Of a stretch of 62,281 bases of DNA, positions 1 to 62,281 are shown one piece after another. Location of the stretch: contig CADCDW010000005.1 in NCBI GenBank assembly GCA_902800325.1, positions 7,030 through 69,310 on the forward strand, given 5' to 3'. Numbering within the stretch: position 1 is the stretch's first letter; every line of letters starts with the position of its first letter. Source of the stretch: an uncultured Lachnospiraceae bacterium. GTDB lineage: Bacteria > Bacillota > Clostridia > Lachnospirales > Lachnospiraceae. Both the position numbers and the translations under genes were made by a program. The notes under the pieces were generated by a model. It worked only from the letters and a program-made list of their open reading frames with translations. It was not told where the DNA came from and did not search any database.

Positions 1-168
1 ACTGATGGCGCAACGGGAACCGGTCAGTGGTGGTTACGCTGTCCGAGTGATTTTCAGGCTAATCAGGAATTTACATCTATAATAGATGTGTACGGTAATT
101 TTAACGCAAGCCAAAAAGATATGGGTAATACCGTAAGACCTGCAATGTGGATCAGTATACCGCAATAA
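1..168 (+). CDS. DUF6273-type protein, C-terminal fragment
   Basis: An open frame runs in from the left edge and ends at TAA 166-168, giving 55 residues. It carries WWLRCP near its start and VRPAMWI near its end, the signature pair of the DUF6273 domain found in secreted or surface proteins of Lachnospiraceae. The upstream part lies outside the window, so start, signal peptide and other domains cannot be judged. Function is unknown for the family. Confidence 0.72.
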   Translation, partial: TDGATGTGQWWLRCPSDFQANQEFTSIIDVYGNFNASQKDMGNTVRPAMWISIPQ

Positions 169-356
169 TGAGGTTATGGTAAATGATTCCGATATCTGAT
201 TCCGAATAGTTGACATAGAAATAATTACAGAGATATAATATAGCTCGGTATAGGGTGTGACTTTTTGCATTCTAAAAAATAATATATTTATGGCAAGAAA
301 AAAACATGATATTTTTTTACCACATCAATTATGAAAAAGCAGAATATTTTTGAGTT

Positions 357-451
357 AAGCGAGATTTAGTCCGCCAGGAACGAAGAACCTGACGGACTGA
401 TTATAAGAAAAGCAAGATTTAGTCCGCCAGGAACGAAAAACCTGACGGACT
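357..451. repeat. two direct copies of a 42-bp hairpin repeat
   Basis: Units at 357-398 and 410-451 are nearly identical. Each contains AGTCCGCCAGG and CCTGACGGACT flanking a 9-nt A-rich loop, an 11-bp stem with one C/A mismatch that is the same in both copies. They may act as tandem terminators or be a mobile palindromic repeat; neither is followed by a long T tract. Confidence 0.75.
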
Positions 452-704
452 ATTTACGCAATAAACGTGTTTTAGTCTGTATCAAGTTTTATAATGTGAC
501 ATATGAATAGGTAAAATTGTTGTAATAGATCACACATGAACTTTAAACAGATTATATGCTAAATCTCCATATGATTTATAGACAGGTTGCGTGAAGATAT
601 ACTTGATATTTATCTTTATCTATTATTTAATGAGGCCTTTTTTATACTTATTCAATAATTTATGTTAGGTTAATCACGTGGTTTTTCTAGATGGCTACAT
701 CAAA

Positions 705-1003
705 GTTTCAAAAGAAGCAAAAACCGGTAACAAGAGAAGAAAAAACCGCAGAGTATGTTACCGGCTCAAAGGAAATTAAGGATTCAAAAGAAGCAAAACC
801 GGTAACAAAAGAAGCAAAAACGAGGAGTATGTTACCGGCTCAAAGGAAATTAAGGATTCAAAAGAAGCAAAATCGGTAACAAAAGAAGCAAAAACGAGGA
901 GTATGTTACCGGCTCAAAGGAAATTAAGGATTCAAAAGAAGCAAAACCGGTAACAAAAGAAGCAAAACCGCAGAGTATGTTACCGGCTCAAAGGAAATTA
1001 AAG
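705..1003. repeat. 74-bp tandem repeat, four copies
   Basis: The core CCGGCTCAAAGG recurs at 761, 835, 909 and 983, a spacing of exactly 74 bp. Each unit also holds CCGGTAAC and its reverse complement GTTACCGG about 28 nt apart, so every unit can form a hairpin. The period is not a multiple of three, which argues against a protein repeat. Confidence 0.85.
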
Positions 1004-1076
1004 CTAAATTATATCATACTTATTTTTGTTTTTTTACCTTTAAAAAAAAGCGATAATTAGTTTGATGCAACTCGCA

Positions 1077-1269
1077 ATTTACCTATAAGCATGCAAGATT
1101 CTTCCGTTCTTATAGGTAATTTATTCGATAATCTGGCTGAAATAATGTATAAATTACCTATAAAAATACTATAAAGAGCTTTGATTATAGGTAAAAGTTC
1201 GGTTTACTTATCTGATTTGATTCCAAAATTACCTATAAGACCCTTATATATGGCGTACCTTATAGGGAA
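1077..1269. repeat. three hairpins sharing a TTACCTATAA stem
   Basis: Inverted pairs TTACCTATAAG/CTTATAGGTAA lie at 1077-1121, 1154-1194 and 1229-1269. The stem is conserved while the roughly 18-21-nt loops differ. The third copy has a mismatch in its 3' arm. Confidence 0.75.
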
Positions 1270-1310
1270 AGAAATTGTTTGAAATTGAATGGGTTAATAT
1301 TTAAAATAGG

Positions 1311-1431
1311 ATGCGGCTAACAGAACGCAAGAAAACACCCCTATTTATAGCCGTATTCAAGTAACTTCAGGAAAAATAAGCAGATTATGGCTAACAGAAC
1401 ACAAGAAAATGTCTCAATTTATAGCCATATG
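1311..1431. repeat. two related hairpins with a covarying base pair
   Basis: Copy one (1311-1356) and copy two (1385-1431) share GGCTAACAGAAC, an A-rich loop and TTTATAGCC. Where copy one has a C-G pair in the stem (GCGGCTA/TAGCCG), copy two has T-A (TATGGCTA/TAGCCATA), so pairing is kept despite change. Confidence 0.65.
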
Positions 1432-1579
1432 TTTAAAATCACAAGAAATAGGAAGTATATAACACATATACATCACATATACATCACATATGCATCATAT
1501 ATACAACATATATACATCACGAGAAGTCAGTCTCGTACATACCGCTCTATAATTGACCATTCCCCCTTTAAACCGAAGT

Positions 1580-2278
1580 TTATTCTGCATCTTCCGGTGT
1601 TGCTTCTGGGAGAGGTACGTCGGTTGAATTGATCATAGCGGCATCGATTTTTAAGAAATCACGTTCGCTGATGTAGTAGGTGTCGCCGTCAACTACGATT
1701 TCAACGGTTACTGTTACCGGGTCTGCGTAGGTCATATTTAATGCGGCATTGTTTAAGATTTCAAGCATGCCGGTTGAAAATTCAGTTTCGTATTGGACAA
1801 GGGTATAGTCGTTGTAGTCACCTCTTGCTACGCCTTCATTGAACTTATTGACGTAGTTGGTAACATCCTCAGAGGACTGTGCAAAAATATTAATTGGAGA
1901 GATTGTTACATCAACAAGGTAAACACTTCCGTCTTTGCGCGCAGGAGAAACCTTGTAATTAACCTTTCCGTAAATATTTTTGGCGAGAGCTATATAGTCA
2001 TCCATCATTTCAGATGCATCAGAAATAGTTATGCCGTAATAAGTTAGGATATTGTTGGCAAGAAGCTCTGCGTTGGCCTCATAAAGGGCATCTGCATCCT
2101 CTTTGTTGGCACCGGTTGATTTAATGTATTCTTCAGATACACCCAGGTAATTAATTGCAATGAGACTCTTGACGTACTCCTGATATTTTTTTTCGGGCTT
2201 GCTGCCGCAAGAGCATAAGGAAGCCGTAAGCATCAGACAAAGTAATAAAGATAAATATTTCTTAAATTTAATATTCAT
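1580..2278 (-). CDS. putative lipoprotein of unknown function
   Basis: 232 residues. The start at 2278 is preferred over an upstream in-frame ATG because a GAGGT ribosome site lies just upstream and because the protein then begins with a clean lipoprotein signal: MNIKFKKYLSLLLCLMLTAS followed by LCSC-GS, with Cys in the lipobox position. The mature part is acidic and probably helical in its first half (KYQEYVKSLIAINYLGVSEE) with strand-like segments later (VTVTVEIVVDGDTYYISERD). It resembles small Clostridia lipoproteins of the DUF5105 kind in outline only. It should be anchored on the outer face of the membrane. It is transcribed away from the next gene, so 2279-2520 is a divergent promoter region. 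Confidence 0.75.
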   Translation of the reverse strand: MNIKFKKYLSLLLCLMLTASLCSCGSKPEKKYQEYVKSLIAINYLGVSEEYIKSTGANKEDADALYEANAELLANNILTYYGITISDASEMMDDYIALAKNIYGKVNYKVSPARKDGSVYLVDVTISPINIFAQSSEDVTNYVNKFNEGVARGDYNDYTLVQYETEFSTGMLEILNNAALNMTYADPVTVTVEIVVDGDTYYISERDFLKIDAAMINSTDVPLPEATPEDAE

Positions 2279-2520
2279 AGAAAAAACCTCACATAATATA
2301 ATGTAAATGCGCGTAACTGCACATATATCAAAAAAGAATAAATAATCTGCATTCGCCAATTCATTGTATCACAGAAAATAAATAAAAGCGATAGAAAAAT
2401 ATAATTAATCAGATTATTTAAAAAAATGAGTGCATATTGTCATTTCGTGTGATATAATCTTGTATATGATTTTAATCACATTAAGAATTGTTATGTAAAG
2501 GTGAAAGGGGAACAGTTAGT

Positions 2521-3339
2521 ATGGAGTTACAGATAAAAACAGCGTCATTTGGTGGATATGATAAGAAAGCTACAGAGCTTTATATCGAAGATTTAACTAA
2601 AGAGCACGAGAAGGAAGTAGAAGAGTTAAAGGCAAATATATTAAAGCTTAGCGAGTCGGTTAAGAATCTTCATACTATGAGAGAAGTAAATTTAAATGAA
2701 TCAAGCAGCACTATAGATAATCTTAAGCAGGTAAATGATGAGCTTCAGGTAGAGCTTACTCAGATGAAAGATCAGTTAGAGACATATAAATCAAGAGAAG
2801 AAGAGTCAGCTATGAGATATGAGTCAATTTCCAGAACTCTTCTTCAGGCAAGAGAAAGTGCTGATTCTCTTATGGCAGAGACGCAGAAAGAGTGTAAGAC
2901 ACTTACTGAGGAGACCAATGCAGAGTGTCAGAGACTTGCAGATGAGACCAACGCAGAGTGTGAGAGGCTCAGAAATGAAACTCAGTCAGCATGTGACCAG
3001 TTAAATGCCGAAACACAGAGTGCTTGTCAGGAGTTAAGAGAAACAACTTATGCTGATTGTGAAGAATTAAAGCGTACAGCAAAGGAAGAGACAGATACAC
3101 TCAGGGAGGAAACAGAATATAACTGTCGTGTTCTTACCGAACAGACCAATGCCGAGTGTGAGGAGATGAAGAATCAGGCAAGAGTAGAGGCTTACAATAC
3201 AAGGATGTCTATTAAGAAAGAGTGTGAGAGTGTAAGTGAGTATATGAATACACTTCTTAAGTCTGTTGAAAATGTAGTTACAGCATGTAATGAAACAAAG
3301 GCAGTTGCAGATCAGGCATTTCCTAATTTGGAAAGATAA
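2521..3339 (+). CDS. long coiled-coil protein with 11-residue cysteine repeat
   Basis: 272 residues, no signal peptide or membrane segment. The ATG at 2521 is chosen because AAAGGGGAA sits about 8 nt upstream; an earlier in-frame ATG lacks such a site. The N-terminal segment (MELQIKTASFGGYDKK) recalls DivIVA/GpsB-like starts, but I cannot assign the family. Residues about 30-110 form ordinary coiled coil. Residues about 120-235 consist of consecutive 11-residue units of the type C-x-x-L-x-x-E-T-x-x-x, with Cys recurring every 11 residues in most of them. Hendecads normally give a right-handed or straightened coil, and the spacing would line the cysteines along one face. Cytoplasmic cytoskeletal or scaffold role is inference. 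A terminator hairpin follows at 3365. Confidence 0.8.
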   Translation: MELQIKTASFGGYDKKATELYIEDLTKEHEKEVEELKANILKLSESVKNLHTMREVNLNESSSTIDNLKQVNDELQVELTQMKDQLETYKSREEESAMRYESISRTLLQARESADSLMAETQKECKTLTEETNAECQRLADETNAECERLRNETQSACDQLNAETQSACQELRETTYADCEELKRTAKEETDTLREETEYNCRVLTEQTNAECEEMKNQARVEAYNTRMSIKKECESVSEYMNTLLKSVENVVTACNETKAVADQAFPNLER

Positions 3340-3364
3340 TTTATAGCGAAGATAATTTATCATG

Positions 3365-3400
3365 TGGCTGTTGCATATCATATGCAGCAGCCATTTTATA
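3365..3400 (+). terminator. intrinsic terminator after coiled-coil gene
   Basis: TGGCTGTTGCATAT pairs with ATATGCAGCAGCCA (14 bp, one G-T pair) and is followed by TTTTA. Confidence 0.75.
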
Positions 3401-3425
3401 ACAAAACCGATAAATATATATATTT

Positions 3426-3710
3426 AAAGAATATAACTTAAGGAAATATAATTTTAGAAAATATAACATTTAAGAAAAATAACTTAAGAAAAAATAACTT
3501 TAGAAAATATAACTTAAGGAAATATAACTTAAGAAAAAATAACTTTAGAAAATATAACTTAAGGAAATATAACTTAAGAAAATATAACTTTAGAAAATAT
3601 AACTTAAGGAAATATAACTTAAGGAAATATAACTTAAGGAAATATAACTTAAGAAAATATAACTTTAAGAAATATACCTTTTAAGAAATATATATTTAAG
3701 GAATATATCT
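3426..3710. repeat. 15-bp AT-rich minisatellite
   Basis: Roughly 17 or more copies of a 15-bp unit of the type AAATATAACTTAAGG, with variants containing CTTTAGA or AAATAAC. Because the unit is a multiple of three, one frame stays open through most of the array (K-Y-N-L-R type pentapeptides), but it has no start codon. Most units contain the palindrome CTTAAG. It fills the 3340-3758 gap together with the terminator. Confidence 0.85.
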
Positions 3711-3758
3711 TTTTGAAACTGGTAATGGTTTAAATGTACAATTATGGGAGGAAGTAAA

Positions 3759-5534
3759 ATGCTTTTTGAAAATAAGTATCTTTTAAAAGCTATAAGCAAA
3801 TCGGGTTATGTTGTTATTGTAAAAGAATATATGCCGGATGATGATAAATTTGCTTTGAAATACATTTCTCCGAATTCTGCTATAATCGGTATGAATCATG
3901 AGATGATCAGCAAGGGCTTAAAGCTTACGGATGATTATATATTTCCGGAAGACAGGGATAAGGTTAAAGCAGTTGTAAGAGATGCGATAGAAAGCAAGGT
4001 AAAAGACTATGTCCATAGTTATCGAATGGTAGGGGATAATGGCGAATTATATAATGTTACCAATGAGATAAGTATATCAGAAGGAAAAGATGGCAATATA
4101 ATATTGGAATGTTATATTTCCAAGGATGGAGAAAAGAAAGAAAAAAAGAAAAAAAATGAAGGACATGGAAAAAAGCACAAGAAGTCTGAAAATGCAGAGG
4201 AAGGCTACGAACTTATAAAAAATGATGAAAAGATGGAGGCTGCGCTTGCGGCATTTTCTGATATGACAGGGCTTTATTCGGCGTATGTCGACCTGGATGG
4301 AAAAATGATATATAATCCAACAGGCCCTGATGCTAATCTTGGAGTTTTTTATGATTCTTTGGAAAATCCAAAATCCAAAGAAGCGTTTTGTGAGCATAGA
4401 GATGATATATTTGAAACGGGCGAACCATCTGTAAGACCGATGATAGAACCGTGGCATGGCAACGTTTTTGGAGCGCCGATAAGACAAAATGGCAAGATAA
4501 TCGCTATATGGATTATAGCATCTTATACCGAAGACGAAAATGAGAGGTTGAGAAAATTATTTCAGGATTTTTGCGATATAGCCGAGCTTATATCTGATTA
4601 TGTTGAAAAAAAGCTTTCCGCAGAGATAGAGATTGCAAAGACAAAAGGAGTAGGCGCAAAGCTTCGCGAGGAACTTGCAGGTCAAAATATCATGACCAAT
4701 GCGCTTTCGAAGATAAACAGTAATCTTTATAATTCAATCAATGAGGTTATCGAAGAGACACTGGGAGATGTATGTACGCACTTAAATCTTGGAGAAGCCT
4801 TTGTATATACACGTTCCAAGCACAATGTTAAAGAGTACAAGATAAGAAATTACTGTAATATAAGTGGCAGAGAACCGGATACGGATTTGCTGGAAACATT
4901 GTCTGCAAATATGTATATAGTAGAACAAAATATAAAAAACGGCGGAGGCATCCACCTTGTAGACAACGCCAATTATACAAGAGAAACCAAGCTTAGTATT
5001 ATGAGATATAATCTGAAGGCAGTGGTTGCTTATCCTATATATGTAAAGGGTAAGCTCAATGGTGTGGTATTTTTTGCGGAAGATAGAAATGAGCGTGTTT
5101 TCTCAAAGGAAGAATTAAGATTTTTGAAGAGTATAACTCTTATTATTCAAAATATGATAGAAAACGCTGTAGGTGACGATAATGTCAGAAATGTGAATAA
5201 ACATCTGATAGAAACATACAATAACTTTGATGTGGGAGTGTTTGTAAGAGATGCTTATTCAGGTGAGGTATTGTTCTCCAATAAAAAGATGAATGAGCTG
5301 GTGGGCTTTGAATTTGTCGGAACTGACAGCAGGATTCTGGTAAATGATTTACACGACAGGTTTGACGGTATAGCAACTATGAGAAAACCATTTATTAATA
5401 AGGAAAAGGTTGCTAACTGGAGGAGTTATATCCAAAAGCTGGATCAGATTATGGACATAACGGAAATTAAGATGGAATGGCTTGACGGAGAGCCTGCATC
5501 CTTGATTATAATGAGAAAAGCTAATGATTTATAA
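3759..5534 (+). CDS. PAS-PocR-GAF sensor protein without output domain
   Basis: 591 residues. The ATG at 3759 is preferred because GGGAGG lies 8 nt before it; the ATG at 3744 overlaps that site. The N-terminal 115 residues look like a PAS fold (FPEDRDKVKAVVRDAIES followed by SYRMVGDNGELYNVTNEI). A lysine-rich linker at about 125-145 leads to a PocR-type sensory domain (about 150-285; FCEHRDDIFETGEPSVRP, then GNVFGAPI and AIWIIA). A short helix leads to a GAF domain (about 315-470; VVAYPIYVKGKLNGVVFFAE), and the C-terminal 110 residues resemble a second PAS domain (FDVGVFVRDAYSGEVLFSNK). No HATPase, GGDEF, HTH or methyl-accepting region is visible, so it probably works by protein contact. It stands 40 bp before mreB/mbl and may be co-transcribed with it. 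Confidence 0.78.
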   Translation: MLFENKYLLKAISKSGYVVIVKEYMPDDDKFALKYISPNSAIIGMNHEMISKGLKLTDDYIFPEDRDKVKAVVRDAIESKVKDYVHSYRMVGDNGELYNVTNEISISEGKDGNIILECYISKDGEKKEKKKKNEGHGKKHKKSENAEEGYELIKNDEKMEAALAAFSDMTGLYSAYVDLDGKMIYNPTGPDANLGVFYDSLENPKSKEAFCEHRDDIFETGEPSVRPMIEPWHGNVFGAPIRQNGKIIAIWIIASYTEDENERLRKLFQDFCDIAELISDYVEKKLSAEIEIAKTKGVGAKLREELAGQNIMTNALSKINSNLYNSINEVIEETLGDVCTHLNLGEAFVYTRSKHNVKEYKIRNYCNISGREPDTDLLETLSANMYIVEQNIKNGGGIHLVDNANYTRETKLSIMRYNLKAVVAYPIYVKGKLNGVVFFAEDRNERVFSKEELRFLKSITLIIQNMIENAVGDDNVRNVNKHLIETYNNFDVGVFVRDAYSGEVLFSNKKMNELVGFEFVGTDSRILVNDLHDRFDGIATMRKPFINKEKVANWRSYIQKLDQIMDITEIKMEWLDGEPASLIIMRKANDL

Positions 5535-5574
5535 AATATTGACGATATATATGATAGCGGGAAAGGAGTAAACG

Positions 5575-6564
5575 ATGGCAAGTTCAGATATAGGTATAGA
5601 TTTAGGAACAGCCAGCGTACTAGTCTATGTAAAAGGCAAGGGCGTAGTTTTGAGTGAACCCTCAGTCGTAGCATACGACAGAGATGCAGATAGAATAAAA
5701 GCTATTGGCGAGGAGGCCAGGCTGATGTTGGGAAGGACCCCGGGTAATATAGTGGCTGTAAGACCACTTAGACACGGGGTTATTTCTGATTCTACGATTA
5801 CCGAAAAGATGCTTAAATACTTTATCCAGAAAGCTGTTGGAAAAAGCTTTTTTGGAAGACGGCCAAGGATAAGCGTCTGCGTACCTTCGGGAGTAACCGA
5901 GGTAGAAAAGAAAGCAGTAGAATATGCTACTTATCAGGCAGGTGCAAGAGATGTATATATAATTGAGGAGCCGGTTGCTGCGGCGATCGGAGCAGGCATA
6001 GACATCTCCAGACCTTGCGGCAATATGATAGTGGATATAGGAGGCGGAACCTCTGATATAGCGGTTATTTCACTTGAAGGAACAGTTGTCGGAACATCGA
6101 TAAAGGTTGCCGGAGATGATTTTGACGAAGCGATAGTCAGATTTATGAGAAAAAGACATAATCTTCTTATCGGTGAAAGAACGGCTGAAGAAATAAAGAT
6201 AAATATCGGAACCTGTTATAAGAGACCTGAGAATATAACTATGGAGATAAGAGGAAGAAATCTGGTTACAGGCCTGCCTAAGACAGTAACTGTTTCATCA
6301 GATGAGACAGAGGAGGCACTTAGAGAGGTTACGGCTCAGATTGTGGATGCCGTACATTCGGTGCTTGAAAGAACACCTCCGGAGCTTGCGGCGGATATAG
6401 CCGACAGAGGTATAGTTCTTACAGGGGGCGGATCACTCTTACATGGACTTGAGGAGCTTATAGAGGAAAATACCGGTATAACAACCATGACTGCTGAAGA
6501 ACCGCTTACGGCAGTTGCTATAGGAACAGGTAAATATATCGAATTTTTAAGTGAGAAGAAGTAA
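5575..6564 (+). CDS. mreB: MreB/Mbl rod-shape actin homologue
   Basis: 329 residues, the normal family length. Actin-fold nucleotide motifs are intact: phosphate-1 GIDLGTASVLVY (about 6-17), phosphate-2 DIGGGTSDIAVI (about 154) and the adenosine-motif TGGGSLL (about 282). EEPVAAAIGAG is the usual connecting motif. The protein forms membrane-associated filaments that guide cell-wall elongation. GGAAAGGAG precedes the ATG. In Bacillus subtilis the mbl paralogue lies directly upstream of flhO and flhP, and the same order follows here, so Mbl-like is the better orthology guess; mreB and mbl cannot be told apart by eye. Confidence 0.93.
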   Translation: MASSDIGIDLGTASVLVYVKGKGVVLSEPSVVAYDRDADRIKAIGEEARLMLGRTPGNIVAVRPLRHGVISDSTITEKMLKYFIQKAVGKSFFGRRPRISVCVPSGVTEVEKKAVEYATYQAGARDVYIIEEPVAAAIGAGIDISRPCGNMIVDIGGGTSDIAVISLEGTVVGTSIKVAGDDFDEAIVRFMRKRHNLLIGERTAEEIKINIGTCYKRPENITMEIRGRNLVTGLPKTVTVSSDETEEALREVTAQIVDAVHSVLERTPPELAADIADRGIVLTGGGSLLHGLEELIEENTGITTMTAEEPLTAVAIGTGKYIEFLSEKK

Positions 6565-6642
6565 TTAGTGCAGCGTGGAGCGAGGGCGTGAGAAAAGTCA
6601 ATATATGCCGGAGTTTCCCGAAACATTTTAAGGAGTGATAGT

Positions 6643-7422
6643 ATGGTAAGAGGCCTTTATACAGCATGGACAGGACTTAGAAATGAAGAAAAACGTATGG
6701 ATGTTGTTACAAACAACATGGCCAACGCAGACACAACCGGATTTAAAAAGATAGATGCCACATCCCAATCCTTTGCAAGACAGCTTGCTGTTAAAATTGA
6801 TGACAACACAGAAGGACCCAATATAAAAAGAGGTATAGGCGGAGTTGCTCTCGGAACCAAGATTGGCGAGACTTTCTACGATATGTCACAAGGTGGATTT
6901 AGAGAAACCGGAGATGTTTATAATGTGGCCATAGGCGGCTCAGGCTTTTTTACCATAAGAATGACTGATAAAGAGGGTAATGCCCATATCAGATATACGC
7001 GTGACGGTGACTTTACAGTTACCAAAGAAGGATTTTTACAGACAAAGGACGGAGATTCCGTACTTGACGAAAATGGTAATCCTATACAGATACCAAATGC
7101 CAATTTTGTCGATGTGGCAATCAGCGAAACCGGAGATATATATGCCGACAACAATTATGTTGCAACCATAGGACTTACGGATTTTGAGAGCTATGACTTT
7201 TTGTCAAGCTATGGTGAAAATATGTATGAGGCGGTTGACGGGGCTACCGAGATACCTGCCAATGCATCGCTTACACAGGGATATCTTGAGATGTCCAATG
7301 TCAATATGGTAACTGAGATGGTAGATATGATAGCTATTACCAGAGCTTATGAAACCAACCAGAAGATGGTACAGACTATAGATGATATACTCGAAAAGAC
7401 AGTAACAATCGGTCAGGTATAA
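6643..7422 (+). CDS. flgF: flagellar hook-basal body rod protein, FlhO/FlgF type
   Basis: 259 residues. The N-terminus MVRGLYTAWTGLRNEEKRMD with NNMANADTTGFKK is the conserved rod/hook N-terminal helix and ANxxTxGFK motif. The C-terminus (YLEMSNVNMVTEMVDMIAIT and RAYETNQKMVQTID) is the matching axial C-terminal helix. Both ends form the coiled coil inside the rod; the middle (FTIRMTDKEG; YTRDGDFTVTKEGFL) is the FlgG/FlgE-like domain. TAAGGAGTG precedes the ATG. It lies between mreB and the FlgG paralogue, as flhO does in Bacillus. Confidence 0.9.
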   Translation: MVRGLYTAWTGLRNEEKRMDVVTNNMANADTTGFKKIDATSQSFARQLAVKIDDNTEGPNIKRGIGGVALGTKIGETFYDMSQGGFRETGDVYNVAIGGSGFFTIRMTDKEGNAHIRYTRDGDFTVTKEGFLQTKDGDSVLDENGNPIQIPNANFVDVAISETGDIYADNNYVATIGLTDFESYDFLSSYGENMYEAVDGATEIPANASLTQGYLEMSNVNMVTEMVDMIAITRAYETNQKMVQTIDDILEKTVTIGQV

Positions 7423-7524
7423 GGTTAAGCTGTGGAAAAATAAGCCGATAAATTATTTAGATGATTATAAATTACAGTATTGATTCGGTTATATCGGATA
7501 TAAATGGTCAGGAGGTACGGGATT

Positions 7525-8352
7525 ATGATGCGTTCACTATGGACTGCTGCGTCAGGTATGAGAGCACAGCAGACAAATGTAGATACAATAGCCAATAATG
7601 TAGCAAACGTTAACACAGCAGGATATAAAACACAGCAGGCAAGTTTTAAATCACTTTTATATCAGAATCTTCAGTCGCAGTCAACCAACAACGCAGGTGA
7701 CTTAAAACCGGTGGCTGCAGAAGTAGGACTTGGTTCGAGGACAGCAGCCATAACAAGTATGTTTACACAGGGTGAGCTTCTTGCGACAGAAGATCCATTT
7801 GCAGTAGCTATAGAAGGTGATGGTTTTTATCAGGTAAGAACACCTAACGGAGAATTGCAGTACACAAGAGACGGTAACTTCATAGTTTCACCTACTGCTA
7901 ATGGCAATCTCCTCTGTACTTCAGATGGATATCCGGTGCTTGATACCAACGGACAAAATATCCTTCTTCCTTTAAACAGAGTGGCTACGGATGTACAGAT
8001 AGATGATAACGGAAGATTTGGATTTGCAGGTGACGACGGAAATTTCCAGGCACTTTTAAACAATGGGCGTGAAGTAAGATTTGGATTATATCAGTTCAAT
8101 AACCCTGCAGGTTTACATAAAGAAGGCAATAACAACTTCTCAGTGACTCTTGCCTCCGGTGAAGCGGTTGCAGAACAGGGCAATGCAACACTTACGCCGA
8201 GTAAGACACATCAGTTTTACAGAGAAGGTTCAAATGTAGATGTAGCCAATGAAATGGTCAACCTCATCGTAGCTCAGAGAGCTTATGAAATGAACTCAAA
8301 AGCAATTCAGGCAACTGATGAGATGATGCAGCAGGCAAATAATCTTAGATAA
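7525..8352 (+). CDS. flgG: flagellar distal rod protein, FlgG/FlhP type
   Basis: 275 residues. Two adjacent ATGs at 7525 and 7528 share the AGGAGG site at 7510-7515; an earlier in-frame start at 7504 overlaps that site and is rejected. The N-terminus MMRSLWTAASGMRAQQTNVD with IANNVANVNTAGYK, the central YTRDGNFIVSPTANGNLLCT and the C-terminus NVDVANEMVNLIVAQRAYEM are close to FlgG. It builds the distal rod crossing the peptidoglycan. It is a paralogue of the preceding gene. Confidence 0.92.
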   Translation: MMRSLWTAASGMRAQQTNVDTIANNVANVNTAGYKTQQASFKSLLYQNLQSQSTNNAGDLKPVAAEVGLGSRTAAITSMFTQGELLATEDPFAVAIEGDGFYQVRTPNGELQYTRDGNFIVSPTANGNLLCTSDGYPVLDTNGQNILLPLNRVATDVQIDDNGRFGFAGDDGNFQALLNNGREVRFGLYQFNNPAGLHKEGNNNFSVTLASGEAVAEQGNATLTPSKTHQFYREGSNVDVANEMVNLIVAQRAYEMNSKAIQATDEMMQQANNLR

Positions 8353-8370
8353 TAATTTGTTTTGTTTTAA

Positions 8371-8454
8371 GTTCTTAGCGACATATTTTATGGTGTACGC
8401 ATAGCTCGCTGTCGCTCACGCTATGCTTAACACCAAAAATATGTCACTAAGAAC
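8371..8454. repeat. 84-bp near-palindrome carrying a dispersed GCATAGCGTGAGCG element
   Basis: GTTCTTAG at 8371 pairs with CTAAGAAC ending at 8454, and pairing continues inward through GACATATTTT/AAAATATGTC and GGTGT/ACACC with small mismatches. The centre is GCATAGCTCGCTGTCGCTCACGC-type sequence whose reverse complement recurs at 56411 and 56490. It lies between flgG and the FlgJ-like gene and could act as a processing or attenuation hairpin or be a mobile palindrome. Confidence 0.75.
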
Positions 8455-8472
8455 TATATAAGGAGAAAATAT

Positions 8473-8883
8473 ATGGATATAATAGGAACCACAGATTATT
8501 CTTCTATAATTAACAGTACACGTCAGTCAGACGTGGAAAAGACTTTTAAGCAAAAGGATAAGGTTCAGACCGATGAAGAGATGATGGAGGCCTGCAAACA
8601 GTTTGAAGCATATATGGTTGAGCAGGTTTATAAGTCTATGGAAAATACCATTATGAAGTCTGATGAAGAAGAAGGCGATTACGTCAAGATGTTTGGAGAT
8701 ATGAGGGTTCAGCAATATGCGCAGGCTGTAACCGATCAGGGCGGAGTAGGACTTGCCCGGCAGCTTTATGAGGCTATGAAAAGAAATATGCCTACCGTAG
8801 ATGCATCGGAGATTGAAGCATCATCTGAAATTTCCATAAAAGATGCTGAGTCAGCGGCTGAAAATATAGCTGTTAAAGAGTGA
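8473..8883 (+). CDS. flgJ: rod-binding protein, FlgJ N-terminal type
   Basis: 136 residues. The stretch MMEACKQFEAYMVEQVYKSM and DYVKMFGDMRVQQYAQAVTD, then QGGVGLARQLYEAMKRN, is the rod-binding domain (FlgJ N-terminal family) that caps the growing rod. The muramidase half of enterobacterial FlgJ is absent, as is usual in Firmicutes. AAGGAGAAA precedes the ATG. It completes the rod gene group begun at 6643, although the 84-bp palindrome lies between. Confidence 0.85.
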   Translation: MDIIGTTDYSSIINSTRQSDVEKTFKQKDKVQTDEEMMEACKQFEAYMVEQVYKSMENTIMKSDEEEGDYVKMFGDMRVQQYAQAVTDQGGVGLARQLYEAMKRNMPTVDASEIEASSEISIKDAESAAENIAVKE

Positions 8884-8966
8884 TGCAGAATAAAACTGTA
8901 AGATAAATCTAAGGGTTGACGCAACCGCCGGATGCAGTAGATTATAATAGAGATTAGAGACGGATT

Positions 8967-11282
8967 ATGACCAGAGAAGGAATTATTGAGAAAGTAATTT
9001 ATAAAAATGATGAAAATGGCTACGCCGTTTTTTCCGTCGAAGGAGAGGACGGCGAAGAAGTATTTGTAGGCACTCTTTTTGGTATAGGAGAGGGCCTTTA
9101 TATTATTGCAGAGGGAGATTATGTAAACCATCCGCAATACGATATACAGTTTAAATTTACAAGCTGTGAGATAAAGATGCCGGAGGATACGCTTGGGATA
9201 GAAAGATATCTTGCATCGGGTATAGTAAAAGGTATTGGTGAGGTACTTGCCAAAAGAATTGTTAAAAAATTCAAAGCAGATACACTTAGGATAATTGAAG
9301 AAGAACCTGAAAGACTTGCGGAGATAAGCGGTATATCTGAAAGAAAAGCAAGAAGTATAGCCGTTTCATATCAGGATAAGAAAGAGTTTCAGCATGTAAT
9401 CATATTTTTATCCGAATACGGAATATCAGTAAATCTTGCCATGAAGATATATAACGAATATGGCGACAGAGTTTATGAGATTTTACGTGGCAATCCGTAT
9501 AAAATAGCTGAGGATATAACGGGTGTTGGATTTAGAACGGCAGATGAAATTGCAAGAAGGATGGGCGTAGAGAGAAATTCTGAGTTCAGAATACGCTCGG
9601 CTATAATATACGTTTTAAATACTGCTATCGGTGACGGACATATGTATCTTCCGAAAGATGAAGTGATAAGAAGAACACTCCTCCTTACAAGAGAAAATGA
9701 CGGTATAAGCTATGAGGAAGAGTTTTCCTACGGCTATGCAGAGTATGAGAGCAATATAAGCGCTGCTACGGTTTTTGAAGAGGCGACCGAAATAATAGAA
9801 AACCAGTTGGTGGATCTTGTGATAGAAAGCAGGATAATAATAAAAAATGTAGATGGAACAGATGCAGTTTATCTTGCGTCCAATTACTATGTGGAGCTCA
9901 ATACGGCCAGGATGCTTTTGGATAAAAAACTCAGGTTTGAGATACCGGAGCATGAGCTTCTTGCTGCGCTTTCCATGATTGAAAAAGATATGGATATGAC
10001 ACTTGACGAGGTTCAAAGAGATGCAGTAAAAACTGCCATAACAGCAGGTGTTGCTGTTATAACCGGAGGACCGGGAACAGGTAAAACCACAATTATAGAT
10101 GCAATTATAAGATATTTTATAAAAAAAGGTATGGATATCAGGCTTTGTGCGCCTACAGGACGCGCAGCCAAGAGAATGACGGAATCTACCGGGCAGCCGG
10201 CAGAGACTATACACAGACTACTTGAGTTTTCGGGAATACCTGATGATAATGACAGAGAAGGTAAGGCTTTAACATTTGGAAAAAATGCTGATAATCCTCT
10301 GGAATGCGATGCGATTATAGTTGATGAAATGTCGATGGTTGACAGTTTTATTTTTTATTCGCTACTCAGCGCGGTTATGAATGGAACCAGGCTTATACTT
10401 GTCGGAGATATCAATCAGCTTCCGTCAGTTGGCGCAGGGAATGTATTAAAGGATATAATCAATTCCGATTGTTTTCCGGTTACAAGGCTTACCAAGATTT
10501 ACAGGCAGGAAAGCGGAAGCGACATAGTTTACAATGCTCACAGGATAAATCAGGGTGAACACATAGATATAACCAATAAAAATAAAGATTTCTTTTTTAT
10601 TCCAAGAAATAATGTAACGGCTATAACCAATGAAATTAAAGAGCTTATTACGAAAAATCTGCCGCCTTATCTGGGGATAACGCCTTTGGATATACAGGTG
10701 CTTACTCCTATGAAGAAAAATGAGGTTGGTGTAGAAAAGCTTAATATAAAGCTGCAAAGCTTCATCAATCCGGCGTCCTACGGGAAAGTTGAGATTGAAA
10801 GAAATGATGTCATTTTCAGAACCGGTGACAAGGTTATGCAGATAAAAAACAATTATAAGCTGGACTGGAAGATATATGGACAAAAAGGCTATGTAATAGA
10901 AGAAGGAGTGGGCGTATTTAACGGAGATATGGGCATTATAAGTGATATCAGCCACTTTGATGAAGAGGTAACGGTGCTGTTTGATGACGGAAGAACAGTG
11001 GTTTATCCATTTAACGGATTGTCAGAGCTGGAACATGCATTTGCCGTAACTATACATAAATCTCAGGGTAGCGAGTATCCGGTAGTTATCATACCTCTTT
11101 TAAGCGGACCGCCAAAGCTTCTAAACAGAAACCTTATATATACAGCTATAACCAGAGCCAAACGTATGGTTATCATAGTAGGAAATCTTAATCTTGTAAA
11201 TCAGATGATAGACAATAAAGAAGAGCAAAAAAGATATACGACACTTATGGTAAGACTTCAGGAGGTTATGGAAGGCTTGTAG
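8967..11282 (+). CDS. recD2: RecD2-type SF1B DNA helicase
   Basis: 771 residues, normal for RecD2. An N-terminal OB-like segment (IEKVIYKNDENGYAVFSVEG) is followed by tandem helix-hairpin-helix segments (VKGIGEVLAKRIVKKF; ISGISERKARSI; ITGVGFRTADEIARRMG). The helicase core has Walker A GGPGTGKTT near residue 366, Walker B VDEMSMVD near 451, LVGDINQLPSVGAGNVLKD, and the C-terminal motif AFAVTIHKSQGSEYPVVIIP. It unwinds DNA 5'-3' in repair. The ribosome site is weak (GAGACGGATT). A TTGACG box at 8916 and TATAAT at 8943 suggest its own promoter, but their spacing of about 21 nt is too long to be convincing. The last 9 codons are duplicated downstream. Confidence 0.92.
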   Translation: MTREGIIEKVIYKNDENGYAVFSVEGEDGEEVFVGTLFGIGEGLYIIAEGDYVNHPQYDIQFKFTSCEIKMPEDTLGIERYLASGIVKGIGEVLAKRIVKKFKADTLRIIEEEPERLAEISGISERKARSIAVSYQDKKEFQHVIIFLSEYGISVNLAMKIYNEYGDRVYEILRGNPYKIAEDITGVGFRTADEIARRMGVERNSEFRIRSAIIYVLNTAIGDGHMYLPKDEVIRRTLLLTRENDGISYEEEFSYGYAEYESNISAATVFEEATEIIENQLVDLVIESRIIIKNVDGTDAVYLASNYYVELNTARMLLDKKLRFEIPEHELLAALSMIEKDMDMTLDEVQRDAVKTAITAGVAVITGGPGTGKTTIIDAIIRYFIKKGMDIRLCAPTGRAAKRMTESTGQPAETIHRLLEFSGIPDDNDREGKALTFGKNADNPLECDAIIVDEMSMVDSFIFYSLLSAVMNGTRLILVGDINQLPSVGAGNVLKDIINSDCFPVTRLTKIYRQESGSDIVYNAHRINQGEHIDITNKNKDFFFIPRNNVTAITNEIKELITKNLPPYLGITPLDIQVLTPMKKNEVGVEKLNIKLQSFINPASYGKVEIERNDVIFRTGDKVMQIKNNYKLDWKIYGQKGYVIEEGVGVFNGDMGIISDISHFDEEVTVLFDDGRTVVYPFNGLSELEHAFAVTIHKSQGSEYPVVIIPLLSGPPKLLNRNLIYTAITRAKRMVIIVGNLNLVNQMIDNKEEQKRYTTLMVRLQEVMEGL

Positions 11283-11364
11283 AATTCAGGAGATTATGGA
11301 GGGTCTGTAGACTTCAGGGGGTTATGGAGGACCTGTAGACTTCAGGGGGTTATGGAAGGCTTGT
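11253..11364. repeat. 28-bp tandem duplication of the recD2 3' end
   Basis: Four contiguous 28-bp units start at 11253, 11281, 11309 and 11337. The first is the final part of recD2 including the first base of its stop; the other three are untranslated, slightly diverged copies of AGACTTCAGG-G/A-GGTTATGG. The fourth matches the first most closely. Confidence 0.85.
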
Positions 11365-11420
11365 AATAAACGGATGACCGGGATTTCAGAAATAATTAAA
11401 ACAGGAAATGATATATTTAT

Positions 11421-12170
11421 ATGAAAAGAAAAAAATACGCAACAAAAATCAAAAAAATAAAATTAATAATAAGTAGGTTAAGAACACTCTTTTTTCCGCC
11501 TGTCTGTCCTTTGTGCGAGGAGGTTTTAAGAGGAACAGAAACCAGGATATGTGACCTGTGCCGGACGAAAATCACATATCTTACCGAACCGGTATGTCTT
11601 AGGTGTGGCAAGGAGATTGATGATACGGAAAAAGAATATTGTGATGATTGTAAAAACAAGCCAAAGAGTTATATAAAAGGCTTTCCGGCCATGAGATACA
11701 GGGAGCCGGTCAGGAGAAGTATAGTAAATTTTAAGTATCATAATAAAAAGTCCTATGCCAAAAGCTTTGCATATGAGATAATAAAAGCGCATGGAAAAGA
11801 TATAATGAAGGTATCTCCGGAAGTGCTTATACCTGTTCCGGTACACAAAAGCAAATTGGAAAAAAGAGGTTACAATCAGGCAGAGGTTTTGGCAAGAAGT
11901 ATCGGGGCGTATTTAGATATACCGGTTGAAGGTACTGTCTTAAAAAGAACAATCAACACAACACCACAGAAGCTTCTTGATAATGAGGAAAGACAAAAAA
12001 ATCTTGAAAGAGCTTTTATAACGGACAAAAAACAGTTACAATATAAGAAGGTTATGCTGGTAGACGATATATATACGACCGGTTCGACCATAGAAGCCTG
12101 CACCAAAGCACTCAGGGCAGCAGGAGTCAAAGAAGTATATTATACAAGTATATGTATAGGAAAAGACTAA
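11421..12170 (+). CDS. comFC: ComFC-like phosphoribosyltransferase-fold protein
   Basis: 249 residues. Four Cys pairs (C29/C32, C44/C47, C59/C62, C74/C77) form the double zinc-ribbon typical of ComFC/ComF family N-termini. The C-terminal PRTase domain has the PRPP-binding motif VMLVDDIYTTGST (about 211-223) and the RGYNQAEVLARS segment. ComFC supports DNA uptake in competent Bacillus; the exact reaction is unsettled. In Bacillus comFC directly precedes yvyF-flgM, and the same order is kept here. No good ribosome site is visible: AGGAAATG lies 13 nt upstream of the chosen ATG. Confidence 0.88.
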   Translation: MKRKKYATKIKKIKLIISRLRTLFFPPVCPLCEEVLRGTETRICDLCRTKITYLTEPVCLRCGKEIDDTEKEYCDDCKNKPKSYIKGFPAMRYREPVRRSIVNFKYHNKKSYAKSFAYEIIKAHGKDIMKVSPEVLIPVPVHKSKLEKRGYNQAEVLARSIGAYLDIPVEGTVLKRTINTTPQKLLDNEERQKNLERAFITDKKQLQYKKVMLVDDIYTTGSTIEACTKALRAAGVKEVYYTSICIGKD

Positions 12171-12280
12171 GGTTTTTGGGGTTGCGAAAATTGCGTTGGC
12201 AATGAAGCAATCCGTATGTCATATGGTGTCAGAAGATAATTTTGACACAGCATCATAATATTTTATAGGAGGGCTATGCC

Positions 12281-12673
12281 ATGGAAGTTATGAATTGTAT
12301 GAGATGTAAAAGACTGTTTAACTGGGTTACAGGTGAAAAAATCTGTTCAAACTGCAAGAAGGAGCTTGAAGAAAAGTTTCAGGAGGTAAAGCAGTACATA
12401 AAGGATAATCCGGGCAATAATATCAACAAGGTTTCAGAAGAATGCGATGTACCCGTAAAACAGATTAAAAAATGGGTAAGAGAGGAAAGACTGTCATTTA
12501 CCGATGACTCACTTGTAGGACTTACCTGCGAAAGATGCGGAGCCATGATACACAGCGGAAAATTCTGTGCACAGTGCGCCGGAACTTTGGAAAACTCGCT
12601 TAACGGACTCTATCAGGCAGCTCATCAGGCACCTAAGAAGTCAGGTGCGGGCAAGATGAGATTCCTTGAATAA
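12281..12673 (+). CDS. yvyF: YvyF-like flagellar operon protein (TIGR03826 type)
   Basis: 130 residues. An N-terminal zinc-ribbon-like set CMRC...CSNC (residues 6-25) is followed by a helical segment with a winged-helix look (NNINKVSEECDVPVKQIKKW) and a second Cys set CERCG...CAQC (about 86-103). This matches the small protein between comFC and flgM in Bacillus and Clostridia. Its function is not established; MerR-like or zinc-ribbon regulator is a guess. AGGAGGG is 8 nt upstream of the ATG. Confidence 0.85.
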   Translation: MEVMNCMRCKRLFNWVTGEKICSNCKKELEEKFQEVKQYIKDNPGNNINKVSEECDVPVKQIKKWVREERLSFTDDSLVGLTCERCGAMIHSGKFCAQCAGTLENSLNGLYQAAHQAPKKSGAGKMRFLE

Positions 12674-12796
12674 TCACGTTTTTGTTTTTTGAAAGATAAA
12701 ATTACGACAGATAAGATAAATTACGGCGATTATACAGATATTACATGTGTTGGATAAAAAATTCATTTTAGAGGTTATATTATAAAAAATATGTCC

Positions 12797-12842
12797 GATA
12801 AAATTATTGAAGAAATTTTTACGGATAGATAATAATCTTATC
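12797..12842 (+). promoter_or_regulatory. possible sigma-A promoter upstream of flgM
   Basis: TTGAAG and TAATAA separated by 17 nt lie in the 215-bp gap before flgM. The -10 is imperfect, and no sigma-D box is visible here. Confidence 0.35.
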
Positions 12843-12888
12843 CACAGGCTTACAATATATAAGCAATACGTTATTAGGAGGGATAGTT

Positions 12889-13176
12889 ATGCGTATAGGT
12901 ACATTAGGTAGTATTAATCAGATTTATAGCGCAACCGGGCTTAATAAATCCAAATATACTAACAGTACCGGAAATGCAAGCTTCAAGGATGAGGTCTTGT
13001 TTTCAAGCTTAGGCAAGGATATGCAGGTGGCTAAAAATGCTCTTATGTCTACACCTGATGTAAGAGAAAACTTAGTATCTGATATCAAGTCAAGGATGGA
13101 TGCCGGCACATATGAAGTAAGTAATGAGGATTTTGCATCTAAGCTTATGAGTGCATTTGCAGGTAAGGCGATTTAA
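12889..13176 (+). CDS. flgM: anti-sigma-D factor FlgM
   Basis: 95 residues. The N-terminal half is polar and probably disordered; the C-terminal half has the FlgM helices, DVRENLVSDIKSRMDAGTYE and VSNEDFASKLMSAF, that bind the flagellar sigma factor. FlgM holds sigma-D inactive until the hook is complete. AGGAGGG precedes the ATG. It opens the flgM-flgN-flgK-flgK-flgL series. Confidence 0.9.
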   Translation: MRIGTLGSINQIYSATGLNKSKYTNSTGNASFKDEVLFSSLGKDMQVAKNALMSTPDVRENLVSDIKSRMDAGTYEVSNEDFASKLMSAFAGKAI

Positions 13177-13253
13177 GCAGGCGCGATTTCTTTAAATAAG
13201 GATTAAATGCAGGCTTATAAGTCGCCTTAAGAAAATCAGGAAAAGGAGTTTTT

Positions 13254-13784
13254 ATGGCAAGCTTAATTGAGAATCTAATTGAAGAACTTAATCAGGAGTA
13301 TGCTATATATGAAGAACTCCTTGTGGTTTCGAGAGAAAAAACATCAGCTATCGTGTCCAACAGTTTGGACAGATTGAGAGAAACGACCGATAAGGAACAG
13401 CTTTATGTGGATGTTCTGACAGGTCTTGAAAACAAAAGAAGAAGTACTATGGGTAACATAGCTACGGTTATCAATAAGAGCAAGGCAGATATTAAGATAA
13501 CGGATATCATAAGCTTTCTTGATGGCCAGACAGAGTTTCAGGAACCGCTTATGATAATAAATGAAAAGCTTGCCAGGATAGCTAAACAGCTTCGTGAGGT
13601 TAATGGTCATAATCAGAATCTTATACAGGAATCCCTGTCTATGATAGAGTATAATATTAATCTTATTCAGAATTTCAGCAGAGCACCTGAAACAGCAGAA
13701 TATTCGAAGGATATGTTTAAAAAAGGCGGCTATTCGGGAGCAGGAGCTATAGAACAGCCGGGCAAGTTTGATACATCGCAGTAA
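13254..13784 (+). CDS. flgN: FlgN-family export chaperone
   Basis: 176 residues, mostly helical. IENLIEELNQEYAIYEELLV at the start and the E-K-x-x-A pattern (VVSREKTSAIVSNSLDRLRE) are typical FlgN. It should bind the C-termini of the hook-junction proteins before export. AAAAGGAG precedes the ATG and the gene lies directly before two flgK genes, the expected clients. Confidence 0.85.
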   Translation: MASLIENLIEELNQEYAIYEELLVVSREKTSAIVSNSLDRLRETTDKEQLYVDVLTGLENKRRSTMGNIATVINKSKADIKITDIISFLDGQTEFQEPLMIINEKLARIAKQLREVNGHNQNLIQESLSMIEYNINLIQNFSRAPETAEYSKDMFKKGGYSGAGAIEQPGKFDTSQ

Positions 13785-13863
13785 ATCGGAGATCGAAAAG
13801 TCACGGACTTTATGTTGCCGGGAGAAGCGGTAAGAATAATAATCGGGAAAGGAAGTTGAGCAT

Positions 13864-15696
13864 ATGGCAGGAACTATGGGAAGACTGTCGGTAGGTACAA
13901 CAGCATTACAGACAAGTCAGTATGCGCTTAACGCAACAGCACACAACTTAACAAATACTCAGACTGACGGCTATAGCAGACAGCAGGTTATGCTCACTGA
14001 CAGAACCTACAATACCATCGGTAATGATTATAAGGTTCAAAAGGCCGGACTTGGTGTTATAACAGCAGAAGTAAGGCAGGTAAGAGATACATTTGCAGAT
14101 GCGGCATACAGAAGCGAGATAGGACGCATGAATTACTATAAGGCTGAGTATGAAGCAGTATCAGAGATAGAAAATTATTTTGGAAAATTAGACGTTGTTA
14201 ATCAGAATGACAGCAACGATTTCAATACAGTTCTTAATGATTTCTGGGAATCGCTCCAGGAACTTCAAAAAGAACCAAACAGTATAGTAACCAGAAGTTC
14301 ATTTATAGCAACTGCACAGCATTTCCTCGACAGATCCAAGGAGATAAGAAGCAGTCTTATAGAGTATCAGAGAAACTTAAATGTAGAGATTAAAGATCAG
14401 ATAACACGTATAAATGAGCTTGCAAAGACAATTAGGGAATTAAACGAAAACATTCTTAGTGCGGAATCCTCCAAGCTGGAGAATGCAAATGACTATAGAG
14501 ACGCGAGAAACTTAGCGGTAGATGAGCTGTGTGGTCTTGTCGATACAGAAGTTTTAAATAATGTCGACGGAACCATAGAGGTTTATATCGAGGGAAGATG
14601 TCTTGTTACAAGAGGAAAAACCTATGATATAGAGGCGGTTAAGGTTGCCGAGAGTGAAACATACCAGAACAATTACGGTTTCACATCAGATTCAACGGAT
14701 TTTCTCATGCCGGTGTGGAAGGATGACCAGCATGCATTATTTAACATAGACAGAGTTCCGAATGCCAACAATAATACTGATATAGGTTCTTTAAAAGGGC
14801 TTATGATGTCGAGAGGTTACTTTGTAAGTAAATATACGGATGTACCCCAAAGACCTGATAAACCTCTTGAGGAGGATTATACTGATCCTGCACAGTATGC
14901 AGACGATATGGCACAGTACGAGGCGGACCATCAGCAGTACCTTATAGATTTGGATTATTTCAATACATATGTTGAGCCATACACCGTTACAAACCTTATG
15001 GCACAGTTTGATGTTCTTATCAATGCCATGGCGACAGGTATAAATGACATCCTGTGTCCTAACAAGGAGGTAACTCTTGCGGACGGAACGACGGTAAATA
15101 TTTTTGATGAAGAAGCAGCCGGTATCGGTATGGGTATGGGCAATGAGTACGGCGGAACGGAATTATTTGTAAGGATAAACCAGCCAAGGTACACGGAGCA
15201 GACACTTACCCTTGCAGATGGAACAACAGGAACATTTAAGGTATATAATGAAGAAGATAAAGACAGCTTTTATTCACTATATACCATAGGCAATATGGAT
15301 ATAAATATGGAGCTTGCACAGAACCCTTCACTTCTTCCGCTTTCGAGAAATACGGGAGAAGAGGCACAGGATGTGGCAGATAATCTGCTTAGACTCTGGG
15401 ACAAAAAATTTGCAACAGTAAGTCCGAACTCGTTGGTTGAGTGTAACTTCAAGGACTATTTTGCAGGTGCGATAGATGAGCTTTCAGACAGAGGCTATAC
15501 TTATAACGCCATGGCCGAAACCCAGCAGCAGACAGTAAATGATTTGGATAACTTAAGGCAGCAGGTGGTTGGAGTTTCATCGGACGAAGAATTATCAAAC
15601 CTTATAAAATTCCAGCACGCATACAATGCAGCTTCAAGATATATAACGACAGTAGCAGAGATGATAGAACATTTGATAAATACGCTTGGTATGTAA
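13864..15696 (+). CDS. flgK: hook-associated protein 1 (FlgK), first copy
   Basis: 610 residues. The N-terminus (GRLSVGTTALQTSQYALNAT; HNLTNTQTDGYSRQQV) and C-terminus (EELSNLIKFQHAYNAASRYI) are those of FlgK, the first hook-filament junction protein. The middle includes an acidic, tyrosine-rich stretch (about 325-360, DYTDPAQYADDMAQYEADHQ) not seen in the second copy. AAAGGAAG precedes the ATG. It is followed after 18 bp by a second flgK, making a tandem pair. Confidence 0.9.
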   Translation: MAGTMGRLSVGTTALQTSQYALNATAHNLTNTQTDGYSRQQVMLTDRTYNTIGNDYKVQKAGLGVITAEVRQVRDTFADAAYRSEIGRMNYYKAEYEAVSEIENYFGKLDVVNQNDSNDFNTVLNDFWESLQELQKEPNSIVTRSSFIATAQHFLDRSKEIRSSLIEYQRNLNVEIKDQITRINELAKTIRELNENILSAESSKLENANDYRDARNLAVDELCGLVDTEVLNNVDGTIEVYIEGRCLVTRGKTYDIEAVKVAESETYQNNYGFTSDSTDFLMPVWKDDQHALFNIDRVPNANNNTDIGSLKGLMMSRGYFVSKYTDVPQRPDKPLEEDYTDPAQYADDMAQYEADHQQYLIDLDYFNTYVEPYTVTNLMAQFDVLINAMATGINDILCPNKEVTLADGTTVNIFDEEAAGIGMGMGNEYGGTELFVRINQPRYTEQTLTLADGTTGTFKVYNEEDKDSFYSLYTIGNMDINMELAQNPSLLPLSRNTGEEAQDVADNLLRLWDKKFATVSPNSLVECNFKDYFAGAIDELSDRGYTYNAMAETQQQTVNDLDNLRQQVVGVSSDEELSNLIKFQHAYNAASRYITTVAEMIEHLINTLGM

Positions 15697-15714
15697 CAGA
15701 TAGGGGTGATTTAG

Positions 15715-17583
15715 ATGCCATCAACATTCTTGGGATTAAATACAGGCTTGTCGGGATTGAACTATTTCCAGACAGCACTCAATACAACTTCACACAACGT
15801 ATCCAATGCCAATACAAAGGGTTATTCCAGGCAGCAGGTTAATGCATCGGCATCACAGGCACTTAGTATCGCAGCATCTTATGGTATGATGGGTACCGGT
15901 GTTACTGCCAATAGCGTAGACAGGTTAAGAAACGAGTATTACGATACCAAGTATTGGAATACGACTTCAAAATACAGTGAGTACGCTGCCGAAGAAGAAA
16001 ATTTAAAGCAGCTTGAAACCTATATGAATGAGATGACAGGCAATGCAGGTTACTCTGAGTGGTTAAACAGATTTTCAGATGCACTTCAGGATTTATCAGA
16101 CAATCCTTCGGATTATACAGCAAGAATCGGATTTACCAATACCGTAGATTCATTTACCGATATGGTTAATGAGCTTGCAAACAACTTTCAGAACTCACAA
16201 AAATCCATAAATGATGAGATAGAGCTCGGTGTCAGTGAGATTAACTCACTTGCAAAGCAGATATATGAACTTACCCAGCAGATCATAACTATAGAGTTAC
16301 GCGGCGGAAGTGCCAATGACCTTCGTGACCAGAGAGGCGTATGTATAGATACTCTCGCTGAGTATGTAGATGTGGACGTGGAAGAGCGCTCAATTATGTT
16401 CGGTACAGGTCTTGATGCTGTAGCATCGGATGCAAAGGCTATGAGTATAAGAATAAATGGTAACATACTTGTTGATGAGATGGGATATCATGAGCTCATG
16501 GTAGTACCAAGGGAAGAAAGAGTAAATCAGAGTGATGTAGACGGTTTGGTAGATATAGCATGGAAAAATGCCGATAGCACTCCGGGAGAAAAATTCCAGA
16601 TAACAAGGACAACAGGTAAGCTTAACGGCTTATTTAACATAAGAGACGGTAACAATGGCGAGATATTTAAGGGAACCATAACTGCCAAGACTGATTCACC
16701 GGCGACAGTTTCCATAGAACTTCCAAGGTCGATAAATGTATATAAGTTAAATGTACCTACACAGGGCGTGATTAACTTAAACGGAAGAGAATATATATAT
16801 GACGGCTGGACTGCAGAGTATGATGAAGATGACAACTTAAACAACTTTACATTCCAGAACATGACTATGATAGATAAAAGCGGGGCTGAGGTTACGGCAA
16901 TTATACTTGATTCTGTTGTAGGAACAACCGCACAGATGGGCGAGTATAACGCAACCAAAGGTATACCATACTATCAGGCGAGATTAAATGAGATGGTAAG
17001 AACTTTCTCGGAATATATGAACAAGCATACAACTTCAGGTGTTGATTCTGAAGGAAATGACGGACTTGACATGTTTACTGCAGTTGATCCTTATGGCAAG
17101 GATTATATTTTAAAGGACACAATGCTTGGTTCGGGCACACTCAATTCAACAGATTCAAGCTACTACAAGCTTACGGCGCTTAATTGGGAGCTTAACTCCG
17201 ACTGGCAAAATGATCCGGGTAAGGTAGTAGTATCTTACAAAGAAGACATAGAACAGGGTGATATCGAAAGGAGACCTATAGTTGACGCTATTACATACGG
17301 TCTTACAGATATGAAGATGTTCCAGCAAGGCTCGATATCTCAATATATGCAATCCGTAACTACAAATCTTGCTGTAGATATCTCCAAAATGAGTGCATTT
17401 ACCAATAATCAGGATGATATAAAATATATCATCAATAACCAGAGACTTTCTATATCAGGTGTAGATTCAAATGAAGAGGCATCGGAGCTTGTAAAATTTG
17501 AGAACCTGTATAATCTTGCTTCCAAGGTTATATCAGTATTAAATGAAGTATATAACAAGCTTATCAACGATACGGGAAGATAG
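15715..17583 (+). CDS. flgK: hook-associated protein 1 (FlgK), second copy
   Basis: 622 residues. N-terminus STFLGLNTGLSGLNYFQTAL with HNVSNANTKGYSRQQVNAS and C-terminus EASELVKFENLYNLASKVIS are nearer to textbook FlgK than the first copy. The variable middle domains of the two proteins differ. TAGGGGTG lies 8 nt upstream. Either one copy is a specialised junction subunit or the hook-filament junction is heteromeric. Confidence 0.9.
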   Translation: MPSTFLGLNTGLSGLNYFQTALNTTSHNVSNANTKGYSRQQVNASASQALSIAASYGMMGTGVTANSVDRLRNEYYDTKYWNTTSKYSEYAAEEENLKQLETYMNEMTGNAGYSEWLNRFSDALQDLSDNPSDYTARIGFTNTVDSFTDMVNELANNFQNSQKSINDEIELGVSEINSLAKQIYELTQQIITIELRGGSANDLRDQRGVCIDTLAEYVDVDVEERSIMFGTGLDAVASDAKAMSIRINGNILVDEMGYHELMVVPREERVNQSDVDGLVDIAWKNADSTPGEKFQITRTTGKLNGLFNIRDGNNGEIFKGTITAKTDSPATVSIELPRSINVYKLNVPTQGVINLNGREYIYDGWTAEYDEDDNLNNFTFQNMTMIDKSGAEVTAIILDSVVGTTAQMGEYNATKGIPYYQARLNEMVRTFSEYMNKHTTSGVDSEGNDGLDMFTAVDPYGKDYILKDTMLGSGTLNSTDSSYYKLTALNWELNSDWQNDPGKVVVSYKEDIEQGDIERRPIVDAITYGLTDMKMFQQGSISQYMQSVTTNLAVDISKMSAFTNNQDDIKYIINNQRLSISGVDSNEEASELVKFENLYNLASKVISVLNEVYNKLINDTGR

Positions 17584-17644
17584 TAAGTAAGTTATAGGAA
17601 AAAGATATTGATGCCTAAGACGTATATAAAAGTCAAAAGATAGT

Positions 17645-17671
17645 TATCTCGGTGCATGGGAACGCCGATAA
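17645..17671 (+). promoter_or_regulatory. possible sigma-D promoter before flgL
   Basis: A perfect sigma-D type -10, GCCGATAA, lies at 17664-17671, 50 bp upstream of flgL. The position 15 nt further up reads TATC rather than TAAA, so the -35 is poor. Confidence 0.35.
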
Positions 17672-17720
17672 ACTAATCAAGAGGCAGGCGCAAACGTGCA
17701 GGATAACAGGAGGTATTATT

Positions 17721-19256
17721 ATGGGAATGAGAATAACAAACCAGATGATTTCAAATAATTCAGTCAGAAACCTCCAAAGAAGTATGACTGAGGTGGATAG
17801 AAGAACCAAGCAGATGACTTCGGGCAAGAAGATTTCACAGGCTTCAGAGGACCCGGTAGTAGCGGTAAGAGCATTAAAATTAAGAACTACCGTCAGTCAG
17901 CTTGAGCAGTATAAGGACAAAAACATACCTGATGCAAATTCGTGGTATGAAGTATCCAATACTTCACTTGACAATATCGTAAAGAGAATCAAGGATATCA
18001 ATGAGTATTGTGTACAGGGTTCAACCGATTCGTTTGGCTCAACCGACAGAAGTGCTATAATCGATTCATTAAAAGAACTTCAGGATATGATATATGAGGA
18101 AGGAAACTCAACTTACGCAGGAAGATACATCTTCTCCGGCTACAAGACAGACAGACCTCTTACATTTACAAAGACCGATGACGTATCAAAATATTCATAT
18201 GATATAACTGAGCACATAAACGGTAAAGACCTTGATAACAGAAAGGTTATAGTGGATTCGGTCAAGTATGAAGACGTAGATGATTATATCTCGGGAGCGA
18301 AGCCCTACGAGCAGCCCGATCCACAGCAGGTATACAGATTAAATCTTGCTTATGAAGGTATAGAAGAAAACAATAATAACGGAGATGCTGTACTTTCGCT
18401 TACAGCAAAGGATAGTGCAGGAAATGACATAGATCTTACAGGTTATACAATAAACGTAAAGACAACCGATGATGCGGACACATATTATGATGTGGCTCCG
18501 GGTGAGATTAATGTTATAAAAGAAACAGGTGAGATAATCTTTGGCGAAGATATATATAATGTGCTTAAAGCTGCCGATGATATCGAGGTAAAGTATGCAA
18601 AAACCAAGTTTGATGTGGATGATTTAAGACCGGAGCATTATTTTGACTGTACCCAGTATACCGAACAGGCTGACGGAAGTATCAAGACTGTTGATTATAC
18701 ACAGCCGGAAGGTGGCCAGGGAATCTACTATGAGGTCAACTTTAACCAGAGCATTAAAGTTAATCTTGAAGGTAAAGATCTTATTACTTCCAAGATAGGA
18801 AATTATATAAATGACCTTATATATACACTTCAGGATCTTAAAGATGCTGAGGATACACAGGCAAAGCTCAAAAAACTGCTGGAGGATACACAGTATTCAT
18901 CAAATGATGCGGCAGTTGCCCAGATTAATAAGATGCTCAAGGATATAGATACGGAGATAGCTGTTAAGAAAGAAACCATGCAGAAGACCTTCTCGGGCAA
19001 TATAACACATTTCCAGGATTATCTTGCAGAGATATCAGCTACACAGTCGGATATAGGAAGCCGTATGACAAAGCTTTCCATGGTAAAAACCAGGGTGGAA
19101 GAACAGTATGCTTCATTCAAAGAGCTTAAGTCTGCAAATGAAGATATGGAGACGGAGGAAATCGTTACTGACTTTAACGAAGCAAATCTTGTATATGAAT
19201 CTGCGCTTGCGGCTACAAGTAACGTGATGGATAAGACTTTGCTTGATTATCTGTAA
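17721..19256 (+). CDS. flgL: hook-associated protein 3 (FlgL)
   Basis: 511 residues from the ATG at 17721, which follows CAGGAGGT; an ORF start 69 bp earlier has no ribosome site. The N-terminus MRITNQMISNNSVRNLQRSM and TSGKKISQASEDPVVAVRAL, plus YAGRYIFSGYKTDRPLTFT, are flagellin-like FlgL motifs. The C-terminus (TDFNEANLVYESALAATSNV) matches. It is longer than enterobacterial FlgL because of an inserted central domain (about 200-370), common in Clostridia. Confidence 0.9.
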   Translation: MGMRITNQMISNNSVRNLQRSMTEVDRRTKQMTSGKKISQASEDPVVAVRALKLRTTVSQLEQYKDKNIPDANSWYEVSNTSLDNIVKRIKDINEYCVQGSTDSFGSTDRSAIIDSLKELQDMIYEEGNSTYAGRYIFSGYKTDRPLTFTKTDDVSKYSYDITEHINGKDLDNRKVIVDSVKYEDVDDYISGAKPYEQPDPQQVYRLNLAYEGIEENNNNGDAVLSLTAKDSAGNDIDLTGYTINVKTTDDADTYYDVAPGEINVIKETGEIIFGEDIYNVLKAADDIEVKYAKTKFDVDDLRPEHYFDCTQYTEQADGSIKTVDYTQPEGGQGIYYEVNFNQSIKVNLEGKDLITSKIGNYINDLIYTLQDLKDAEDTQAKLKKLLEDTQYSSNDAAVAQINKMLKDIDTEIAVKKETMQKTFSGNITHFQDYLAEISATQSDIGSRMTKLSMVKTRVEEQYASFKELKSANEDMETEEIVTDFNEANLVYESALAATSNVMDKTLLDYL

Positions 19257-19430
19257 GATTCGTTGTATTATATATGTATTAACACTTTAATAGAGGCTTT
19301 GGATAATATATGGGTAATACCGAAGTAAAGATTTCGGGGATAAGTTTATAAGAAAGGTTTTGATTTTTCTGTTTGAACTTATGTGACGAAAAAAGTGTTC
19401 ATAGAATGAGATGCGAGGAGGAAAAAGGGT

Positions 19431-19895
19431 ATGGTAGCAGAAACTAAATTTTTTGGAACTATTGATGTTGAGGATGACAAGTTGATAGAATTCCCAAACG
19501 GAATTATCGGATTTGAAAACTTCAAGAAGTTTGCACTTATATTTGACAAGGATCAGGAAGAACGTTCCCCTATAAGCTGGCTTCAGTGTATGGATGAACC
19601 GCTTCTTGCACTTCCGGTAGTAAGTCCTTTGGATATACTCGGAGAGTACAATCCTATAATAGAAGATGAACTTACAAAGACAATAGGCAATCCTGCCGAT
19701 GCAGATTTGCTCATACTTGTAAGTATGACTATACCTTCTGATCTTACCAAGGTTACTGCGAACCTCAAGGCACCATTTATAATAAATGCCAAGGATAGGA
19801 AGGCTATGCAGGTTATAGTTGAGAATCAGGACTATGACATCAGATTTAATGTATATGAGTTTGTAGAGAAGTTAAAAGCAAAGGCGGGTGAGTAG
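19431..19895 (+). CDS. fliW: flagellar assembly factor FliW
   Basis: 154 residues. FFGTIDVEDDKLIEFPNGII and GFENFKKFALIF, then SWLQCMDEPLLALPVV, are highly typical. FliW binds flagellin in the cytoplasm; when flagellin is exported FliW is freed and sequesters CsrA, relieving repression of flagellin translation. GAGGAGGAAAAAG precedes the ATG. The stop is 1 bp before the csrA ATG, so the two are probably translationally coupled. A CCGAA/TTCGG hairpin lies in the 174-bp gap upstream. Confidence 0.94.
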   Translation: MVAETKFFGTIDVEDDKLIEFPNGIIGFENFKKFALIFDKDQEERSPISWLQCMDEPLLALPVVSPLDILGEYNPIIEDELTKTIGNPADADLLILVSMTIPSDLTKVTANLKAPFIINAKDRKAMQVIVENQDYDIRFNVYEFVEKLKAKAGE

Positions 19896-19896
19896 T

Positions 19897-20112
19897 ATGC
19901 TGGCATTATCAAGAAAACAGGGCGAATCCATAATGATCGGAAATGATATCGAAATCAGCATACTCGAGATAAAGGGTGAGCAGATAAAGATAGGTATATC
20001 AGCTCCAAAGAGCATACCTGTATATAGAAAAGAAATCTATACACAGATACAGGAAGCTAACAAAGAAACAGTTAATTCTGTGGATATTGAGAGCTTGAAA
20101 AAGCTTTTATAA
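19897..20112 (+). CDS. csrA: carbon storage regulator CsrA
   Basis: 71 residues from ATG 19897. A GTG 9 bp earlier would overlap fliW, but MLALSRKQGESIMIG is the canonical CsrA N-terminus, so 19897 is chosen. The GISAPKSIPVYRKEIY segment carries the RNA-binding strand and conserved Arg. It forms a dimer that binds GGA in hairpin loops and blocks ribosome access. Flagellin mRNA is the expected target, and matching hairpins occur at 23804 and 23890. A weak CCGC/GCGG hairpin follows at 20161. Confidence 0.95.
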   Translation: MLALSRKQGESIMIGNDIEISILEIKGEQIKIGISAPKSIPVYRKEIYTQIQEANKETVNSVDIESLKKLL

Positions 20113-20209
20113 TAAATGATAAAAGCAGCAATTTGATGGGTTTGTAACTGCATTTTAAGACCGCAAAAAACAGCGGTAAAATTATATAGACAAATTTTAA
20201 ATAAAAGTG

Positions 20210-20237
20210 TAAACTTTTATATATATCTTGACGATAT
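20210..20237 (+). promoter_or_regulatory. sigma-D type promoter before flaG
   Basis: TAAACTTT at 20210-20217 and GACGATAT at 20230-20237, with 16 nt between TAAA and the -10. This differs from the sigma-D consensus TAAA-N15-GCCGATAT by one base in the -10 and one nt of spacing. It lies 112 bp before the flaG start. Confidence 0.55.
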
Positions 20238-20261
20238 AAGATGTAACAGTAAATGATGATC

Positions 20262-20323
20262 AGCCTGAGATTACGGATATTCTCGGGCTTAGGCTCTCTA
20301 TAGAATTATTGAAAATTCTATAG
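20262..20323 (+). other. two leader hairpins before flaG
   Basis: GCCTGAGA/TCTCGGGC (8 bp, one G-T) at about 20262-20290 and the perfect TCTATAGAAT/ATTCTATAGA at about 20295-20324 lie between the promoter and the ribosome site GGAGGTGG. They are not followed by T tracts, so they look like mRNA-stabilising or regulatory structures rather than terminators. Confidence 0.5.
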
Positions 20324-20348
20324 AAAATCACACGGAGGTGGATAGAAG

Positions 20349-20795
20349 ATGGCAATTGAAGGAATTAGAAGTGCAGTGGGAACGAGTTATACACCTAGAC
20401 AACCACAGCCAAGCGCTGACATAAAAGTTGCTGCGGCGGGCGGTAATCAGGTCAAGGTGGAAAATGCTATACCACAGGTAGAAGAAAAGAGTAAGAACTT
20501 TAATGATCCTGAGCAGGACAAAAAGAAAAAAGAGGATGAGGCTGCTGTCCAGACTGAGGGTAAAGAGGTTCCTACCGACAAAATCAGGTCTGCGGTTGAT
20601 ACTATCAACAAACAGATAGCTATGAGACACACAAACTGCAGCTTTAAGTATCATGATGACACCAATCGTATCTCAATTACAGTTAAGGATACAGACACAG
20701 ACGAGGTTATCAGGGAGATTCCTGCCGAAAAGGCTCTGGATATGCTTGCAAAGGCGTGGGAGCTCGCAGGACTTATGGTAGACGAGAAGAGGTAA
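20349..20795 (+). CDS. flaG: FlaG family flagellar protein
   Basis: 148 residues. The first 75 residues are polar and charged (EQDKKKKEDEAAVQTEGKE). The C-terminal domain has CSFKYHDDTNRISITVKDTD and EVIREIPAEKALDMLAKAWE with GLMVDEKR, the FlaG signature (Bacillus YvyC). FlaG influences filament length. CGGAGGTG precedes the ATG, and fliD follows after 26 bp. Confidence 0.88.
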   Translation: MAIEGIRSAVGTSYTPRQPQPSADIKVAAAGGNQVKVENAIPQVEEKSKNFNDPEQDKKKKEDEAAVQTEGKEVPTDKIRSAVDTINKQIAMRHTNCSFKYHDDTNRISITVKDTDTDEVIREIPAEKALDMLAKAWELAGLMVDEKR

Positions 20796-20821
20796 TTTTG
20801 TATTAAGAAAGGAGTGAGATT

Positions 20822-22768
20822 ATGGCTAGAGTAAGAATGACCGGTTTGGCATCGGGACTTGATACTGAGAGCATGGTTAAGGAATTGGTTAATGCAAGCT
20901 CAGTTAAGGTTGACAATGTCAAAAAGGATAAACAAAAGGCCGAGTGGAAAAAAGAAGCCTGGCAGGATCTTAATACAAAATTATATAATTTCTATAAGAC
21001 TGACTTAAATACATTTAGGATGCCAAGTACCTACAACAAGAAAAAGACTACGCTTAGTGACGAAAGCAAGGTTTCCGTAACAGCCGGTTCAGGTACCACC
21101 AACGGTACGCATACTGTATCTGTTAAGCAGATAGCTTCATCTGCATACCTTACGGGTGCCAATATCAAGAGTGGAGATAAGACATATACAGCAACTAATG
21201 ATGCTACTGCATCCACCAATTTCGCAGATATGAAGGATGCAAGCGGTAACAGCCTTGGACTTGAGGGACAGACCATAAGATTTACTGCAAATCAGGAGGG
21301 ACTTCCTACATTAGAGTTCACTCTTGGCGGGACTGGTGAAAACAGTGTTGCCAATATAAGTGAACTCAATGCAAAACTTGCAGCAGACGATAATTTCAAA
21401 GGACTTCAGGCGAGCATACAGGATGGAAAGATAACATTTACCAATTCATCACTTACCAAGGCTGAGGACGGAACTGAATCAGGTAAATCATATATAATTG
21501 CGGCAGATGCTCTTGGTTCAAATGGTATAGTTGATTACAAGGCTGATGAGGAGACGGGAAAGGTTTCTTCACTTAGTGGTATAGGAGCAAAGGTTCAGAG
21601 CGAATTCTCCGCTACTGATATAAGTAAGAGTACGAAACTTTCTGACTTAGGCATAGCAGTCGGAACATCATTTAAGATTAACGATAAAGAGTTTGTTGTT
21701 GATGAAAAGACAACTATAGCAAGCTTTGCTGAGGAGATATCAAAGTTTGGTGTAAGTGCAAGCTTCGATGCAAACCAGGGAAGATTTTATATCAATTCAA
21801 AGGAAGCCGGTGAAGCTAATAATTTCTCACTTACATCGTCTGATGCCAATGCACTTGAAATACTTGGACTTGGCAGTAAGGCAACCAAGGTTGATGCTCA
21901 GGATGCAATTATTGAATATAACGGTGTTGAGTACAGAGGAAACTCTAATCAGTTTAATATCAACGGTATGACTATAACCGCAAAATCCGTTACAGGTAAC
22001 TACAATAAAGAAACAGGCGAATTTACCAATGATTCACCTATAAGCATAAATGTAGGCAACGATACCGATGGTATATACAACAGTATCAAGAACTTTGTTA
22101 AAAAATATAATGAGCTTGTAGATGAGATGAGTAAGCTCTACAATGAGGAAAAGACGGATTATGATCCTCTTACCGAAGAAGAAAAAGCGGCTCTTTCGGA
22201 CAATCAGATAGAAAAGTGGGAAGAAAAGGCTAAGTCCGGTCTCTTGAGGAGAGATTCAACTATAGGAAGTCTTCTTTCCAATATGAGAACCATACTTAAC
22301 AAGGCGGTAACGGTTACCAATGATGATGGTTCAACTACACAGTATACACTTGCATCTCTTGGTATAGTTACGAGCAATGACTGGACTGAAAATGGTAAGC
22401 TTCATATACTTGGTGACGAGGATGATGCGACTTACTCTATGGAGACTAATAAACTCAAAGAGGCTCTTGACAGCAAATCGGATATTTTCTCCAAAGTATT
22501 TGCAGGCTCTGAAGGTTTTGGCTCTCAAATGAACAGTTATATGATGAAGGCCATGAAGAAAACCGAGACCAGTCATTCCCTTACATTTTATAACGATATT
22601 ACCATGGATGAAGAACTGGAAGATTATGATGACAAGATAGATGAGTTAAATAAAAAGCTTTCAGATATGGAAGATAAGTATTATAATCAGTTTGCCAAGA
22701 TGGAGTCGGCTATGGCCAAACTCCAGCAGCAACAGTCATATCTTGCATCGCTGATGGGAACAGCCTAA
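20822..22768 (+). CDS. fliD: flagellar filament cap FliD
   Basis: 648 residues. MARVRMTGLASGLDTESMVK at the start and KKDKQKAEWKKEAWQDLNTK are FliD N-terminal features; the C-terminus (IDELNKKLSDMEDKYYNQFA and KMESAMAKLQQQQSYLASLM) is the coiled-coil cap tail. It folds incoming flagellin at the filament tip. The middle is rich in Ala/Ser/Thr beta-sheet repeats, normal for exposed cap domains. AGAAAGGAGTG precedes the ATG. Confidence 0.94.
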   Translation: MARVRMTGLASGLDTESMVKELVNASSVKVDNVKKDKQKAEWKKEAWQDLNTKLYNFYKTDLNTFRMPSTYNKKKTTLSDESKVSVTAGSGTTNGTHTVSVKQIASSAYLTGANIKSGDKTYTATNDATASTNFADMKDASGNSLGLEGQTIRFTANQEGLPTLEFTLGGTGENSVANISELNAKLAADDNFKGLQASIQDGKITFTNSSLTKAEDGTESGKSYIIAADALGSNGIVDYKADEETGKVSSLSGIGAKVQSEFSATDISKSTKLSDLGIAVGTSFKINDKEFVVDEKTTIASFAEEISKFGVSASFDANQGRFYINSKEAGEANNFSLTSSDANALEILGLGSKATKVDAQDAIIEYNGVEYRGNSNQFNINGMTITAKSVTGNYNKETGEFTNDSPISINVGNDTDGIYNSIKNFVKKYNELVDEMSKLYNEEKTDYDPLTEEEKAALSDNQIEKWEEKAKSGLLRRDSTIGSLLSNMRTILNKAVTVTNDDGSTTQYTLASLGIVTSNDWTENGKLHILGDEDDATYSMETNKLKEALDSKSDIFSKVFAGSEGFGSQMNSYMMKAMKKTETSHSLTFYNDITMDEELEDYDDKIDELNKKLSDMEDKYYNQFAKMESAMAKLQQQQSYLASLMGTA

Positions 22769-22819
22769 ATCCCGGATATTATTTAATTAGAACATTTTTA
22801 AGCAGGGGGCAAAATATAA

Positions 22820-23215
22820 ATGGCTAACAATGCAGCAAAGGCATATGGTAACAATAAGATAAATACGGCATCACAGGCAGAGCTTACGCTTATGCTGTAT
22901 GAAGGAGCAGTGAAATTTGCGAACAGAGCCAAGGATGCTCTTGAGGTAAATGATTACGAAACGGTCAATACCAATATACAGAAATGCCGTAATATAATAG
23001 TTGAACTTTTGTCAACTCTTAATCATAAATATCCTGTTGCCAAGGATTTTGAGACACTTTACAACTATATATTTGCACTTTTGACTGAGGCAAATATAAA
23101 AAAGGATATGGAGTCACTGGAAAAAGCACTTGTTGAGCTTCGCGATATCAGAGATATCTGGAAAGAAATTATGACCAAAGCAAAAGGACCTCAGCTTGTT
23201 CTGGATACAAATTAA
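22820..23215 (+). CDS. fliS: flagellin export chaperone FliS
   Basis: 131 residues. KAYGNNKINTASQAELTLML with YEGAVKFANRAKDAL is the FliS N-terminus that clasps the flagellin C-terminus. Helical throughout and of normal length. AGGGGGC precedes the ATG; 51 bp after fliD. Confidence 0.93.
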   Translation: MANNAAKAYGNNKINTASQAELTLMLYEGAVKFANRAKDALEVNDYETVNTNIQKCRNIIVELLSTLNHKYPVAKDFETLYNYIFALLTEANIKKDMESLEKALVELRDIRDIWKEIMTKAKGPQLVLDTN

Positions 23216-23226
23216 GGCGGTGTTAT

Positions 23227-23709
23227 ATGAACGAGACAGGTATGTATGTAGGAATTATGAGGGATTCACTCAAACGTAAGAAAGCTTACCTTGATGAGAT
23301 CGCAGATATTACATCTAAACAAGGCGAGATAGCTGCCGCTGATAAGTTTGACGATGAGGCATTTGGCGAGACAGTAGAAAGAAAAGAAACCCTCATAAAT
23401 AACATAAATGAGATTGACAAAGGCTTTACTTCGGTGTATGATAGAATAAGAGGTAATCTCATCGAGGAAAAAGAAACCTATAAGGCTGAACTTAAGAATA
23501 TACAGGCATTAATTAATTCCTGTATGGATAAAGGCTCAGAGATAGAGGTCTTGGAGGAGAGAAACCGCCAGAAGTTGGAAGGGATATTTGCAAGCGAGAG
23601 AAAAAACCTAAGACAGGTAAAAAACTCCCGTTCCATTGCAAATAAATACTACAAAACTATGTCAAACGGCATTGTGAATGATGCTATGCTGTATGACAGA
23701 AAAAAATAG
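23227..23709 (+). CDS. small helical flagellar chaperone (FliT/FlgN-like)
   Basis: 160 residues, almost entirely helical, with a coiled-coil middle (ERKETLINNINEIDKGFTSV). It starts 11 bp after fliS, where Bacillus has fliT, and the N-terminal half (MRDSLKRKKAYLDEIADITS) is the kind of helix seen in FliT/FlgN chaperones. Sequence alone does not separate FliT (FliD chaperone) from FlgN; position favours the FliT role. AAGGCGGTG precedes the ATG. Confidence 0.7.
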   Translation: MNETGMYVGIMRDSLKRKKAYLDEIADITSKQGEIAAADKFDDEAFGETVERKETLINNINEIDKGFTSVYDRIRGNLIEEKETYKAELKNIQALINSCMDKGSEIEVLEERNRQKLEGIFASERKNLRQVKNSRSIANKYYKTMSNGIVNDAMLYDRKK

Positions 23710-23764
23710 AAATACAGATAGAAAAATTTTTGTAAAATTTTTCAAAAAAAATTAAATATTGGGG

Positions 23765-23791
23765 TTAACTTTGTACATATTGCTCCGATAT
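23765..23791 (+). promoter_or_regulatory. sigma-D promoter of flagellin
   Basis: TTAACTTT at 23765-23772, then TCCGATAT at 23784-23791, with exactly 15 nt between TTAA and the -10. This is close to TAAA-N15-GCCGATAT. Transcription should start near 23797-23800. Confidence 0.8.
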
Positions 23792-23803
23792 ATATACTGT
23801 AAG

Positions 23804-23921
23804 GGTCAAGGAAGACCAAAAATCAAAGGTTATTACGCCTCGGCGTGTAACATAGATTAATATTAACGGCGGCATGACCGCTAGTACATGTTGCAAGGAC
23901 GCAACATTATATTCAAGGAGG
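23804..23921 (+). promoter_or_regulatory. flagellin leader with CsrA-type hairpins
   Basis: Hairpin A is GGTC-AAGGAA-GACC (23804-23817) at the very 5' end. Hairpin B is GTTGC-AAGGAC-GCAAC (23890-23905), just upstream of the ribosome site AAGGAGG (23915-23921). Both show AAGGA in a 6-nt loop, the preferred CsrA target. Between them are GTTA-TTACGCC/GGCG-TGTAAC (about 23829-23851) and GCGG/CCGC (about 23869-23881). CsrA bridging A or B with the ribosome site would block translation. Confidence 0.65.
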
Positions 23922-23928
23922 AATTATT

Positions 23929-24747
23929 ATGGTAGTACAACACAACATGCAGGCAGTAAACACTAACAGAATGTTAGGAGGAAATGTTAAGGCAGTAGCT
24001 AAGGCAACTGAGAAGTTATCATCAGGTTACGCTGTAAACAGAGCAGCAGATGATGCAGCAGGTCTTTCAATCAGTGAGAAGATGAGAAACCAGATTAGAG
24101 GTATTAATCAGGCTGTTAAGAACTCAGAAGATGGTGTATCACTTATCCAGACTGCAGAAGGTAACATGAACGAGATTCATAGCATCCTTCAGAGAATGGG
24201 CGAGCTTGCTACTAAGGCAGCTAACGACGTTAATGCATCAGAAGATCGTACTGCAATCGCAGACGAGATGACTCAGCTTAGAGAAGAGATTGATTCAATC
24301 GCTTCTAAGGCAGCATTCAACGGAACTAAGCTTCTTACTGGTTCATTCACTAGCAAGTATCTTCAGGTTGGTGCTAACGCAAAAGAAAACATGAAGATAT
24401 CTATCAGCTCTATGACAGCTTCTAAGCTTGGTATTACTTCAGCATCTATGAAGATTAGTACTCATGCATTAGCATCAAGTGCTATGACTAAGATATCAGA
24501 AGCAATCAAGAAGGTATCTGGTGCAAGATCAAAACTTGGAGCTATCCAGAACAGACTTGACTACACTATCAACAATCTCAATAACTACAGCGAGAACTTA
24601 ACTTCAGCTGAGTCACAGATTAGAGATACTGATATGGCTTCAGAGATGACTAACTACACTAAGAATAACATTCTCCAGCAGGCTGCACAGTCTATGCTTG
24701 CACAGGCAAATCAGTCTACTCAGGGTGTACTTTCATTATTAGGTTAA
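23929..24747 (+). CDS. fliC: flagellin
   Basis: 272 residues, a short flagellin that keeps the D0/D1 core with almost no outer domain. The N-terminus (MQAVNTNRMLGGNVKAVAKA; EKLSSGYAVNRAADDAAGLS) and C-terminus (NLTSAESQIRDTDMASEMTN; QSMLAQANQSTQGVLSLLG) are canonical. The centre (about 140-200, ISISSMTASKLGITSASMK and ISTHALASS) is Ser/Thr-rich and so offers possible O-glycosylation sites. Codon use is more uniform than in its neighbours, as expected for high expression. It has its own sigma-D promoter, structured leader, AAGGAGG site and terminator. Symbol hag is used in Bacillus. Confidence 0.96.
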   Translation: MVVQHNMQAVNTNRMLGGNVKAVAKATEKLSSGYAVNRAADDAAGLSISEKMRNQIRGINQAVKNSEDGVSLIQTAEGNMNEIHSILQRMGELATKAANDVNASEDRTAIADEMTQLREEIDSIASKAAFNGTKLLTGSFTSKYLQVGANAKENMKISISSMTASKLGITSASMKISTHALASSAMTKISEAIKKVSGARSKLGAIQNRLDYTINNLNNYSENLTSAESQIRDTDMASEMTNYTKNNILQQAAQSMLAQANQSTQGVLSLLG

Positions 24748-24768
24748 TTAGTTTAATCTACAAGATAT

Positions 24769-24805
24769 GGCTGACTCTTTATGGGTCAGCCTGTTTTGTT
24801 TTATA
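24769..24805 (+). terminator. flagellin terminator
   Basis: GGCTGAC pairs with GTCAGCC (24769-24791), followed by TGTTTTGTTTTAT. It overlaps an in-frame upstream extension of the next gene, which shows that the extension is not translated. Confidence 0.85.
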
Positions 24806-24826
24806 CTATCTTTTACGGAGGGAATT

Positions 24827-27172
24827 ATGGATTATCCACATAAGTATTTTGAAGATGAGGTCCGAGAGGGATTTTATGTAATGGGACAGATGAAAAGAGT
24901 ATGGGCCGCACAGATAGAGGTCATGCACGAAGTTGATAAGATATGCAGGAGACATAATATAAAATGGTTTGCTGACTGTGGAACCTTACTTGGTGCAGTT
25001 AGACACAGGGGATATATACCATGGGATGACGATATGGATATATGTATGCTACGTGATGATTATAATCGGTTTGTAGAGATAGCATTGGATGAACTCCCTA
25101 AAGGGTATGCAATTCTTAAATTGGATGTAAAAGGTGATCCGTATTACCAATATATAACAAGAGTTACAAATGGTAGACAGTTTGAATTTGATAGGGATTA
25201 TTTGGATAGGTACTATGACTGTCAATATCCTACAGGTGTTGACTTGTTCCCGTTAGAATATTTATCTCCTAATTCAGAATACGAAGCAGAAAGAAAAGTT
25301 ATAGCCAGGGAAGTATTTGCATATGCCGATACGGTAACTGAGGAAAATGAAGATGATCCTGATTTTAAGGATCTTGTTTCAGAAGTAGAGCAACTATGTA
25401 ATGTTACTATAGATGAGGAAATGCCTACTAAGCAAAGGATGTTTATAGCTGCAGAGACATTGTTTAAATTATATGGTTCACAAGGAGCCGAACACGTAGT
25501 GCTTATGCCATATTGGCTCAAGGACAGTAGTCATAAGTATCCTATAGAATCATTTAGAGAATCGATTATGTTGCCTTTTGAACATACGGAAATTCCTGTG
25601 CCTATAGAGTATGATAGGGTACTACGTATCGAATATGGCGATTATATGAAGCCTGTTAATGCGGGCGGTATGCACGATTATCCTTTTTTTGAAGCGTTGG
25701 AAAATATGCTGATAGATAGGATTGATAAGTATTATTTTAGATATAAATTTAAACCTGATGATTTGGAAAATTCTGAAAGAAAGTCCGGTGACTACACGAA
25801 GAAGCAAGTAGTAAATTATATACAGATGACTAATGAAGCGCACGATGCGATTATACTTATAGTTGCTCAAGGTGATACGAATACTGCATGTGATCTGCTT
25901 GCGGCATGTCAGGAAAGTACAATAAATATAGGTGAGTTGATCGAAAAAACCTATGGTGAAGGTTTTTCTGCAATTTCTATACTCGAAGAGTATTGTGAGT
26001 CTGTATATCAGCTTCATCAGGCTCTTTTAAGTGGCGAGTTTGGAAGCAAGGATGTAGAAGGTATAGCTTCATTTCTTGGCGACATATATGCCAGAATGCA
26101 GGAAGTGCTGGAAACAGATATTATAAATCGTAAAGAAATGGTATTTATACCTTATAGATCAGATTATTGGAGTTGCATGGAAGGGTTATGGAAAAAGGCA
26201 AAAGAAGAAGGTATATATGATGTATATGTTGTTCCTATACCATATTATAAGAAAACTGCCAGAAGTGAACTTTCTGATATGTATTATGATATAGATGAAT
26301 ATCCTGATTGTGTCGAGCTTGTGGATTACAAAAGCTACGATTTTATGAGACGTCATCCCGATATCATAGTTACACATTGTCCATTTGATCAATGTAATTA
26401 CACCATAAGTTTAAGTGCAGAACATTATTCTAAAAACTTGAAAAAGTTTACAGAGAAGCTTATATACGTTTCTCCATATGTAATAAATGAGATTGGTCTT
26501 GATAAGACCGGTAAAGCATGGAAGACTTTAGATTTCTTTTGTGCAGTACCCGGAGTTGTTCATAGTGATGAGATATTGGTTCAATCAGCGCAGATGAGAG
26601 AAACCTATATTGAAAGACTTACTGATATGTCGGGTGAGGATTACAGGAGTGTATGGGAGGACAGAGTAAAAGTGCTGTCTGATAAGATAGGTGAAGCCTG
26701 TATAAGTGAAGAAGTGAAAGAAAAATCGGTTGATGAAAAGTCTGTTAAATTGGCAAATCTTTCTGATGAGTGGAGAAAGATAATTTATAAACCGGATGGA
26801 ACATACAAAAAGATAGTTCTCTATAATGTCGGTATAGCTTATATGGCTCAGTACGGGGAAAAAGTTATAGATAAGATTATTAACTCTCTTGAAATTTTTA
26901 AAAATGCAAAGGGCGATATAGCTCTTATATGGTATGCTAATCCACATCTTATGAGGGTATTAAAAAGGGTAGACTTAAAGTTGAGAGATAAGTATAATAA
27001 GGTTGTAGAAAAATATAAATCTGAAGGTTGGGGCATATATGATGAGTCACGGAATTACAATGATCTTATAGATATAAGCGATGCATTTTACGGAGATCCG
27101 GGCAATATACCTCACGTGTTCAGACAAAAGAAAAAGCCGGCTATGATTGAGGCGATAGATATACTTAATTAA
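24827..27172 (+). CDS. LicD-family phosphotransferase fused to GT-like domain
   Basis: 781 residues. ATG 24827 is chosen because ACGGAGGG precedes it and the upstream frame crosses the flagellin terminator. Residues 1-300 are a LicD domain: WFADCGTLLGAVRH (47-60) and PWDDDMDI (65-72) give the nucleotidyltransferase-fold Asp residues. About 300-440 is a helical linker; about 440-781 resembles the CDP-glycerol glycerophosphotransferase/GT-B fold (HPDIIVTHCPFDQCNY; LIYVSPYVINEI; VHSDEILVQS). LicD proteins move phosphocholine or phospho-polyols from CDP donors onto glycans. Being the first gene after flagellin suggests flagellin modification. A paralogue with the same architecture is at 51240. 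Confidence 0.8.
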   Translation: MDYPHKYFEDEVREGFYVMGQMKRVWAAQIEVMHEVDKICRRHNIKWFADCGTLLGAVRHRGYIPWDDDMDICMLRDDYNRFVEIALDELPKGYAILKLDVKGDPYYQYITRVTNGRQFEFDRDYLDRYYDCQYPTGVDLFPLEYLSPNSEYEAERKVIAREVFAYADTVTEENEDDPDFKDLVSEVEQLCNVTIDEEMPTKQRMFIAAETLFKLYGSQGAEHVVLMPYWLKDSSHKYPIESFRESIMLPFEHTEIPVPIEYDRVLRIEYGDYMKPVNAGGMHDYPFFEALENMLIDRIDKYYFRYKFKPDDLENSERKSGDYTKKQVVNYIQMTNEAHDAIILIVAQGDTNTACDLLAACQESTINIGELIEKTYGEGFSAISILEEYCESVYQLHQALLSGEFGSKDVEGIASFLGDIYARMQEVLETDIINRKEMVFIPYRSDYWSCMEGLWKKAKEEGIYDVYVVPIPYYKKTARSELSDMYYDIDEYPDCVELVDYKSYDFMRRHPDIIVTHCPFDQCNYTISLSAEHYSKNLKKFTEKLIYVSPYVINEIGLDKTGKAWKTLDFFCAVPGVVHSDEILVQSAQMRETYIERLTDMSGEDYRSVWEDRVKVLSDKIGEACISEEVKEKSVDEKSVKLANLSDEWRKIIYKPDGTYKKIVLYNVGIAYMAQYGEKVIDKIINSLEIFKNAKGDIALIWYANPHLMRVLKRVDLKLRDKYNKVVEKYKSEGWGIYDESRNYNDLIDISDAFYGDPGNIPHVFRQKKKPAMIEAIDILN

Positions 27173-27284
27173 TATTTCAATTGTTTTAGATATATTTTTT
27201 TGATTATCTAAATGGATGCAGATATAAAAATATATCGGGAGATATAATGACAAAGTTCTAATATTGAGATAGGAGAATTTGTAT

Positions 27285-28460
27285 ATGAATATCCTATATG
27301 TCGATTATGAGATGTATGGCAAGGAAGATATTATAGAAGCTTTTATGATGCTGGGGCACAATGTATATTCAACAGATGTTCCGGTTTTATATGAAAATGA
27401 CAAGAATATGCTTCGTGAGAAACTTTGTGAAGATATGTCGGGAGCGAGTTGTGAGGTTTGTTTTACATCTAATTATCATCCGGAGGTTTCGGAGCTTGCA
27501 GATAAGCTTGGCATGAAGTATATATCATGGACTTATGACAGTCCACTTATAGCATTATATCATCCGTCTATACTTAATGAATGTAATTATGTATTTATTT
27601 TTGATAGTGCAGAGGTTGCAAAGCTAAAAAGTTATGGGGTTAAGCACGTTTATTATATGCCACTTGGCATCAATCCTGACAGGCTTGATAAGATAAGTAT
27701 AAGCAGGAAGGATGAGGAGACATTTAAGGCTGATGTATCTCTTGTTGCCTCGCTTTATAATGAAAAGCATAATCTTTATGACAGGATGAGCGAAAGACTT
27801 GATGAGCATACAAAAGGTTACCTTGAGGGCGTTATGAATGCACAGGCAAATATGTTTGGAGTAAATATAATAGATGAGGTTTTTTCTCAAAATGCCGGGA
27901 TTGTTGCAAAGATGTATAAAGCTATGCCGTACAGTATAGAAGAAGGATGCCTGGAGGGACTGCCTTATGTATATGCCAATTATTTTATATGTCGTAAAGT
28001 AGCTTATATGCAGCGTATGACATTTATCAGGGAGATTTCAAAAAGATTTGAGATGAAAGTATATACGCCGGGGGATTTATCTGATATAAAAACCGTAAAG
28101 GCTATGGGGACGGTTGATTATAAGACAGATATGAATAAGGTTTTTAAGCTTTCAAAGATTAATCTTAATGTTACGCTTCCGTCAATTCATACAGGTATAC
28201 CTCTTAGGGCGATGGATATAATGGGTGCAGGAGGATTGCTCTTATCGAACTGGCAGAAGGATTTTGATGGATTATTTGAAAATGGTGTTGATTATGCTGC
28301 ATTTACAAGTCTTGATGATGCATTATTTCAGATTGAATATTTTCTGGAACATGAGGATGAAAGAGTTTATATTGAAGAAAATGCAAGGCGGAAGATGAGA
28401 GATGGCTTTGACGTGGTAAGACTGCTTCAGCAGATGTCGGAGATAATTGAAACTGAATGA
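27285..28460 (+). CDS. CgeB-like glycosyltransferase (DUF3880 type)
   Basis: 391 residues from ATG 27285, 9 nt after AGGAG; a TTG two codons earlier is less likely. The N-terminal half has the DUF3880 pattern MKYISWTYDSPLIALYHPS with YVFIFDSAEVAKLKSYGV and YYMPLGINPDRL. The C-terminal half (VDYKTDMNKVFKLSKINLNV; HTGIPLRAMDIMGAGGLLLS) is the nucleotide-sugar-binding GT-B domain of the CgeB/maturation-of-spore type. Such enzymes occur often in flagellin glycosylation islands. Two terminator-like hairpins follow. Confidence 0.82.
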   Translation: MNILYVDYEMYGKEDIIEAFMMLGHNVYSTDVPVLYENDKNMLREKLCEDMSGASCEVCFTSNYHPEVSELADKLGMKYISWTYDSPLIALYHPSILNECNYVFIFDSAEVAKLKSYGVKHVYYMPLGINPDRLDKISISRKDEETFKADVSLVASLYNEKHNLYDRMSERLDEHTKGYLEGVMNAQANMFGVNIIDEVFSQNAGIVAKMYKAMPYSIEEGCLEGLPYVYANYFICRKVAYMQRMTFIREISKRFEMKVYTPGDLSDIKTVKAMGTVDYKTDMNKVFKLSKINLNVTLPSIHTGIPLRAMDIMGAGGLLLSNWQKDFDGLFENGVDYAAFTSLDDALFQIEYFLEHEDERVYIEENARRKMRDGFDVVRLLQQMSEIIETE

Positions 28461-28524
28461 TAATAAAGGCGGCAAAGAGGTAATGGGAGTGTTGCATACT
28501 TACTAAATATATGCAGATAGAAAA

Positions 28525-28585
28525 AGAGCATCTCCTAAAAGATGCTCTTCTGTTGACTGATGCTTAGCATCAGTCTGCTTTATTA
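28525..28585. terminator. tandem hairpins between convergent genes
   Basis: AGAGCATC/GATGCTCT (28525-28549) is followed by GACTGATGC-TTA-GCATCAGTC (28555-28575). T-rich sequence follows on the plus strand and A-rich sequence flanks for the minus strand, so it can stop both the glycosyltransferase and the toxin-like gene. Confidence 0.75.
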
Positions 28586-28683
28586 GATTTTCCTTAATTT
28601 ACGCATAGCGTAAACAATACTGATGATGAAATTAATCATCTTAGTAAACAGTATAGTATCATTTTTGGCTTTTGATGTCAATA

Positions 28684-29415
28684 TTATACCTGTAAATTTT
28701 TGTTTATCGCTTTAATTACTTGTGCGAAACATTCTTCGGTTGCAATGCCGATTTTATGGCTGTCTATTCTTTTTCTGTCTATTTCTCTAATATGCATGAC
28801 ATTAATAAAACCATATATTCCATTTCTTGAGTCCTCAAGTTTTAACGGGATTTCATATTGCCCCAAATATTTGAGCTCAGAACCATTACGCCCATGCTTT
28901 TCAATGAAATATTTTTTTACACTTTTATCATAATGCAGAGGACTTTTTTGATGAGTAGTTACAGGAGCAATTATTGTTGTATTGCCTTTTCTGTTTCCTG
29001 TATTATTCTGCAATATTATAACGGGTCTTCTTCCATTTTGTTCGCTGCCTATGTTTTCGCCTAAGTTTGCGTAAAAAATTTCTCTTTGCGCAACAGTATA
29101 TTTTCTTCCGGAATTGTTTATCTTATGCTTTAAATTTATCCATGATAGTCGGTCAATACTTTGTTGCAACTTCTTGTTATATATATCGTCATTATTTGTT
29201 CTGATGAATATACTTTTAGATAACCTTTTTAATTCTTTTAATAATCGATTTTCTAAAGCTTTGTTTTGGCTTTCCTTTGAAATGAATTGAATTCTTTTAA
29301 TTATATTATTCAAAAAATCTTCAACAATGACAACTTTTTTTTCATCATACCTATTAGTGGTATTCACAAATTCTCTTAATTGACTTATGACTTGACTGTA
29401 AAGTTTATCTATCAT
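28684..29415 (-). CDS. PemK/MazF-type endoribonuclease with N-terminal extension
   Basis: 243 residues, about twice the size of a bare MazF. The C-terminal 120 residues show the PemK/MazF fold: QREIFYANLGENIGSEQNGR with RPVIILQN, then TTIIAPVTT and YGFINVMHIREIDRKRI. The N-terminal 110 residues are helical and charged (NNIIKRIQFISKESQNKALE) without a known family. GGAGGTG precedes the start. Family members cut mRNA at short motifs and normally pair with a small antitoxin; none is visible next door, and the gene stands alone against the direction of the island. The extension might bind RNA or act as a fused antidote. Confidence 0.8.
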   Translation of the reverse strand: MIDKLYSQVISQLREFVNTTNRYDEKKVVIVEDFLNNIIKRIQFISKESQNKALENRLLKELKRLSKSIFIRTNNDDIYNKKLQQSIDRLSWINLKHKINNSGRKYTVAQREIFYANLGENIGSEQNGRRPVIILQNNTGNRKGNTTIIAPVTTHQKSPLHYDKSVKKYFIEKHGRNGSELKYLGQYEIPLKLEDSRNGIYGFINVMHIREIDRKRIDSHKIGIATEECFAQVIKAINKNLQV

Positions 29416-29667
29416 ATTGCACCTCCGACGTGTTTTTACATTATACTACAGATGGTTTCTATTATCAACGAATTTTTTGTTTGCCTTTTTGGGTTTAAAA
29501 TACTTAATTTATGTGATATAATTCAATAGAATAATTAATTATGGGAAAAAGATCGGATTTATGAAAAATGACGACAATATATATGGTGTATTATGCCGTT
29601 TAAAAGATGAATGCAGTTAAAGTAAAATATTGCATTTTTATCGAAAAAAGACAAGGGGGATAAGGTT

Positions 29668-30330
29668 ATGGATTTTGAATTAACAGCATCTATGATGTGC
29701 GCCAATTTTGGCAATCTGGAGCATGAGGTAAGAGAACTTGAAGTGGGTGGCATAGATTCATTTCATATAGATATAATGGATGGTCGATATGTGCCGAATT
29801 ATGCTATGTCATTAAATGACATGAAATATATAGCAGGGGCGACAAAAAAACCTCTTGATGTTCATCTTATGATAGAACATCCTCAAACCCACATTGATAT
29901 TTTTTTAAGAAATTTAAGAAAAGGAGATACTGTATATATACATCCCGAAGCAGAGTATCATCCGTCAACTACTCTTAAAGCGATTATCGATGCAGGTATG
30001 ATACCGGGTATAGCTATCAATCCCGGTACAAGTATCGAGACGGTTATGGAGATGCTTCGTATAGTAGATAAGGTACTGGTTATGTCTGTCAATCCGGGAA
30101 ATGCAGGTCAGATGTATCTTCCTTATGTAGGTAACAAGGTTGAAAGACTCCTTAAGATAAAGGAGGATATGAATTTCGAGGTATACTGGGACGGCGCTTG
30201 CAGTGCTGAGAAGATAAAGGAATTTGCACCTATGGGTGTAAAGGGCTTTGTGCTTGGTACGACTCTTTTGTTTGGCAAAGGAAGACCTTATGGGGATATA
30301 CTTAAGGATGTAAGAGCGTTGGATATATAA
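29668..30330 (+). CDS. ribulose-phosphate 3-epimerase family protein
   Basis: 220 residues, a complete TIM barrel of the Rpe family. Metal and catalytic positions are kept: HIDIMDGRYVPN, DVHLMIEHP, and Asp in WDGACS. Departures from housekeeping Rpe include TASMMCANFG for the usual ASILSADF and SVNPGNAGQ for VNPGFGGQ, suggesting a different ketose or pentulose phosphate. AAGGGGG precedes the ATG. It is followed 70 bp later by a GatD-like dehydrogenase, so the two may convert a pentulose or hexulose phosphate towards a polyol phosphate for the cytidylyltransferase at 50327. Confidence 0.85.
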   Translation: MDFELTASMMCANFGNLEHEVRELEVGGIDSFHIDIMDGRYVPNYAMSLNDMKYIAGATKKPLDVHLMIEHPQTHIDIFLRNLRKGDTVYIHPEAEYHPSTTLKAIIDAGMIPGIAINPGTSIETVMEMLRIVDKVLVMSVNPGNAGQMYLPYVGNKVERLLKIKEDMNFEVYWDGACSAEKIKEFAPMGVKGFVLGTTLLFGKGRPYGDILKDVRALDI

Positions 30331-30400
30331 AGATATGAAACGATAATCATGAAAAAGAGTAAATTCAAATGGAGAGAAATCTTCTGTGGGGGATGAATAG

Positions 30401-31450
30401 ATGAAAGCATATGTGTTACATGGAATAAATGATATAAGATACGAAGAGGTTGAAAAGCCTACTGCCAAGGATAACGAGGTTATCGTTGCGGTTAAGGCGG
30501 TAGGGATTTGTGGCTCGGATATACCACGTATATATCAGACAGGGGCGCACGTTCATCCTCTTATACCGGGACATGAATTTTCCGGTCAGGTAGTAGAAGT
30601 TGGTTCCGGAGTTGATAAAAAGTGGCAGGATAAGGCTGTGGGAGTATTTCCTCTTATACCATGCGGAAAGTGTGTGCCATGTCAGAGAAAACAGTATGAA
30701 ATGTGCAGACATTATAATTATCTGGGTTCGCGCTGTGATGGTGGAATGGCAGAATATGTGGCTGTGCCGGAGGATAATCTTATAGAATTGCCTGCTGGAG
30801 TTACCTATGAACAGGCTGCGATGCTCGAGCCGATGGCGGTTGCTGTTCACTGTATGAGAAGAGTAGCTCCGAAAAAGACTGAAAAAGTATTTGTATATGG
30901 TCTTGGCACAATCGGTCTTTTACTTGTTATGTTCTTAAAAGAATCAGGTATAGAAAATCTCTATGTAATCGGCAACAAAGAATTTCAAAAGAAGAATATT
31001 ATTAAATTAGGTATAGATGAAGATAATTACTGCGACAGTAAGACAACGGATGTATCAGGCTGGATTATGGAGAAAACAGATGATATAGGCGCTGACTGTA
31101 TATTTGAATGTATCGGTAAGAACGAAACTATATCAAAGTGTATAGAATGTGCTGCACCGGCAGGTAAGGTTATGCTGGTGGGTAATCCTTACTCCGATAT
31201 GGCACTTGATAAGAATATTTATTGGAAGATACTTAGAAATCAGCTTACAGTTACAGGTACATGGAACTCGTCATTTACACATGAAAAGGATGACGACTGG
31301 CACTACGTGGTTGATAAACTTGATAATGGAGCGGTTAAGCCGGAGGAGTTTATATCACATAGGTTTAAACTCGATGAACTTGAACGTGGAATGGAGATAA
31401 TGCGTGATAAGAGCGAGGACTATGTTAAGGTGATGGGCGTTTTGGGATAA
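30401..31450 (+). CDS. zinc-dependent polyol(-phosphate) dehydrogenase, GatD-like
   Basis: 349 residues, medium-chain dehydrogenase. Catalytic zinc residues lie in VGICGSD and PGHEFSGQVVEVG with a later LEPMAV; the structural zinc loop CGKCVPCQRKQYEMC is intact; the NAD-binding motif is VYGLGTIGLL. Overall it resembles galactitol-1-phosphate 5-dehydrogenase and related polyol-phosphate enzymes. It should interconvert a keto-sugar phosphate and a polyol phosphate with NAD(P)H. Its place after an Rpe-like epimerase and upstream of LicD and IspD-type genes supports polyol-phosphate synthesis rather than sugar catabolism, since no PTS genes are nearby. Confidence 0.85.
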   Translation: MKAYVLHGINDIRYEEVEKPTAKDNEVIVAVKAVGICGSDIPRIYQTGAHVHPLIPGHEFSGQVVEVGSGVDKKWQDKAVGVFPLIPCGKCVPCQRKQYEMCRHYNYLGSRCDGGMAEYVAVPEDNLIELPAGVTYEQAAMLEPMAVAVHCMRRVAPKKTEKVFVYGLGTIGLLLVMFLKESGIENLYVIGNKEFQKKNIIKLGIDEDNYCDSKTTDVSGWIMEKTDDIGADCIFECIGKNETISKCIECAAPAGKVMLVGNPYSDMALDKNIYWKILRNQLTVTGTWNSSFTHEKDDDWHYVVDKLDNGAVKPEEFISHRFKLDELERGMEIMRDKSEDYVKVMGVLG

Positions 31451-31475
31451 GCTTTAGGTATGCAATAACAGATGA

Positions 31476-31622
31476 TTCGAAAGAGTTATCCTACAATTTA
31501 ATTTTACATTTGAAATGGCTTGGAAAGCGATTCAGGAAATGTTGCGAACAGAAGGCATTTCAGAAGCGAGCACAGGCTCGCCAAGGGATATATTAAAGCT
31601 TGCCTATGCACATGGTAATTGA
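31476..31622 (+). pseudogene. remnant of HI0074-family nucleotidyltransferase partner
   Basis: The frame reads LQFNFTFEMAWKAIQEMLRT then GSPRDILKLAYAHGN and stops. FEMAWK and GSPRDILKLAY are hallmarks of the HI0074/HepT-like substrate-binding family. No start codon or N-terminus is present, and the frame shifts at about 31610 where VIEDR continues in the next frame. It is a dead fragment between two island genes. Confidence 0.65.
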
Positions 31623-31791
31623 AGATAGAGCAAAAAAAACGGGAAGAAAACAGATGGAGATATTAAAAGAGTTTAGAAGATCTCAAACCTTTGGTATGCT
31701 GTTTGATCCGGATTTTGAGCTGTGGATGAATGGACCTGATTATATTTCGGATGAATATGATATGGAGATAGAAAGAATGGTTAAAGGATAG
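31600..31791 (+). CDS. small hypothetical protein, possibly remnant
   Basis: 63 residues from a TTG, or 61 from the ATG at 31606. The first residues continue the broken HI0074-type frame; the rest (RRSQTFGMLFDPDFELWMNG then PDYISDEYDMEIERM) looks like a small Lachnospiraceae protein I cannot name. No good ribosome site precedes it. It may be two remnants joined. Confidence 0.3.
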   Translation: MPMHMVIEDRAKKTGRKQMEILKEFRRSQTFGMLFDPDFELWMNGPDYISDEYDMEIERMVKG

Positions 31792-31955
31792 CTTTATACC
31801 GGCATTTGGAAAGCTTGAGGTTGTGTTGAAAAAAGAGTAATGAAGAAAAAAAGACAGAAAGATGTAATGGTTAATTATAATAAAGAATATGCCGGATGAA
31901 GTATTAGGAAAGAATTATCGTAACGTAGATTTAATCGTGCTAAGGAGGCAAAGAT

Positions 31956-33494
31956 ATGCTTAAAACTGTAAATGGAGAGATATTTCATGCAAGTGCAACA
32001 ACGGCAAAGGCTGTATATGAGGTTGCAGTTAACTTTTTTAAAGATGGACACGACAACGATTTGATAGCGATAGATGATTATTGTGATGAGCCTATATATG
32101 TGAGCAAAATAGATGTTATAAATGGAAAAATAGACGAGGATTGTTTTATACATTTTTCACAAAGAATGTTCAAAGATGCAAGGCGTAATAAACATATCAT
32201 GGATGGTGGTATAGTTCCTGCTTTGAATGAATTTGGAGAACCGGTGTGTCTTCTTCAGAAAAAAGAAAAACATGGATATGTTCATTACTATGAAAAAGTG
32301 AAGGGTTTGATTGATACAAGAGTTTTTGAGCTCTATGATAATATAGTATTTCTAAGCATTACAGAACATGCATTTATACTTTTAAAGGATGCTTTAGCTG
32401 ATTATAAAGGAAGAATATTCTGCATAGGAAGAGAGTGGTTGGACTTTGAGCGGCTTTTACCCGGACGCGATAACATTACATATGTTGTGAATGAAAGTGA
32501 GATGCCGACTGATTTAGTCCCTGAAAAAACTATGTACATGGATGAGTTTGCATCATTTATGGCAGGATATGAGGATAGATGTAAAGAAGGATATTTTTCT
32601 TATGATGAGATAATGACCTTGGTTTATTTCTTTTCTATACATAAATCTTATGGAGATGGATATCCTGACAAGTCTTTTTACATTATCAATCCGGTATTTC
32701 CTATGGAAGGTCTTATGTCTATTTGTGATAAGGTTCAATATCCTTATGCTTATGCAGAGGCAAATGGATTTATCCCCGTTATAAGACTAACTCAATCGGA
32801 TGACTCAATGTACTCTGATTATAATGGAGAAGATATATGGTCAAAATTTTTTGTTCAGCCATATGGCGAGGAAACAGGTGAATGGGAGCAGGCTCAGTAT
32901 GTCTGTGAGTTTCCGTTTAGCGTTATAACATTTAGTGACAGATGGCTTATGAGTAGAATCGTAGATATGAAGGTTCCGTCATTTATGAAAACTGATTATA
33001 TAAATGATAAGGTTAAAGAAGAGATAGACAAGCAAAGAGAGGCACTTCCAAATCCAGAAAAAACTATAGGTGTTCTTATAAGAGGAACTGATTATACGAC
33101 ATCACATCTTCCGGGACATCCTATAATGGCATCTCCTGAGCAAGTTATGGAGAAGATAAAAGAGTATGAAGCAACAGGAAAGTATGATGAGATATATCTC
33201 GCAACGGAAGATGAGGATATACTTCAAAGGATGAAGGAACTCTGTGGCGACAGACTTAGATATATAGACCAAAAAAGATTTAGAATCAATCCGGGTGAGC
33301 TTTTATCGGATCAGAAAAAGGAAAGAGAAAATGAGGGATGGCTCAAGGGTAAGGAGTATCTTACCACATTGAAATTTTTGTCTGAATGTAAGGCATTTAT
33401 AGCATCGGGCGGATGTTGCGGAACGACGTGCGCATTAAATTCGGGTAAAGATAATTTTGAGGAAAGCTATGTGTTTGATTTGGGATGCTATTAA
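31956..33494 (+). CDS. NodZ/O-fucosyltransferase-like glycosyltransferase
   Basis: 512 residues, soluble. The C-terminal 200 residues resemble the GT23/O-FucT donor-binding region: TIGVLIRGTDYTTSHLPGHP, then YDEIYLATEDEDILQRMKEL and FLSECKAFIASGGCCGTTCA. The arginine in the IRGTDY motif corresponds to the conserved donor-binding Arg. The N-terminal 250 residues are unassigned and may be an acceptor domain. AAGGAGG precedes the ATG. Fucosyl transfer is inference; any GDP-sugar donor is possible, and no GDP-fucose genes are in the window. Confidence 0.68.
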   Translation: MLKTVNGEIFHASATTAKAVYEVAVNFFKDGHDNDLIAIDDYCDEPIYVSKIDVINGKIDEDCFIHFSQRMFKDARRNKHIMDGGIVPALNEFGEPVCLLQKKEKHGYVHYYEKVKGLIDTRVFELYDNIVFLSITEHAFILLKDALADYKGRIFCIGREWLDFERLLPGRDNITYVVNESEMPTDLVPEKTMYMDEFASFMAGYEDRCKEGYFSYDEIMTLVYFFSIHKSYGDGYPDKSFYIINPVFPMEGLMSICDKVQYPYAYAEANGFIPVIRLTQSDDSMYSDYNGEDIWSKFFVQPYGEETGEWEQAQYVCEFPFSVITFSDRWLMSRIVDMKVPSFMKTDYINDKVKEEIDKQREALPNPEKTIGVLIRGTDYTTSHLPGHPIMASPEQVMEKIKEYEATGKYDEIYLATEDEDILQRMKELCGDRLRYIDQKRFRINPGELLSDQKKERENEGWLKGKEYLTTLKFLSECKAFIASGGCCGTTCALNSGKDNFEESYVFDLGCY

Positions 33495-33670
33495 GGATAA
33501 GTTTTATATGACAAAAACATCTAAAGTAAAGAGGTAGGGTGAAGATTGTCTTTCATCATATTTAGATATATAATATTATGAGGATATCAATAAAGGACAA
33601 TAATAATTTATAGTAAATTTTGCTAAAATATCTGTTTTTGAAGCATCTACGAGAGGAAATAGTTTTAAAT

Positions 33671-34783
33671 ATGAATGAAGAAAAAATATATGTAACAAGA
33701 TCATCGATGCCATCATATGAAGAGTATATAGAAGCGATAAAACCACTTTGGGATAGCCACTGGCTGACTAATATGGGACAATATCATCATAGACTAGAAG
33801 AAGAATTAAGAGACTATTTGAAAGTTCCGGAATTATCACTAATGGTAAACGGACATATGGCTTTAGAAATGGCAATTCAAGCATTTGGTTTTCCAAGAGG
33901 AAGCGAGGTTATCACTACTCCGTTTACATTTATATCTACCACACATGCAATAGTAAGAAACGGACTTCAACCAGTGTTCTGTGATGTAAAAATAGAAGAC
34001 GGAACTATTGATGAAAATAAGATTGAGGATTTAATTAGTGAAAAGACGGTTGCTATAATTCCGGTGCATGTTTATGGGCATGTATGCAATGTGAATACTA
34101 TACAGAAAATTGCAGATAAGTATAATCTAAAGGTTATTTATGATGCGGCTCATGCGTTTGGAGTAGATGTAGATGGTAAAGGAATAGGAAGTTTTGGGGA
34201 TGCTTCTATATTTAGTTTTCATGCTACTAAAGTTTACAATACTATTGAAGGTGGAGCAGTTACATTTAAGGAACATTCGATATATGAGAAATTATATAAT
34301 TTGAAAAATTTTGGAATACGTGGAGAAGAATTGGTCACTGAGGTTGGGGCAAATACTAAAATGAACGAATTTTGTGCAATTATGGGACTTTGTAATTTGA
34401 GAAAAATTGAGTCTTCAATGAAATCTCGGGAAATGGTTATAGACAAATACAGGGGACTTTTGAAGGAAATTGACGGAATCTGTATATTTGATGGAAATTC
34501 AACAGGAACAAAAAACTATTCGTATTTTCCTATTCTTGTCACGGATACATATCCTGGAGGCAGAAATGGGTTGTACAATAGGCTTAAAGATCATGGGATT
34601 TTTTCCAGAAAATACTTTTATCCAGTTACGTCGGATCAGGCTTGTTTTAAAAATAAATATAAGAATATTGATATTTCTAATGCAAGAAAACTATCCGAAC
34701 AGGTTCTTGTGTTACCGCTGTATGAGGAATTATCTGGCGAACAGGTTGAGTTTATTTGTTCAATAATTAAGGGAGGTAGATAA
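33671..34783 (+). CDS. DegT/DnrJ/EryC1 sugar aminotransferase
   Basis: 370 residues from ATG 33671; an upstream in-frame ATG is not supported. PLP-fold motifs are present: NGHMALEMAIQAFGFPRGSE, TPFTFISTTHAIVRNGLQPV with F-C-D-V, VIYDAAHAFGV, and SIFSFHATKVYNTIEGGA with the Schiff-base Lys near residue 186. These enzymes put an amino group on a nucleotide-linked keto-sugar. The stop TAA overlaps the ATG of the next gene by one base, indicating coupling with the ATP-grasp ligase. DNA here is visibly more AT-rich than upstream. Confidence 0.9.
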   Translation: MNEEKIYVTRSSMPSYEEYIEAIKPLWDSHWLTNMGQYHHRLEEELRDYLKVPELSLMVNGHMALEMAIQAFGFPRGSEVITTPFTFISTTHAIVRNGLQPVFCDVKIEDGTIDENKIEDLISEKTVAIIPVHVYGHVCNVNTIQKIADKYNLKVIYDAAHAFGVDVDGKGIGSFGDASIFSFHATKVYNTIEGGAVTFKEHSIYEKLYNLKNFGIRGEELVTEVGANTKMNEFCAIMGLCNLRKIESSMKSREMVIDKYRGLLKEIDGICIFDGNSTGTKNYSYFPILVTDTYPGGRNGLYNRLKDHGIFSRKYFYPVTSDQACFKNKYKNIDISNARKLSEQVLVLPLYEELSGEQVEFICSIIKGGR

Positions 34784-35994
34784 TGAAAAAATTAATGCTT
34801 CTTGGGGGAAGTCGTTATTTGCTTCCGGTTATAAAAAAAGCGCATGAACTTGGCATATATACAATTACTTGTGATTATTTGCCTGACAATATTGCACACA
34901 AATATTCGGATGAGTATTGTAATGTAAGTGTAGTTGATAAGGAAGCTGTGTTAGATGCGGCAAAAAAAATCGGAATTGACGGAATTATGTCTTTTGCATG
35001 TGACCCTGGAGTTGTTACCGCTGCATACGTAGCGGAGAAAATGGGACTTCCTTTTCAGTGTTCATATGAGACCGCATGCATATTACAAGACAAAGGAAGA
35101 TTTCGGGAATTTTTGATAGACAATAGATTTAATTGTCCGAGGGCTAAAAGATATGAGGAAAAATATGGACCTTTTAATGATATAGATTACTTTAATTGGC
35201 CAATAATTATTAAACCTACCGATTCGGCAGGAAGTAAAGGGGTTTCGAAAGTAGATGAACCAAATGGTCTGAATATGGCAATTGAAAAAGCTATAAAAGA
35301 ATCACATAGTGGGTCGTTTATAATAGAGGAGTTTTTGACGTTTAAAGGCTATCATTCAAGTACAGATGTATTCACTGTGAATGGAGTAGTCAAGTTTATT
35401 ACTTTTTCAGATCAGCTTTTTGATCAAAATGCGGATAATCCATATACACCAACAAGGATTATTTGGCCATCAACTATGTCGGATAAAAATCAGAAGTACT
35501 TAGAGAATGAAATACAGCGTTTGGTAAAGCTTTTAGATATGAAAACGGGTATATATAATATTGAAACTTGCGTTGATATAGAAGATAAACCATATATTAT
35601 GGAAGTGTCTCCGCGCGGAGGAGGTTGTAAGATTGCTGAAATTCAGAAAATGGCATATGACGTTGATTTGATAGAGGCTGAGATAAAAAGTGCGGTTGGG
35701 TTACAATTTAAAGAGATATCTAAAACGGAGTGCGATGGGGTTTGGTGCGAAATGGTAATTCATAATGAGGAAAAGGAGTGTGGACGTTTTTTGAGTTTAG
35801 AAATTGATTCTGAAATACAAAAAAAATATATAAAAATGATTGAACTTCAGGTGACAAAAGGTGATTTTGTTTATCCATTTACAGGAGCGAATATGGCTTT
35901 AGGGGATATGTTTTTAAGATTTGATTCTAGATACGAGCTTAATGAGGTGATGGATAATCAAAGGCATTGGTTGGATATAAAACTAGAAGGATGA
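34783..35994 (+). CDS. ATP-grasp ligase
   Basis: 403 residues. N-terminal Rossmann-like domain LMLLGGSRYLLPVIKKAHEL, then ATP-grasp features: DKGRFREFLIDNRFNCPRAK, WPIIIKPTDSAGSKGVSKVD, SGSFIIEEFLTFKGYHSSTD and the metal-binding IMEVSPRGGG. The enzyme should couple a carboxylate to an amine via an acyl-phosphate. Coupled to the aminotransferase by overlapping stop/start, it may acylate the new amino sugar with an amino acid or other acid. Substrate is unknown. Confidence 0.85.
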   Translation: MKKLMLLGGSRYLLPVIKKAHELGIYTITCDYLPDNIAHKYSDEYCNVSVVDKEAVLDAAKKIGIDGIMSFACDPGVVTAAYVAEKMGLPFQCSYETACILQDKGRFREFLIDNRFNCPRAKRYEEKYGPFNDIDYFNWPIIIKPTDSAGSKGVSKVDEPNGLNMAIEKAIKESHSGSFIIEEFLTFKGYHSSTDVFTVNGVVKFITFSDQLFDQNADNPYTPTRIIWPSTMSDKNQKYLENEIQRLVKLLDMKTGIYNIETCVDIEDKPYIMEVSPRGGGCKIAEIQKMAYDVDLIEAEIKSAVGLQFKEISKTECDGVWCEMVIHNEEKECGRFLSLEIDSEIQKKYIKMIELQVTKGDFVYPFTGANMALGDMFLRFDSRYELNEVMDNQRHWLDIKLEG

Positions 35995-36001
35995 TTTATG
36001 A

Positions 36002-36970
36002 ATGAGAGAAATAGGTGGATATTTTGAACTTGATTCTTATGGAGGAAGACATTATTATACGGATTCCATACCATTGAATTGTGGAAGGGGATGTATTAAA
36101 TATCTGGTAGAGTTAAGAAAAATAAAGACTATATGGTTGCCGGATTATATGTGCAATTCTGTAGGGAAGGCATTTAAGGATATGGGGACAAAGACTTTCA
36201 CGTATATGGTTAATGAGAATTTTCTTCCAGAATATGACTTTGAGCTTAATGAAGAAGAATGGTTGTTTTTAAATGATTATTATGGACAACTAAAGAATAA
36301 AGATATTGAGATTGCTCTTGGTCGATCAAATGGAAGACTAATAGTGGATGAAACACAAGGCTTTTTTAATACACCTTATGAAGGCGTTGATACTTTTTTT
36401 TCATGTAGAAAATGGTTTGGTGTTTCTGATGGAGCATTTCTGATTACAGGAGATGGGGAACGTTTAGAGAGAAAATTAGATAGAGATGAATCTCATAACA
36501 GAATGGAGTTTGTTCTTGGAAGATTTGAACGAACTGCATCGGAGTACTTTGAGAAGGCATCTTCTAACAATAGTTTTTTTGAAAATGAACCTGCAAAAAA
36601 AATGTCAGCTATAACTGATAATTTGCTTAGGGCTATTAATTATGGAGATGTAATAAATAAAAGAAGAGAAAATTGGGATTTGATGGATTATGAGCTAAAT
36701 ACAATTAATAATTTAGACTTAAATAAACCTCATGTTCCCTTTATGTATCCGTTGATGATAAAAAAAGGAGATGCTAGGTTTATTAGAAATGAACTGGTTA
36801 AAAAGAAAATTTATATTCCTGTTTTGTGGCCTGATGTGATTGAAAGAGTACATAATTGTACTGTAGCATATAAATTTGCTAGTGACATTTTACCTCTTCC
36901 GATTGATCAGAGGTATAGTAAAACCGATATAAAAAGAGTGGTAGAAAGCATTAGAGAAATAGTGGGGTAA
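36002..36970 (+). CDS. PLP-aminotransferase-fold protein, divergent DegT-like
   Basis: 322 residues, shorter than usual DegT enzymes. LNCGRGCIKYLVELRKIKTI and WLPDYMCNSVGKAFKDMG are the fold-type I start, LIVDETQGFF supplies the PLP-pyridine Asp, and FFSCRKWFGVSDGAFLIT matches the Lys loop with Lys in CRKWFG. Similar degenerate aminotransferase-like proteins appear in polysaccharide loci; activity is uncertain. AGAAGGATGA lies before the ATG, and the gene follows the ATP-grasp gene by 7 bp. Confidence 0.7.
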   Translation: MREIGGYFELDSYGGRHYYTDSIPLNCGRGCIKYLVELRKIKTIWLPDYMCNSVGKAFKDMGTKTFTYMVNENFLPEYDFELNEEEWLFLNDYYGQLKNKDIEIALGRSNGRLIVDETQGFFNTPYEGVDTFFSCRKWFGVSDGAFLITGDGERLERKLDRDESHNRMEFVLGRFERTASEYFEKASSNNSFFENEPAKKMSAITDNLLRAINYGDVINKRRENWDLMDYELNTINNLDLNKPHVPFMYPLMIKKGDARFIRNELVKKKIYIPVLWPDVIERVHNCTVAYKFASDILPLPIDQRYSKTDIKRVVESIREIVG

Positions 36971-36975
36971 AAAGA

Positions 36976-38109
36976 ATGAATATATCTCAAACAAATAAAA
37001 GTTTGCGTCCTAATGACATTTTTAGTATAGATGATAAGATGTATATGTCATTAGTGGGCTGTGATAAATTTGCGTGTATAAATAAAAAAACGGATGAAAT
37101 AGAATTTTTAAAGGATAATGCTAATGGCATTCATGCATATTCATATGTATCTATTGGTGCGAGCGAAAAATATGTGGTTTTTTGTCCTATGCATGGTGAA
37201 AAAATAGCGGTGTTTGATACTTCTACAAAAGAAATGATGTATATAGACCTTGCGAAACCATTATTTAAAAGAAAAGAGGCATATAGATCTACTATTAAGT
37301 TTAAGCAGGCATATGTTAAAGATAAAATGATGTTTATGTTTGGATATTTCTACCCTGCTATTATTTGTATAAATTTAAATAGTCTTGAGATTACATATGT
37401 TAAAGATTGGATTGACAAAGTTGAGCAATATATTTTAGATGGCGATGATAAAGGATATTTTGGAGATGGGATTTATGAGGATGGAGATTATTTAACAATT
37501 CCATTTGGATGTTGTGGTGCATTGTTGAAGTTTAATACAGTTACATTTGAATCGGAAATAGTTGAGTTAAATGGTGTCTGCGCAGGGTTTTCTTCAATGT
37601 TAATTGATGAGAATTATATTTGGCTTCAGGGGCGAAGAGAAGAATATGGTAATATATATCGTTGGAATCGATTGGATGAAACAATTATTAAAATTGATGC
37701 AATTGAGAATTTTGACGATACAAAAGATCATTTTCTTCCTGCATGGTCTATGTATGAATTTGATAAAGAATTATGGTTGATTCCAAGGGTGGCGAAAGGG
37801 ATATATAAGATAAATAGAGAAAATATGACTGTTGAATCCGTTTTTAAAGATGTTGAACTTCAAGTTGGATTTAATGAATATGAGGAAAAAATAACAACAT
37901 TCATGTCAAAACAATTTAAAGGTAAGGTTGTTTTTACGTCAATAGAAGGCTTCATATATATTTTAGATTTGGAATTACAGTCAATTCAAAAAAAAGAATA
38001 TACATTATCTGATAATGAGTATAAAAATGTATTAAAGAATATATTTAAATATGGGATTGTTTTGGAATATCAACAGGGTCTTAAGGACTTCTTGAACTAT
38101 ATTGTATAG
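36976..38109 (+). CDS. beta-propeller-like protein of unknown function
   Basis: 377 residues, no signal peptide. Repeated strand patterns with Tyr/Trp and Asp turns (EKYVVFCPMHGEKIAVFDTS; GALLKFNTVTFESEIVELNG; NYIWLQGRREEYGNIYRWNR; KELWLIPRVAKGIYKINREN; GFIYILDLELQSIQKKEYTL) suggest a 6-7 bladed propeller. It begins 5 bp after the PLP-fold gene. It could be a scaffold or an acceptor-binding partner for the neighbouring ligases. No enzyme motif is recognised. Confidence 0.6.
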   Translation: MNISQTNKSLRPNDIFSIDDKMYMSLVGCDKFACINKKTDEIEFLKDNANGIHAYSYVSIGASEKYVVFCPMHGEKIAVFDTSTKEMMYIDLAKPLFKRKEAYRSTIKFKQAYVKDKMMFMFGYFYPAIICINLNSLEITYVKDWIDKVEQYILDGDDKGYFGDGIYEDGDYLTIPFGCCGALLKFNTVTFESEIVELNGVCAGFSSMLIDENYIWLQGRREEYGNIYRWNRLDETIIKIDAIENFDDTKDHFLPAWSMYEFDKELWLIPRVAKGIYKINRENMTVESVFKDVELQVGFNEYEEKITTFMSKQFKGKVVFTSIEGFIYILDLELQSIQKKEYTLSDNEYKNVLKNIFKYGIVLEYQQGLKDFLNYIV

Positions 38110-38152
38110 CAACAAAGAATATGTTTAAGAGAAAAACTATGTAGCAAGTTGA

Positions 38153-38740
38153 GTGACTGTATCGAAAATTTTATTGTTGCAATTGGTGATATTGGAGTTG
38201 CGTTTTATGACTTTAAGAGAAAGGCAGAATATGAAAACAATTAATAGATTGAAAAACGACTCAAAGAAAAATGTTTTTCTAGGAGTTCCTTTTCGGTATA
38301 TTGGTCAAAAAGTTGATGATATTTGGTTTGATAGTAATATTTCAAATCGAGGTTTATGTGTTTGTTGCTCTATTTTGAATGATAATTTTGTTGGTATTGT
38401 AAGTCTTACTGATATTGATTCTATGGATCGTTCAGCTGAATTTAATATTATGTTTGATGAAGTAGGTTCACAGAATAAAAGTGTGTGGTCTTTGCTGTAA
38501 ATAAAATGCTTAATTAAGCATTTAATAATTTAAACTTACAAAGAGTAATACTTACTGTGCTTGAAGAAAAATTAGGGAATTAGTATGTCTATAAAAACTG
38601 GTTTCATAAAAGAATGTGTAGCAAGAGAGATATATTATAAAAAAGGTGCGTATGTAAATGCATTTGTTTACAGCATGTCGAAATGTAAATATATTGCTAA
38701 GTATTTTGAATTGCATAATTTGGAAAGGTGGTATGCTTGA
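38153..38740 (+). pseudogene. broken GNAT-type acetyltransferase
   Basis: Three pieces in different frames look like one RimJ/PseH-like acetyltransferase: FLGVPFRYIGQKVDDIWFDS with NDNFVGIVSLTDIDSMDRSA and EFNIMFDE (38153-38500), then AFNNLNLQRVILTVLEEK (about 38520-38583), then TGFIKECVAREIYYKKGAYV with NAFVYSM (about 38599-38740). The acetyl-CoA loop between piece one and two is damaged and there is a gap between two and three. The final TGA overlaps the next ATG (TGATG), so translational coupling outlives the gene. Confidence 0.7.
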
Positions 38741-40026
38741 TGAGTAAAACCAATGTGTTAATTTTTCCAGCAGGAGAAATCAACTCGGTAGAACTTCATG
38801 ATGCGCTCTCACATAATGTTAATGTTGAATTGTTTGGTTGCTCGTCTCAAGATCGTCATGGAGGTTATATTTTCAAAAATTATAAATCTGGTATTCCTAA
38901 TATTATGGATGACAATTTTTTAGAAAAGTTTAATGAATTAATTGAGGATTGGAATATAGATTTTATTTTTCCAACTCATGATACTGTTGCATTGTATTTA
39001 GCCGAAAAACAAAACCATATTCATGCGAAGGTAATAGTTGCTCCTACTAAAACAGCAGAGATTTGTAGAGATAAAAATAAGACATATGATCATTTTGCCG
39101 ATTGTAAATTCTGTCCACGAAGATACAAGAATTTCGATACTTTACCAGTGTTTATTAAGCCGAGGTTTGGTCAGGGCGCAAAAGGAGCAAAGTGCGTTAA
39201 AAATAAGAATGAAATACCATTGGATTTTGTGATGTCAGATTATGTTATTACTGAGTTTTTGCCAGGTGAAGAAATGACTGTTGATTGTGTTACAGATAGC
39301 AAAGGTAAACTTTGTGCGTGTTTGCCAAGAGTTCGCAATCGCCTTCTTGCAGGGGTTTGTGTTGCAGGAGTATCAATGGAGCCATCTGATGAGATAATAC
39401 AAATTGCAAAAGAGATTAATAAGAGGTTGGATTTTTTTGGACTGTGGTATTTTCAAGTCAAGAGATCTATTTATGGATCATTTAAGTTGATGGAAATATC
39501 TGTTAGGTGTGCAGGAACTATGTGTTTATCTCGTGCAAGAGGTGTAAATCTTCCGCTTTTGAGTGTATATGTAGCACAGGGAAAGAACATATCAGTTTTT
39601 GAAAATCCTTTTACTGTAAGAATGGATCGGACGCTTATTTCTAGGTATTCTATTGATTATAAGTATGACACTGTGTATATAGACTATGATGACACAATAG
39701 TTAATAATGATAAAGTGTGCCTGACAGTTATAAAGTTTTTATATCAATGCAAGAATAATGGGATTAAAGTTGTTATGATTACACGCCATGAAGAATATTA
39801 TGATGATTCAGTAATAGAAAGCTTATATAAGCATGCTATTCCAGAAACACTATTTGAGCGAATTATTAAATTGAGAGTTAATCAAAATAAATGTGATTAT
39901 ATAGAACCTAAAGGAGCTATTTTTGTGGATAACGCATATGGAGAGAGGAAGGCTGTTCATGACAGATACGGAATACCGGTTTTTGATATTGAAGGGATAG
40001 AGGTTCTTGATGATTGGCGTTGCTAA
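38740..40026 (+). CDS. ATP-grasp ligase fused to HAD phosphatase
   Basis: 428 residues from ATG 38740, after GGAAAGGTGG. Residues 1-300 form an ATP-grasp unit: FIFPTHDTVALYLAE, KTAEICRDKNKTYDHFADCK, PVFIKPRFGQGAKGAKCVKN, ITEFLPGEEMTVDCVTDSKG and LMEISVRCAGTM. Residues about 310-428 are a HAD domain: YIDYDDTIVNNDKV (nucleophile Asp), VVMITRHEEYYDD and GAIFVDNAYGERKAVHDRYG. Such fusions occur in surface glycan loci; the HAD part may remove a phosphate from the sugar that the ligase acylates. It is the second ATP-grasp in this module. Confidence 0.82.
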   Translation: MSKTNVLIFPAGEINSVELHDALSHNVNVELFGCSSQDRHGGYIFKNYKSGIPNIMDDNFLEKFNELIEDWNIDFIFPTHDTVALYLAEKQNHIHAKVIVAPTKTAEICRDKNKTYDHFADCKFCPRRYKNFDTLPVFIKPRFGQGAKGAKCVKNKNEIPLDFVMSDYVITEFLPGEEMTVDCVTDSKGKLCACLPRVRNRLLAGVCVAGVSMEPSDEIIQIAKEINKRLDFFGLWYFQVKRSIYGSFKLMEISVRCAGTMCLSRARGVNLPLLSVYVAQGKNISVFENPFTVRMDRTLISRYSIDYKYDTVYIDYDDTIVNNDKVCLTVIKFLYQCKNNGIKVVMITRHEEYYDDSVIESLYKHAIPETLFERIIKLRVNQNKCDYIEPKGAIFVDNAYGERKAVHDRYGIPVFDIEGIEVLDDWRC

Positions 40027-40188
40027 AATAAATTTTTTAGCCAAAACTGTTTTATATGTATTTAATATATGATACAAATAATAATATAAAATTGTGGATA
40101 AATAATTACGGGAATAGTTATTTGAATTATATTCATGTTGAAATTAATAATATGGAGGTAAAGTCTGCAAAAGACGATTTTATTTTTT

Positions 40189-41316
40189 ATGAATGATAGA
40201 GTGATGGTCAGTGTGATATGTTTGACATATAACCATGAAAAATACATAGAACAGACGATTAAATCTATAGTATCCCAAATAACTGATTTTAAGTTTGAAT
40301 TAATTATTCATGATGATAATTCGACTGACAGGACGACAAATATAGTTCGGGAGTATGAAAAAGAATATCCAGATATAATTAATGCGATATATGAGGAAGA
40401 AAATATGTATTCTAAGGGCTATGACGCTCTTAGAAACTTATGTATACCTGTTGCAAGAGGGAAATATATTGCATTTTGTGAAGGCGATGATTATTGGATA
40501 GATGATAAAAAAATACAGATACAATACGAAATTATGGAAAAATCTGCAGATGTTGACATGTGTTCGTGTAGTGCGATTGAATTGTGTAGTGATGGAGAAA
40601 CACATGAAATTAGACCTTTTGATACGGATTGCATTTTGCCAATTGAAGATGTTATCGTTGGAGGAGGAGGATATCTTGCTACCAACACACTTTTTTTTCG
40701 AAAGGAATTATTGACATCATATATGCCTTTTGAAAGAATATTATCAATGGATTATGAGTTTCAGATAAAGGGAGCACTTCGTGGCGGAATATATTACATT
40801 GATAAAAATATGACGGTTTACCGGAAATTTACAGAAAATTCTTGGACAAGAAAAATATGTGAAGATACTGAAAAACGAAAGTCACATATCGAAAAAGAAA
40901 TATCTATGTTAAGACAGTTTGATATAGATACTGAAGGCAGATACCACGATTGCATAGAAAGAAGAATTGAGGCGTATACGCCATTTTATGATCAATTGAT
41001 GAATCATAGGGAAGAATTCTTAAATGAATTAGCTTCATGTCGTGATGGAATCTGGATATGGGGAATGGGCTTGCGAGGAGATGCTGCTCAGAAATTTTGT
41101 AAAAATGAAAAGATTGTTATAGATGGAGTGTGCGATAAACAAAATACAGGTCTCGGAGAGAAAACGGAACATGGACAGGTTGTTGACAGTACAGAAAATT
41201 GCTTGAAAAAAAGTAAGGCTATATTAGCATCAAACAACATAATATATAATTATTTGATTGACGAGGGATATCCTGGAGTTTTAATAAATTTACAGAAGTA
41301 TATGCCGTTGTCTTAA
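40189..41316 (+). CDS. family 2 glycosyltransferase with C-terminal Rossmann-like domain
   Basis: 375 residues. GT2 core: VMVSVICLTYNHEKYIEQTI, LIIHDDNSTDRTTNIV, YIAFCEGDDYWIDDKKI (metal-binding DDY) and SMDYEFQIKGALRGGIYYID. From about residue 280, GIWIWGMGLRGDAAQKFC with AILASNNIIYNYLIDEGYPG is a small Rossmann-like module also found on two neighbouring glycosyltransferases. GGAGG lies 30 nt before this ATG and only 6 nt before an in-frame CTG at 40165, so the true start may be a non-ATG codon 8 residues earlier. Confidence 0.82.
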   Translation: MNDRVMVSVICLTYNHEKYIEQTIKSIVSQITDFKFELIIHDDNSTDRTTNIVREYEKEYPDIINAIYEEENMYSKGYDALRNLCIPVARGKYIAFCEGDDYWIDDKKIQIQYEIMEKSADVDMCSCSAIELCSDGETHEIRPFDTDCILPIEDVIVGGGGYLATNTLFFRKELLTSYMPFERILSMDYEFQIKGALRGGIYYIDKNMTVYRKFTENSWTRKICEDTEKRKSHIEKEISMLRQFDIDTEGRYHDCIERRIEAYTPFYDQLMNHREEFLNELASCRDGIWIWGMGLRGDAAQKFCKNEKIVIDGVCDKQNTGLGEKTEHGQVVDSTENCLKKSKAILASNNIIYNYLIDEGYPGVLINLQKYMPLS

Positions 41317-41376
41317 GAAAAATATTAAAAAGGGGAATGAGTGATAGTTAACTATAGTATTATCACGAAATAATGT

Positions 41377-42567
41377 ATGACATTAAAAGAGTTAAAAAAA
41401 TACAATAATATATGGATATATGGTGCAGGTAAAGTTGGTAGGAAAGTTAATAATATTTTGACTTTTTTAGGTATAGATGTCAATGGATTTGCTGTAAGTA
41501 AATTTGATGGTACATTTTGCATTGAAAGAGAAGTTGTTGAGATATCTTCAATTAATTCTCCTAATCAAGATACTTTGTTTATAATCGCTGTAGCAGATAT
41601 ATTTCATAAAGAAATAATCAATACATTGGAATCGAAAGGATATACAGAGTTTATACAGTGGAATAGTAGACATTTAAATGAATTATGGCGTTGTACGGAA
41701 TATACATTTGAAGATAGAAGAAGAAATTTAGATAAATGTTGTTTTATTTTAGCAGGATATAAAGAATTTTTATGGGTAGACATTTTTGATAGAATAGAAA
41801 GATTTATACCGGAAGATATAGATGTATGCATTATTTCATCAGGACTTTGTAAAGAAGAATTATCAGATCGAGCAAAGAAGAACAACTGGTCCTATTTGGC
41901 AACCGATATTAATAGTGTTACTATTATTCAAAATGTAGCTATGGCATTGTATGAGGATTATAAATGGATTTATAAAATAGATGAGGACATGTTTGTAACG
42001 GAAGGAGCATTTGAAGGCCTGTTTAATTGTTACATAATGACAGAAAAGGAAAGCGGATATGATGTTGGAATAGTAGCTCCGATGATACCTGTAAATGGAT
42101 ACGGATATAAAAAAGTTTTGGATAAACTTGGTAAAGTAAAAGAATACGAAGAATTGTTCGGCAAGATTAGAATAGGCGGAAATCCGAAGAGCGCTATTGA
42201 AACGGATCCGAATGCTGCTGTTTTTATGTGGAAAAATACTCTTCAGATAGATGAATTAAACAAGTTGTTTAATAATGATAAAGGGTATTCTATCTGTGGG
42301 GTGCGATTTAGTATAGGGTTTATCTTAATGAAGCATAGTTTTTGGAATGGAATGCAAGGCTTTTTTGTTTCAGGAAATCCTGATATGGGAAGTGATGAAG
42401 AAGAAGTTTGTTCGAATTGTATCATAACTTCCCAGCCAATTATTGTTGCTGACAATGTAGTTGTTGGACATTTTTCATTTGGTAGACAGACAGAAATAAT
42501 GAAAGAATATTATAATGATAATAGAGAGTGGTTTAGCATTAGGAACATTCATACAATTCATAAATAG
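41377..42567 (+). CDS. Rossmann domain fused to GT-A-like glycosyltransferase
   Basis: 396 residues. Residues 1-105 carry NNIWIYGAGKVGRKVNNILT with FIIAVADIFHKEIINTLESK, the same module as in the preceding protein but at the other end. The rest looks like a GT-A enzyme: CCFILAGYKEFLWVDIFDRI, KWIYKIDEDMFVTEGAF (DED as metal-binding motif) and SICGVRFSIGFILMKHSFWN. No named family is recognised. The ribosome site is weak: AAAGGGGAATG lies about 40 nt upstream of this ATG. A strong palindromic hairpin follows. Confidence 0.68.
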   Translation: MTLKELKKYNNIWIYGAGKVGRKVNNILTFLGIDVNGFAVSKFDGTFCIEREVVEISSINSPNQDTLFIIAVADIFHKEIINTLESKGYTEFIQWNSRHLNELWRCTEYTFEDRRRNLDKCCFILAGYKEFLWVDIFDRIERFIPEDIDVCIISSGLCKEELSDRAKKNNWSYLATDINSVTIIQNVAMALYEDYKWIYKIDEDMFVTEGAFEGLFNCYIMTEKESGYDVGIVAPMIPVNGYGYKKVLDKLGKVKEYEELFGKIRIGGNPKSAIETDPNAAVFMWKNTLQIDELNKLFNNDKGYSICGVRFSIGFILMKHSFWNGMQGFFVSGNPDMGSDEEEVCSNCIITSQPIIVADNVVVGHFSFGRQTEIMKEYYNDNREWFSIRNIHTIHK

Positions 42568-42592
42568 TGTCATTTGAAAAAAGTTTTTCGAT

Positions 42593-42633
42593 AAAATTAT
42601 ACTTGAAATTATTATAATTTCAAGTATAATTTT
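42593..42633. terminator. long perfect hairpin, likely bidirectional terminator
   Basis: A 19-bp perfect stem from AAAATTATACTTGAAATTA with its reverse complement ends at 42633. A/T tracts lie at both ends. It marks the right border of the AT-rich module. Confidence 0.75.
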
Positions 42634-42674
42634 GTATATAAGCATAATGCCATTATAATTAAAAAGGAAAATAT

Positions 42675-44054
42675 ATGATTAAACTAATTGATAGAGAAAA
42701 CGAATTAAAAACTTTACAATCCGAATACGATAAAAAAGGTTCATCTTTTGTTGTAATATACGGACGCAGAAGGATAGGTAAAACGACACTTATCAATAAA
42801 TTTTGCGAGGATAAAAAGAGTATTCATTTCCTGGCAACCGAAGAAAGTGAAAGTGAAAATCTGCGTGAGTTTCAAAATGCTGTAGCTGAAGAATTGGATA
42901 ATAATTTACTGAAAAGTGCAACAGTAAGCAGATGGGAAGATGTATTTGATGTTATAGCAGATGCAACGGACGATAAGAATAAAATTGTTGTTACAATGGA
43001 TGAATTTCAATATATCGGTAAAGCTAATCCTGCATTTCCGTCTATTATGATGAAGATTTGGGATAAGTCCTTAAAAGATAAGAATATTATGCTTATAATA
43101 TGTGGTTCGCTGATTAATATTCTTACATCGCAGGTTTTAAGCTATGACAGTCCTTTATATGGTAGAAGGACGGCGCAGCTCAATATGAAGCAGATACCAT
43201 TTTCATATTATAAGGATTTTGTGCCGGGACTTTCTGAGGATGAGATGATTAAAAGATATGCTGTGACAGGTGGTGTACCGAAGTATATAGAGATTTTTTC
43301 TGATGAAAAAGATATTTATAAATCAATCAAAAAAAATATATTATCTAAAAATTCATTCCTTTATGCTGAGCCGGAGTTTTTACTTCAAAAAGAGGTGTCG
43401 GAAGTAGGCAGTTATTTTTCACTTTTAAAGACAATTGCGTTTGGAAATCATAAACTTAGCAGTATCGCTACAGTTATGAATGTAAAACAGACAAGCTTGT
43501 CGAAGTACCTAAATGTGCTTATTAATCTTGATCTTATAGAAAGACAGGTTCCTATAACCGAAGAAAATCCGGAAAAGAGCAAAAAAGGTCTATATTTTAT
43601 CAAAGATAATTTTATAAAGTTTTGGTTTCAATTTATATATGCGAACAGAGGATTATTGGAAGCAGATAAGGAACAGTATGTAGAAGATAAAATAAAGAGG
43701 AATTTTATAGATAACCATGTTTTGTTTGTGTATGAGGATATATGTAGAGAAAAGATGTGGAGTATTATAAGTGACAAGATTTCTTTTAATCGTGTTGGAA
43801 GATGGTGGGATAAAGATACCGAGATAGACATTGTAGCATATGATTCTGATGGTAAAAATATAGTATTTGGTGAATGTAAATATACAGATAAACCAAAAGA
43901 TATTGATATTTATTATGATTTAAAGAAAAAAAGTGTCAAGGTCGATTGGCGTAATTCAGATAGAGTTGAGCATTTTGTATTTTTCAGTAAGGCAGGATAC
44001 ACAGATAAGATGAGGAAGCTTGCCAAGGAAGAAAAGAACATTATCTTATATTGA
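42675..44054 (+). CDS. ATPase of the ATPase_2/DUF234 family
   Basis: 459 residues. Walker A YGRRRIGKTTL (residues about 28-38), Walker B VVTMDEFQYIG, sensor IMLIICGSL, and GRRTAQLNMKQIPFSYYKDF typical of the family. A winged-helix stretch (LSSIATVMNVKQTSLSKYLN) leads to a C-terminal DUF234 domain with the PD-(D/E)XK-like EIDIVAYD...VFGECKY. Common in Clostridia and archaea with unknown role, usually independent of neighbours. It looks like a cargo gene inside the island. AAAAAGGAAA precedes the ATG. Confidence 0.85.
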   Translation: MIKLIDRENELKTLQSEYDKKGSSFVVIYGRRRIGKTTLINKFCEDKKSIHFLATEESESENLREFQNAVAEELDNNLLKSATVSRWEDVFDVIADATDDKNKIVVTMDEFQYIGKANPAFPSIMMKIWDKSLKDKNIMLIICGSLINILTSQVLSYDSPLYGRRTAQLNMKQIPFSYYKDFVPGLSEDEMIKRYAVTGGVPKYIEIFSDEKDIYKSIKKNILSKNSFLYAEPEFLLQKEVSEVGSYFSLLKTIAFGNHKLSSIATVMNVKQTSLSKYLNVLINLDLIERQVPITEENPEKSKKGLYFIKDNFIKFWFQFIYANRGLLEADKEQYVEDKIKRNFIDNHVLFVYEDICREKMWSIISDKISFNRVGRWWDKDTEIDIVAYDSDGKNIVFGECKYTDKPKDIDIYYDLKKKSVKVDWRNSDRVEHFVFFSKAGYTDKMRKLAKEEKNIILY

Positions 44055-44089
44055 TAACAACCGTGGAATGTTGTATAAAAGGAGATTAT

Positions 44090-45316
44090 ATGGATAATTT
44101 AGTCATTTTTGGAGCACAAGGCTATGCTCTTGGCACCTGTAAAGCTATAAAAACTGTATATCCGGATAAAAATATATCCTGCTTCCTTGTTTCAAAGGTG
44201 GGAGGGCTAAATCCGGAAATGTTAGATGGTATTCCTGTGAGAGAATTGGCCTCTTTTTCCGATTCTTTATCTGATGAAGAAAAAAATAACACAGAGATTA
44301 TTATAGCTACTCCGGAAAATATTCAGCCTGAGATAGAAAAAATACTTGAGGGTTACGGGCTTACTAATCATAGCAGATTGACTACGGCGATGTGGGAAGA
44401 GTTAATGTGGCATTATCATACTAAGCTTGGTAGATTTATACCACTTAGAGCTTTATCTGATGAATATATGCGTGGAAGGGTTACGTCGGATAGAGAAAAA
44501 TTAAATGAATGTATATCCGATGTAGATGGACGCGTAGGTAATATAGACATAAAGTCACTTGAATTGAATTTACATATTTATATGGCTAAGTTTTATAAAG
44601 ATAAGGTATTAACGGAAAAGTTTGATCTTCCGGATTATATGATTCCTATACAGGTAGGTGCGGAACTTACAGATGTAAGGGTGGCCGATGTATTAGATAA
44701 TCAGGGTGATAATATTTCTAAAAAGAATGTTAATTACTGCGAGATTACCGCACTTTATTGGATGTGGAAGAATGTGCTTGATGTAGATGAAGAAATTAAT
44801 GAAGATGTTATAGGTGGGGCAGATTGCAAAAATGCTGTAAACTTGGATGTACAGTATTATGGACTGGCTCAGTATAGACGCATGTTCAGATTGTCAGATG
44901 AAGATATATTAAGAATAAAGGATAACGATGTTGATGTGGTTTTGCCATATCCTATGCCGTACGAACCGGATATAAATGCGCATCATAACCGCTACTTAAA
45001 GGATGCAGATTGGAATGCTATGCTCACTGCTTTGCGAGAGCTTTCGCCTAAATATTCTACGGCGTTTGAAGATATTTTAAAACAGCAATTTATGTATAAC
45101 TACAATGTTATACTTGCAAAAAAAGAGGTTTTAAAAGATTATTGTGCATGGCTTTTTCCTATTCTTGAGCGTACAGAGGAACTTTCTGTTCCTAAGGGAA
45201 GTGAACGTGCTGACAGGTATATAGGGTATATGGCTGAAACTTTAGAGACACTTTATTTTATGTATAATCGTGATAGGCTTAGGATTGCTCATACGGGATG
45301 TAAGCTGTTTAGCTGA
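44090..45316 (+). CDS. DUF4422 glycosyltransferase with N-terminal Rossmann-like domain
   Basis: 408 residues from ATG 44090, after AAAGGAG; the open frame reaches back into the previous gene. Residues 1-115 hold DNLVIFGAQGYALGTCKAIK with EIIIATPENIQPEIEKILEG, the same small Rossmann-like module as in 40189 and 41377. The rest is DUF4422: VNYCEITALYWMWKN, NLDVQYYGLAQYRRMF and PYEPDINAHHNRYLKDADWN. DUF4422 proteins are capsule-type glycosyltransferases. Confidence 0.82.
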   Translation: MDNLVIFGAQGYALGTCKAIKTVYPDKNISCFLVSKVGGLNPEMLDGIPVRELASFSDSLSDEEKNNTEIIIATPENIQPEIEKILEGYGLTNHSRLTTAMWEELMWHYHTKLGRFIPLRALSDEYMRGRVTSDREKLNECISDVDGRVGNIDIKSLELNLHIYMAKFYKDKVLTEKFDLPDYMIPIQVGAELTDVRVADVLDNQGDNISKKNVNYCEITALYWMWKNVLDVDEEINEDVIGGADCKNAVNLDVQYYGLAQYRRMFRLSDEDILRIKDNDVDVVLPYPMPYEPDINAHHNRYLKDADWNAMLTALRELSPKYSTAFEDILKQQFMYNYNVILAKKEVLKDYCAWLFPILERTEELSVPKGSERADRYIGYMAETLETLYFMYNRDRLRIAHTGCKLFS

Positions 45317-45344
45317 ATAATAAATGATTCTATCATCAAATGAA

Positions 45345-45388
45345 AAACAAAGTCGTGCACTATGTTCGTTTAGTGCACGATTTTGTTT
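45345..45388. terminator. bidirectional terminator between convergent genes
   Basis: AAACAAAGTCGTGCACTA pairs with TAGTGCACGATTTTGTTT around an 8-nt loop. T-rich on both strands; it overlaps the stop codon of the minus-strand gene. Confidence 0.85.
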
Positions 45389-46286
45389 AATTCACAACAG
45401 TTATACCGTTTTTCCTGGCAAGCTCCAAAACCGCCTCTTTCGACAAGTCAGTATATTTTGTAATTTTGGCGAGTGGCTCTTTTCCATTAAGCATATTCAT
45501 GGCAAAATTCTTTTTAGCTGTATCTTTTGTGCCTGCTACAGCTTCATTCACAGCTTCATTTACAGCTTCATTCACAGTCCTTTCGATATCATCTTTTAAA
45601 AGTTCTTTCAATGCTTCGCACATAACACCATCACCTCTTATTTTTTGATATAATTTTTGATTAGAAGGTACACTTACCTGCAGTACAGCATCTGCATTCA
45701 TTTTATCATCTTTATCCTTTAAATCATTGATTCCTTTTACAAATCTTCGTACCTCAGCTTCTTCAGCATTTGGAGTAAGTATACGAAGTGCCGCATATTT
45801 TTCTTTTTCAAGACGTTTAGTTACGACTATCTGTAAGGGTATATTTATTATATCATATATATAGTATATTCCGGAATACTTTTTTTCAATTCTTGCAGAT
45901 ATTTTTTCCAGGCTTTTAAACAACTCTCTTGGATATGTATGACGGAATATGGATATGGTCATTTCATTTACCTTTATCTCATCCACGGTTTTACCATATC
46001 CTTTAAATAATCCGGTATATCCTATAGTTTTATATAAATCATCGATTGATAATTCATCTCGTGGGGATTTATATTCCACTATATTGTATTTTCGGAATAT
46101 CTTACCGATAGGGTTATCAATTACAATATTATTATTCTTTTTTATTATAAGAAGATCCATTTTTGTAGGCTCTTTGGAAAGTTCATATTCTCTGTCAAAA
46201 GTTAAATCATGTTTATATTCTTTAAAGATGTATTCCATACATCCGTAAAAACCCGGATGCCATTTGATATTTCCAATGCTATCCAT
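45387..46286 (-). CDS. Rpn-like PD-(D/E)XK nuclease-fold protein
   Basis: 299 residues. The N-terminal 110 residues contain TKMDLLIIKKNN and NIVEYKSPRDELSIDDLYKT, the D...EYK core of this nuclease fold, as in Rpn/PDDEXK transposase-like proteins frequent in Lachnospiraceae. The C-terminus has a VNEA repeat (three units) and a helical tail ITKYTDLSKEAVLELARKNG. AAGGGAG precedes the start. It runs against the island, suggesting insertion. A decayed second copy lies at 48630-48880. Confidence 0.75.
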   Translation of the reverse strand: MDSIGNIKWHPGFYGCMEYIFKEYKHDLTFDREYELSKEPTKMDLLIIKKNNNIVIDNPIGKIFRKYNIVEYKSPRDELSIDDLYKTIGYTGLFKGYGKTVDEIKVNEMTISIFRHTYPRELFKSLEKISARIEKKYSGIYYIYDIINIPLQIVVTKRLEKEKYAALRILTPNAEEAEVRRFVKGINDLKDKDDKMNADAVLQVSVPSNQKLYQKIRGDGVMCEALKELLKDDIERTVNEAVNEAVNEAVAGTKDTAKKNFAMNMLNGKEPLAKITKYTDLSKEAVLELARKNGITVVN

Positions 46287-46461
46287 AGTATCACGCTCCC
46301 TTGCATATATTCAATTTTTATGGAAATTTAAGCAAGGATGGCATGAAATTGAAAACTCAGGCAAATTTAGAATATCACATAATATCTGCTTGCTTAAGTA
46401 TATATTATCATAATAAAAACAAATGAACAGTTAAAAAAAATAACCATAGGGTACAATTTTC

Positions 46462-46516
46462 TGTTTTTTATTATTTACAACTTAATATTTTTTAATTAGT
46501 ATATAATCAGATGTTT
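46462..46516 (+). promoter_or_regulatory. likely promoter of acetyltransferase/GT-D gene
   Basis: TTTACA and TAGTAT separated by 17 nt, with an overlapping TATAAT. Nearly the same stretch recurs at about 48880-48920 next to the decayed Rpn copy, so the promoter region was duplicated too. Confidence 0.5.
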
Positions 46517-46534
46517 GTAGGAGGAGAGATTTTA

Positions 46535-48616
46535 ATGCGATTCAAATTTAACATCCAGGAAAATTTAATACAAAAGGATAGTGTTTATAATAATGACATT
46601 TTTGGAGAGGGCAAATCTTTTCCGGTACTTACTATTGGCAAAGACAGCTATATAGAAGAAGCATGGGTTGAGAATGTCATTGATGAAAAGTATATATATA
46701 ATATACAGGTTGGATGTTATTCTGCTATAGCACATGATGTTACATTCATTATAGATATGAACCATGATTATAGAAAACCGGCACTTGGAAGAATCACGGG
46801 TATTGCATATAGAAGACCCGAGTTTATGAAGCGCAAGGGTCAGATTATTATTATGAATGATTGTTGGATTGGTGAGAAGACGATTATTAATAGTGGGGTT
46901 ACTGTTCACAATGGCGCTGTTGTGGCTGCCGGGGCAGTTGTTTCTAAAGATGTGCCGGCATATAGCATAGTTGCGGGTAATCCTGCCAAAGTTATAGGTT
47001 ATCGTTTTGATGAGAAAACCATTAATATGCTAAAGCGGATTAAGTGGTGGAATTGGTCTTATGATAAGGTTTTGGAGCGTTCGCAGGATTTGTATGGCGA
47101 TATAGATTCTTTTACCCAAAAGTATATCAATGAGGCAGGAGATTTATATAATGTGCCATTGCCAGAGATTAATCTGATAGAAAAATCCAATGCAGGTGAA
47201 GATAAAAGAATATTATATATACCGGATTTTGAACAGGATTATCCGACATATCCACATGTTATAGACGAGTTTGTAAGAGCATATTCTGATACCAATACAG
47301 AATTACTTCTTTACATTAAAGAAGATGAGTTTTTGGATGATAAGTTGAATCTTTTAAATGGTATTTTTGAAAAATATGAGAAGGATAACTGTTATGTGAA
47401 TTTATATGTGGGAAATTTGTCTGATGAAAGAGGTTTATTTGCAATCTCTGACGGTTATATAACAAACAGAAGTATAGATAATGTATATCATATGGATATG
47501 GCTGACAGTTATGGATTAATAGTTTTTTCGGGAGTTGATTATCCGATATTTAATTCACCTAAAGTGAAATCTATGGTGAAAGCAGGATCAAATGATTCTA
47601 AAACGCCTATTGAAAATGACAAGTTTATATTTGATATTGTAAAAAAGCAAAATGAAATTATTAAAAAAGTCACTTCTGATTATGATAATATTGCAAATCA
47701 TATAGCCAGGTTATCGGTAAATCAGGTTGCCATGAATAGTTCTGTTGACAATTTAAAGTACGAGCTTTTATATAATACCGAACGTCCTCAGTATCCAAGG
47801 ATTCTTTCGGGAGATATGGCTATAGAAAAGATAATAAATGAAGGAAAGTCTATGTCCAGATTTGGAGACGGAGAGTTTGCGGTTATCGCCGGATTAGACA
47901 GACAGAAGTTTCAAAGAGCGGATGAAAAACTTGCAAAACGTTTGGTAGAGATTTTAAAGGCGAAACAGGATGACGTTCTTATCTGCCTGATGGATGTTTA
48001 TGGAGATTTGTCAAAATATAATACAGAATGTAAATATAATATACGTGCATATATGTCAGAAGATATAAGGAAACAACATTATGCGCTTATTGATATGGAA
48101 AGAGATTATTATGATGCATATGTTACCAGACCTTACGCAAGTTACCTTGACAACAATACCGATGCGCCTAAAAAACGTTTTGATAATCTGAAGAGAATAT
48201 GGAAAGACAAGAAGCTTTTGATCATCGAAGGAGAGAAGTCAAGATTAGGTGTGGGCAATGATTTACTTGCCGGAGCAGCTGATATAAAGCGTATACTTGG
48301 CCCGGCTGAGCATGCATTTGACAGGTATGATGATCTGTTTAATGAAGCAATTAGCTTCCTTGAAAACAATGATGATTATCTAACTTTAATAGCGATGGGA
48401 GCCACTGCGACAGTTCTTGCCTATGATATCGCGATGAAAGGTTTTCAGGCACTTGATATAGGGCATGTGGATATAGAATACGAGTGGATGCTTGCCGGGA
48501 AAGGAGTAAAGGTTCCTGTAAAAGGTAAGTATAACAATGAGGTAAGTGGTGGAGATGTGGTAGAGGATATCTATGATGACAGATATGAGAGCGAGATAAT
48601 TAAAAGGGTTATATAG
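46535..48616 (+). CDS. hexapeptide acetyltransferase fused to GT-D glycosyltransferase
   Basis: 693 residues from ATG 46535, after GGAGGAG. Residues 1-165 are a left-handed beta-helix acyltransferase of CatB type: [40 protein letters not shown] and [20 protein letters not shown]. Residues about 220-330 look like a GT-B half ([20 protein letters not shown]). After a helical linker, residues about 435-670 are a DUF1792/GT-D domain with the DXE motif in [11 protein letters not shown] and [20 protein letters not shown]. One protein could therefore add and acetylate a sugar. Soluble; the acceptor is unknown. Confidence 0.82.
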
Positions 48617-48629
48617 AAGAATGTGTTGT

Positions 48630-48925
48630 TGATATTTCCGTTAAGCATACTCATTGCCAAGTTCTTCTTGTGTTTTTTATTTGTGTCATTTACAGCTTAA
48701 TTTACATTCCTATCGATATTGTATTTAAATTGCTCTTTTAATAATTCGAACATAATACCTTAATCTATTGTTTTTTATATAATTCCTGATCAGAAGGAAC
48801 ACTTACATGCAGTATAGTATCTACATTACATCTTACCGATAGGATTATCGATAACAATATTATTTTATTTTTTATTATTTACATCTTCACATTTTTTTAT
48901 TAGTATATAATCGGATGTTATTTTA
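48630..48925 (-). pseudogene. decayed duplicate of the Rpn-like gene and its flank
   Basis: This stretch aligns by eye with 45470-46150 and then 46462-46516: TTAAGCATACTCATTGCCAA, then AGAAGGAACACTTACATGCA, ACCGATAGGATTATCGAT and finally TTAGTATATAATCGGATGTT. Large internal parts are missing and frames are broken. It fills most of the 48617-49122 gap; the remaining 49000-49110 shows nothing recognisable. Confidence 0.7.
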
Positions 48926-49122
48926 AAGATATGAAAAAATAAAGTCTGATATAATTAACAATAATAAATATTTTTTTATTTAAAAATCAGGCTATTGATG
49001 CATAATATAATAATATTTCGGAATTTTTATCAGCTTTTTCAAAATGCAGTTAGTGTATGCTTATAGTCGTATAGAAACAGAATATTGAAAACAATACATT
49101 CATAGTCTAAGGAGGAACAAGT

Positions 49123-50241
49123 ATGAATTACGATTATCTTATAGTGGGCTCAGGTCTTTATGGAGCAGTTTTTGCAAGAAAGGCAACGGATGCCGGAAAG
49201 TCAGTGCTTGTCATAGACAAGCGATCTAACATCGGAGGAAATGTCTATACAGAGGACATCGAGGGTATTCATGTTCATAAGTATGGAGCACATATATTCC
49301 ACACCAATATTAAAGAAGTTTGGGATTATGTAAATCAATTTGCTGAGTTTAACAGATTTACCAATTCTCCGGTTGCTAACTATAAGGGAGAACTTTTCTC
49401 ACTTCCATTTAATATGTACACTTTTAATAAGATGTGGGGAGTAGTTACACCTGAGGAGGCTGCTGCAAAGATTGAAGAACAAAGAAAGGCAGCAGGTATA
49501 ACCGAACCTAAGAATCTTGAGGAGCAGGCTATTTCGCTTGTTGGAACAGATATTTATGAAAAGCTTATCAAGGGTTATACCCAAAAGCAGTGGGGCAGAC
49601 CATGTACGGAGCTTCCGGCATTTATAATTAAGAGGCTTCCGGTTCGTTTAACATTTGACAATAATTATTTCAATGCACTCTATCAGGGTATACCAAAGGG
49701 AGGATATACTAAGATGGTTGCCAATATGCTTGACGGTATAGAGGTCAGGCTTGGTGTGAATTATCTGGATAACAAAGATGAGTTTGATGCTATGGCGGAT
49801 AAGGTTATATTTACCGGTCCGATAGATGAATATTTCGGATTCAAGCTGGGCTATCTTGAATATCGTTCCGTAAGATTTGAGAATGAGGTTTTGGATAAGC
49901 CTAATTTCCAGGGTAATGCAGCGGTTAATTATACCGATGCCGAAACTCCTTGGACAAGAATTATAGAGCATAAATGGTTTGAATTTGGTAAGGATGATGA
50001 TGGAAATGACCTGCCAAAGACTGTCATAAGCAGGGAGTTCAGTTCCGAATGGAAGCCTGGAGATGAGCCTTACTATCCTGTAAATGATGAGAAAAACGGC
50101 AAGCTTTATCAGGAGTATAAGGCGCTTGGAGATAAAGAGGAAAAGGTTATCTTCGGTGGTCGACTTGGTGAGTATAAGTATTATGACATGGATGCCGTAA
50201 TTAAAAGTGCTCTTGATATGGCTAAAAAAGAATTGGGCTAA
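49123..50241 (+). CDS. glf: UDP-galactopyranose mutase
   Basis: 372 residues, normal length. FAD-binding GxGxxG in YLIVGSGLYGAVFARKA, then VLVIDKRSNIGGNVYTED and HKYGAHIFHTN, and conserved FNMYTFNKMWGV, GYTQKQWGRPCTELPAFIIK and RLPVRLTFDNNYF. It converts UDP-galactopyranose to UDP-galactofuranose in the cytoplasm, so the glycan of the island probably contains galactofuranose. AGGAGGA precedes the ATG. Confidence 0.95.
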   Translation: MNYDYLIVGSGLYGAVFARKATDAGKSVLVIDKRSNIGGNVYTEDIEGIHVHKYGAHIFHTNIKEVWDYVNQFAEFNRFTNSPVANYKGELFSLPFNMYTFNKMWGVVTPEEAAAKIEEQRKAAGITEPKNLEEQAISLVGTDIYEKLIKGYTQKQWGRPCTELPAFIIKRLPVRLTFDNNYFNALYQGIPKGGYTKMVANMLDGIEVRLGVNYLDNKDEFDAMADKVIFTGPIDEYFGFKLGYLEYRSVRFENEVLDKPNFQGNAAVNYTDAETPWTRIIEHKWFEFGKDDDGNDLPKTVISREFSSEWKPGDEPYYPVNDEKNGKLYQEYKALGDKEEKVIFGGRLGEYKYYDMDAVIKSALDMAKKELG

Positions 50242-50252
50242 TAATATATTTC

Positions 50253-50309
50253 AATATTTTTCTGTAGAAAAATATACTTCGCAAAATATTTTTCTGTAGA
50301 AAAATATAG
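50253..50309. repeat. two copies of an ATATTTTTCTGTAGAAAAATAT hairpin
   Basis: The palindromic unit occurs at about 50253-50275 and 50286-50309 between glf and the cytidylyltransferase gene. Each can fold into a hairpin of about 8-9 bp with flanking A/T tracts. Confidence 0.65.
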
Positions 50310-50326
50310 ATAAATAAGGAGTATTT

Positions 50327-51154
50327 ATGAACATAGCACTTGTTCTTTCAGGCGGAACGGGAACCCGTCTTGGAAGTGATATACCCAAGCAGTATATAAA
50401 AGTAAATAATAAAATGATAATAAGCTATTGTCTTGAAACCTTATTTAATAATGACAATATTGATTATATCCAGATTGTTGCGGATAAAATCTGGCATGGT
50501 GAGATAAAGCAGGAGTTGTCTCGAATATATGATGTCGGGCATATGCAGACTGGACAACAGGAGAGCACAGCAAGTTCTAAATTTAATTCAAAATTTAAAG
50601 GCTTTTCCGAACCGGGTGCCAACAGACAGCTTTCGATATATAACGGATTATCTGATATAAAAAAGTATGCGGCTGACGATTCTTTTGTACTGATTCATGA
50701 TGCGGCAAGACCACTTTTAAAAAATGAACTTATAGATGCGTGCTTTGAAGCTGTTGAGGGAAAATGTAACAGTGATTGCGGCAGAAGTAATAATGATGGT
50801 TACGGAAGTAAGGACGAGAATGGTCATACGTTGGACGTTGCCTTATCTTTTGACGGTGTACTCCCTGTTCTTCCGATGAAAGATACAGTTTACATGAGTG
50901 AGGATGGAAATGGTATCTCATCACTTTTAGACAGGTCAAAGCTATACGCAGGTCAGGCGCCTGAACTATTTCTACTTGGAAAGTATTATGAGGCAAACAA
51001 GGCTCTTCTTCCGGATAAGATACTTACCATAAACGGTTCCACTGAACCTGCAATTATGGCAGGCATGAATATTGCCATGATACCGGGGGATGAAGACAAT
51101 TTTAAGATTACCACAAAAACGGATTTAGAACGGTTTGAAGAGCTTACAGACTGA
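50327..51154 (+). CDS. IspD/TarI-type cytidylyltransferase
   Basis: 275 residues. SGGTGTRLGSDIPKQYIKVN is the CTP-binding signature, LIHDAARPLL the second motif, and GSTEPAIMAGMNIAMIPGDE with DNFKITTKTDLERF the C-terminal one. It makes a CDP-alcohol from CTP and a polyol phosphate (methylerythritol, ribitol or related). AGQAPELF replaces the TPQ-F stretch of IspD, and a hydrophilic insert lies at about 145-165. Location next to a LicD protein, with polyol-type enzymes upstream, argues for a CDP-polyol donor rather than isoprenoid synthesis. Confidence 0.85.
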   Translation: MNIALVLSGGTGTRLGSDIPKQYIKVNNKMIISYCLETLFNNDNIDYIQIVADKIWHGEIKQELSRIYDVGHMQTGQQESTASSKFNSKFKGFSEPGANRQLSIYNGLSDIKKYAADDSFVLIHDAARPLLKNELIDACFEAVEGKCNSDCGRSNNDGYGSKDENGHTLDVALSFDGVLPVLPMKDTVYMSEDGNGISSLLDRSKLYAGQAPELFLLGKYYEANKALLPDKILTINGSTEPAIMAGMNIAMIPGDEDNFKITTKTDLERFEELTD

Positions 51155-51239
51155 TTTTTTGCGTATTTGAGTATGGTTCTGAATTGTAAAAAATGTGCAA
51201 ATGACAACTGCCCCTAAAAGCAAATAATGAGAGGTAGAT

Positions 51240-53855
51240 ATGGATTTTACTGTTGATTTTTTCAGGGATGAAGTTAGAAATGGTTTTTATATACCGACAG
51301 CTATCAAGCAGGGATGGGCTGCCAGTCTTTTTGTGCTTGGGGAAATTGACCGTATATGTAAAAAACATGATATAGATTATTTTGCAGACTGGGGTACATT
51401 TTTAGGCGCGGTAAGGCATGGTGGATTTGTGCCTTGGGATGATGATTTGGATATCTGTATGAAGCGTGATGATTATGATAAGTTTCGTGCAGTGGCAGAT
51501 ATGGAGCTTCCCAAAGAGTTTGTTATACATGATTATGAAAGAAAAGAAGAACATCAGCTTTTTCTGGCAAGAGTCGTAAGCAACAATCAGATTTGCTTTG
51601 ATGAGGAGCATCTAAAGCGATATCATAATTTTCCGTATATGGCATCTGTTGATATATTTATCCTTGATTATCTTTATAATGATGAGGAAAAAGAGCGGGA
51701 ACGCTGCAAAGAGATTAAAAGGATTATAGCGGTCGCGGATGGAATACTTGAGGGCACACTCCGAAAGGATACTATTGACAGAGAGCTTGTTTTTTTTGAG
51801 CAAAAATATAATATCAGGATAGACAGAAAACTTGACAGCAGGCACATGATGATAGAACTTTACAAGCTTGCTGAAAAGCAGATGGCGCGTGCTCCGAAGG
51901 AAGGCGCTAATAGGGTTGGTCAGATTTTTCCCTGGATTCTTAAGGGAGGTAACGGCCATCCGAGAGAGTATTATGAAAATCCGGTTCGGATACCGTTTGA
52001 AAATACAACCATACCCGTTCCGGCAGAGTATAATGCTGCCCTTCGCAATCATTACGGTAATTATCTTATCTGCCGTAAGGTCTGGGGCGGACATGATTAT
52101 CCGTATTTTGAAAAACAGCGTGAGAACCTTCAGGCAGTTGCTGATTTTAAGCTCCCGGAGTTTACATTTTCGGAAGATATGCTGATTCGACCGGATGCAA
52201 GACTTAATGAGGGTGATTCACTTAAGGGAATGGCTGCAGAATGTATAAAGCAGCTTGAGTTTATGACCGGGCAGATAGTAGAAGCAGGAACTGAAATTAA
52301 CGGATTTAGTAAAGTGTATAGTGATAATGAGCAGGTATCATGTGATAGACATAATGAGCAGATATCAGATGATAGATATAATGATTTGTATGCATCTATT
52401 CTTGAAATTTTGCCCGAGTGTCAGCAGCTATCTGTTGATTTAGGTACCCTTATAGAAAATGTAAAGGGTGAGGATAGTGAAAGTGCAAGGCTTGTGACCA
52501 TTGAGATTCAGAGGTATTGTGATGCACTTTTTGAGGTGTATAATCTGCTGATAAATGAACCCGAATCGGATGATGTAAACGAACAGACTGAATCCGGGGC
52601 GGATGATAGCATGCAGGAATTAACTAAAAAGTCTAAAGTAATTTTTGATAATATAAAACTAAAAGAATTGCTCTTGAAGAAGATGAAAGAGGTTGAGACA
52701 CATTTTACTTCAATTTCTGAAGCTGTGACTGCGCGGATTATCAATCGCGAGGAGATGCTCATTTTAACTATAGGCCCGAGGGAGTGGCAGGGTTTCGAGA
52801 GACTTTATGATGAATTGGTTAAAGAAGATAAAGCAGATGTTTTTGTTGTACCGCTTCCGGTTTTATTTAAGGATTATTTTGGACAGATTGTTGCGAATGA
52901 TGATGAAATAATCGCCAATACTCATTTGGATGACTATCCGGAAAATGTTAAGATTAGCCTGTGGACAGACTTTAATCTCGAACTTCATCATCCGGACAGG
53001 ATATATATTCAAAGTCCGTACGATAGTGAAAATCCATGTCTTACGATTCCACCACAGTTTTATGCAAAGAAACTTAGAAATTACACTGACAGGCTTATAT
53101 ATATACCTCCCTTTAGAACGGATGAATTTGGTGAAAATGATTATACGGATCTTTGCAATCTCAAGCATTATGTGACTGCGCCGGGGGTGATTTATTCTGA
53201 TGAGGTTGTGGTTCAATCGGAGAATATAAAAATGCAGTACATTAAGAAGCTTAAGGAATTTGCCGGTGAGGAAACTGGAGATGATTGGGAGGCTAAGATT
53301 AAGGTCGGACTTCCGTATGTCGATAAGAGCAAATTGAGTCTAAAAAATGAAAGTCAATACAATTATAGTAATGATGAAAATTCAATAGAGAATCACCCGG
53401 ACGATGTAAAAGATAAGAAGGATATAAAGAAAAAGCTTTTTTATCTAATTGGGCTAAATGAATTGTCAGAACATCAGATAATAAATTTAAGCGCAGATAA
53501 ACAGGCAACCGAAAAAGATTCTTTTGAAAAACCGGATTCCGATAAAAAGGACATTATAGAAAGCATCAAAAACCGACTCGATACATTTAGGGATAATGAG
53601 GATACAATTGGTATAACAGTCGGTTTATATCCACCGGATATCAACACTTGGAACAAGGTCGATTCAAGACTTACAAAGAGACTTACCGACCTGCTTTCCT
53701 CATATGGATATGAGTACACGCCGATAGAACCGGATTATATAATGCTTGAAGATATAGCGGCAGAATATGATGCGTATTATGGAAGTGCATCGCCGCTTGT
53801 CACGATTTTTACCTACGTCAAGAAACCGGTTATGATAGCGAACTATGATATATAG
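51240..53855 (+). CDS. LicD-family phosphotransferase fused to GT-like domain, second copy
   Basis: 871 residues. LicD motif FADWGTFLGAVRH (about 48-60) and PWDDDLDICMKRDDY (about 65-79) closely match the protein at 24827. The linker is longer and acidic (NEPESDDVNEQTESGADDSM), and the C-terminal part repeats the GT-like fold: HPDRIYIQSPYDSENPCLTI, RLIYIPPFRTDEF and VIYSDEVVVQSENIKMQYIK. An extra C-terminal segment (DDVKDKKDIKKKLFYLIGLN onward) makes it 90 residues longer. It starts 85 bp after the cytidylyltransferase, the probable supplier of its CDP-donor. GAGAGGTAG precedes the ATG; a terminator follows. Confidence 0.8.
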   Translation: MDFTVDFFRDEVRNGFYIPTAIKQGWAASLFVLGEIDRICKKHDIDYFADWGTFLGAVRHGGFVPWDDDLDICMKRDDYDKFRAVADMELPKEFVIHDYERKEEHQLFLARVVSNNQICFDEEHLKRYHNFPYMASVDIFILDYLYNDEEKERERCKEIKRIIAVADGILEGTLRKDTIDRELVFFEQKYNIRIDRKLDSRHMMIELYKLAEKQMARAPKEGANRVGQIFPWILKGGNGHPREYYENPVRIPFENTTIPVPAEYNAALRNHYGNYLICRKVWGGHDYPYFEKQRENLQAVADFKLPEFTFSEDMLIRPDARLNEGDSLKGMAAECIKQLEFMTGQIVEAGTEINGFSKVYSDNEQVSCDRHNEQISDDRYNDLYASILEILPECQQLSVDLGTLIENVKGEDSESARLVTIEIQRYCDALFEVYNLLINEPESDDVNEQTESGADDSMQELTKKSKVIFDNIKLKELLLKKMKEVETHFTSISEAVTARIINREEMLILTIGPREWQGFERLYDELVKEDKADVFVVPLPVLFKDYFGQIVANDDEIIANTHLDDYPENVKISLWTDFNLELHHPDRIYIQSPYDSENPCLTIPPQFYAKKLRNYTDRLIYIPPFRTDEFGENDYTDLCNLKHYVTAPGVIYSDEVVVQSENIKMQYIKKLKEFAGEETGDDWEAKIKVGLPYVDKSKLSLKNESQYNYSNDENSIENHPDDVKDKKDIKKKLFYLIGLNELSEHQIINLSADKQATEKDSFEKPDSDKKDIIESIKNRLDTFRDNEDTIGITVGLYPPDINTWNKVDSRLTKRLTDLLSSYGYEYTPIEPDYIMLEDIAAEYDAYYGSASPLVTIFTYVKKPVMIANYDI

Positions 53856-53924
53856 GAACATCATAATATATGTCAAAGCATCGTTACAGCAGAGGGATGA
53901 GTAGAAATAAAGAATAATTGGTAC

Positions 53925-53967
53925 AAAAAAGAGTTGTTTGTGAGGTTTTTGCGAATAACTCTTTTTT
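53925..53967 (+). terminator. terminator closing the glycan island
   Basis: AAAAAAGAGTT pairs with AACTCTTTTTT, extended by four more pairs, and ends in six T residues. Confidence 0.8.
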
Positions 53968-54004
53968 GTTTGCGAATAATTAATTCAAATATAAGAATAA
54001 TATA

Positions 54005-54032
54005 TTGACAAATATAATGAAAAGTATAATAT
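54005..54032 (+). promoter_or_regulatory. sigma-A promoter of the HTH-HATPase gene
   Basis: Perfect TTGACA at 54005-54010, 16-nt spacer, TAATAT at 54027-54032; an overlapping TATAAT at 54025 gives a 14-nt spacer. Confidence 0.65.
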
Positions 54033-54075
54033 TATGATTAGGTGGCGGATAATAACGTATAAGGATGTGATATGT

Positions 54076-54711
54076 ATGAAGGTTACTGATAAAAAAAGAG
54101 ATATTATATTGTATATTTTAGAAAAAATAGAAAAAAAAGATAAAAGTATATCAAAATCTGTATCTGAAAAATTTGATATTAACCAAAATACAGTGCATAC
54201 TTATATTAATGAATTAGTGGACGAAAATATTATTCGTAGAATAAAAAGAGGCTCATATGAACTTGTAAATATAAAAGATGACATTTTTTTTGATTTGAAA
54301 AAGGGCGAAATAAAATCTGACTTTTTTATTTATTCGCGATATTTAGAAAATTTTATAAAAGATACAGGGGAAAATGTTAAAAAGATATGGCAGTATGTAT
54401 CAAGTGAAATGCTAAATAATGTTATGGAACATTCTGATGCAAAAAGGTTAAATGTTAGGATAGAAAAAAACTATTTAAAAACTAAATTAATATTTTGGGA
54501 TGATGGAATAGGTATATTTAATAAGATAAAAAAATATTTTGATTTTGATGAGGTAGATGATGCAATTTATGAATTGTTTAAAGGTAAACTGACAACCGAT
54601 AAAACAAATCATTCAGGTGAAGGCATTTTTTTAGTTCAAGAATTATGGATACATTTGTTATTGTTTCAAGTAATAAGGTGTTTTCAAGAGATAAATATGA
54701 AGATAGCGTAG
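54076..54711 (+). CDS. HTH-HATPase regulator, N-terminal part (frameshifted)
   Basis: 211 residues from ATG 54076; an earlier ATG at 54034 would lie upstream of the predicted transcript start. A winged-helix domain (KSVSEKFDINQNTVHTYINE then LVDENIIRRIKRGSYEL) is followed by a GHKL ATPase segment: MLNNVMEHSDAKRLNVRIEK (N box), FWDDGIGIF (G1) and NHSGEGIF (G2). After the run of seven T at 54626-54632 the frame is lost and the last 25 residues are nonsense. One extra T would join it to the next frame. Confidence 0.7.
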   Translation: MKVTDKKRDIILYILEKIEKKDKSISKSVSEKFDINQNTVHTYINELVDENIIRRIKRGSYELVNIKDDIFFDLKKGEIKSDFFIYSRYLENFIKDTGENVKKIWQYVSSEMLNNVMEHSDAKRLNVRIEKNYLKTKLIFWDDGIGIFNKIKKYFDFDEVDDAIYELFKGKLTTDKTNHSGEGIFLVQELWIHLLLFQVIRCFQEINMKIA

Positions 54712-55106
54712 TTATTAATATGCTTGAAGAAAAATTAGATGGGACATGCGTATTAATGGAGTTATCTAATTTTTCAAACAAAAAAATGAGTGATGTGTTT
54801 AGTGCATATACTGATGAAGTAGGTGATTTTACAAAAACAAGTATACCAATGAAAAATATATTTGATGCGTCTCCTATATCAAGGTCGCAGGCCAAAAGGG
54901 TGTGTAACAGATTGGATAATTTTAAAGAAGTTGTTTTTGATTTTTCAGATATTGAATGGATGGGACAAAGCTTTGCACATCAGGTTTTTGTTGTATTTTC
55001 AAATCAAAATCCAAAGATAAAGCTTATACCTATAAATATGAATGATGACGTAAAAAAAATGTATAATCATGTGATGATCGGTAAGGGTAAAGCAGATGAA
55101 CAGTAG
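54645..55106 (+). CDS. DUF4325/STAS-like C-terminal part of the same protein
   Basis: This frame continues the interrupted ATPase (MDTFVIVSSNKVFSRDKYED) and then gives a STAS-like DUF4325 domain: FKEVVFDFSDIEWMGQSFAH with QVFVVFSNQNPKIKLIPINM. HATPase plus DUF4325 in one polypeptide is a known Clostridia arrangement, thought to work like an anti-sigma/anti-anti-sigma pair. It has no ribosome site of its own at 54645. The end overlaps the Sua5 start by 11 nt. Confidence 0.65.
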   Translation: MDTFVIVSSNKVFSRDKYEDSVVINMLEEKLDGTCVLMELSNFSNKKMSDVFSAYTDEVGDFTKTSIPMKNIFDASPISRSQAKRVCNRLDNFKEVVFDFSDIEWMGQSFAHQVFVVFSNQNPKIKLIPINMNDDVKKMYNHVMIGKGKADEQ

Positions 55107-56241
55107 AAATGAAAAAATAGAAACAATAATAGCATATGGAGATGATGAAGCTGCCATAGCACAGGCATCGGACATATTAAGAAAAGGCGGCCTCGTTGCA
55201 TTTCCGACCGAAACTGTATACGGACTTGGAGCAGATGCCTTAAATGCAGATGCGTCGGCAAAGATATATGCAGCCAAGGGCAGACCGAGCGATAATCCGC
55301 TTATAGTTCATATAGCTGATACCGAGGCGGTATATGAACTGGCAAGTAATGTGCCCCAAAAGGCAGTTATGCTTATGGAAGCTTTTTGGCCGGGACCGCT
55401 TACTATAATTCTTAATAAGAAAAAAATTGTACCTGATGGTACGACAGGTGGACTTGATACGGTCGCCATACGTATGCCGTCACATCCGGTTGCCATGAAG
55501 CTGATAAAAGAAAGCGGCGTATACATAGCAGCACCAAGCGCCAATACTTCCGGCAGACCTTCGCCTACGCTTGCGGAGCATGTTATAGAAGATATGAACG
55601 GTCGCATAGATATGATACTTGATGGAGGAGCGGTCGGTATAGGAATAGAGTCAACGATAGTTGATTTAACAGGAGAGATACCGACCATACTTCGACCGGG
55701 ATATATAACTAAAAAAATGCTTGAGGACATAATCGGAGAAGTGATGATAGATAAAGCGATTATCGAGCCGGATCCTAACTTAAGACCGAAGGCACCGGGC
55801 ATGAAATATACACACTATGCGCCTAAAGGCGAGGTTACGATAGTTGAGTATGAGCCTGCCGATATGAAAGAAGATTACCAATTTTCAGCAATTGATGTAA
55901 AAACTGAAAATGCTATAGATGATGAGATAAAAACAAACAACCAAAAAGTTATAGATAAGATAAATGCGCTTGTCGCTGAAAAAAACGCCCAAGGCTTTAA
56001 AACGGCAGTTATAGCAACAAAGGACAACGCACCTTATTATAAATGCGATAGTGTTCTTGTAGTTGGTGAAGCAGATAAAGGAGTGACAATTTCCGCAAAT
56101 CTTTATGCAATTTTAAGAAAATGTGATACAATAGGGGCTGAGTATATATACAGTGAAGCACTTAATCAAAATGAACTAAGTGGAGCTATTATGAACCGCT
56201 TACTCAAAGCGGCCGGCCACAGAGTCATAAAGGTACATTGA
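55096..56241 (+). CDS. tsaC: threonylcarbamoyl-AMP synthase, Sua5 type
   Basis: 381 residues. The YrdC core has KGGLVAFPTETVYGLGADAL, AAKGRPSDNPLIVHIADTEA, AFWPGPLTIILNKK and VAIRMPSHPVAMKLI with SANTSGRPSPT. A linker RPKAPGMKYTHYAPKGEVTI is the Sua5 hinge, and the C-terminal Sua5 domain follows (AVIATKDNAPYYKCDSVLVV). It makes the activated threonylcarbamate for tRNA t6A37. The start overlaps the preceding gene by 11 nt; GGTAAGGG lies 8-10 nt before the ATG. Confidence 0.93.
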   Translation: MNSRNEKIETIIAYGDDEAAIAQASDILRKGGLVAFPTETVYGLGADALNADASAKIYAAKGRPSDNPLIVHIADTEAVYELASNVPQKAVMLMEAFWPGPLTIILNKKKIVPDGTTGGLDTVAIRMPSHPVAMKLIKESGVYIAAPSANTSGRPSPTLAEHVIEDMNGRIDMILDGGAVGIGIESTIVDLTGEIPTILRPGYITKKMLEDIIGEVMIDKAIIEPDPNLRPKAPGMKYTHYAPKGEVTIVEYEPADMKEDYQFSAIDVKTENAIDDEIKTNNQKVIDKINALVAEKNAQGFKTAVIATKDNAPYYKCDSVLVVGEADKGVTISANLYAILRKCDTIGAEYIYSEALNQNELSGAIMNRLLKAAGHRVIKVH

Positions 56242-56570
56242 TTTAGCCGAATTGAAGACTATGATTATTTCATATAATATAGTTTATTATCCGACAGAGT
56301 AAAATCGAGCTATGTCGAGACTTTTTGACCTGTGATATTCGCAAAAGCAGGCAAGTTGTTAGTCTGGTTATTTACTTTTTGGTGTAATAGCTGTCTAAGT
56401 AAAAAACTACTAAGCGCTGCGTGAGCGACAGCGAGCTACGCATGTGCATTTTATACATAGTCAGTCGGAAAATGAAATTAGGAGGAAAAAGCATAGCGTG
56501 AGCGAAAGCGAGCCATGCGTGTACATTTTTGGCTCAGGCGGCAGAAAAACAGGAAATTAGGAGGAAAGAT
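56242..56570. other. gap with duplicated GCGTGAGCG element and ribosome site
   Basis: Two imperfect copies of a segment of about 80 bp, at about 56411-56490 and 56491-56570, each run from GCGTGAGCGA-A/C-AGCGAGC through CAT/GTACATTTT to GAAATTAGGAGGAAA. Only the second copy's ribosome site serves rpiB. The remaining 56242-56400 shows nothing recognisable. Confidence 0.7.
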
Positions 56571-56996
56571 ATGATAGCAATTGGTAGCGACCATGGCGGA
56601 TATGGTTTGAAGTTAGAGGTTATAAAGCATCTTAAGGAAAGAGGCTTTGGGGTAAAGGATTTTGGATGTGACAGTGAAGAGTCCTGCGATTATCCTGTGT
56701 ATGGAAAGGCAGTTGCCGAAGCAGTTGCAAAAGGTGAGTGTGAACTTGGAATCCTCATCTGTGGAACAGGTATAGGTATGTCTATAACAGCTAACAAGGT
56801 TAAGGGAGTAAGAGCTGCTCTTTGCAGTGATTGCTTTTCGGCAAAGGCAACTAAGGAACACAATAATGCTAATGTGCTTTGCATGGGTGCAAGAACCATA
56901 GGACCGGGACTTGCTCTTATGATAGTAGATTGTTTTGTGGACACGCCATTTTCAAATGATGAAAGACATGTAAGACGTATTTCTATGATTGAGTAA
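56571..56996 (+). CDS. rpiB: ribose 5-phosphate isomerase B
   Basis: 141 residues from ATG 56571, after TAGGAGGAAA; an in-frame start 42 bp upstream overlaps the repeat and is rejected. MIAIGSDHGGYGLKLEVIKH, CDYPVYGKAVAEAV, the active-site CGTGIGMSITANKVKGVRAA and NNANVLCMGARTIG are all present. It interconverts ribose 5-phosphate and ribulose 5-phosphate, so it could also feed a pentitol branch. A strong terminator follows. Confidence 0.95.
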   Translation: MIAIGSDHGGYGLKLEVIKHLKERGFGVKDFGCDSEESCDYPVYGKAVAEAVAKGECELGILICGTGIGMSITANKVKGVRAALCSDCFSAKATKEHNNANVLCMGARTIGPGLALMIVDCFVDTPFSNDERHVRRISMIE

Positions 56997-57122
56997 TACA
57001 TAGTATTTCCGGAGACAGGGATGTAACAGGGCGCCTGTCTATGATTTGCATATGTATATGAAACATGACATTGCAATAAAAAACAACATTAAATCTTTTG
57101 TAAGATAGATTTAAATATATAA

Positions 57123-57204
57123 AATCCCCGGAGAAACGTATATGTACTTATTTACCGTTTTGTTTGGTAAAAGTATATATCAGCTTCTCCGGGGATTGTT
57201 TTAC
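57123..57204 (+). terminator. long-stem terminator after rpiB
   Basis: AATCCCCGGAGAA at 57123-57135 pairs perfectly with TTCTCCGGGGATT at 57185-57197 followed by GTTTT; an inner stem (ATGTACTT-ATTTACC/GGTAA-AAGTATAT) fills the loop. Confidence 0.8.
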
Positions 57205-57232
57205 TTAATTTGGGATTTTAAATAAAGAAAAA

Positions 57233-58495
57233 TTCGAATTTGAAGTAGGACGTTATGCAACAGCGCTAAAAACGCTCTCTGTATGTCTTAAAAAGTATCA
57301 TAACGAAAATGTAATAATACTTCCTTGATGAGTATGATGTATCTCTTGAAAATGCTTATTACAACGGTTTTTATGATGAGATGGTCGGATTTATACGTTC
57401 ACTCTTTGAGTCAGCACTTAAGACTAATGATGCATTGTAGTTTGGTGTGGTTACTGGCTGTCTCAGGATAAGCAAGGAGAGCATATTTACAGGGCTTAAT
57501 CATCTTAAGATAAATTCCATAATGGATAAAACTTTTTCCGAAGGTTTTGGCTTTACAGAGGAAGAAACTGAACAAATGCTTATTGATTATGGATTGACAG
57601 AAAACATTCCGGAGGTTAAAGAGTGGTACGATGGTTATCTGTTCGGCAATAAGGAAATTTATAATCCATGGAGTGTTATAAGCTATGTGGATTCAATCGT
57701 GAACGATAAGCGAAAGTTTCCAAGACCGTTTTGGGCAAACACATCCTCAAACCAGATAATCAAGGATATGATATGGCATGCGGATGAGGAGATGAAAAGA
57801 GAACTTGATATCCTGATAAAAGGTGGAACGATAGAAAAACAGATACATGAGGATATAACCTATGACGATATACACGAGTCAGAAGATAACCTGTGGAACT
57901 TTTTGTTTTTTACAGGATATATGAAGAAGGTATCTGAAAGACGAGAGGATAAGTATATATATCTTACAATGAAGATACCAAATGCTGAAATATCAAGTAT
58001 ATATGAAAGTCAGATAAGAAACTGGTTCGACAAACAGGTAAAAGGGGAAGATAGAAGTATACTTCATAAAGCAATACTTGATGGGGATACGGATGCCATA
58101 GCCGGTTATGTTGCAAAACTTCTTAAAAAGAGCATAAGTGTATTTGATAATGATGAAGCATTTTATCATGGTTTCTTCCTGTCGCTTTTATATGGAACTC
58201 CGGATTATCAGCCTCGCTCAAACAGGGAGGAAGGCCTCGCTCAAACAGGGAGGAAGGAGATGGACGGCCGGATATTGTGCTTTACCCTGAAAATCCAACC
58301 GACCCTGCAATCATCTTTGAGATAAAGACCCGAAAGAAATTTAATGAGATGGAGGCAGGCCTTCGTGAAGCATACGACCAGATAAGAGAAAAAAAGTATG
58401 AAGAAGGCGTACTTGAAGATGGATATATGGGAGTAAAATCCTATGGGATATGTTTCTGTAAAAAAAGCTGTATCGTGGGAGCGTATGAAAGATAA
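57233..58495 (+). pseudogene. decayed PF09820-type ATPase with PDDEXK C-terminus
   Basis: The sequence reads FEFEVGRYATALKTLSVCLK, then ENAYYNGFYDEMVGFIRSLF, VVTGCLRISKESIFTGLNHL, GFGFTEEETEQMLIDYGLTE, EWYDGYLFGNKEIYNPWSVI and finally IIFEIKTRKKFNEMEAGLRE, the usual order for this Bacteroides/Clostridia family. The N-terminal Walker A part is gone, a frameshift removes the IDEYDVP box near 57328, TAG interrupts at about 57440, and a 23-bp duplication at 58211-58256 shifts the C-terminal nuclease-like part out of frame. The longest intact piece is 57447-58325. Confidence 0.8.
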
Positions 58496-58579
58496 AATCT
58501 TACGGACAGGAACATAATAATATTTTTATTAAAAATTTTAATAATTATATGATTTGTGGCACATTTGTTACACCTTGTG

Positions 58580-58588
58580 TGTTATAAT
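58580..58588 (+). promoter_or_regulatory. extended -10 promoter of the surface protein gene
   Basis: TG-T-TATAAT at 58580-58588 is an extended -10; no good -35 is visible. It would give a leader of about 195 nt. Confidence 0.45.
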
Positions 58589-58643
58589 AACATCCGAGAT
58601 GTTTATCAAAAATATCTGACAGAGATAATTTTTTAAAAAACAT

Positions 58644-58715
58644 ATCCGTAAAACGCGGATTTCACCAAAGGTAGTGTCCGAAATCCGGGATTTTATGAAA
58701 GGGAGAGTGTCTGTT
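58644..58715 (+). promoter_or_regulatory. leader with mutually exclusive stems
   Basis: ATCCG/CGGAT (58644-58660) and CGGATTTC/GAAATCCG (58656-58687) share CGGAT and cannot form together; AATCC/GGATT at about 58682-58692 is a third alternative. This is the shape of an attenuator or riboswitch-like switch, but no known riboswitch motif is recognised. Confidence 0.4.
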
Positions 58716-58789
58716 TTTATGGGTACATTTTAGCTTACGAGATGGGCGCTTCGTTAAAATAAATTATTTCAAGGAGGTACTTACATTAC

Positions 58790-60841
58790 ATGAAGAAGAA
58801 AAGAAAGAAAACAGGAAGGAAGCTGCTCGGCTTCTTGCTCACGTTGGCGATGGTGTTTGGTACATTTACCGGGATCGTGCCGGGTACGGAAATTACTGCA
58901 AAGGCAGATACTTCAGATACGGGAGTAGAAGTTCTTATTGCAGACATTGATTGTGAGGACTATAAGGATGAGACAACAAGTTTTATTACCGATGATGGTA
59001 TAGCCAATATCAGTTTTTCTGCAACGCCATCATTTCATGAATGGAATGGATGGTATAATCCGAATGGTGATCTAACGATCACGGTTACAGCCGCTAACGA
59101 TGATTATCCCATTTCAAAATGTATGTTCCAATGTAATGCTGACGGGCGCGAAGACAGCACTGCCCCATTTGCAGTGACTATCTCATATGACGGCAACTGG
59201 AATAATACAACAGCAACCATCAATGACGAAACAGAGTTATCCGGGGGGTTAAAGCATATTGGTATTTTTAGTCGTATTACGCCGGACTATACTGTCTTAA
59301 AAGATGGTATGCTAATTAAGCCGGGAGAAAGTATAATCCCTGGTGACTATTATTATAAAACGGCTGAGCGCGTTAATACTGAATCCCCGGAAGAGCATGC
59401 TGATTTTAAGAAAAATACTTTGTATACTCTGGTAAAAGGAAGTATTGAGAGAAGACAGGTAGATCCTTCTTATGATCCTGACTTGTATGAAGATGTTTTT
59501 GTGGAAAGCAATAATGGCGACCATTATGCGTTTTTACAAGTTGCCAATGGAAAGTATATTTTTGATGGTTCCTGGGAGGTAACAAATCATGCTGATGGCT
59601 TGCTGGTTTCGCAGGGCAAAAGTGAAAGTATGTCTAATCCTGAGGAAAGAATCACAACCTACGCATTCAGTGTACACGAGAAAGTGTTTAATGATGTAAT
59701 GGTTGACAGCACTATTGAAAACGGCAACATTGAGATAAAGGATTCAGAGGAAACTGCAATCAGTGAAGCTGAAGCTGGAAGTACCGTTACACTTGATGTG
59801 TCAGCAGATGAAGGATATAAGCTGAAAGAAATAAGCGCAAAATATCTTGAGGTTCAGAGCGTATCCGAGTTGATGGAGCTGATGGGATCTGGAAAGTGCT
59901 ATGAAAATCCAAGCAATCTCGAAGAGAGTAATTATTTCGAAGTAGTGGATAACAGTATAAAAGTTTATGCTTGGATGCAAAGAGACTACTTGTATTCTTT
60001 ACCTTCAACTGTAGAACTGGATAAGACCAGGAGCAGTGAGGGTATTTATACAGCGATAGGTACATATGATAATGCTCCTCTAACGTGGATTTTTAAAGTA
60101 AAGAATGGAAAGATCATATCAATTGGTTTTGAAAGAAACGGCGTAGATTGTGGTATTGTTAATATCGAAAGCACGGGTGCAATAGCTAAACCTACTTATG
60201 CTTCTGTTGACTTAACAACCGTAACTGAAGGTGAAAAGTACACATTTACAATGCCGGCGACAGATGTAACAGTCAATGCGGTTTTTGAAGAAGATAGTGC
60301 TCAGAACACATGGACAAGCGGTGATTGCACCGTGACATATGACTCCGACACCAAGACTATGACTGTTACGGGCAACGGTGCTATGGGTAGCTACGAATCT
60401 GAAGATCAGGTTCCATGGAAGGACGTTATTGAAGAAAGTGTAGAAAAAATAGTGATTGATGAGGGTGTTACATCCATCGGGGAAAATGTCTTCTATCATT
60501 GTGATAGCGTCAAAGAGATATACATTTCTTCTACTGTACGGAACATAAAAAATCAAGCCTTTTATAATTATTCCATGTATTCTTCTAATGTTTATTTTAC
60601 TCGTCCCTCAGTTGATTGTGAGTTACAAATAGACGGTATGCCTTTTAACTTGGATTACTGGACATTAAATTATTCAGGTGACGGAAAATATGTTTTGTAT
60701 GACAAAAATATAGATTTAGAAAAGCCGGTGGATCTATATATACAACTAAAATATTTACATGGAAGATACCGACATCCAGTATCACTTGCATTTCTGAGCA
60801 CGGTGTTGTTACAGCGAGCGTTGGCGGCACTGATGTTATAA
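58790..60841 (+). CDS. secreted surface protein with BspA-like repeat, N-terminal part
   Basis: 683 residues. Signal peptide: a lysine/arginine-rich start, hydrophobic LLGFLLTLAMVFGTFTGIVP and probable cleavage after AKA-D. Residues about 40-500 include an unassigned domain and a bacterial repeat-like unit (GSTVTLDVSADEGYKLKEIS; VTEGEKYTFTMPATDVTVNA). From about 505, SGDCTVTYDSDTKTMTVTGN with IVIDEGVTSIGENVFYHCDS is a BspA-type leucine-rich repeat. The last 30 residues are out of frame; a single-base loss near 60752-60757 separates it from the next frame. CAAGGAGGT precedes the ATG. Confidence 0.75.
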   Translation: MKKKRKKTGRKLLGFLLTLAMVFGTFTGIVPGTEITAKADTSDTGVEVLIADIDCEDYKDETTSFITDDGIANISFSATPSFHEWNGWYNPNGDLTITVTAANDDYPISKCMFQCNADGREDSTAPFAVTISYDGNWNNTTATINDETELSGGLKHIGIFSRITPDYTVLKDGMLIKPGESIIPGDYYYKTAERVNTESPEEHADFKKNTLYTLVKGSIERRQVDPSYDPDLYEDVFVESNNGDHYAFLQVANGKYIFDGSWEVTNHADGLLVSQGKSESMSNPEERITTYAFSVHEKVFNDVMVDSTIENGNIEIKDSEETAISEAEAGSTVTLDVSADEGYKLKEISAKYLEVQSVSELMELMGSGKCYENPSNLEESNYFEVVDNSIKVYAWMQRDYLYSLPSTVELDKTRSSEGIYTAIGTYDNAPLTWIFKVKNGKIISIGFERNGVDCGIVNIESTGAIAKPTYASVDLTTVTEGEKYTFTMPATDVTVNAVFEEDSAQNTWTSGDCTVTYDSDTKTMTVTGNGAMGSYESEDQVPWKDVIEESVEKIVIDEGVTSIGENVFYHCDSVKEIYISSTVRNIKNQAFYNYSMYSSNVYFTRPSVDCELQIDGMPFNLDYWTLNYSGDGKYVLYDKNIDLEKPVDLYIQLKYLHGRYRHPVSLAFLSTVLLQRALAALML

Positions 60842-60963
60842 CGGCAGAAGTAGGAGATGAGGTTACTCTGAAAGTTAAGCCTGATTTAGGTTATCAGTTA
60901 AAGTCTATAACAGCTACCTTTCCCAAAGACGGAGTCGAAACCTTCGATGATCTTGTTGGGCTG

Positions 60964-62088
60964 ATGGGCGATGCGGTATTTAACGGTAATACATATGAGT
61001 TTGGCGAATATACCTGTAAGGTGGAAAATGGACAATTTGCAATATATAATGGAAATGATTTAGTTTCAAGAACTTCTGATATAACTGATTTTGAAGTGAG
61101 AGATAACGGACATACTATTGTTTTTAATAGCGGCAATCTTGGTTGGTATTTCGTACTTGATCGTGATACCGGGAATATTATAGTTATTTCTGTAAGTTAT
61201 ATATCTGATTGGAAGTCTGCATTTGTATCGGCAGACAACTCGGAATCCACAGGAACTTTACCGCCTAACGAGGTTTCACTGACCACGGTTAAGGAAGGCT
61301 CAGATTATAAATTTATAATGCCGAAGAGGGATGTTACCGTAAAGACTGAGTATGAGAAAGTAGCAGTTGTTACAAAAGCACCGGAAGCAAATACACTGAC
61401 CTACAATGGCAAGGCGCAGAAACTTGTGACTGCCGGAACAGCAACAGGCGGCGAGTTGCAGTACGCCCTCGGCACGAAGGATGCTGCAACCGAAGAATAT
61501 ACCACATCCATCCCTACAGCAACCAACGCAGGAACCTATTATGTCTGGTATAAGGTTGTGGGAGATGAGAATCATAATGATGTTGAACCGGAATGTGTAA
61601 AAGTAACTATCGCAGAGGAGAAAAAACAGGATGAACCTGTAAAACCGAATGAACCTGATACACCTGATACACCTGCCAAGACTGTAGATATGTACCGTCT
61701 CTACAATCCAAACAGTGGAGAACATTTCTATACTTCAAATGCTGCCGAAAAGGATAACCTTGCAAGCTTAGGATGGAAATACGAAGGCATTGGCTGGAAC
61801 GCTCCTGAAAAGTCAAATACACCTGTATACAGACTTTATAATCCAAATGCAGGAGATCATCACTATACTATGAGTGTTAAAGAACGTGACTGGCTCGCGT
61901 CATTGGGATGGAATTATGAAGGAATCGGTTGGTATTCTGATGACAGTAAATCCGTACCTGTATACAGACAGTATAATCCTAATGCGGAAACAGGAACACA
62001 TAACTATACGATGAACAAGGCCGAAAATGATATGCTTGTAGGTCTTGGCTGGAATGCGGAAGGCATTGGATGGTACGGAGTGAAATAA
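60964..62088 (+). CDS. surface protein, C-terminal part with MBG-like and DUF5648 repeats
   Basis: Listed from the first ATG, but homologous reading starts at about 60755 (TWKIPTSSITCISEHGVVTA). A second copy of the N-terminal repeat unit (EVGDEVTLKVKPDLGYQL; VKEGSDYKFIMPKRDVTVKT) is followed by an MBG-like domain (NTLTYNGKAQKLVTAGTATG; PTATNAGTYYVWYKVVGD), a Pro-rich linker and three DUF5648-like repeats: YRLYNPNSGEHFYTSNAAEK, YRLYNPNAGDHHYTMSVKER and YRQYNPNAETGTHNYTMNKA, each ending LGW..EGIGW. The last probably bind the cell wall or glycans. No LPXTG motif. Confidence 0.75.
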   Translation: MGDAVFNGNTYEFGEYTCKVENGQFAIYNGNDLVSRTSDITDFEVRDNGHTIVFNSGNLGWYFVLDRDTGNIIVISVSYISDWKSAFVSADNSESTGTLPPNEVSLTTVKEGSDYKFIMPKRDVTVKTEYEKVAVVTKAPEANTLTYNGKAQKLVTAGTATGGELQYALGTKDAATEEYTTSIPTATNAGTYYVWYKVVGDENHNDVEPECVKVTIAEEKKQDEPVKPNEPDTPDTPAKTVDMYRLYNPNSGEHFYTSNAAEKDNLASLGWKYEGIGWNAPEKSNTPVYRLYNPNAGDHHYTMSVKERDWLASLGWNYEGIGWYSDDSKSVPVYRQYNPNAETGTHNYTMNKAENDMLVGLGWNAEGIGWYGVK

Positions 62089-62113
62089 ACACTTATAATA
62101 ATTAAATATAAAA

Positions 62114-62137
62114 CATATATGATGTTTATCATATATG
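62114..62137. repeat. CATATATGAT hairpin
   Basis: CATATATGAT-GTTT-ATCATATATG, a perfect 10-bp stem just after the surface protein stop. Confidence 0.5.
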
Positions 62138-62143
62138 GTAGGT

Positions 62144-62181
62144 AAAAAAGGACAGGCAAGGTTTTGTGCCTGCCCTTTTTT
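62144..62181 (+). terminator. terminator of the surface protein gene
   Basis: AAAAAAGG-CAGGCA pairs with TGCCTG-CCTTTTTT; one mismatch, strong T tract. Confidence 0.85.
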
Positions 62182-62193
62182 ACTTTATAGGAA

Positions 62194-62245
62194 AGTTCTC
62201 CTAGCGGAGAACTCTTGAACAAAAAATGCCTGCAAAAGCAGGCAT
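62194..62245. repeat. two further hairpins at the window end
   Basis: AGTTCTCC-TAGC-GGAGAACT (62194-62213) and ATGCCTGC-AAAA-GCAGGCAT (62226-62245) are perfect 8-bp stems. The second repeats the GCAGGCA/TGCCTGC core of the preceding terminator. Confidence 0.6.
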
Positions 62246-62281
62246 AGAGAACAGACGGTATAGATTTTAGAAGATATAAAA

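Follow-up and report, generated by a model that had tools for sequence, protein, structure and literature searches.

A flagellin-associated gene island in an uncultured Lachnospiraceae bacterium with a proposed CDP-pentitol supply for LicD phosphotransferases

The island downstream of flagellin

The window, by which we mean the whole stretch of DNA analysed here, comprises 62,281 nucleotides from an uncultured Lachnospiraceae bacterium (assembly GCA_902800325.1, contig CADCDW010000005.1, positions 7,030-69,310 of the forward strand). It contains a run of flagellar genes, encoding two FlgK-like proteins, an FlgL-like protein, FlaG, FliD, FliS and FlgN, which is closed by flagellin and followed by a variable island with these features:

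23929..24747, + strand: flagellin, 272 aa (Pfam Flagellin_N 2.5e-42, Flagellin_C 1.4e-29)
24769..24791, + strand: terminator-like hairpin between flagellin and LicD1
24827..27172, + strand: LicD1, a LicD domain (Pfam LicD 2.5e-34) with a degenerate TagF-like domain
27279..28460, + strand: CgeB-like glycosyltransferase (DUF3880 and Glyco_trans_1_2)
29668..30330, + strand: cassette Rpe-like epimerase (Pfam Ribul_P_3_epim 7.2e-47)
30401..31450, + strand: GatD-like zinc-dependent dehydrogenase, presumed pentulose-phosphate reductase (ADH_N 5.6e-27 and ADH_zinc_N)
31956..33494, + strand: 512-aa protein with no Pfam match
49123..50241, + strand: UDP-galactopyranose mutase (Galf supply), adjoining the IspD-LicD2 pair (TIGR00031 416.5 bits, cut-off 303.75)
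50327..51154, + strand: cassette IspD-like cytidylyltransferase, presumed CTP:pentitol-phosphate cytidylyltransferase (Pfam IspD 1.9e-30)
51240..53855, + strand: LicD2, a LicD domain (Pfam LicD 8.8e-37) with a degenerate TagF-like domain, partner of the IspD-like protein
55096..56996, + strand: Sua5 and RpiB, far boundary of the variable island

The five genes on which the initial annotation had built its proposal (both LicD genes, epimerase, dehydrogenase and cytidylyltransferase) are intact open reading frames with the starts listed above, and their Pfam domains agree with the names given to them. For LicD1, the start at 24827 looks right, because the longer reading frame from 24767 begins at the hairpin and GGAGGG precedes 24827. 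A position directly downstream of flagellin, which had been ascribed to the whole set, applies to LicD1 only, about 80 bp past the flagellin stop, whereas the epimerase follows at 4.9 kb and the cytidylyltransferase at 25.6 kb. Seven terminator-like hairpins were found in the window against 4.6 expected, and a comparable hairpin is present after the flagellin stop codon in each of the 14 genomes examined, nine with a LicD fusion and five with Maf as the next gene.

Parts of this arrangement recur in relatives. The CgeB-like gene comes after LicD1 in G014, G020 and G024 as well, the 512-aa protein is positioned after GatD in G020, G024 and G013, too, and Sua5 and RpiB also end the glycan genes in nine other genomes (G008, G013, G016, G020, G021, G023, G024, G033, G034). 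The 512-aa protein may contain a fucosyltransferase-like motif, judged by eye.

A three-gene cassette for a proposed activated donor

The proposal that the Rpe-, GatD- and IspD-like proteins serve one donor route is supported by comparison with relatives, in which the three genes form a conserved cassette. The Rpe clade was present in 11 of 117 searched genomes, and all 11 also carry the IspD and GatD clades, a co-occurrence that links the three genes above chance (hypergeometric 5e-12 and 4e-13, ignoring kinship); within the genus of the window, both partners accompany Rpe in 10 of 10 genomes (8.6e-6 and 1.9e-7, likewise ignoring kinship). The genes are contiguous in six of the 11 (G007, G013, G017, G021, G027, G049), and the window carries a split version, with Rpe-GatD apart from IspD. 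Four genomes have the IspD clade without Rpe or GatD (G004, G008, G016, G023), and three have GatD without the Rpe clade (G012, G018, G038). Among 80 named cassette loci, 59 have at least 5.5 kb of downstream sequence and 38 have full flanks. IspD is near in 48 of the 59, GatD in 44 and both in 43, and the 16 loci that failed as a trio include L143, where flagellin separates the cassette genes. A Pfam scan of 77 of the 114 listed cassette-neighbour genes, in which a common product was sought, gave no single answer: DUF4422 was found in 16 of the 77, HAD hydrolases in six, PF04464 in five, and each remaining family shown in one to three.

The cassette epimerase scores 167 bits against TIGR01163, below the cut-off of 212.6, which the separate housekeeping Rpe of the genome, on contig C50, passes with 251 bits. 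It is 78-98% identical to its counterparts in 10 further genomes, the next best protein reaching 48%. H33, D35, H66 and D175, which we take to be the metal-binding and catalytic positions of the epimerase superfamily, are invariant in 11 of 11 proteins, and HxDxMDG is found in all 82 cassette epimerases. By pattern match, 63 of these 82 carry NPG(N/S/D)AGQ; in the best solved Rpe this stretch reads NPGFGGQ. An altered phosphate site unique to the cassette proteins was considered and dropped, since the genome's own housekeeping Rpe also has DGA. Of the solved structures, an Rpe matches the cassette epimerase best; D-allulose-6-phosphate 3-epimerase is another close model.

The other two enzymes also score below the cut-offs of their models. 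For the GatD-like protein, the nearest solved structure is galactitol-1-phosphate 5-dehydrogenase (4a2c, 5.2e-51), with 216.5 bits against the corresponding model PRK10309, under its cut-off of 550. The cassette IspD stays under the cut-offs of both TIGR00453 (135.9 bits against 181.3) and the TarI model NF001183 (104.2 against 166), and its best solved-structure match is TarI (4jis). GQ(A/S)PE occurs in 13 aligned cassette-type IspD proteins, in place of QTPQ in the genome's own canonical IspD. This canonical enzyme, encoded on contig C66 and scoring 206.2 bits against the cut-off of 181.3, removes the concern that the cassette gene might be the only ispD of the genome.

With these family assignments, the epimerase would interconvert ribulose-5-phosphate and xylulose-5-phosphate, the GatD-like enzyme would carry out the reduction of a pentulose phosphate, the likeliest product being xylitol-5-phosphate or a D-arabinitol phosphate, and the IspD-like enzyme would join this pentitol phosphate with CTP to give a CDP-pentitol. 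Instead of a xylulose-derived pentitol, the three enzymes could handle another phosphorylated sugar or alcohol and supply LicD with a different CDP-alcohol, for example a hexitol made from a hexulose phosphate, or ribitol with the epimerase in an accessory role. We consider this rather unlikely: the scores of all three proteins under their canonical cut-offs, the substituted Rpe and IspD motifs and the closeness of the allulose-phosphate model would fit it, but the epimerases keep the family motifs, and among solved structures Rpe and TarI come out as the best matches.

LicD fusions and the gene after flagellin

LicD1 and LicD2 pass PF04991 with 119.8 and 127.8 bits (cut-off 22.6) and fall into separate clades. 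Both retain an intact GxxLGxxRH..PWDDDxDI motif, a pattern that fits 25 of 27 LicD proteins. Among solved structures, the LicD domain of LicD1 matches FKRP best (E 0.0016); its weak matches with chains of unrelated proteins (E over 0.04) were set aside as chance.

The C-terminal halves of both fusions, described as GT-like in the initial annotation, are on profile evidence distant relatives of TagF, the CDP-glycerol glycerophosphotransferase. The kinship was detected with homologues without LicD, which gave a profile-profile match of 96.2% (E 2.5e-9 over 170 columns), and PF04464 was found in 11 of 18 such homologues at E up to 1 (best 1.2e-7). Neither of the two window proteins matched PF04464 at 0.001, and solved-structure searches with the TagF-like half returned no credible match. 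The histidine of the R/KxHP motif is absent from both window proteins. RPHP is kept by all 22 copies that lack LicD (three of which start at a contig edge), and a TagF-type His-Pro motif by 19 of 19 copies seen to stand alone but by just three of 21 distinct LicD-fused copies, a loss that suggests an acceptor-binding role for the TagF-like half, with the chemistry presumably left to the LicD half.

LicD2-type genes have the IspD clade alongside in 11 of 11 genomes. Among the 16 genomes with this clade, stand-alone TagF-like copies (E up to 1e-20) are absent from the 11 that carry a LicD2-type gene and present in four of the five without LicD2 (p 0.003 for the split); in G021 a PF04464 protein lies directly upstream of Rpe, and in G049 the cassette and the stand-alone gene are on different contigs. 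A LicD or TagF-type gene was seen in only 18 of the 38 cassette loci with full flanks. In Lachnospiraceae bacterium 3-2 (locus L147), a cultured strain, the cassette occurs together with a stand-alone TagF-like gene.

We surveyed the gene after flagellin in 28 genomes of the window's genus that carry this flagellin, and found a LicD fusion in nine, Maf past a small ORF in 18 and a contig end in one. Maf scored above cut-off in 18 of 18 Maf-slot genomes and in none of the nine LicD-slot drafts; the draft genome of the window, 97% complete, gave no match to Maf (PF01973, MptE-like). On a small tree of 25 genomes, the identity of the slot changed at least six times. The Rpe clade occurs in seven of nine LicD-slot and one of 18 Maf-slot genomes (Fisher 3e-4, ignoring kinship), the latter being G027, where the cassette stands together with a Maf slot. 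Beyond the genus, flagellin lies between or directly beside the cassette genes in L143, L156 and L190, and in L118 the order is Rpe-IspD-GatD-FlaG-FliD-FliS-FlgN-LicD fusion-flagellin-CgeB. Flagellin as the target, initially proposed from position, now draws on both this presence in or against the cassette elsewhere and the LicD/Maf alternation after flagellin.

A flagellar gene within 10 kb was found at nine of the 80 cassette loci, and at six of the 38 with full flanks, so that the cassette appears to serve other glycans as well. The cassette and LicD2 might even serve the synthesis of a capsule or a teichoic-acid-like polysaccharide on the cell surface and have been inserted in the island by chance, with LicD1 alone acting on flagellin from another CDP donor. 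In line with this, 71 of 80 loci have no flagellar gene in the flanks available, which extend at most 10 kb to either side and in many cases stop at a contig end, and the two LicD proteins belong to separate clades. G032 (99% complete) has a LicD slot without Rpe, IspD or GatD clades, as does G002 (79%), and G008 combines IspD-LicD2 with a Maf slot, without Rpe or GatD, its island from Sua5 to flagellin lying on one contig. Two more IspD-like genes of the window's genome have LicD or TagF genes nearby: on C23 a LicD gene at about 5 kb, on C32 TagF genes at about 3.5 kb. We nevertheless judge the surface-polysaccharide explanation unlikely, as the cassette tracks the LicD slot, is enclosed by flagellin on one side and Sua5-RpiB on the other in G013, G020, G021 and the window, and includes or adjoins flagellin in some other lineages. 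Ordinary catabolic genes for pentose or galactitol use, placed beside a glycan cluster by chance, are suggested by the nearest family names (galactitol-1-phosphate dehydrogenase, ribulose-phosphate epimerase), but were rejected as highly improbable, because the trio with its cytidylyltransferase is conserved across loci and genomes and the Pfam scan of 40 window proteins, a subset of the ORFs, revealed neither a sugar transporter nor a sugar kinase.

A proposed phospho-pentitol route and its known relatives

We propose that the island serves to modify flagellin and itself produces the CDP-pentitol for its LicD phosphotransferases, and give this reading a probability of roughly 0.6. LicD2, and probably LicD1, would add pentitol phosphate to flagellin-bound sugars, and the CgeB-like transferase may place the first of these sugars; xylitol or D-arabinitol would be the preferred pentitol. 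Comparison with relatives makes the polyol/LicD idea much stronger. The cassette and the link to flagellin gained in support, but not the use of the cassette product by LicD1, as the LicD-slot genomes G032 and G002 lack the cassette. As a tentative and rather doubtful extension, the fusion of LicD with a motif-less TagF-like half could represent a new class of flagellin-modifying enzyme, swapped one-for-one with Maf, that puts pentitol phosphate, possibly xylitol phosphate, on the first sugar of flagellin or directly on the protein, the dead TagF half recognising flagellin.

Flagellins of Lachnospiraceae, a family that is common in the gut, can come into contact with the immune receptor TLR5. 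If the proposed route is correct, their flagella would bear another phosphate-linked decoration beside that of the C. difficile type A kind, the three-gene cassette of most of the 80 named loci would gain a proposed function, and the Maf/LicD alternation would make the kind of flagellin glycan predictable, in a testable way, from a single gene position. In the open-licence literature searched, we did not find LicD, glycerophosphotransferase and flagella together, and found CDP-arabinitol in one paper but CDP-xylitol in none; flagellin and LicD are mentioned together in two papers, and in one of these, in the accessible part of the source, LicD is a phosphocholine gene apart from flagellin.

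In C. difficile type A, as far as the accessible part of the source goes, a cluster downstream of fliC (CD0240-CD0244) includes a cytidylyltransferase, the proposed source of a CDP donor, and CD0244, a TagF-like phosphotransferase proposed to bring the phospho-group to the flagellin sugar, with no epimerase-reductase pair described (PMC10714395). The proposed donor is CDP-threonine there and a CDP-pentitol here, and the TagF-like transferase contrasts with LicD fusions whose TagF-like half lacks the His-Pro motif. Hypervariable flagellar glycosylation islands with Maf, in one case co-encoding the small GlfM, are reported for Clostridium in the accessible part of a paper whose main text does not contain the term LicD (PMC13317340). 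In the window's genus, 18 genomes have Maf in this slot after flagellin, whereas the LicD fusions carry LicD and TagF-like domains and no Maf domain.

On the donor side, the pneumococcal abpA and abpB of serotypes 17F and 24 belong, according to the part of the source available, to a CDP-D-arabinitol pathway with a cytidylyltransferase for a CDP-pentitol (PMC10118250). Its product enters a capsule polymer with no link to flagellin. This pathway starts from xylulose-5-phosphate, and we know of no dedicated epimerase in it. TarI-TarJ, which provides CDP-ribitol for wall teichoic acid, resembles the present genes in pairing an IspD-family cytidylyltransferase with a reductase, but here a third, Rpe-like gene belongs to the cassette and IspD falls under the TarI cut-off. 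TarJ is a zinc MDR enzyme.

The transfer of phospho-pentitol by LicD enzymes to a protein glycan is best known from human dystroglycan (fukutin, FKRP) and would, if our proposal is true, also occur on bacterial flagella in Lachnospiraceae. On alpha-dystroglycan, in the part of the source accessible, an IspD relative makes the CDP-pentitol that LicD-domain enzymes use on a protein-linked glycan (PMC4873967). The system proposed here is bacterial, has flagellin in place of dystroglycan, and differs from ISPD, fukutin and FKRP in its dedicated epimerase and MDR-type reductase genes and its TagF-like fusion. Its proteins may provide bacterial model enzymes for the fukutin/ISPD pathway.

The genes around flagellin

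The window (contig C5, 7030-69310) is part of a 2.77 Mb draft genome and contains a flagellar run of two FlgK-like genes, an FlgL-like gene, FlaG, FliD, FliS, FlgN and flagellin. From this run to Sua5 plus RpiB stretches a region of about 30 kb with many glycan genes. We found every one of the five genes (LicD1, Rpe-like, GatD-like, IspD-like, LicD2) from which the initial annotation had assembled a phospho-polyol route for decorating flagellin:

24769-24791: terminator-like hairpin between flagellin and LicD1
24827: most likely start of LicD1 (LicD domain with C-terminal TagF-like half), GGAGGG just before it
27279-28460: CgeB-like glycosyltransferase
28684-29415 (-): PemK/MazF-like gene, reverse strand
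29668: Rpe-like epimerase
30401: GatD-like dehydrogenase
31956-33494: 512-aa protein
33620-40026: DegT-type aminotransferase and two ATP-grasp genes; judged by eye, also a divergent aminotransferase-like gene, and a HAD-like tail on one of the ATP-grasp proteins
50327: IspD-like cytidylyltransferase
51240: LicD2, built like LicD1
54034-55106: gene weakly matching winged-helix and HATPase domains, between LicD2 and Sua5, overlapping a STAS-like DUF4325 gene

The PemK/MazF-like gene looks like an insertion, because the CgeB-like gene and Rpe directly adjoin in genomes G014, G020 and G024. The genes at 33620-40026, in the same island, possibly serve amino-sugar or amide decoration.

LicD fusion and Maf as alternatives after flagellin

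The window-type flagellin (E up to 1e-60) is present in 28 of the 37 genomes of the genus set. It is followed by a LicD fusion in nine (G000, the window genome, and G002, G013, G014, G020, G021, G024, G032, G033), by the known flagellin glycosyltransferase Maf in 18, mostly with a small ORF (about 88-115 aa) in between, and by a contig edge in G017. Maf was detected above cut-off in 20 of the 37 genomes, namely all 18 with Maf in this slot plus G006 and G029, and in none of the nine LicD-slot genomes, several of which are drafts of 79-91% completeness; in three of the nine, short ORFs (about 220-230 aa) give sub-cut-off Maf matches. Whichever of the two genes fills the slot, the hairpin still follows the flagellin stop (14/14 genomes examined). 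A FliS+FlgN tree covering 25 genomes (without G005, where a gene was missing, and without G010 and G034), which is built from a short alignment and has several weakly supported branches, shows at least six changes of the slot; G008 (Maf) is placed next to the window genome, and G013 (LicD) within a Maf group.

The donor cassette and its transferases

The Rpe in the window is distinct from the housekeeping copy on contig C50: the two are 32% identical, and only the C50 protein scores above the Rpe model cut-off. Of 117 searched genomes, 11 carry the clade of the window Rpe (at least 78% identity; next best 48%), 16 the IspD clade (E up to 1e-30) and 14 the GatD clade (E up to 1e-70), and all 11 Rpe-clade genomes hold both others. 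The three genes are contiguous in G007, G013, G017, G021, G027 and G049; Rpe adjoins IspD at a contig end in G033, and the window, G014, G020 and G024 have a split cassette. The order Rpe-IspD-GatD-512-aa protein-LicD2 in G013 brings together the two parts that are separated in the window. The Rpe clade is present in 7/9 LicD-slot versus 1/18 Maf-slot genomes (Fisher 3e-4, kinship ignored). The window genome has two further IspD-like genes, one on contig C23 (L110:181-897) with a separate LicD about 5 kb away, the other on contig C32 (L112:7225-7941) with two TagF genes at a distance of about 3.5 kb; C46 holds a fifth, weaker IspD match.

Across GTDB species genomes at least 595 stretches matched, and at least 580 of these encode a protein related to Rpe (E up to 1e-3). 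The best 80 loci of these (73-85% identical; a few pairs share an assembly, and L126 is G007 of the genus set) are, according to their record titles, mainly from Lachnospiraceae, with some other Clostridia and Selenomonadaceae. Where 5.5 kb or more of downstream sequence is present (59 loci), IspD is near in 48, GatD in 44 and both in 43; the 16 without the full trio include L143, where flagellin lies between Rpe and IspD and separates the genes. Beyond the genus, flagellar genes occur within 10 kb at 9 of the 80 loci (6 of 38 with full flanks): flagellin directly follows GatD in L156 and directly precedes Rpe in L190, and L118 reads Rpe-IspD-GatD-FlaG-FliD-FliS-FlgN-LicD fusion-flagellin-CgeB. 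At 71 of 80 loci no flagellar gene was found within the sequence covered (up to 10 kb each side), and the cassette is therefore a module not specific to flagella. Very large ORFs with flagellin similarity at the N-terminus lie inside or against the cassette (L143:10761-15902, 1713 aa; L190:4537-9981, 1814 aa). A protein family of about 684 aa, with a HAD-like part in the three members scanned, is encoded at most about 1.4 kb upstream of Rpe in L115, L131, L138, L139, L140, L147, L152, L163, L171, L173, L187 and L074:11294-13348.

The LicD motif is intact in LicD1 and LicD2, and among solved structures FKRP matches the LicD1 domain best (E 0.0016). The C-terminal halves of LicD1 and LicD2 have stand-alone counterparts of about 450 aa that are distantly related to TagF (96.2%, E 2.5e-9 by profile comparison; PF04464 in 11/18). 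Among 24 copies lacking the LicD domain, the one in L094 is a LicD2-like fragment at a contig edge and another is truncated ahead of the RPHP motif; the remaining 22 all have it, of which those in L160, L183 and L186 begin at a contig edge, so that 19/19 is the safe stand-alone count. Fused copies number 26, four ending before the motif and two representing one contig; only 3 of the 21 distinct ones keep RPHP (Fisher 1e-8 versus 19/19, kinship ignored). No stand-alone TagF-like copy (E up to 1e-20) was found in the 11 of 16 IspD-clade genomes with a LicD2-type gene (a fragment in G018). The five without LicD2 carry either such a copy (G017, G027, G033 and, on a different contig from the cassette, G049) or a PF04464 protein directly upstream of Rpe (G021; p 0.003 for the pattern). 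Judged by gene content, LicD2 and the TagF-like proteins look like alternatives for the same donor, an alternation that points to a CDP-alcohol. Near the IspD-LicD2 island of G023, a single protein combining PEP mutase and cytidylyltransferase-like domains (L103:17670-18968, -) suggests a phosphonate decoration.

A candidate pathway and known flagellin systems

In the most probable route, epimerase, reductase and cytidylyltransferase would together produce a CDP-pentitol from presumed substrates. Xylulose-5-phosphate is the likely branch point because the epimerase belongs to the set; it would yield xylitol-5-phosphate or D-lyxitol-5-phosphate (an arabinitol phosphate), both named as its reduction products in PMC4873967. 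The LicD enzymes would then transfer pentitol phosphate to flagellin-linked sugars, the putative acceptors.

Several genomes depart from this scheme and thereby raise three alternatives. LicD1 may use a different donor from the cassette's, as the LicD slot occurs without the cassette in G032 (99% complete) and G002 (79%). IspD-LicD2 may in some species receive its alcohol phosphate from elsewhere, since G004, G008, G016 and G023 have both genes, with no Rpe or GatD passing the thresholds, the G008 island lying on one contig from Sua5 to flagellin. The cassette may also feed transferases not recognised in this analysis, as no LicD or TagF-type gene was found at 20/38 fully flanked loci. Furthermore, GatD occurs without the Rpe clade in G012, G018 and G038, and the cassette together with Maf in G027.

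Among described flagellin systems, the C. difficile type A glycan (PMC10714395) and its P. aeruginosa counterpart (PMC11833859) come nearest to the proposed pentitol-phosphate pathway; for these the papers give a proposed CDP-threonine donor and a phosphotransferase acting on a flagellin sugar. Flagellar glycosylation islands with Maf are described for Clostridium in PMC13317340, in whose main text the word LicD is absent.
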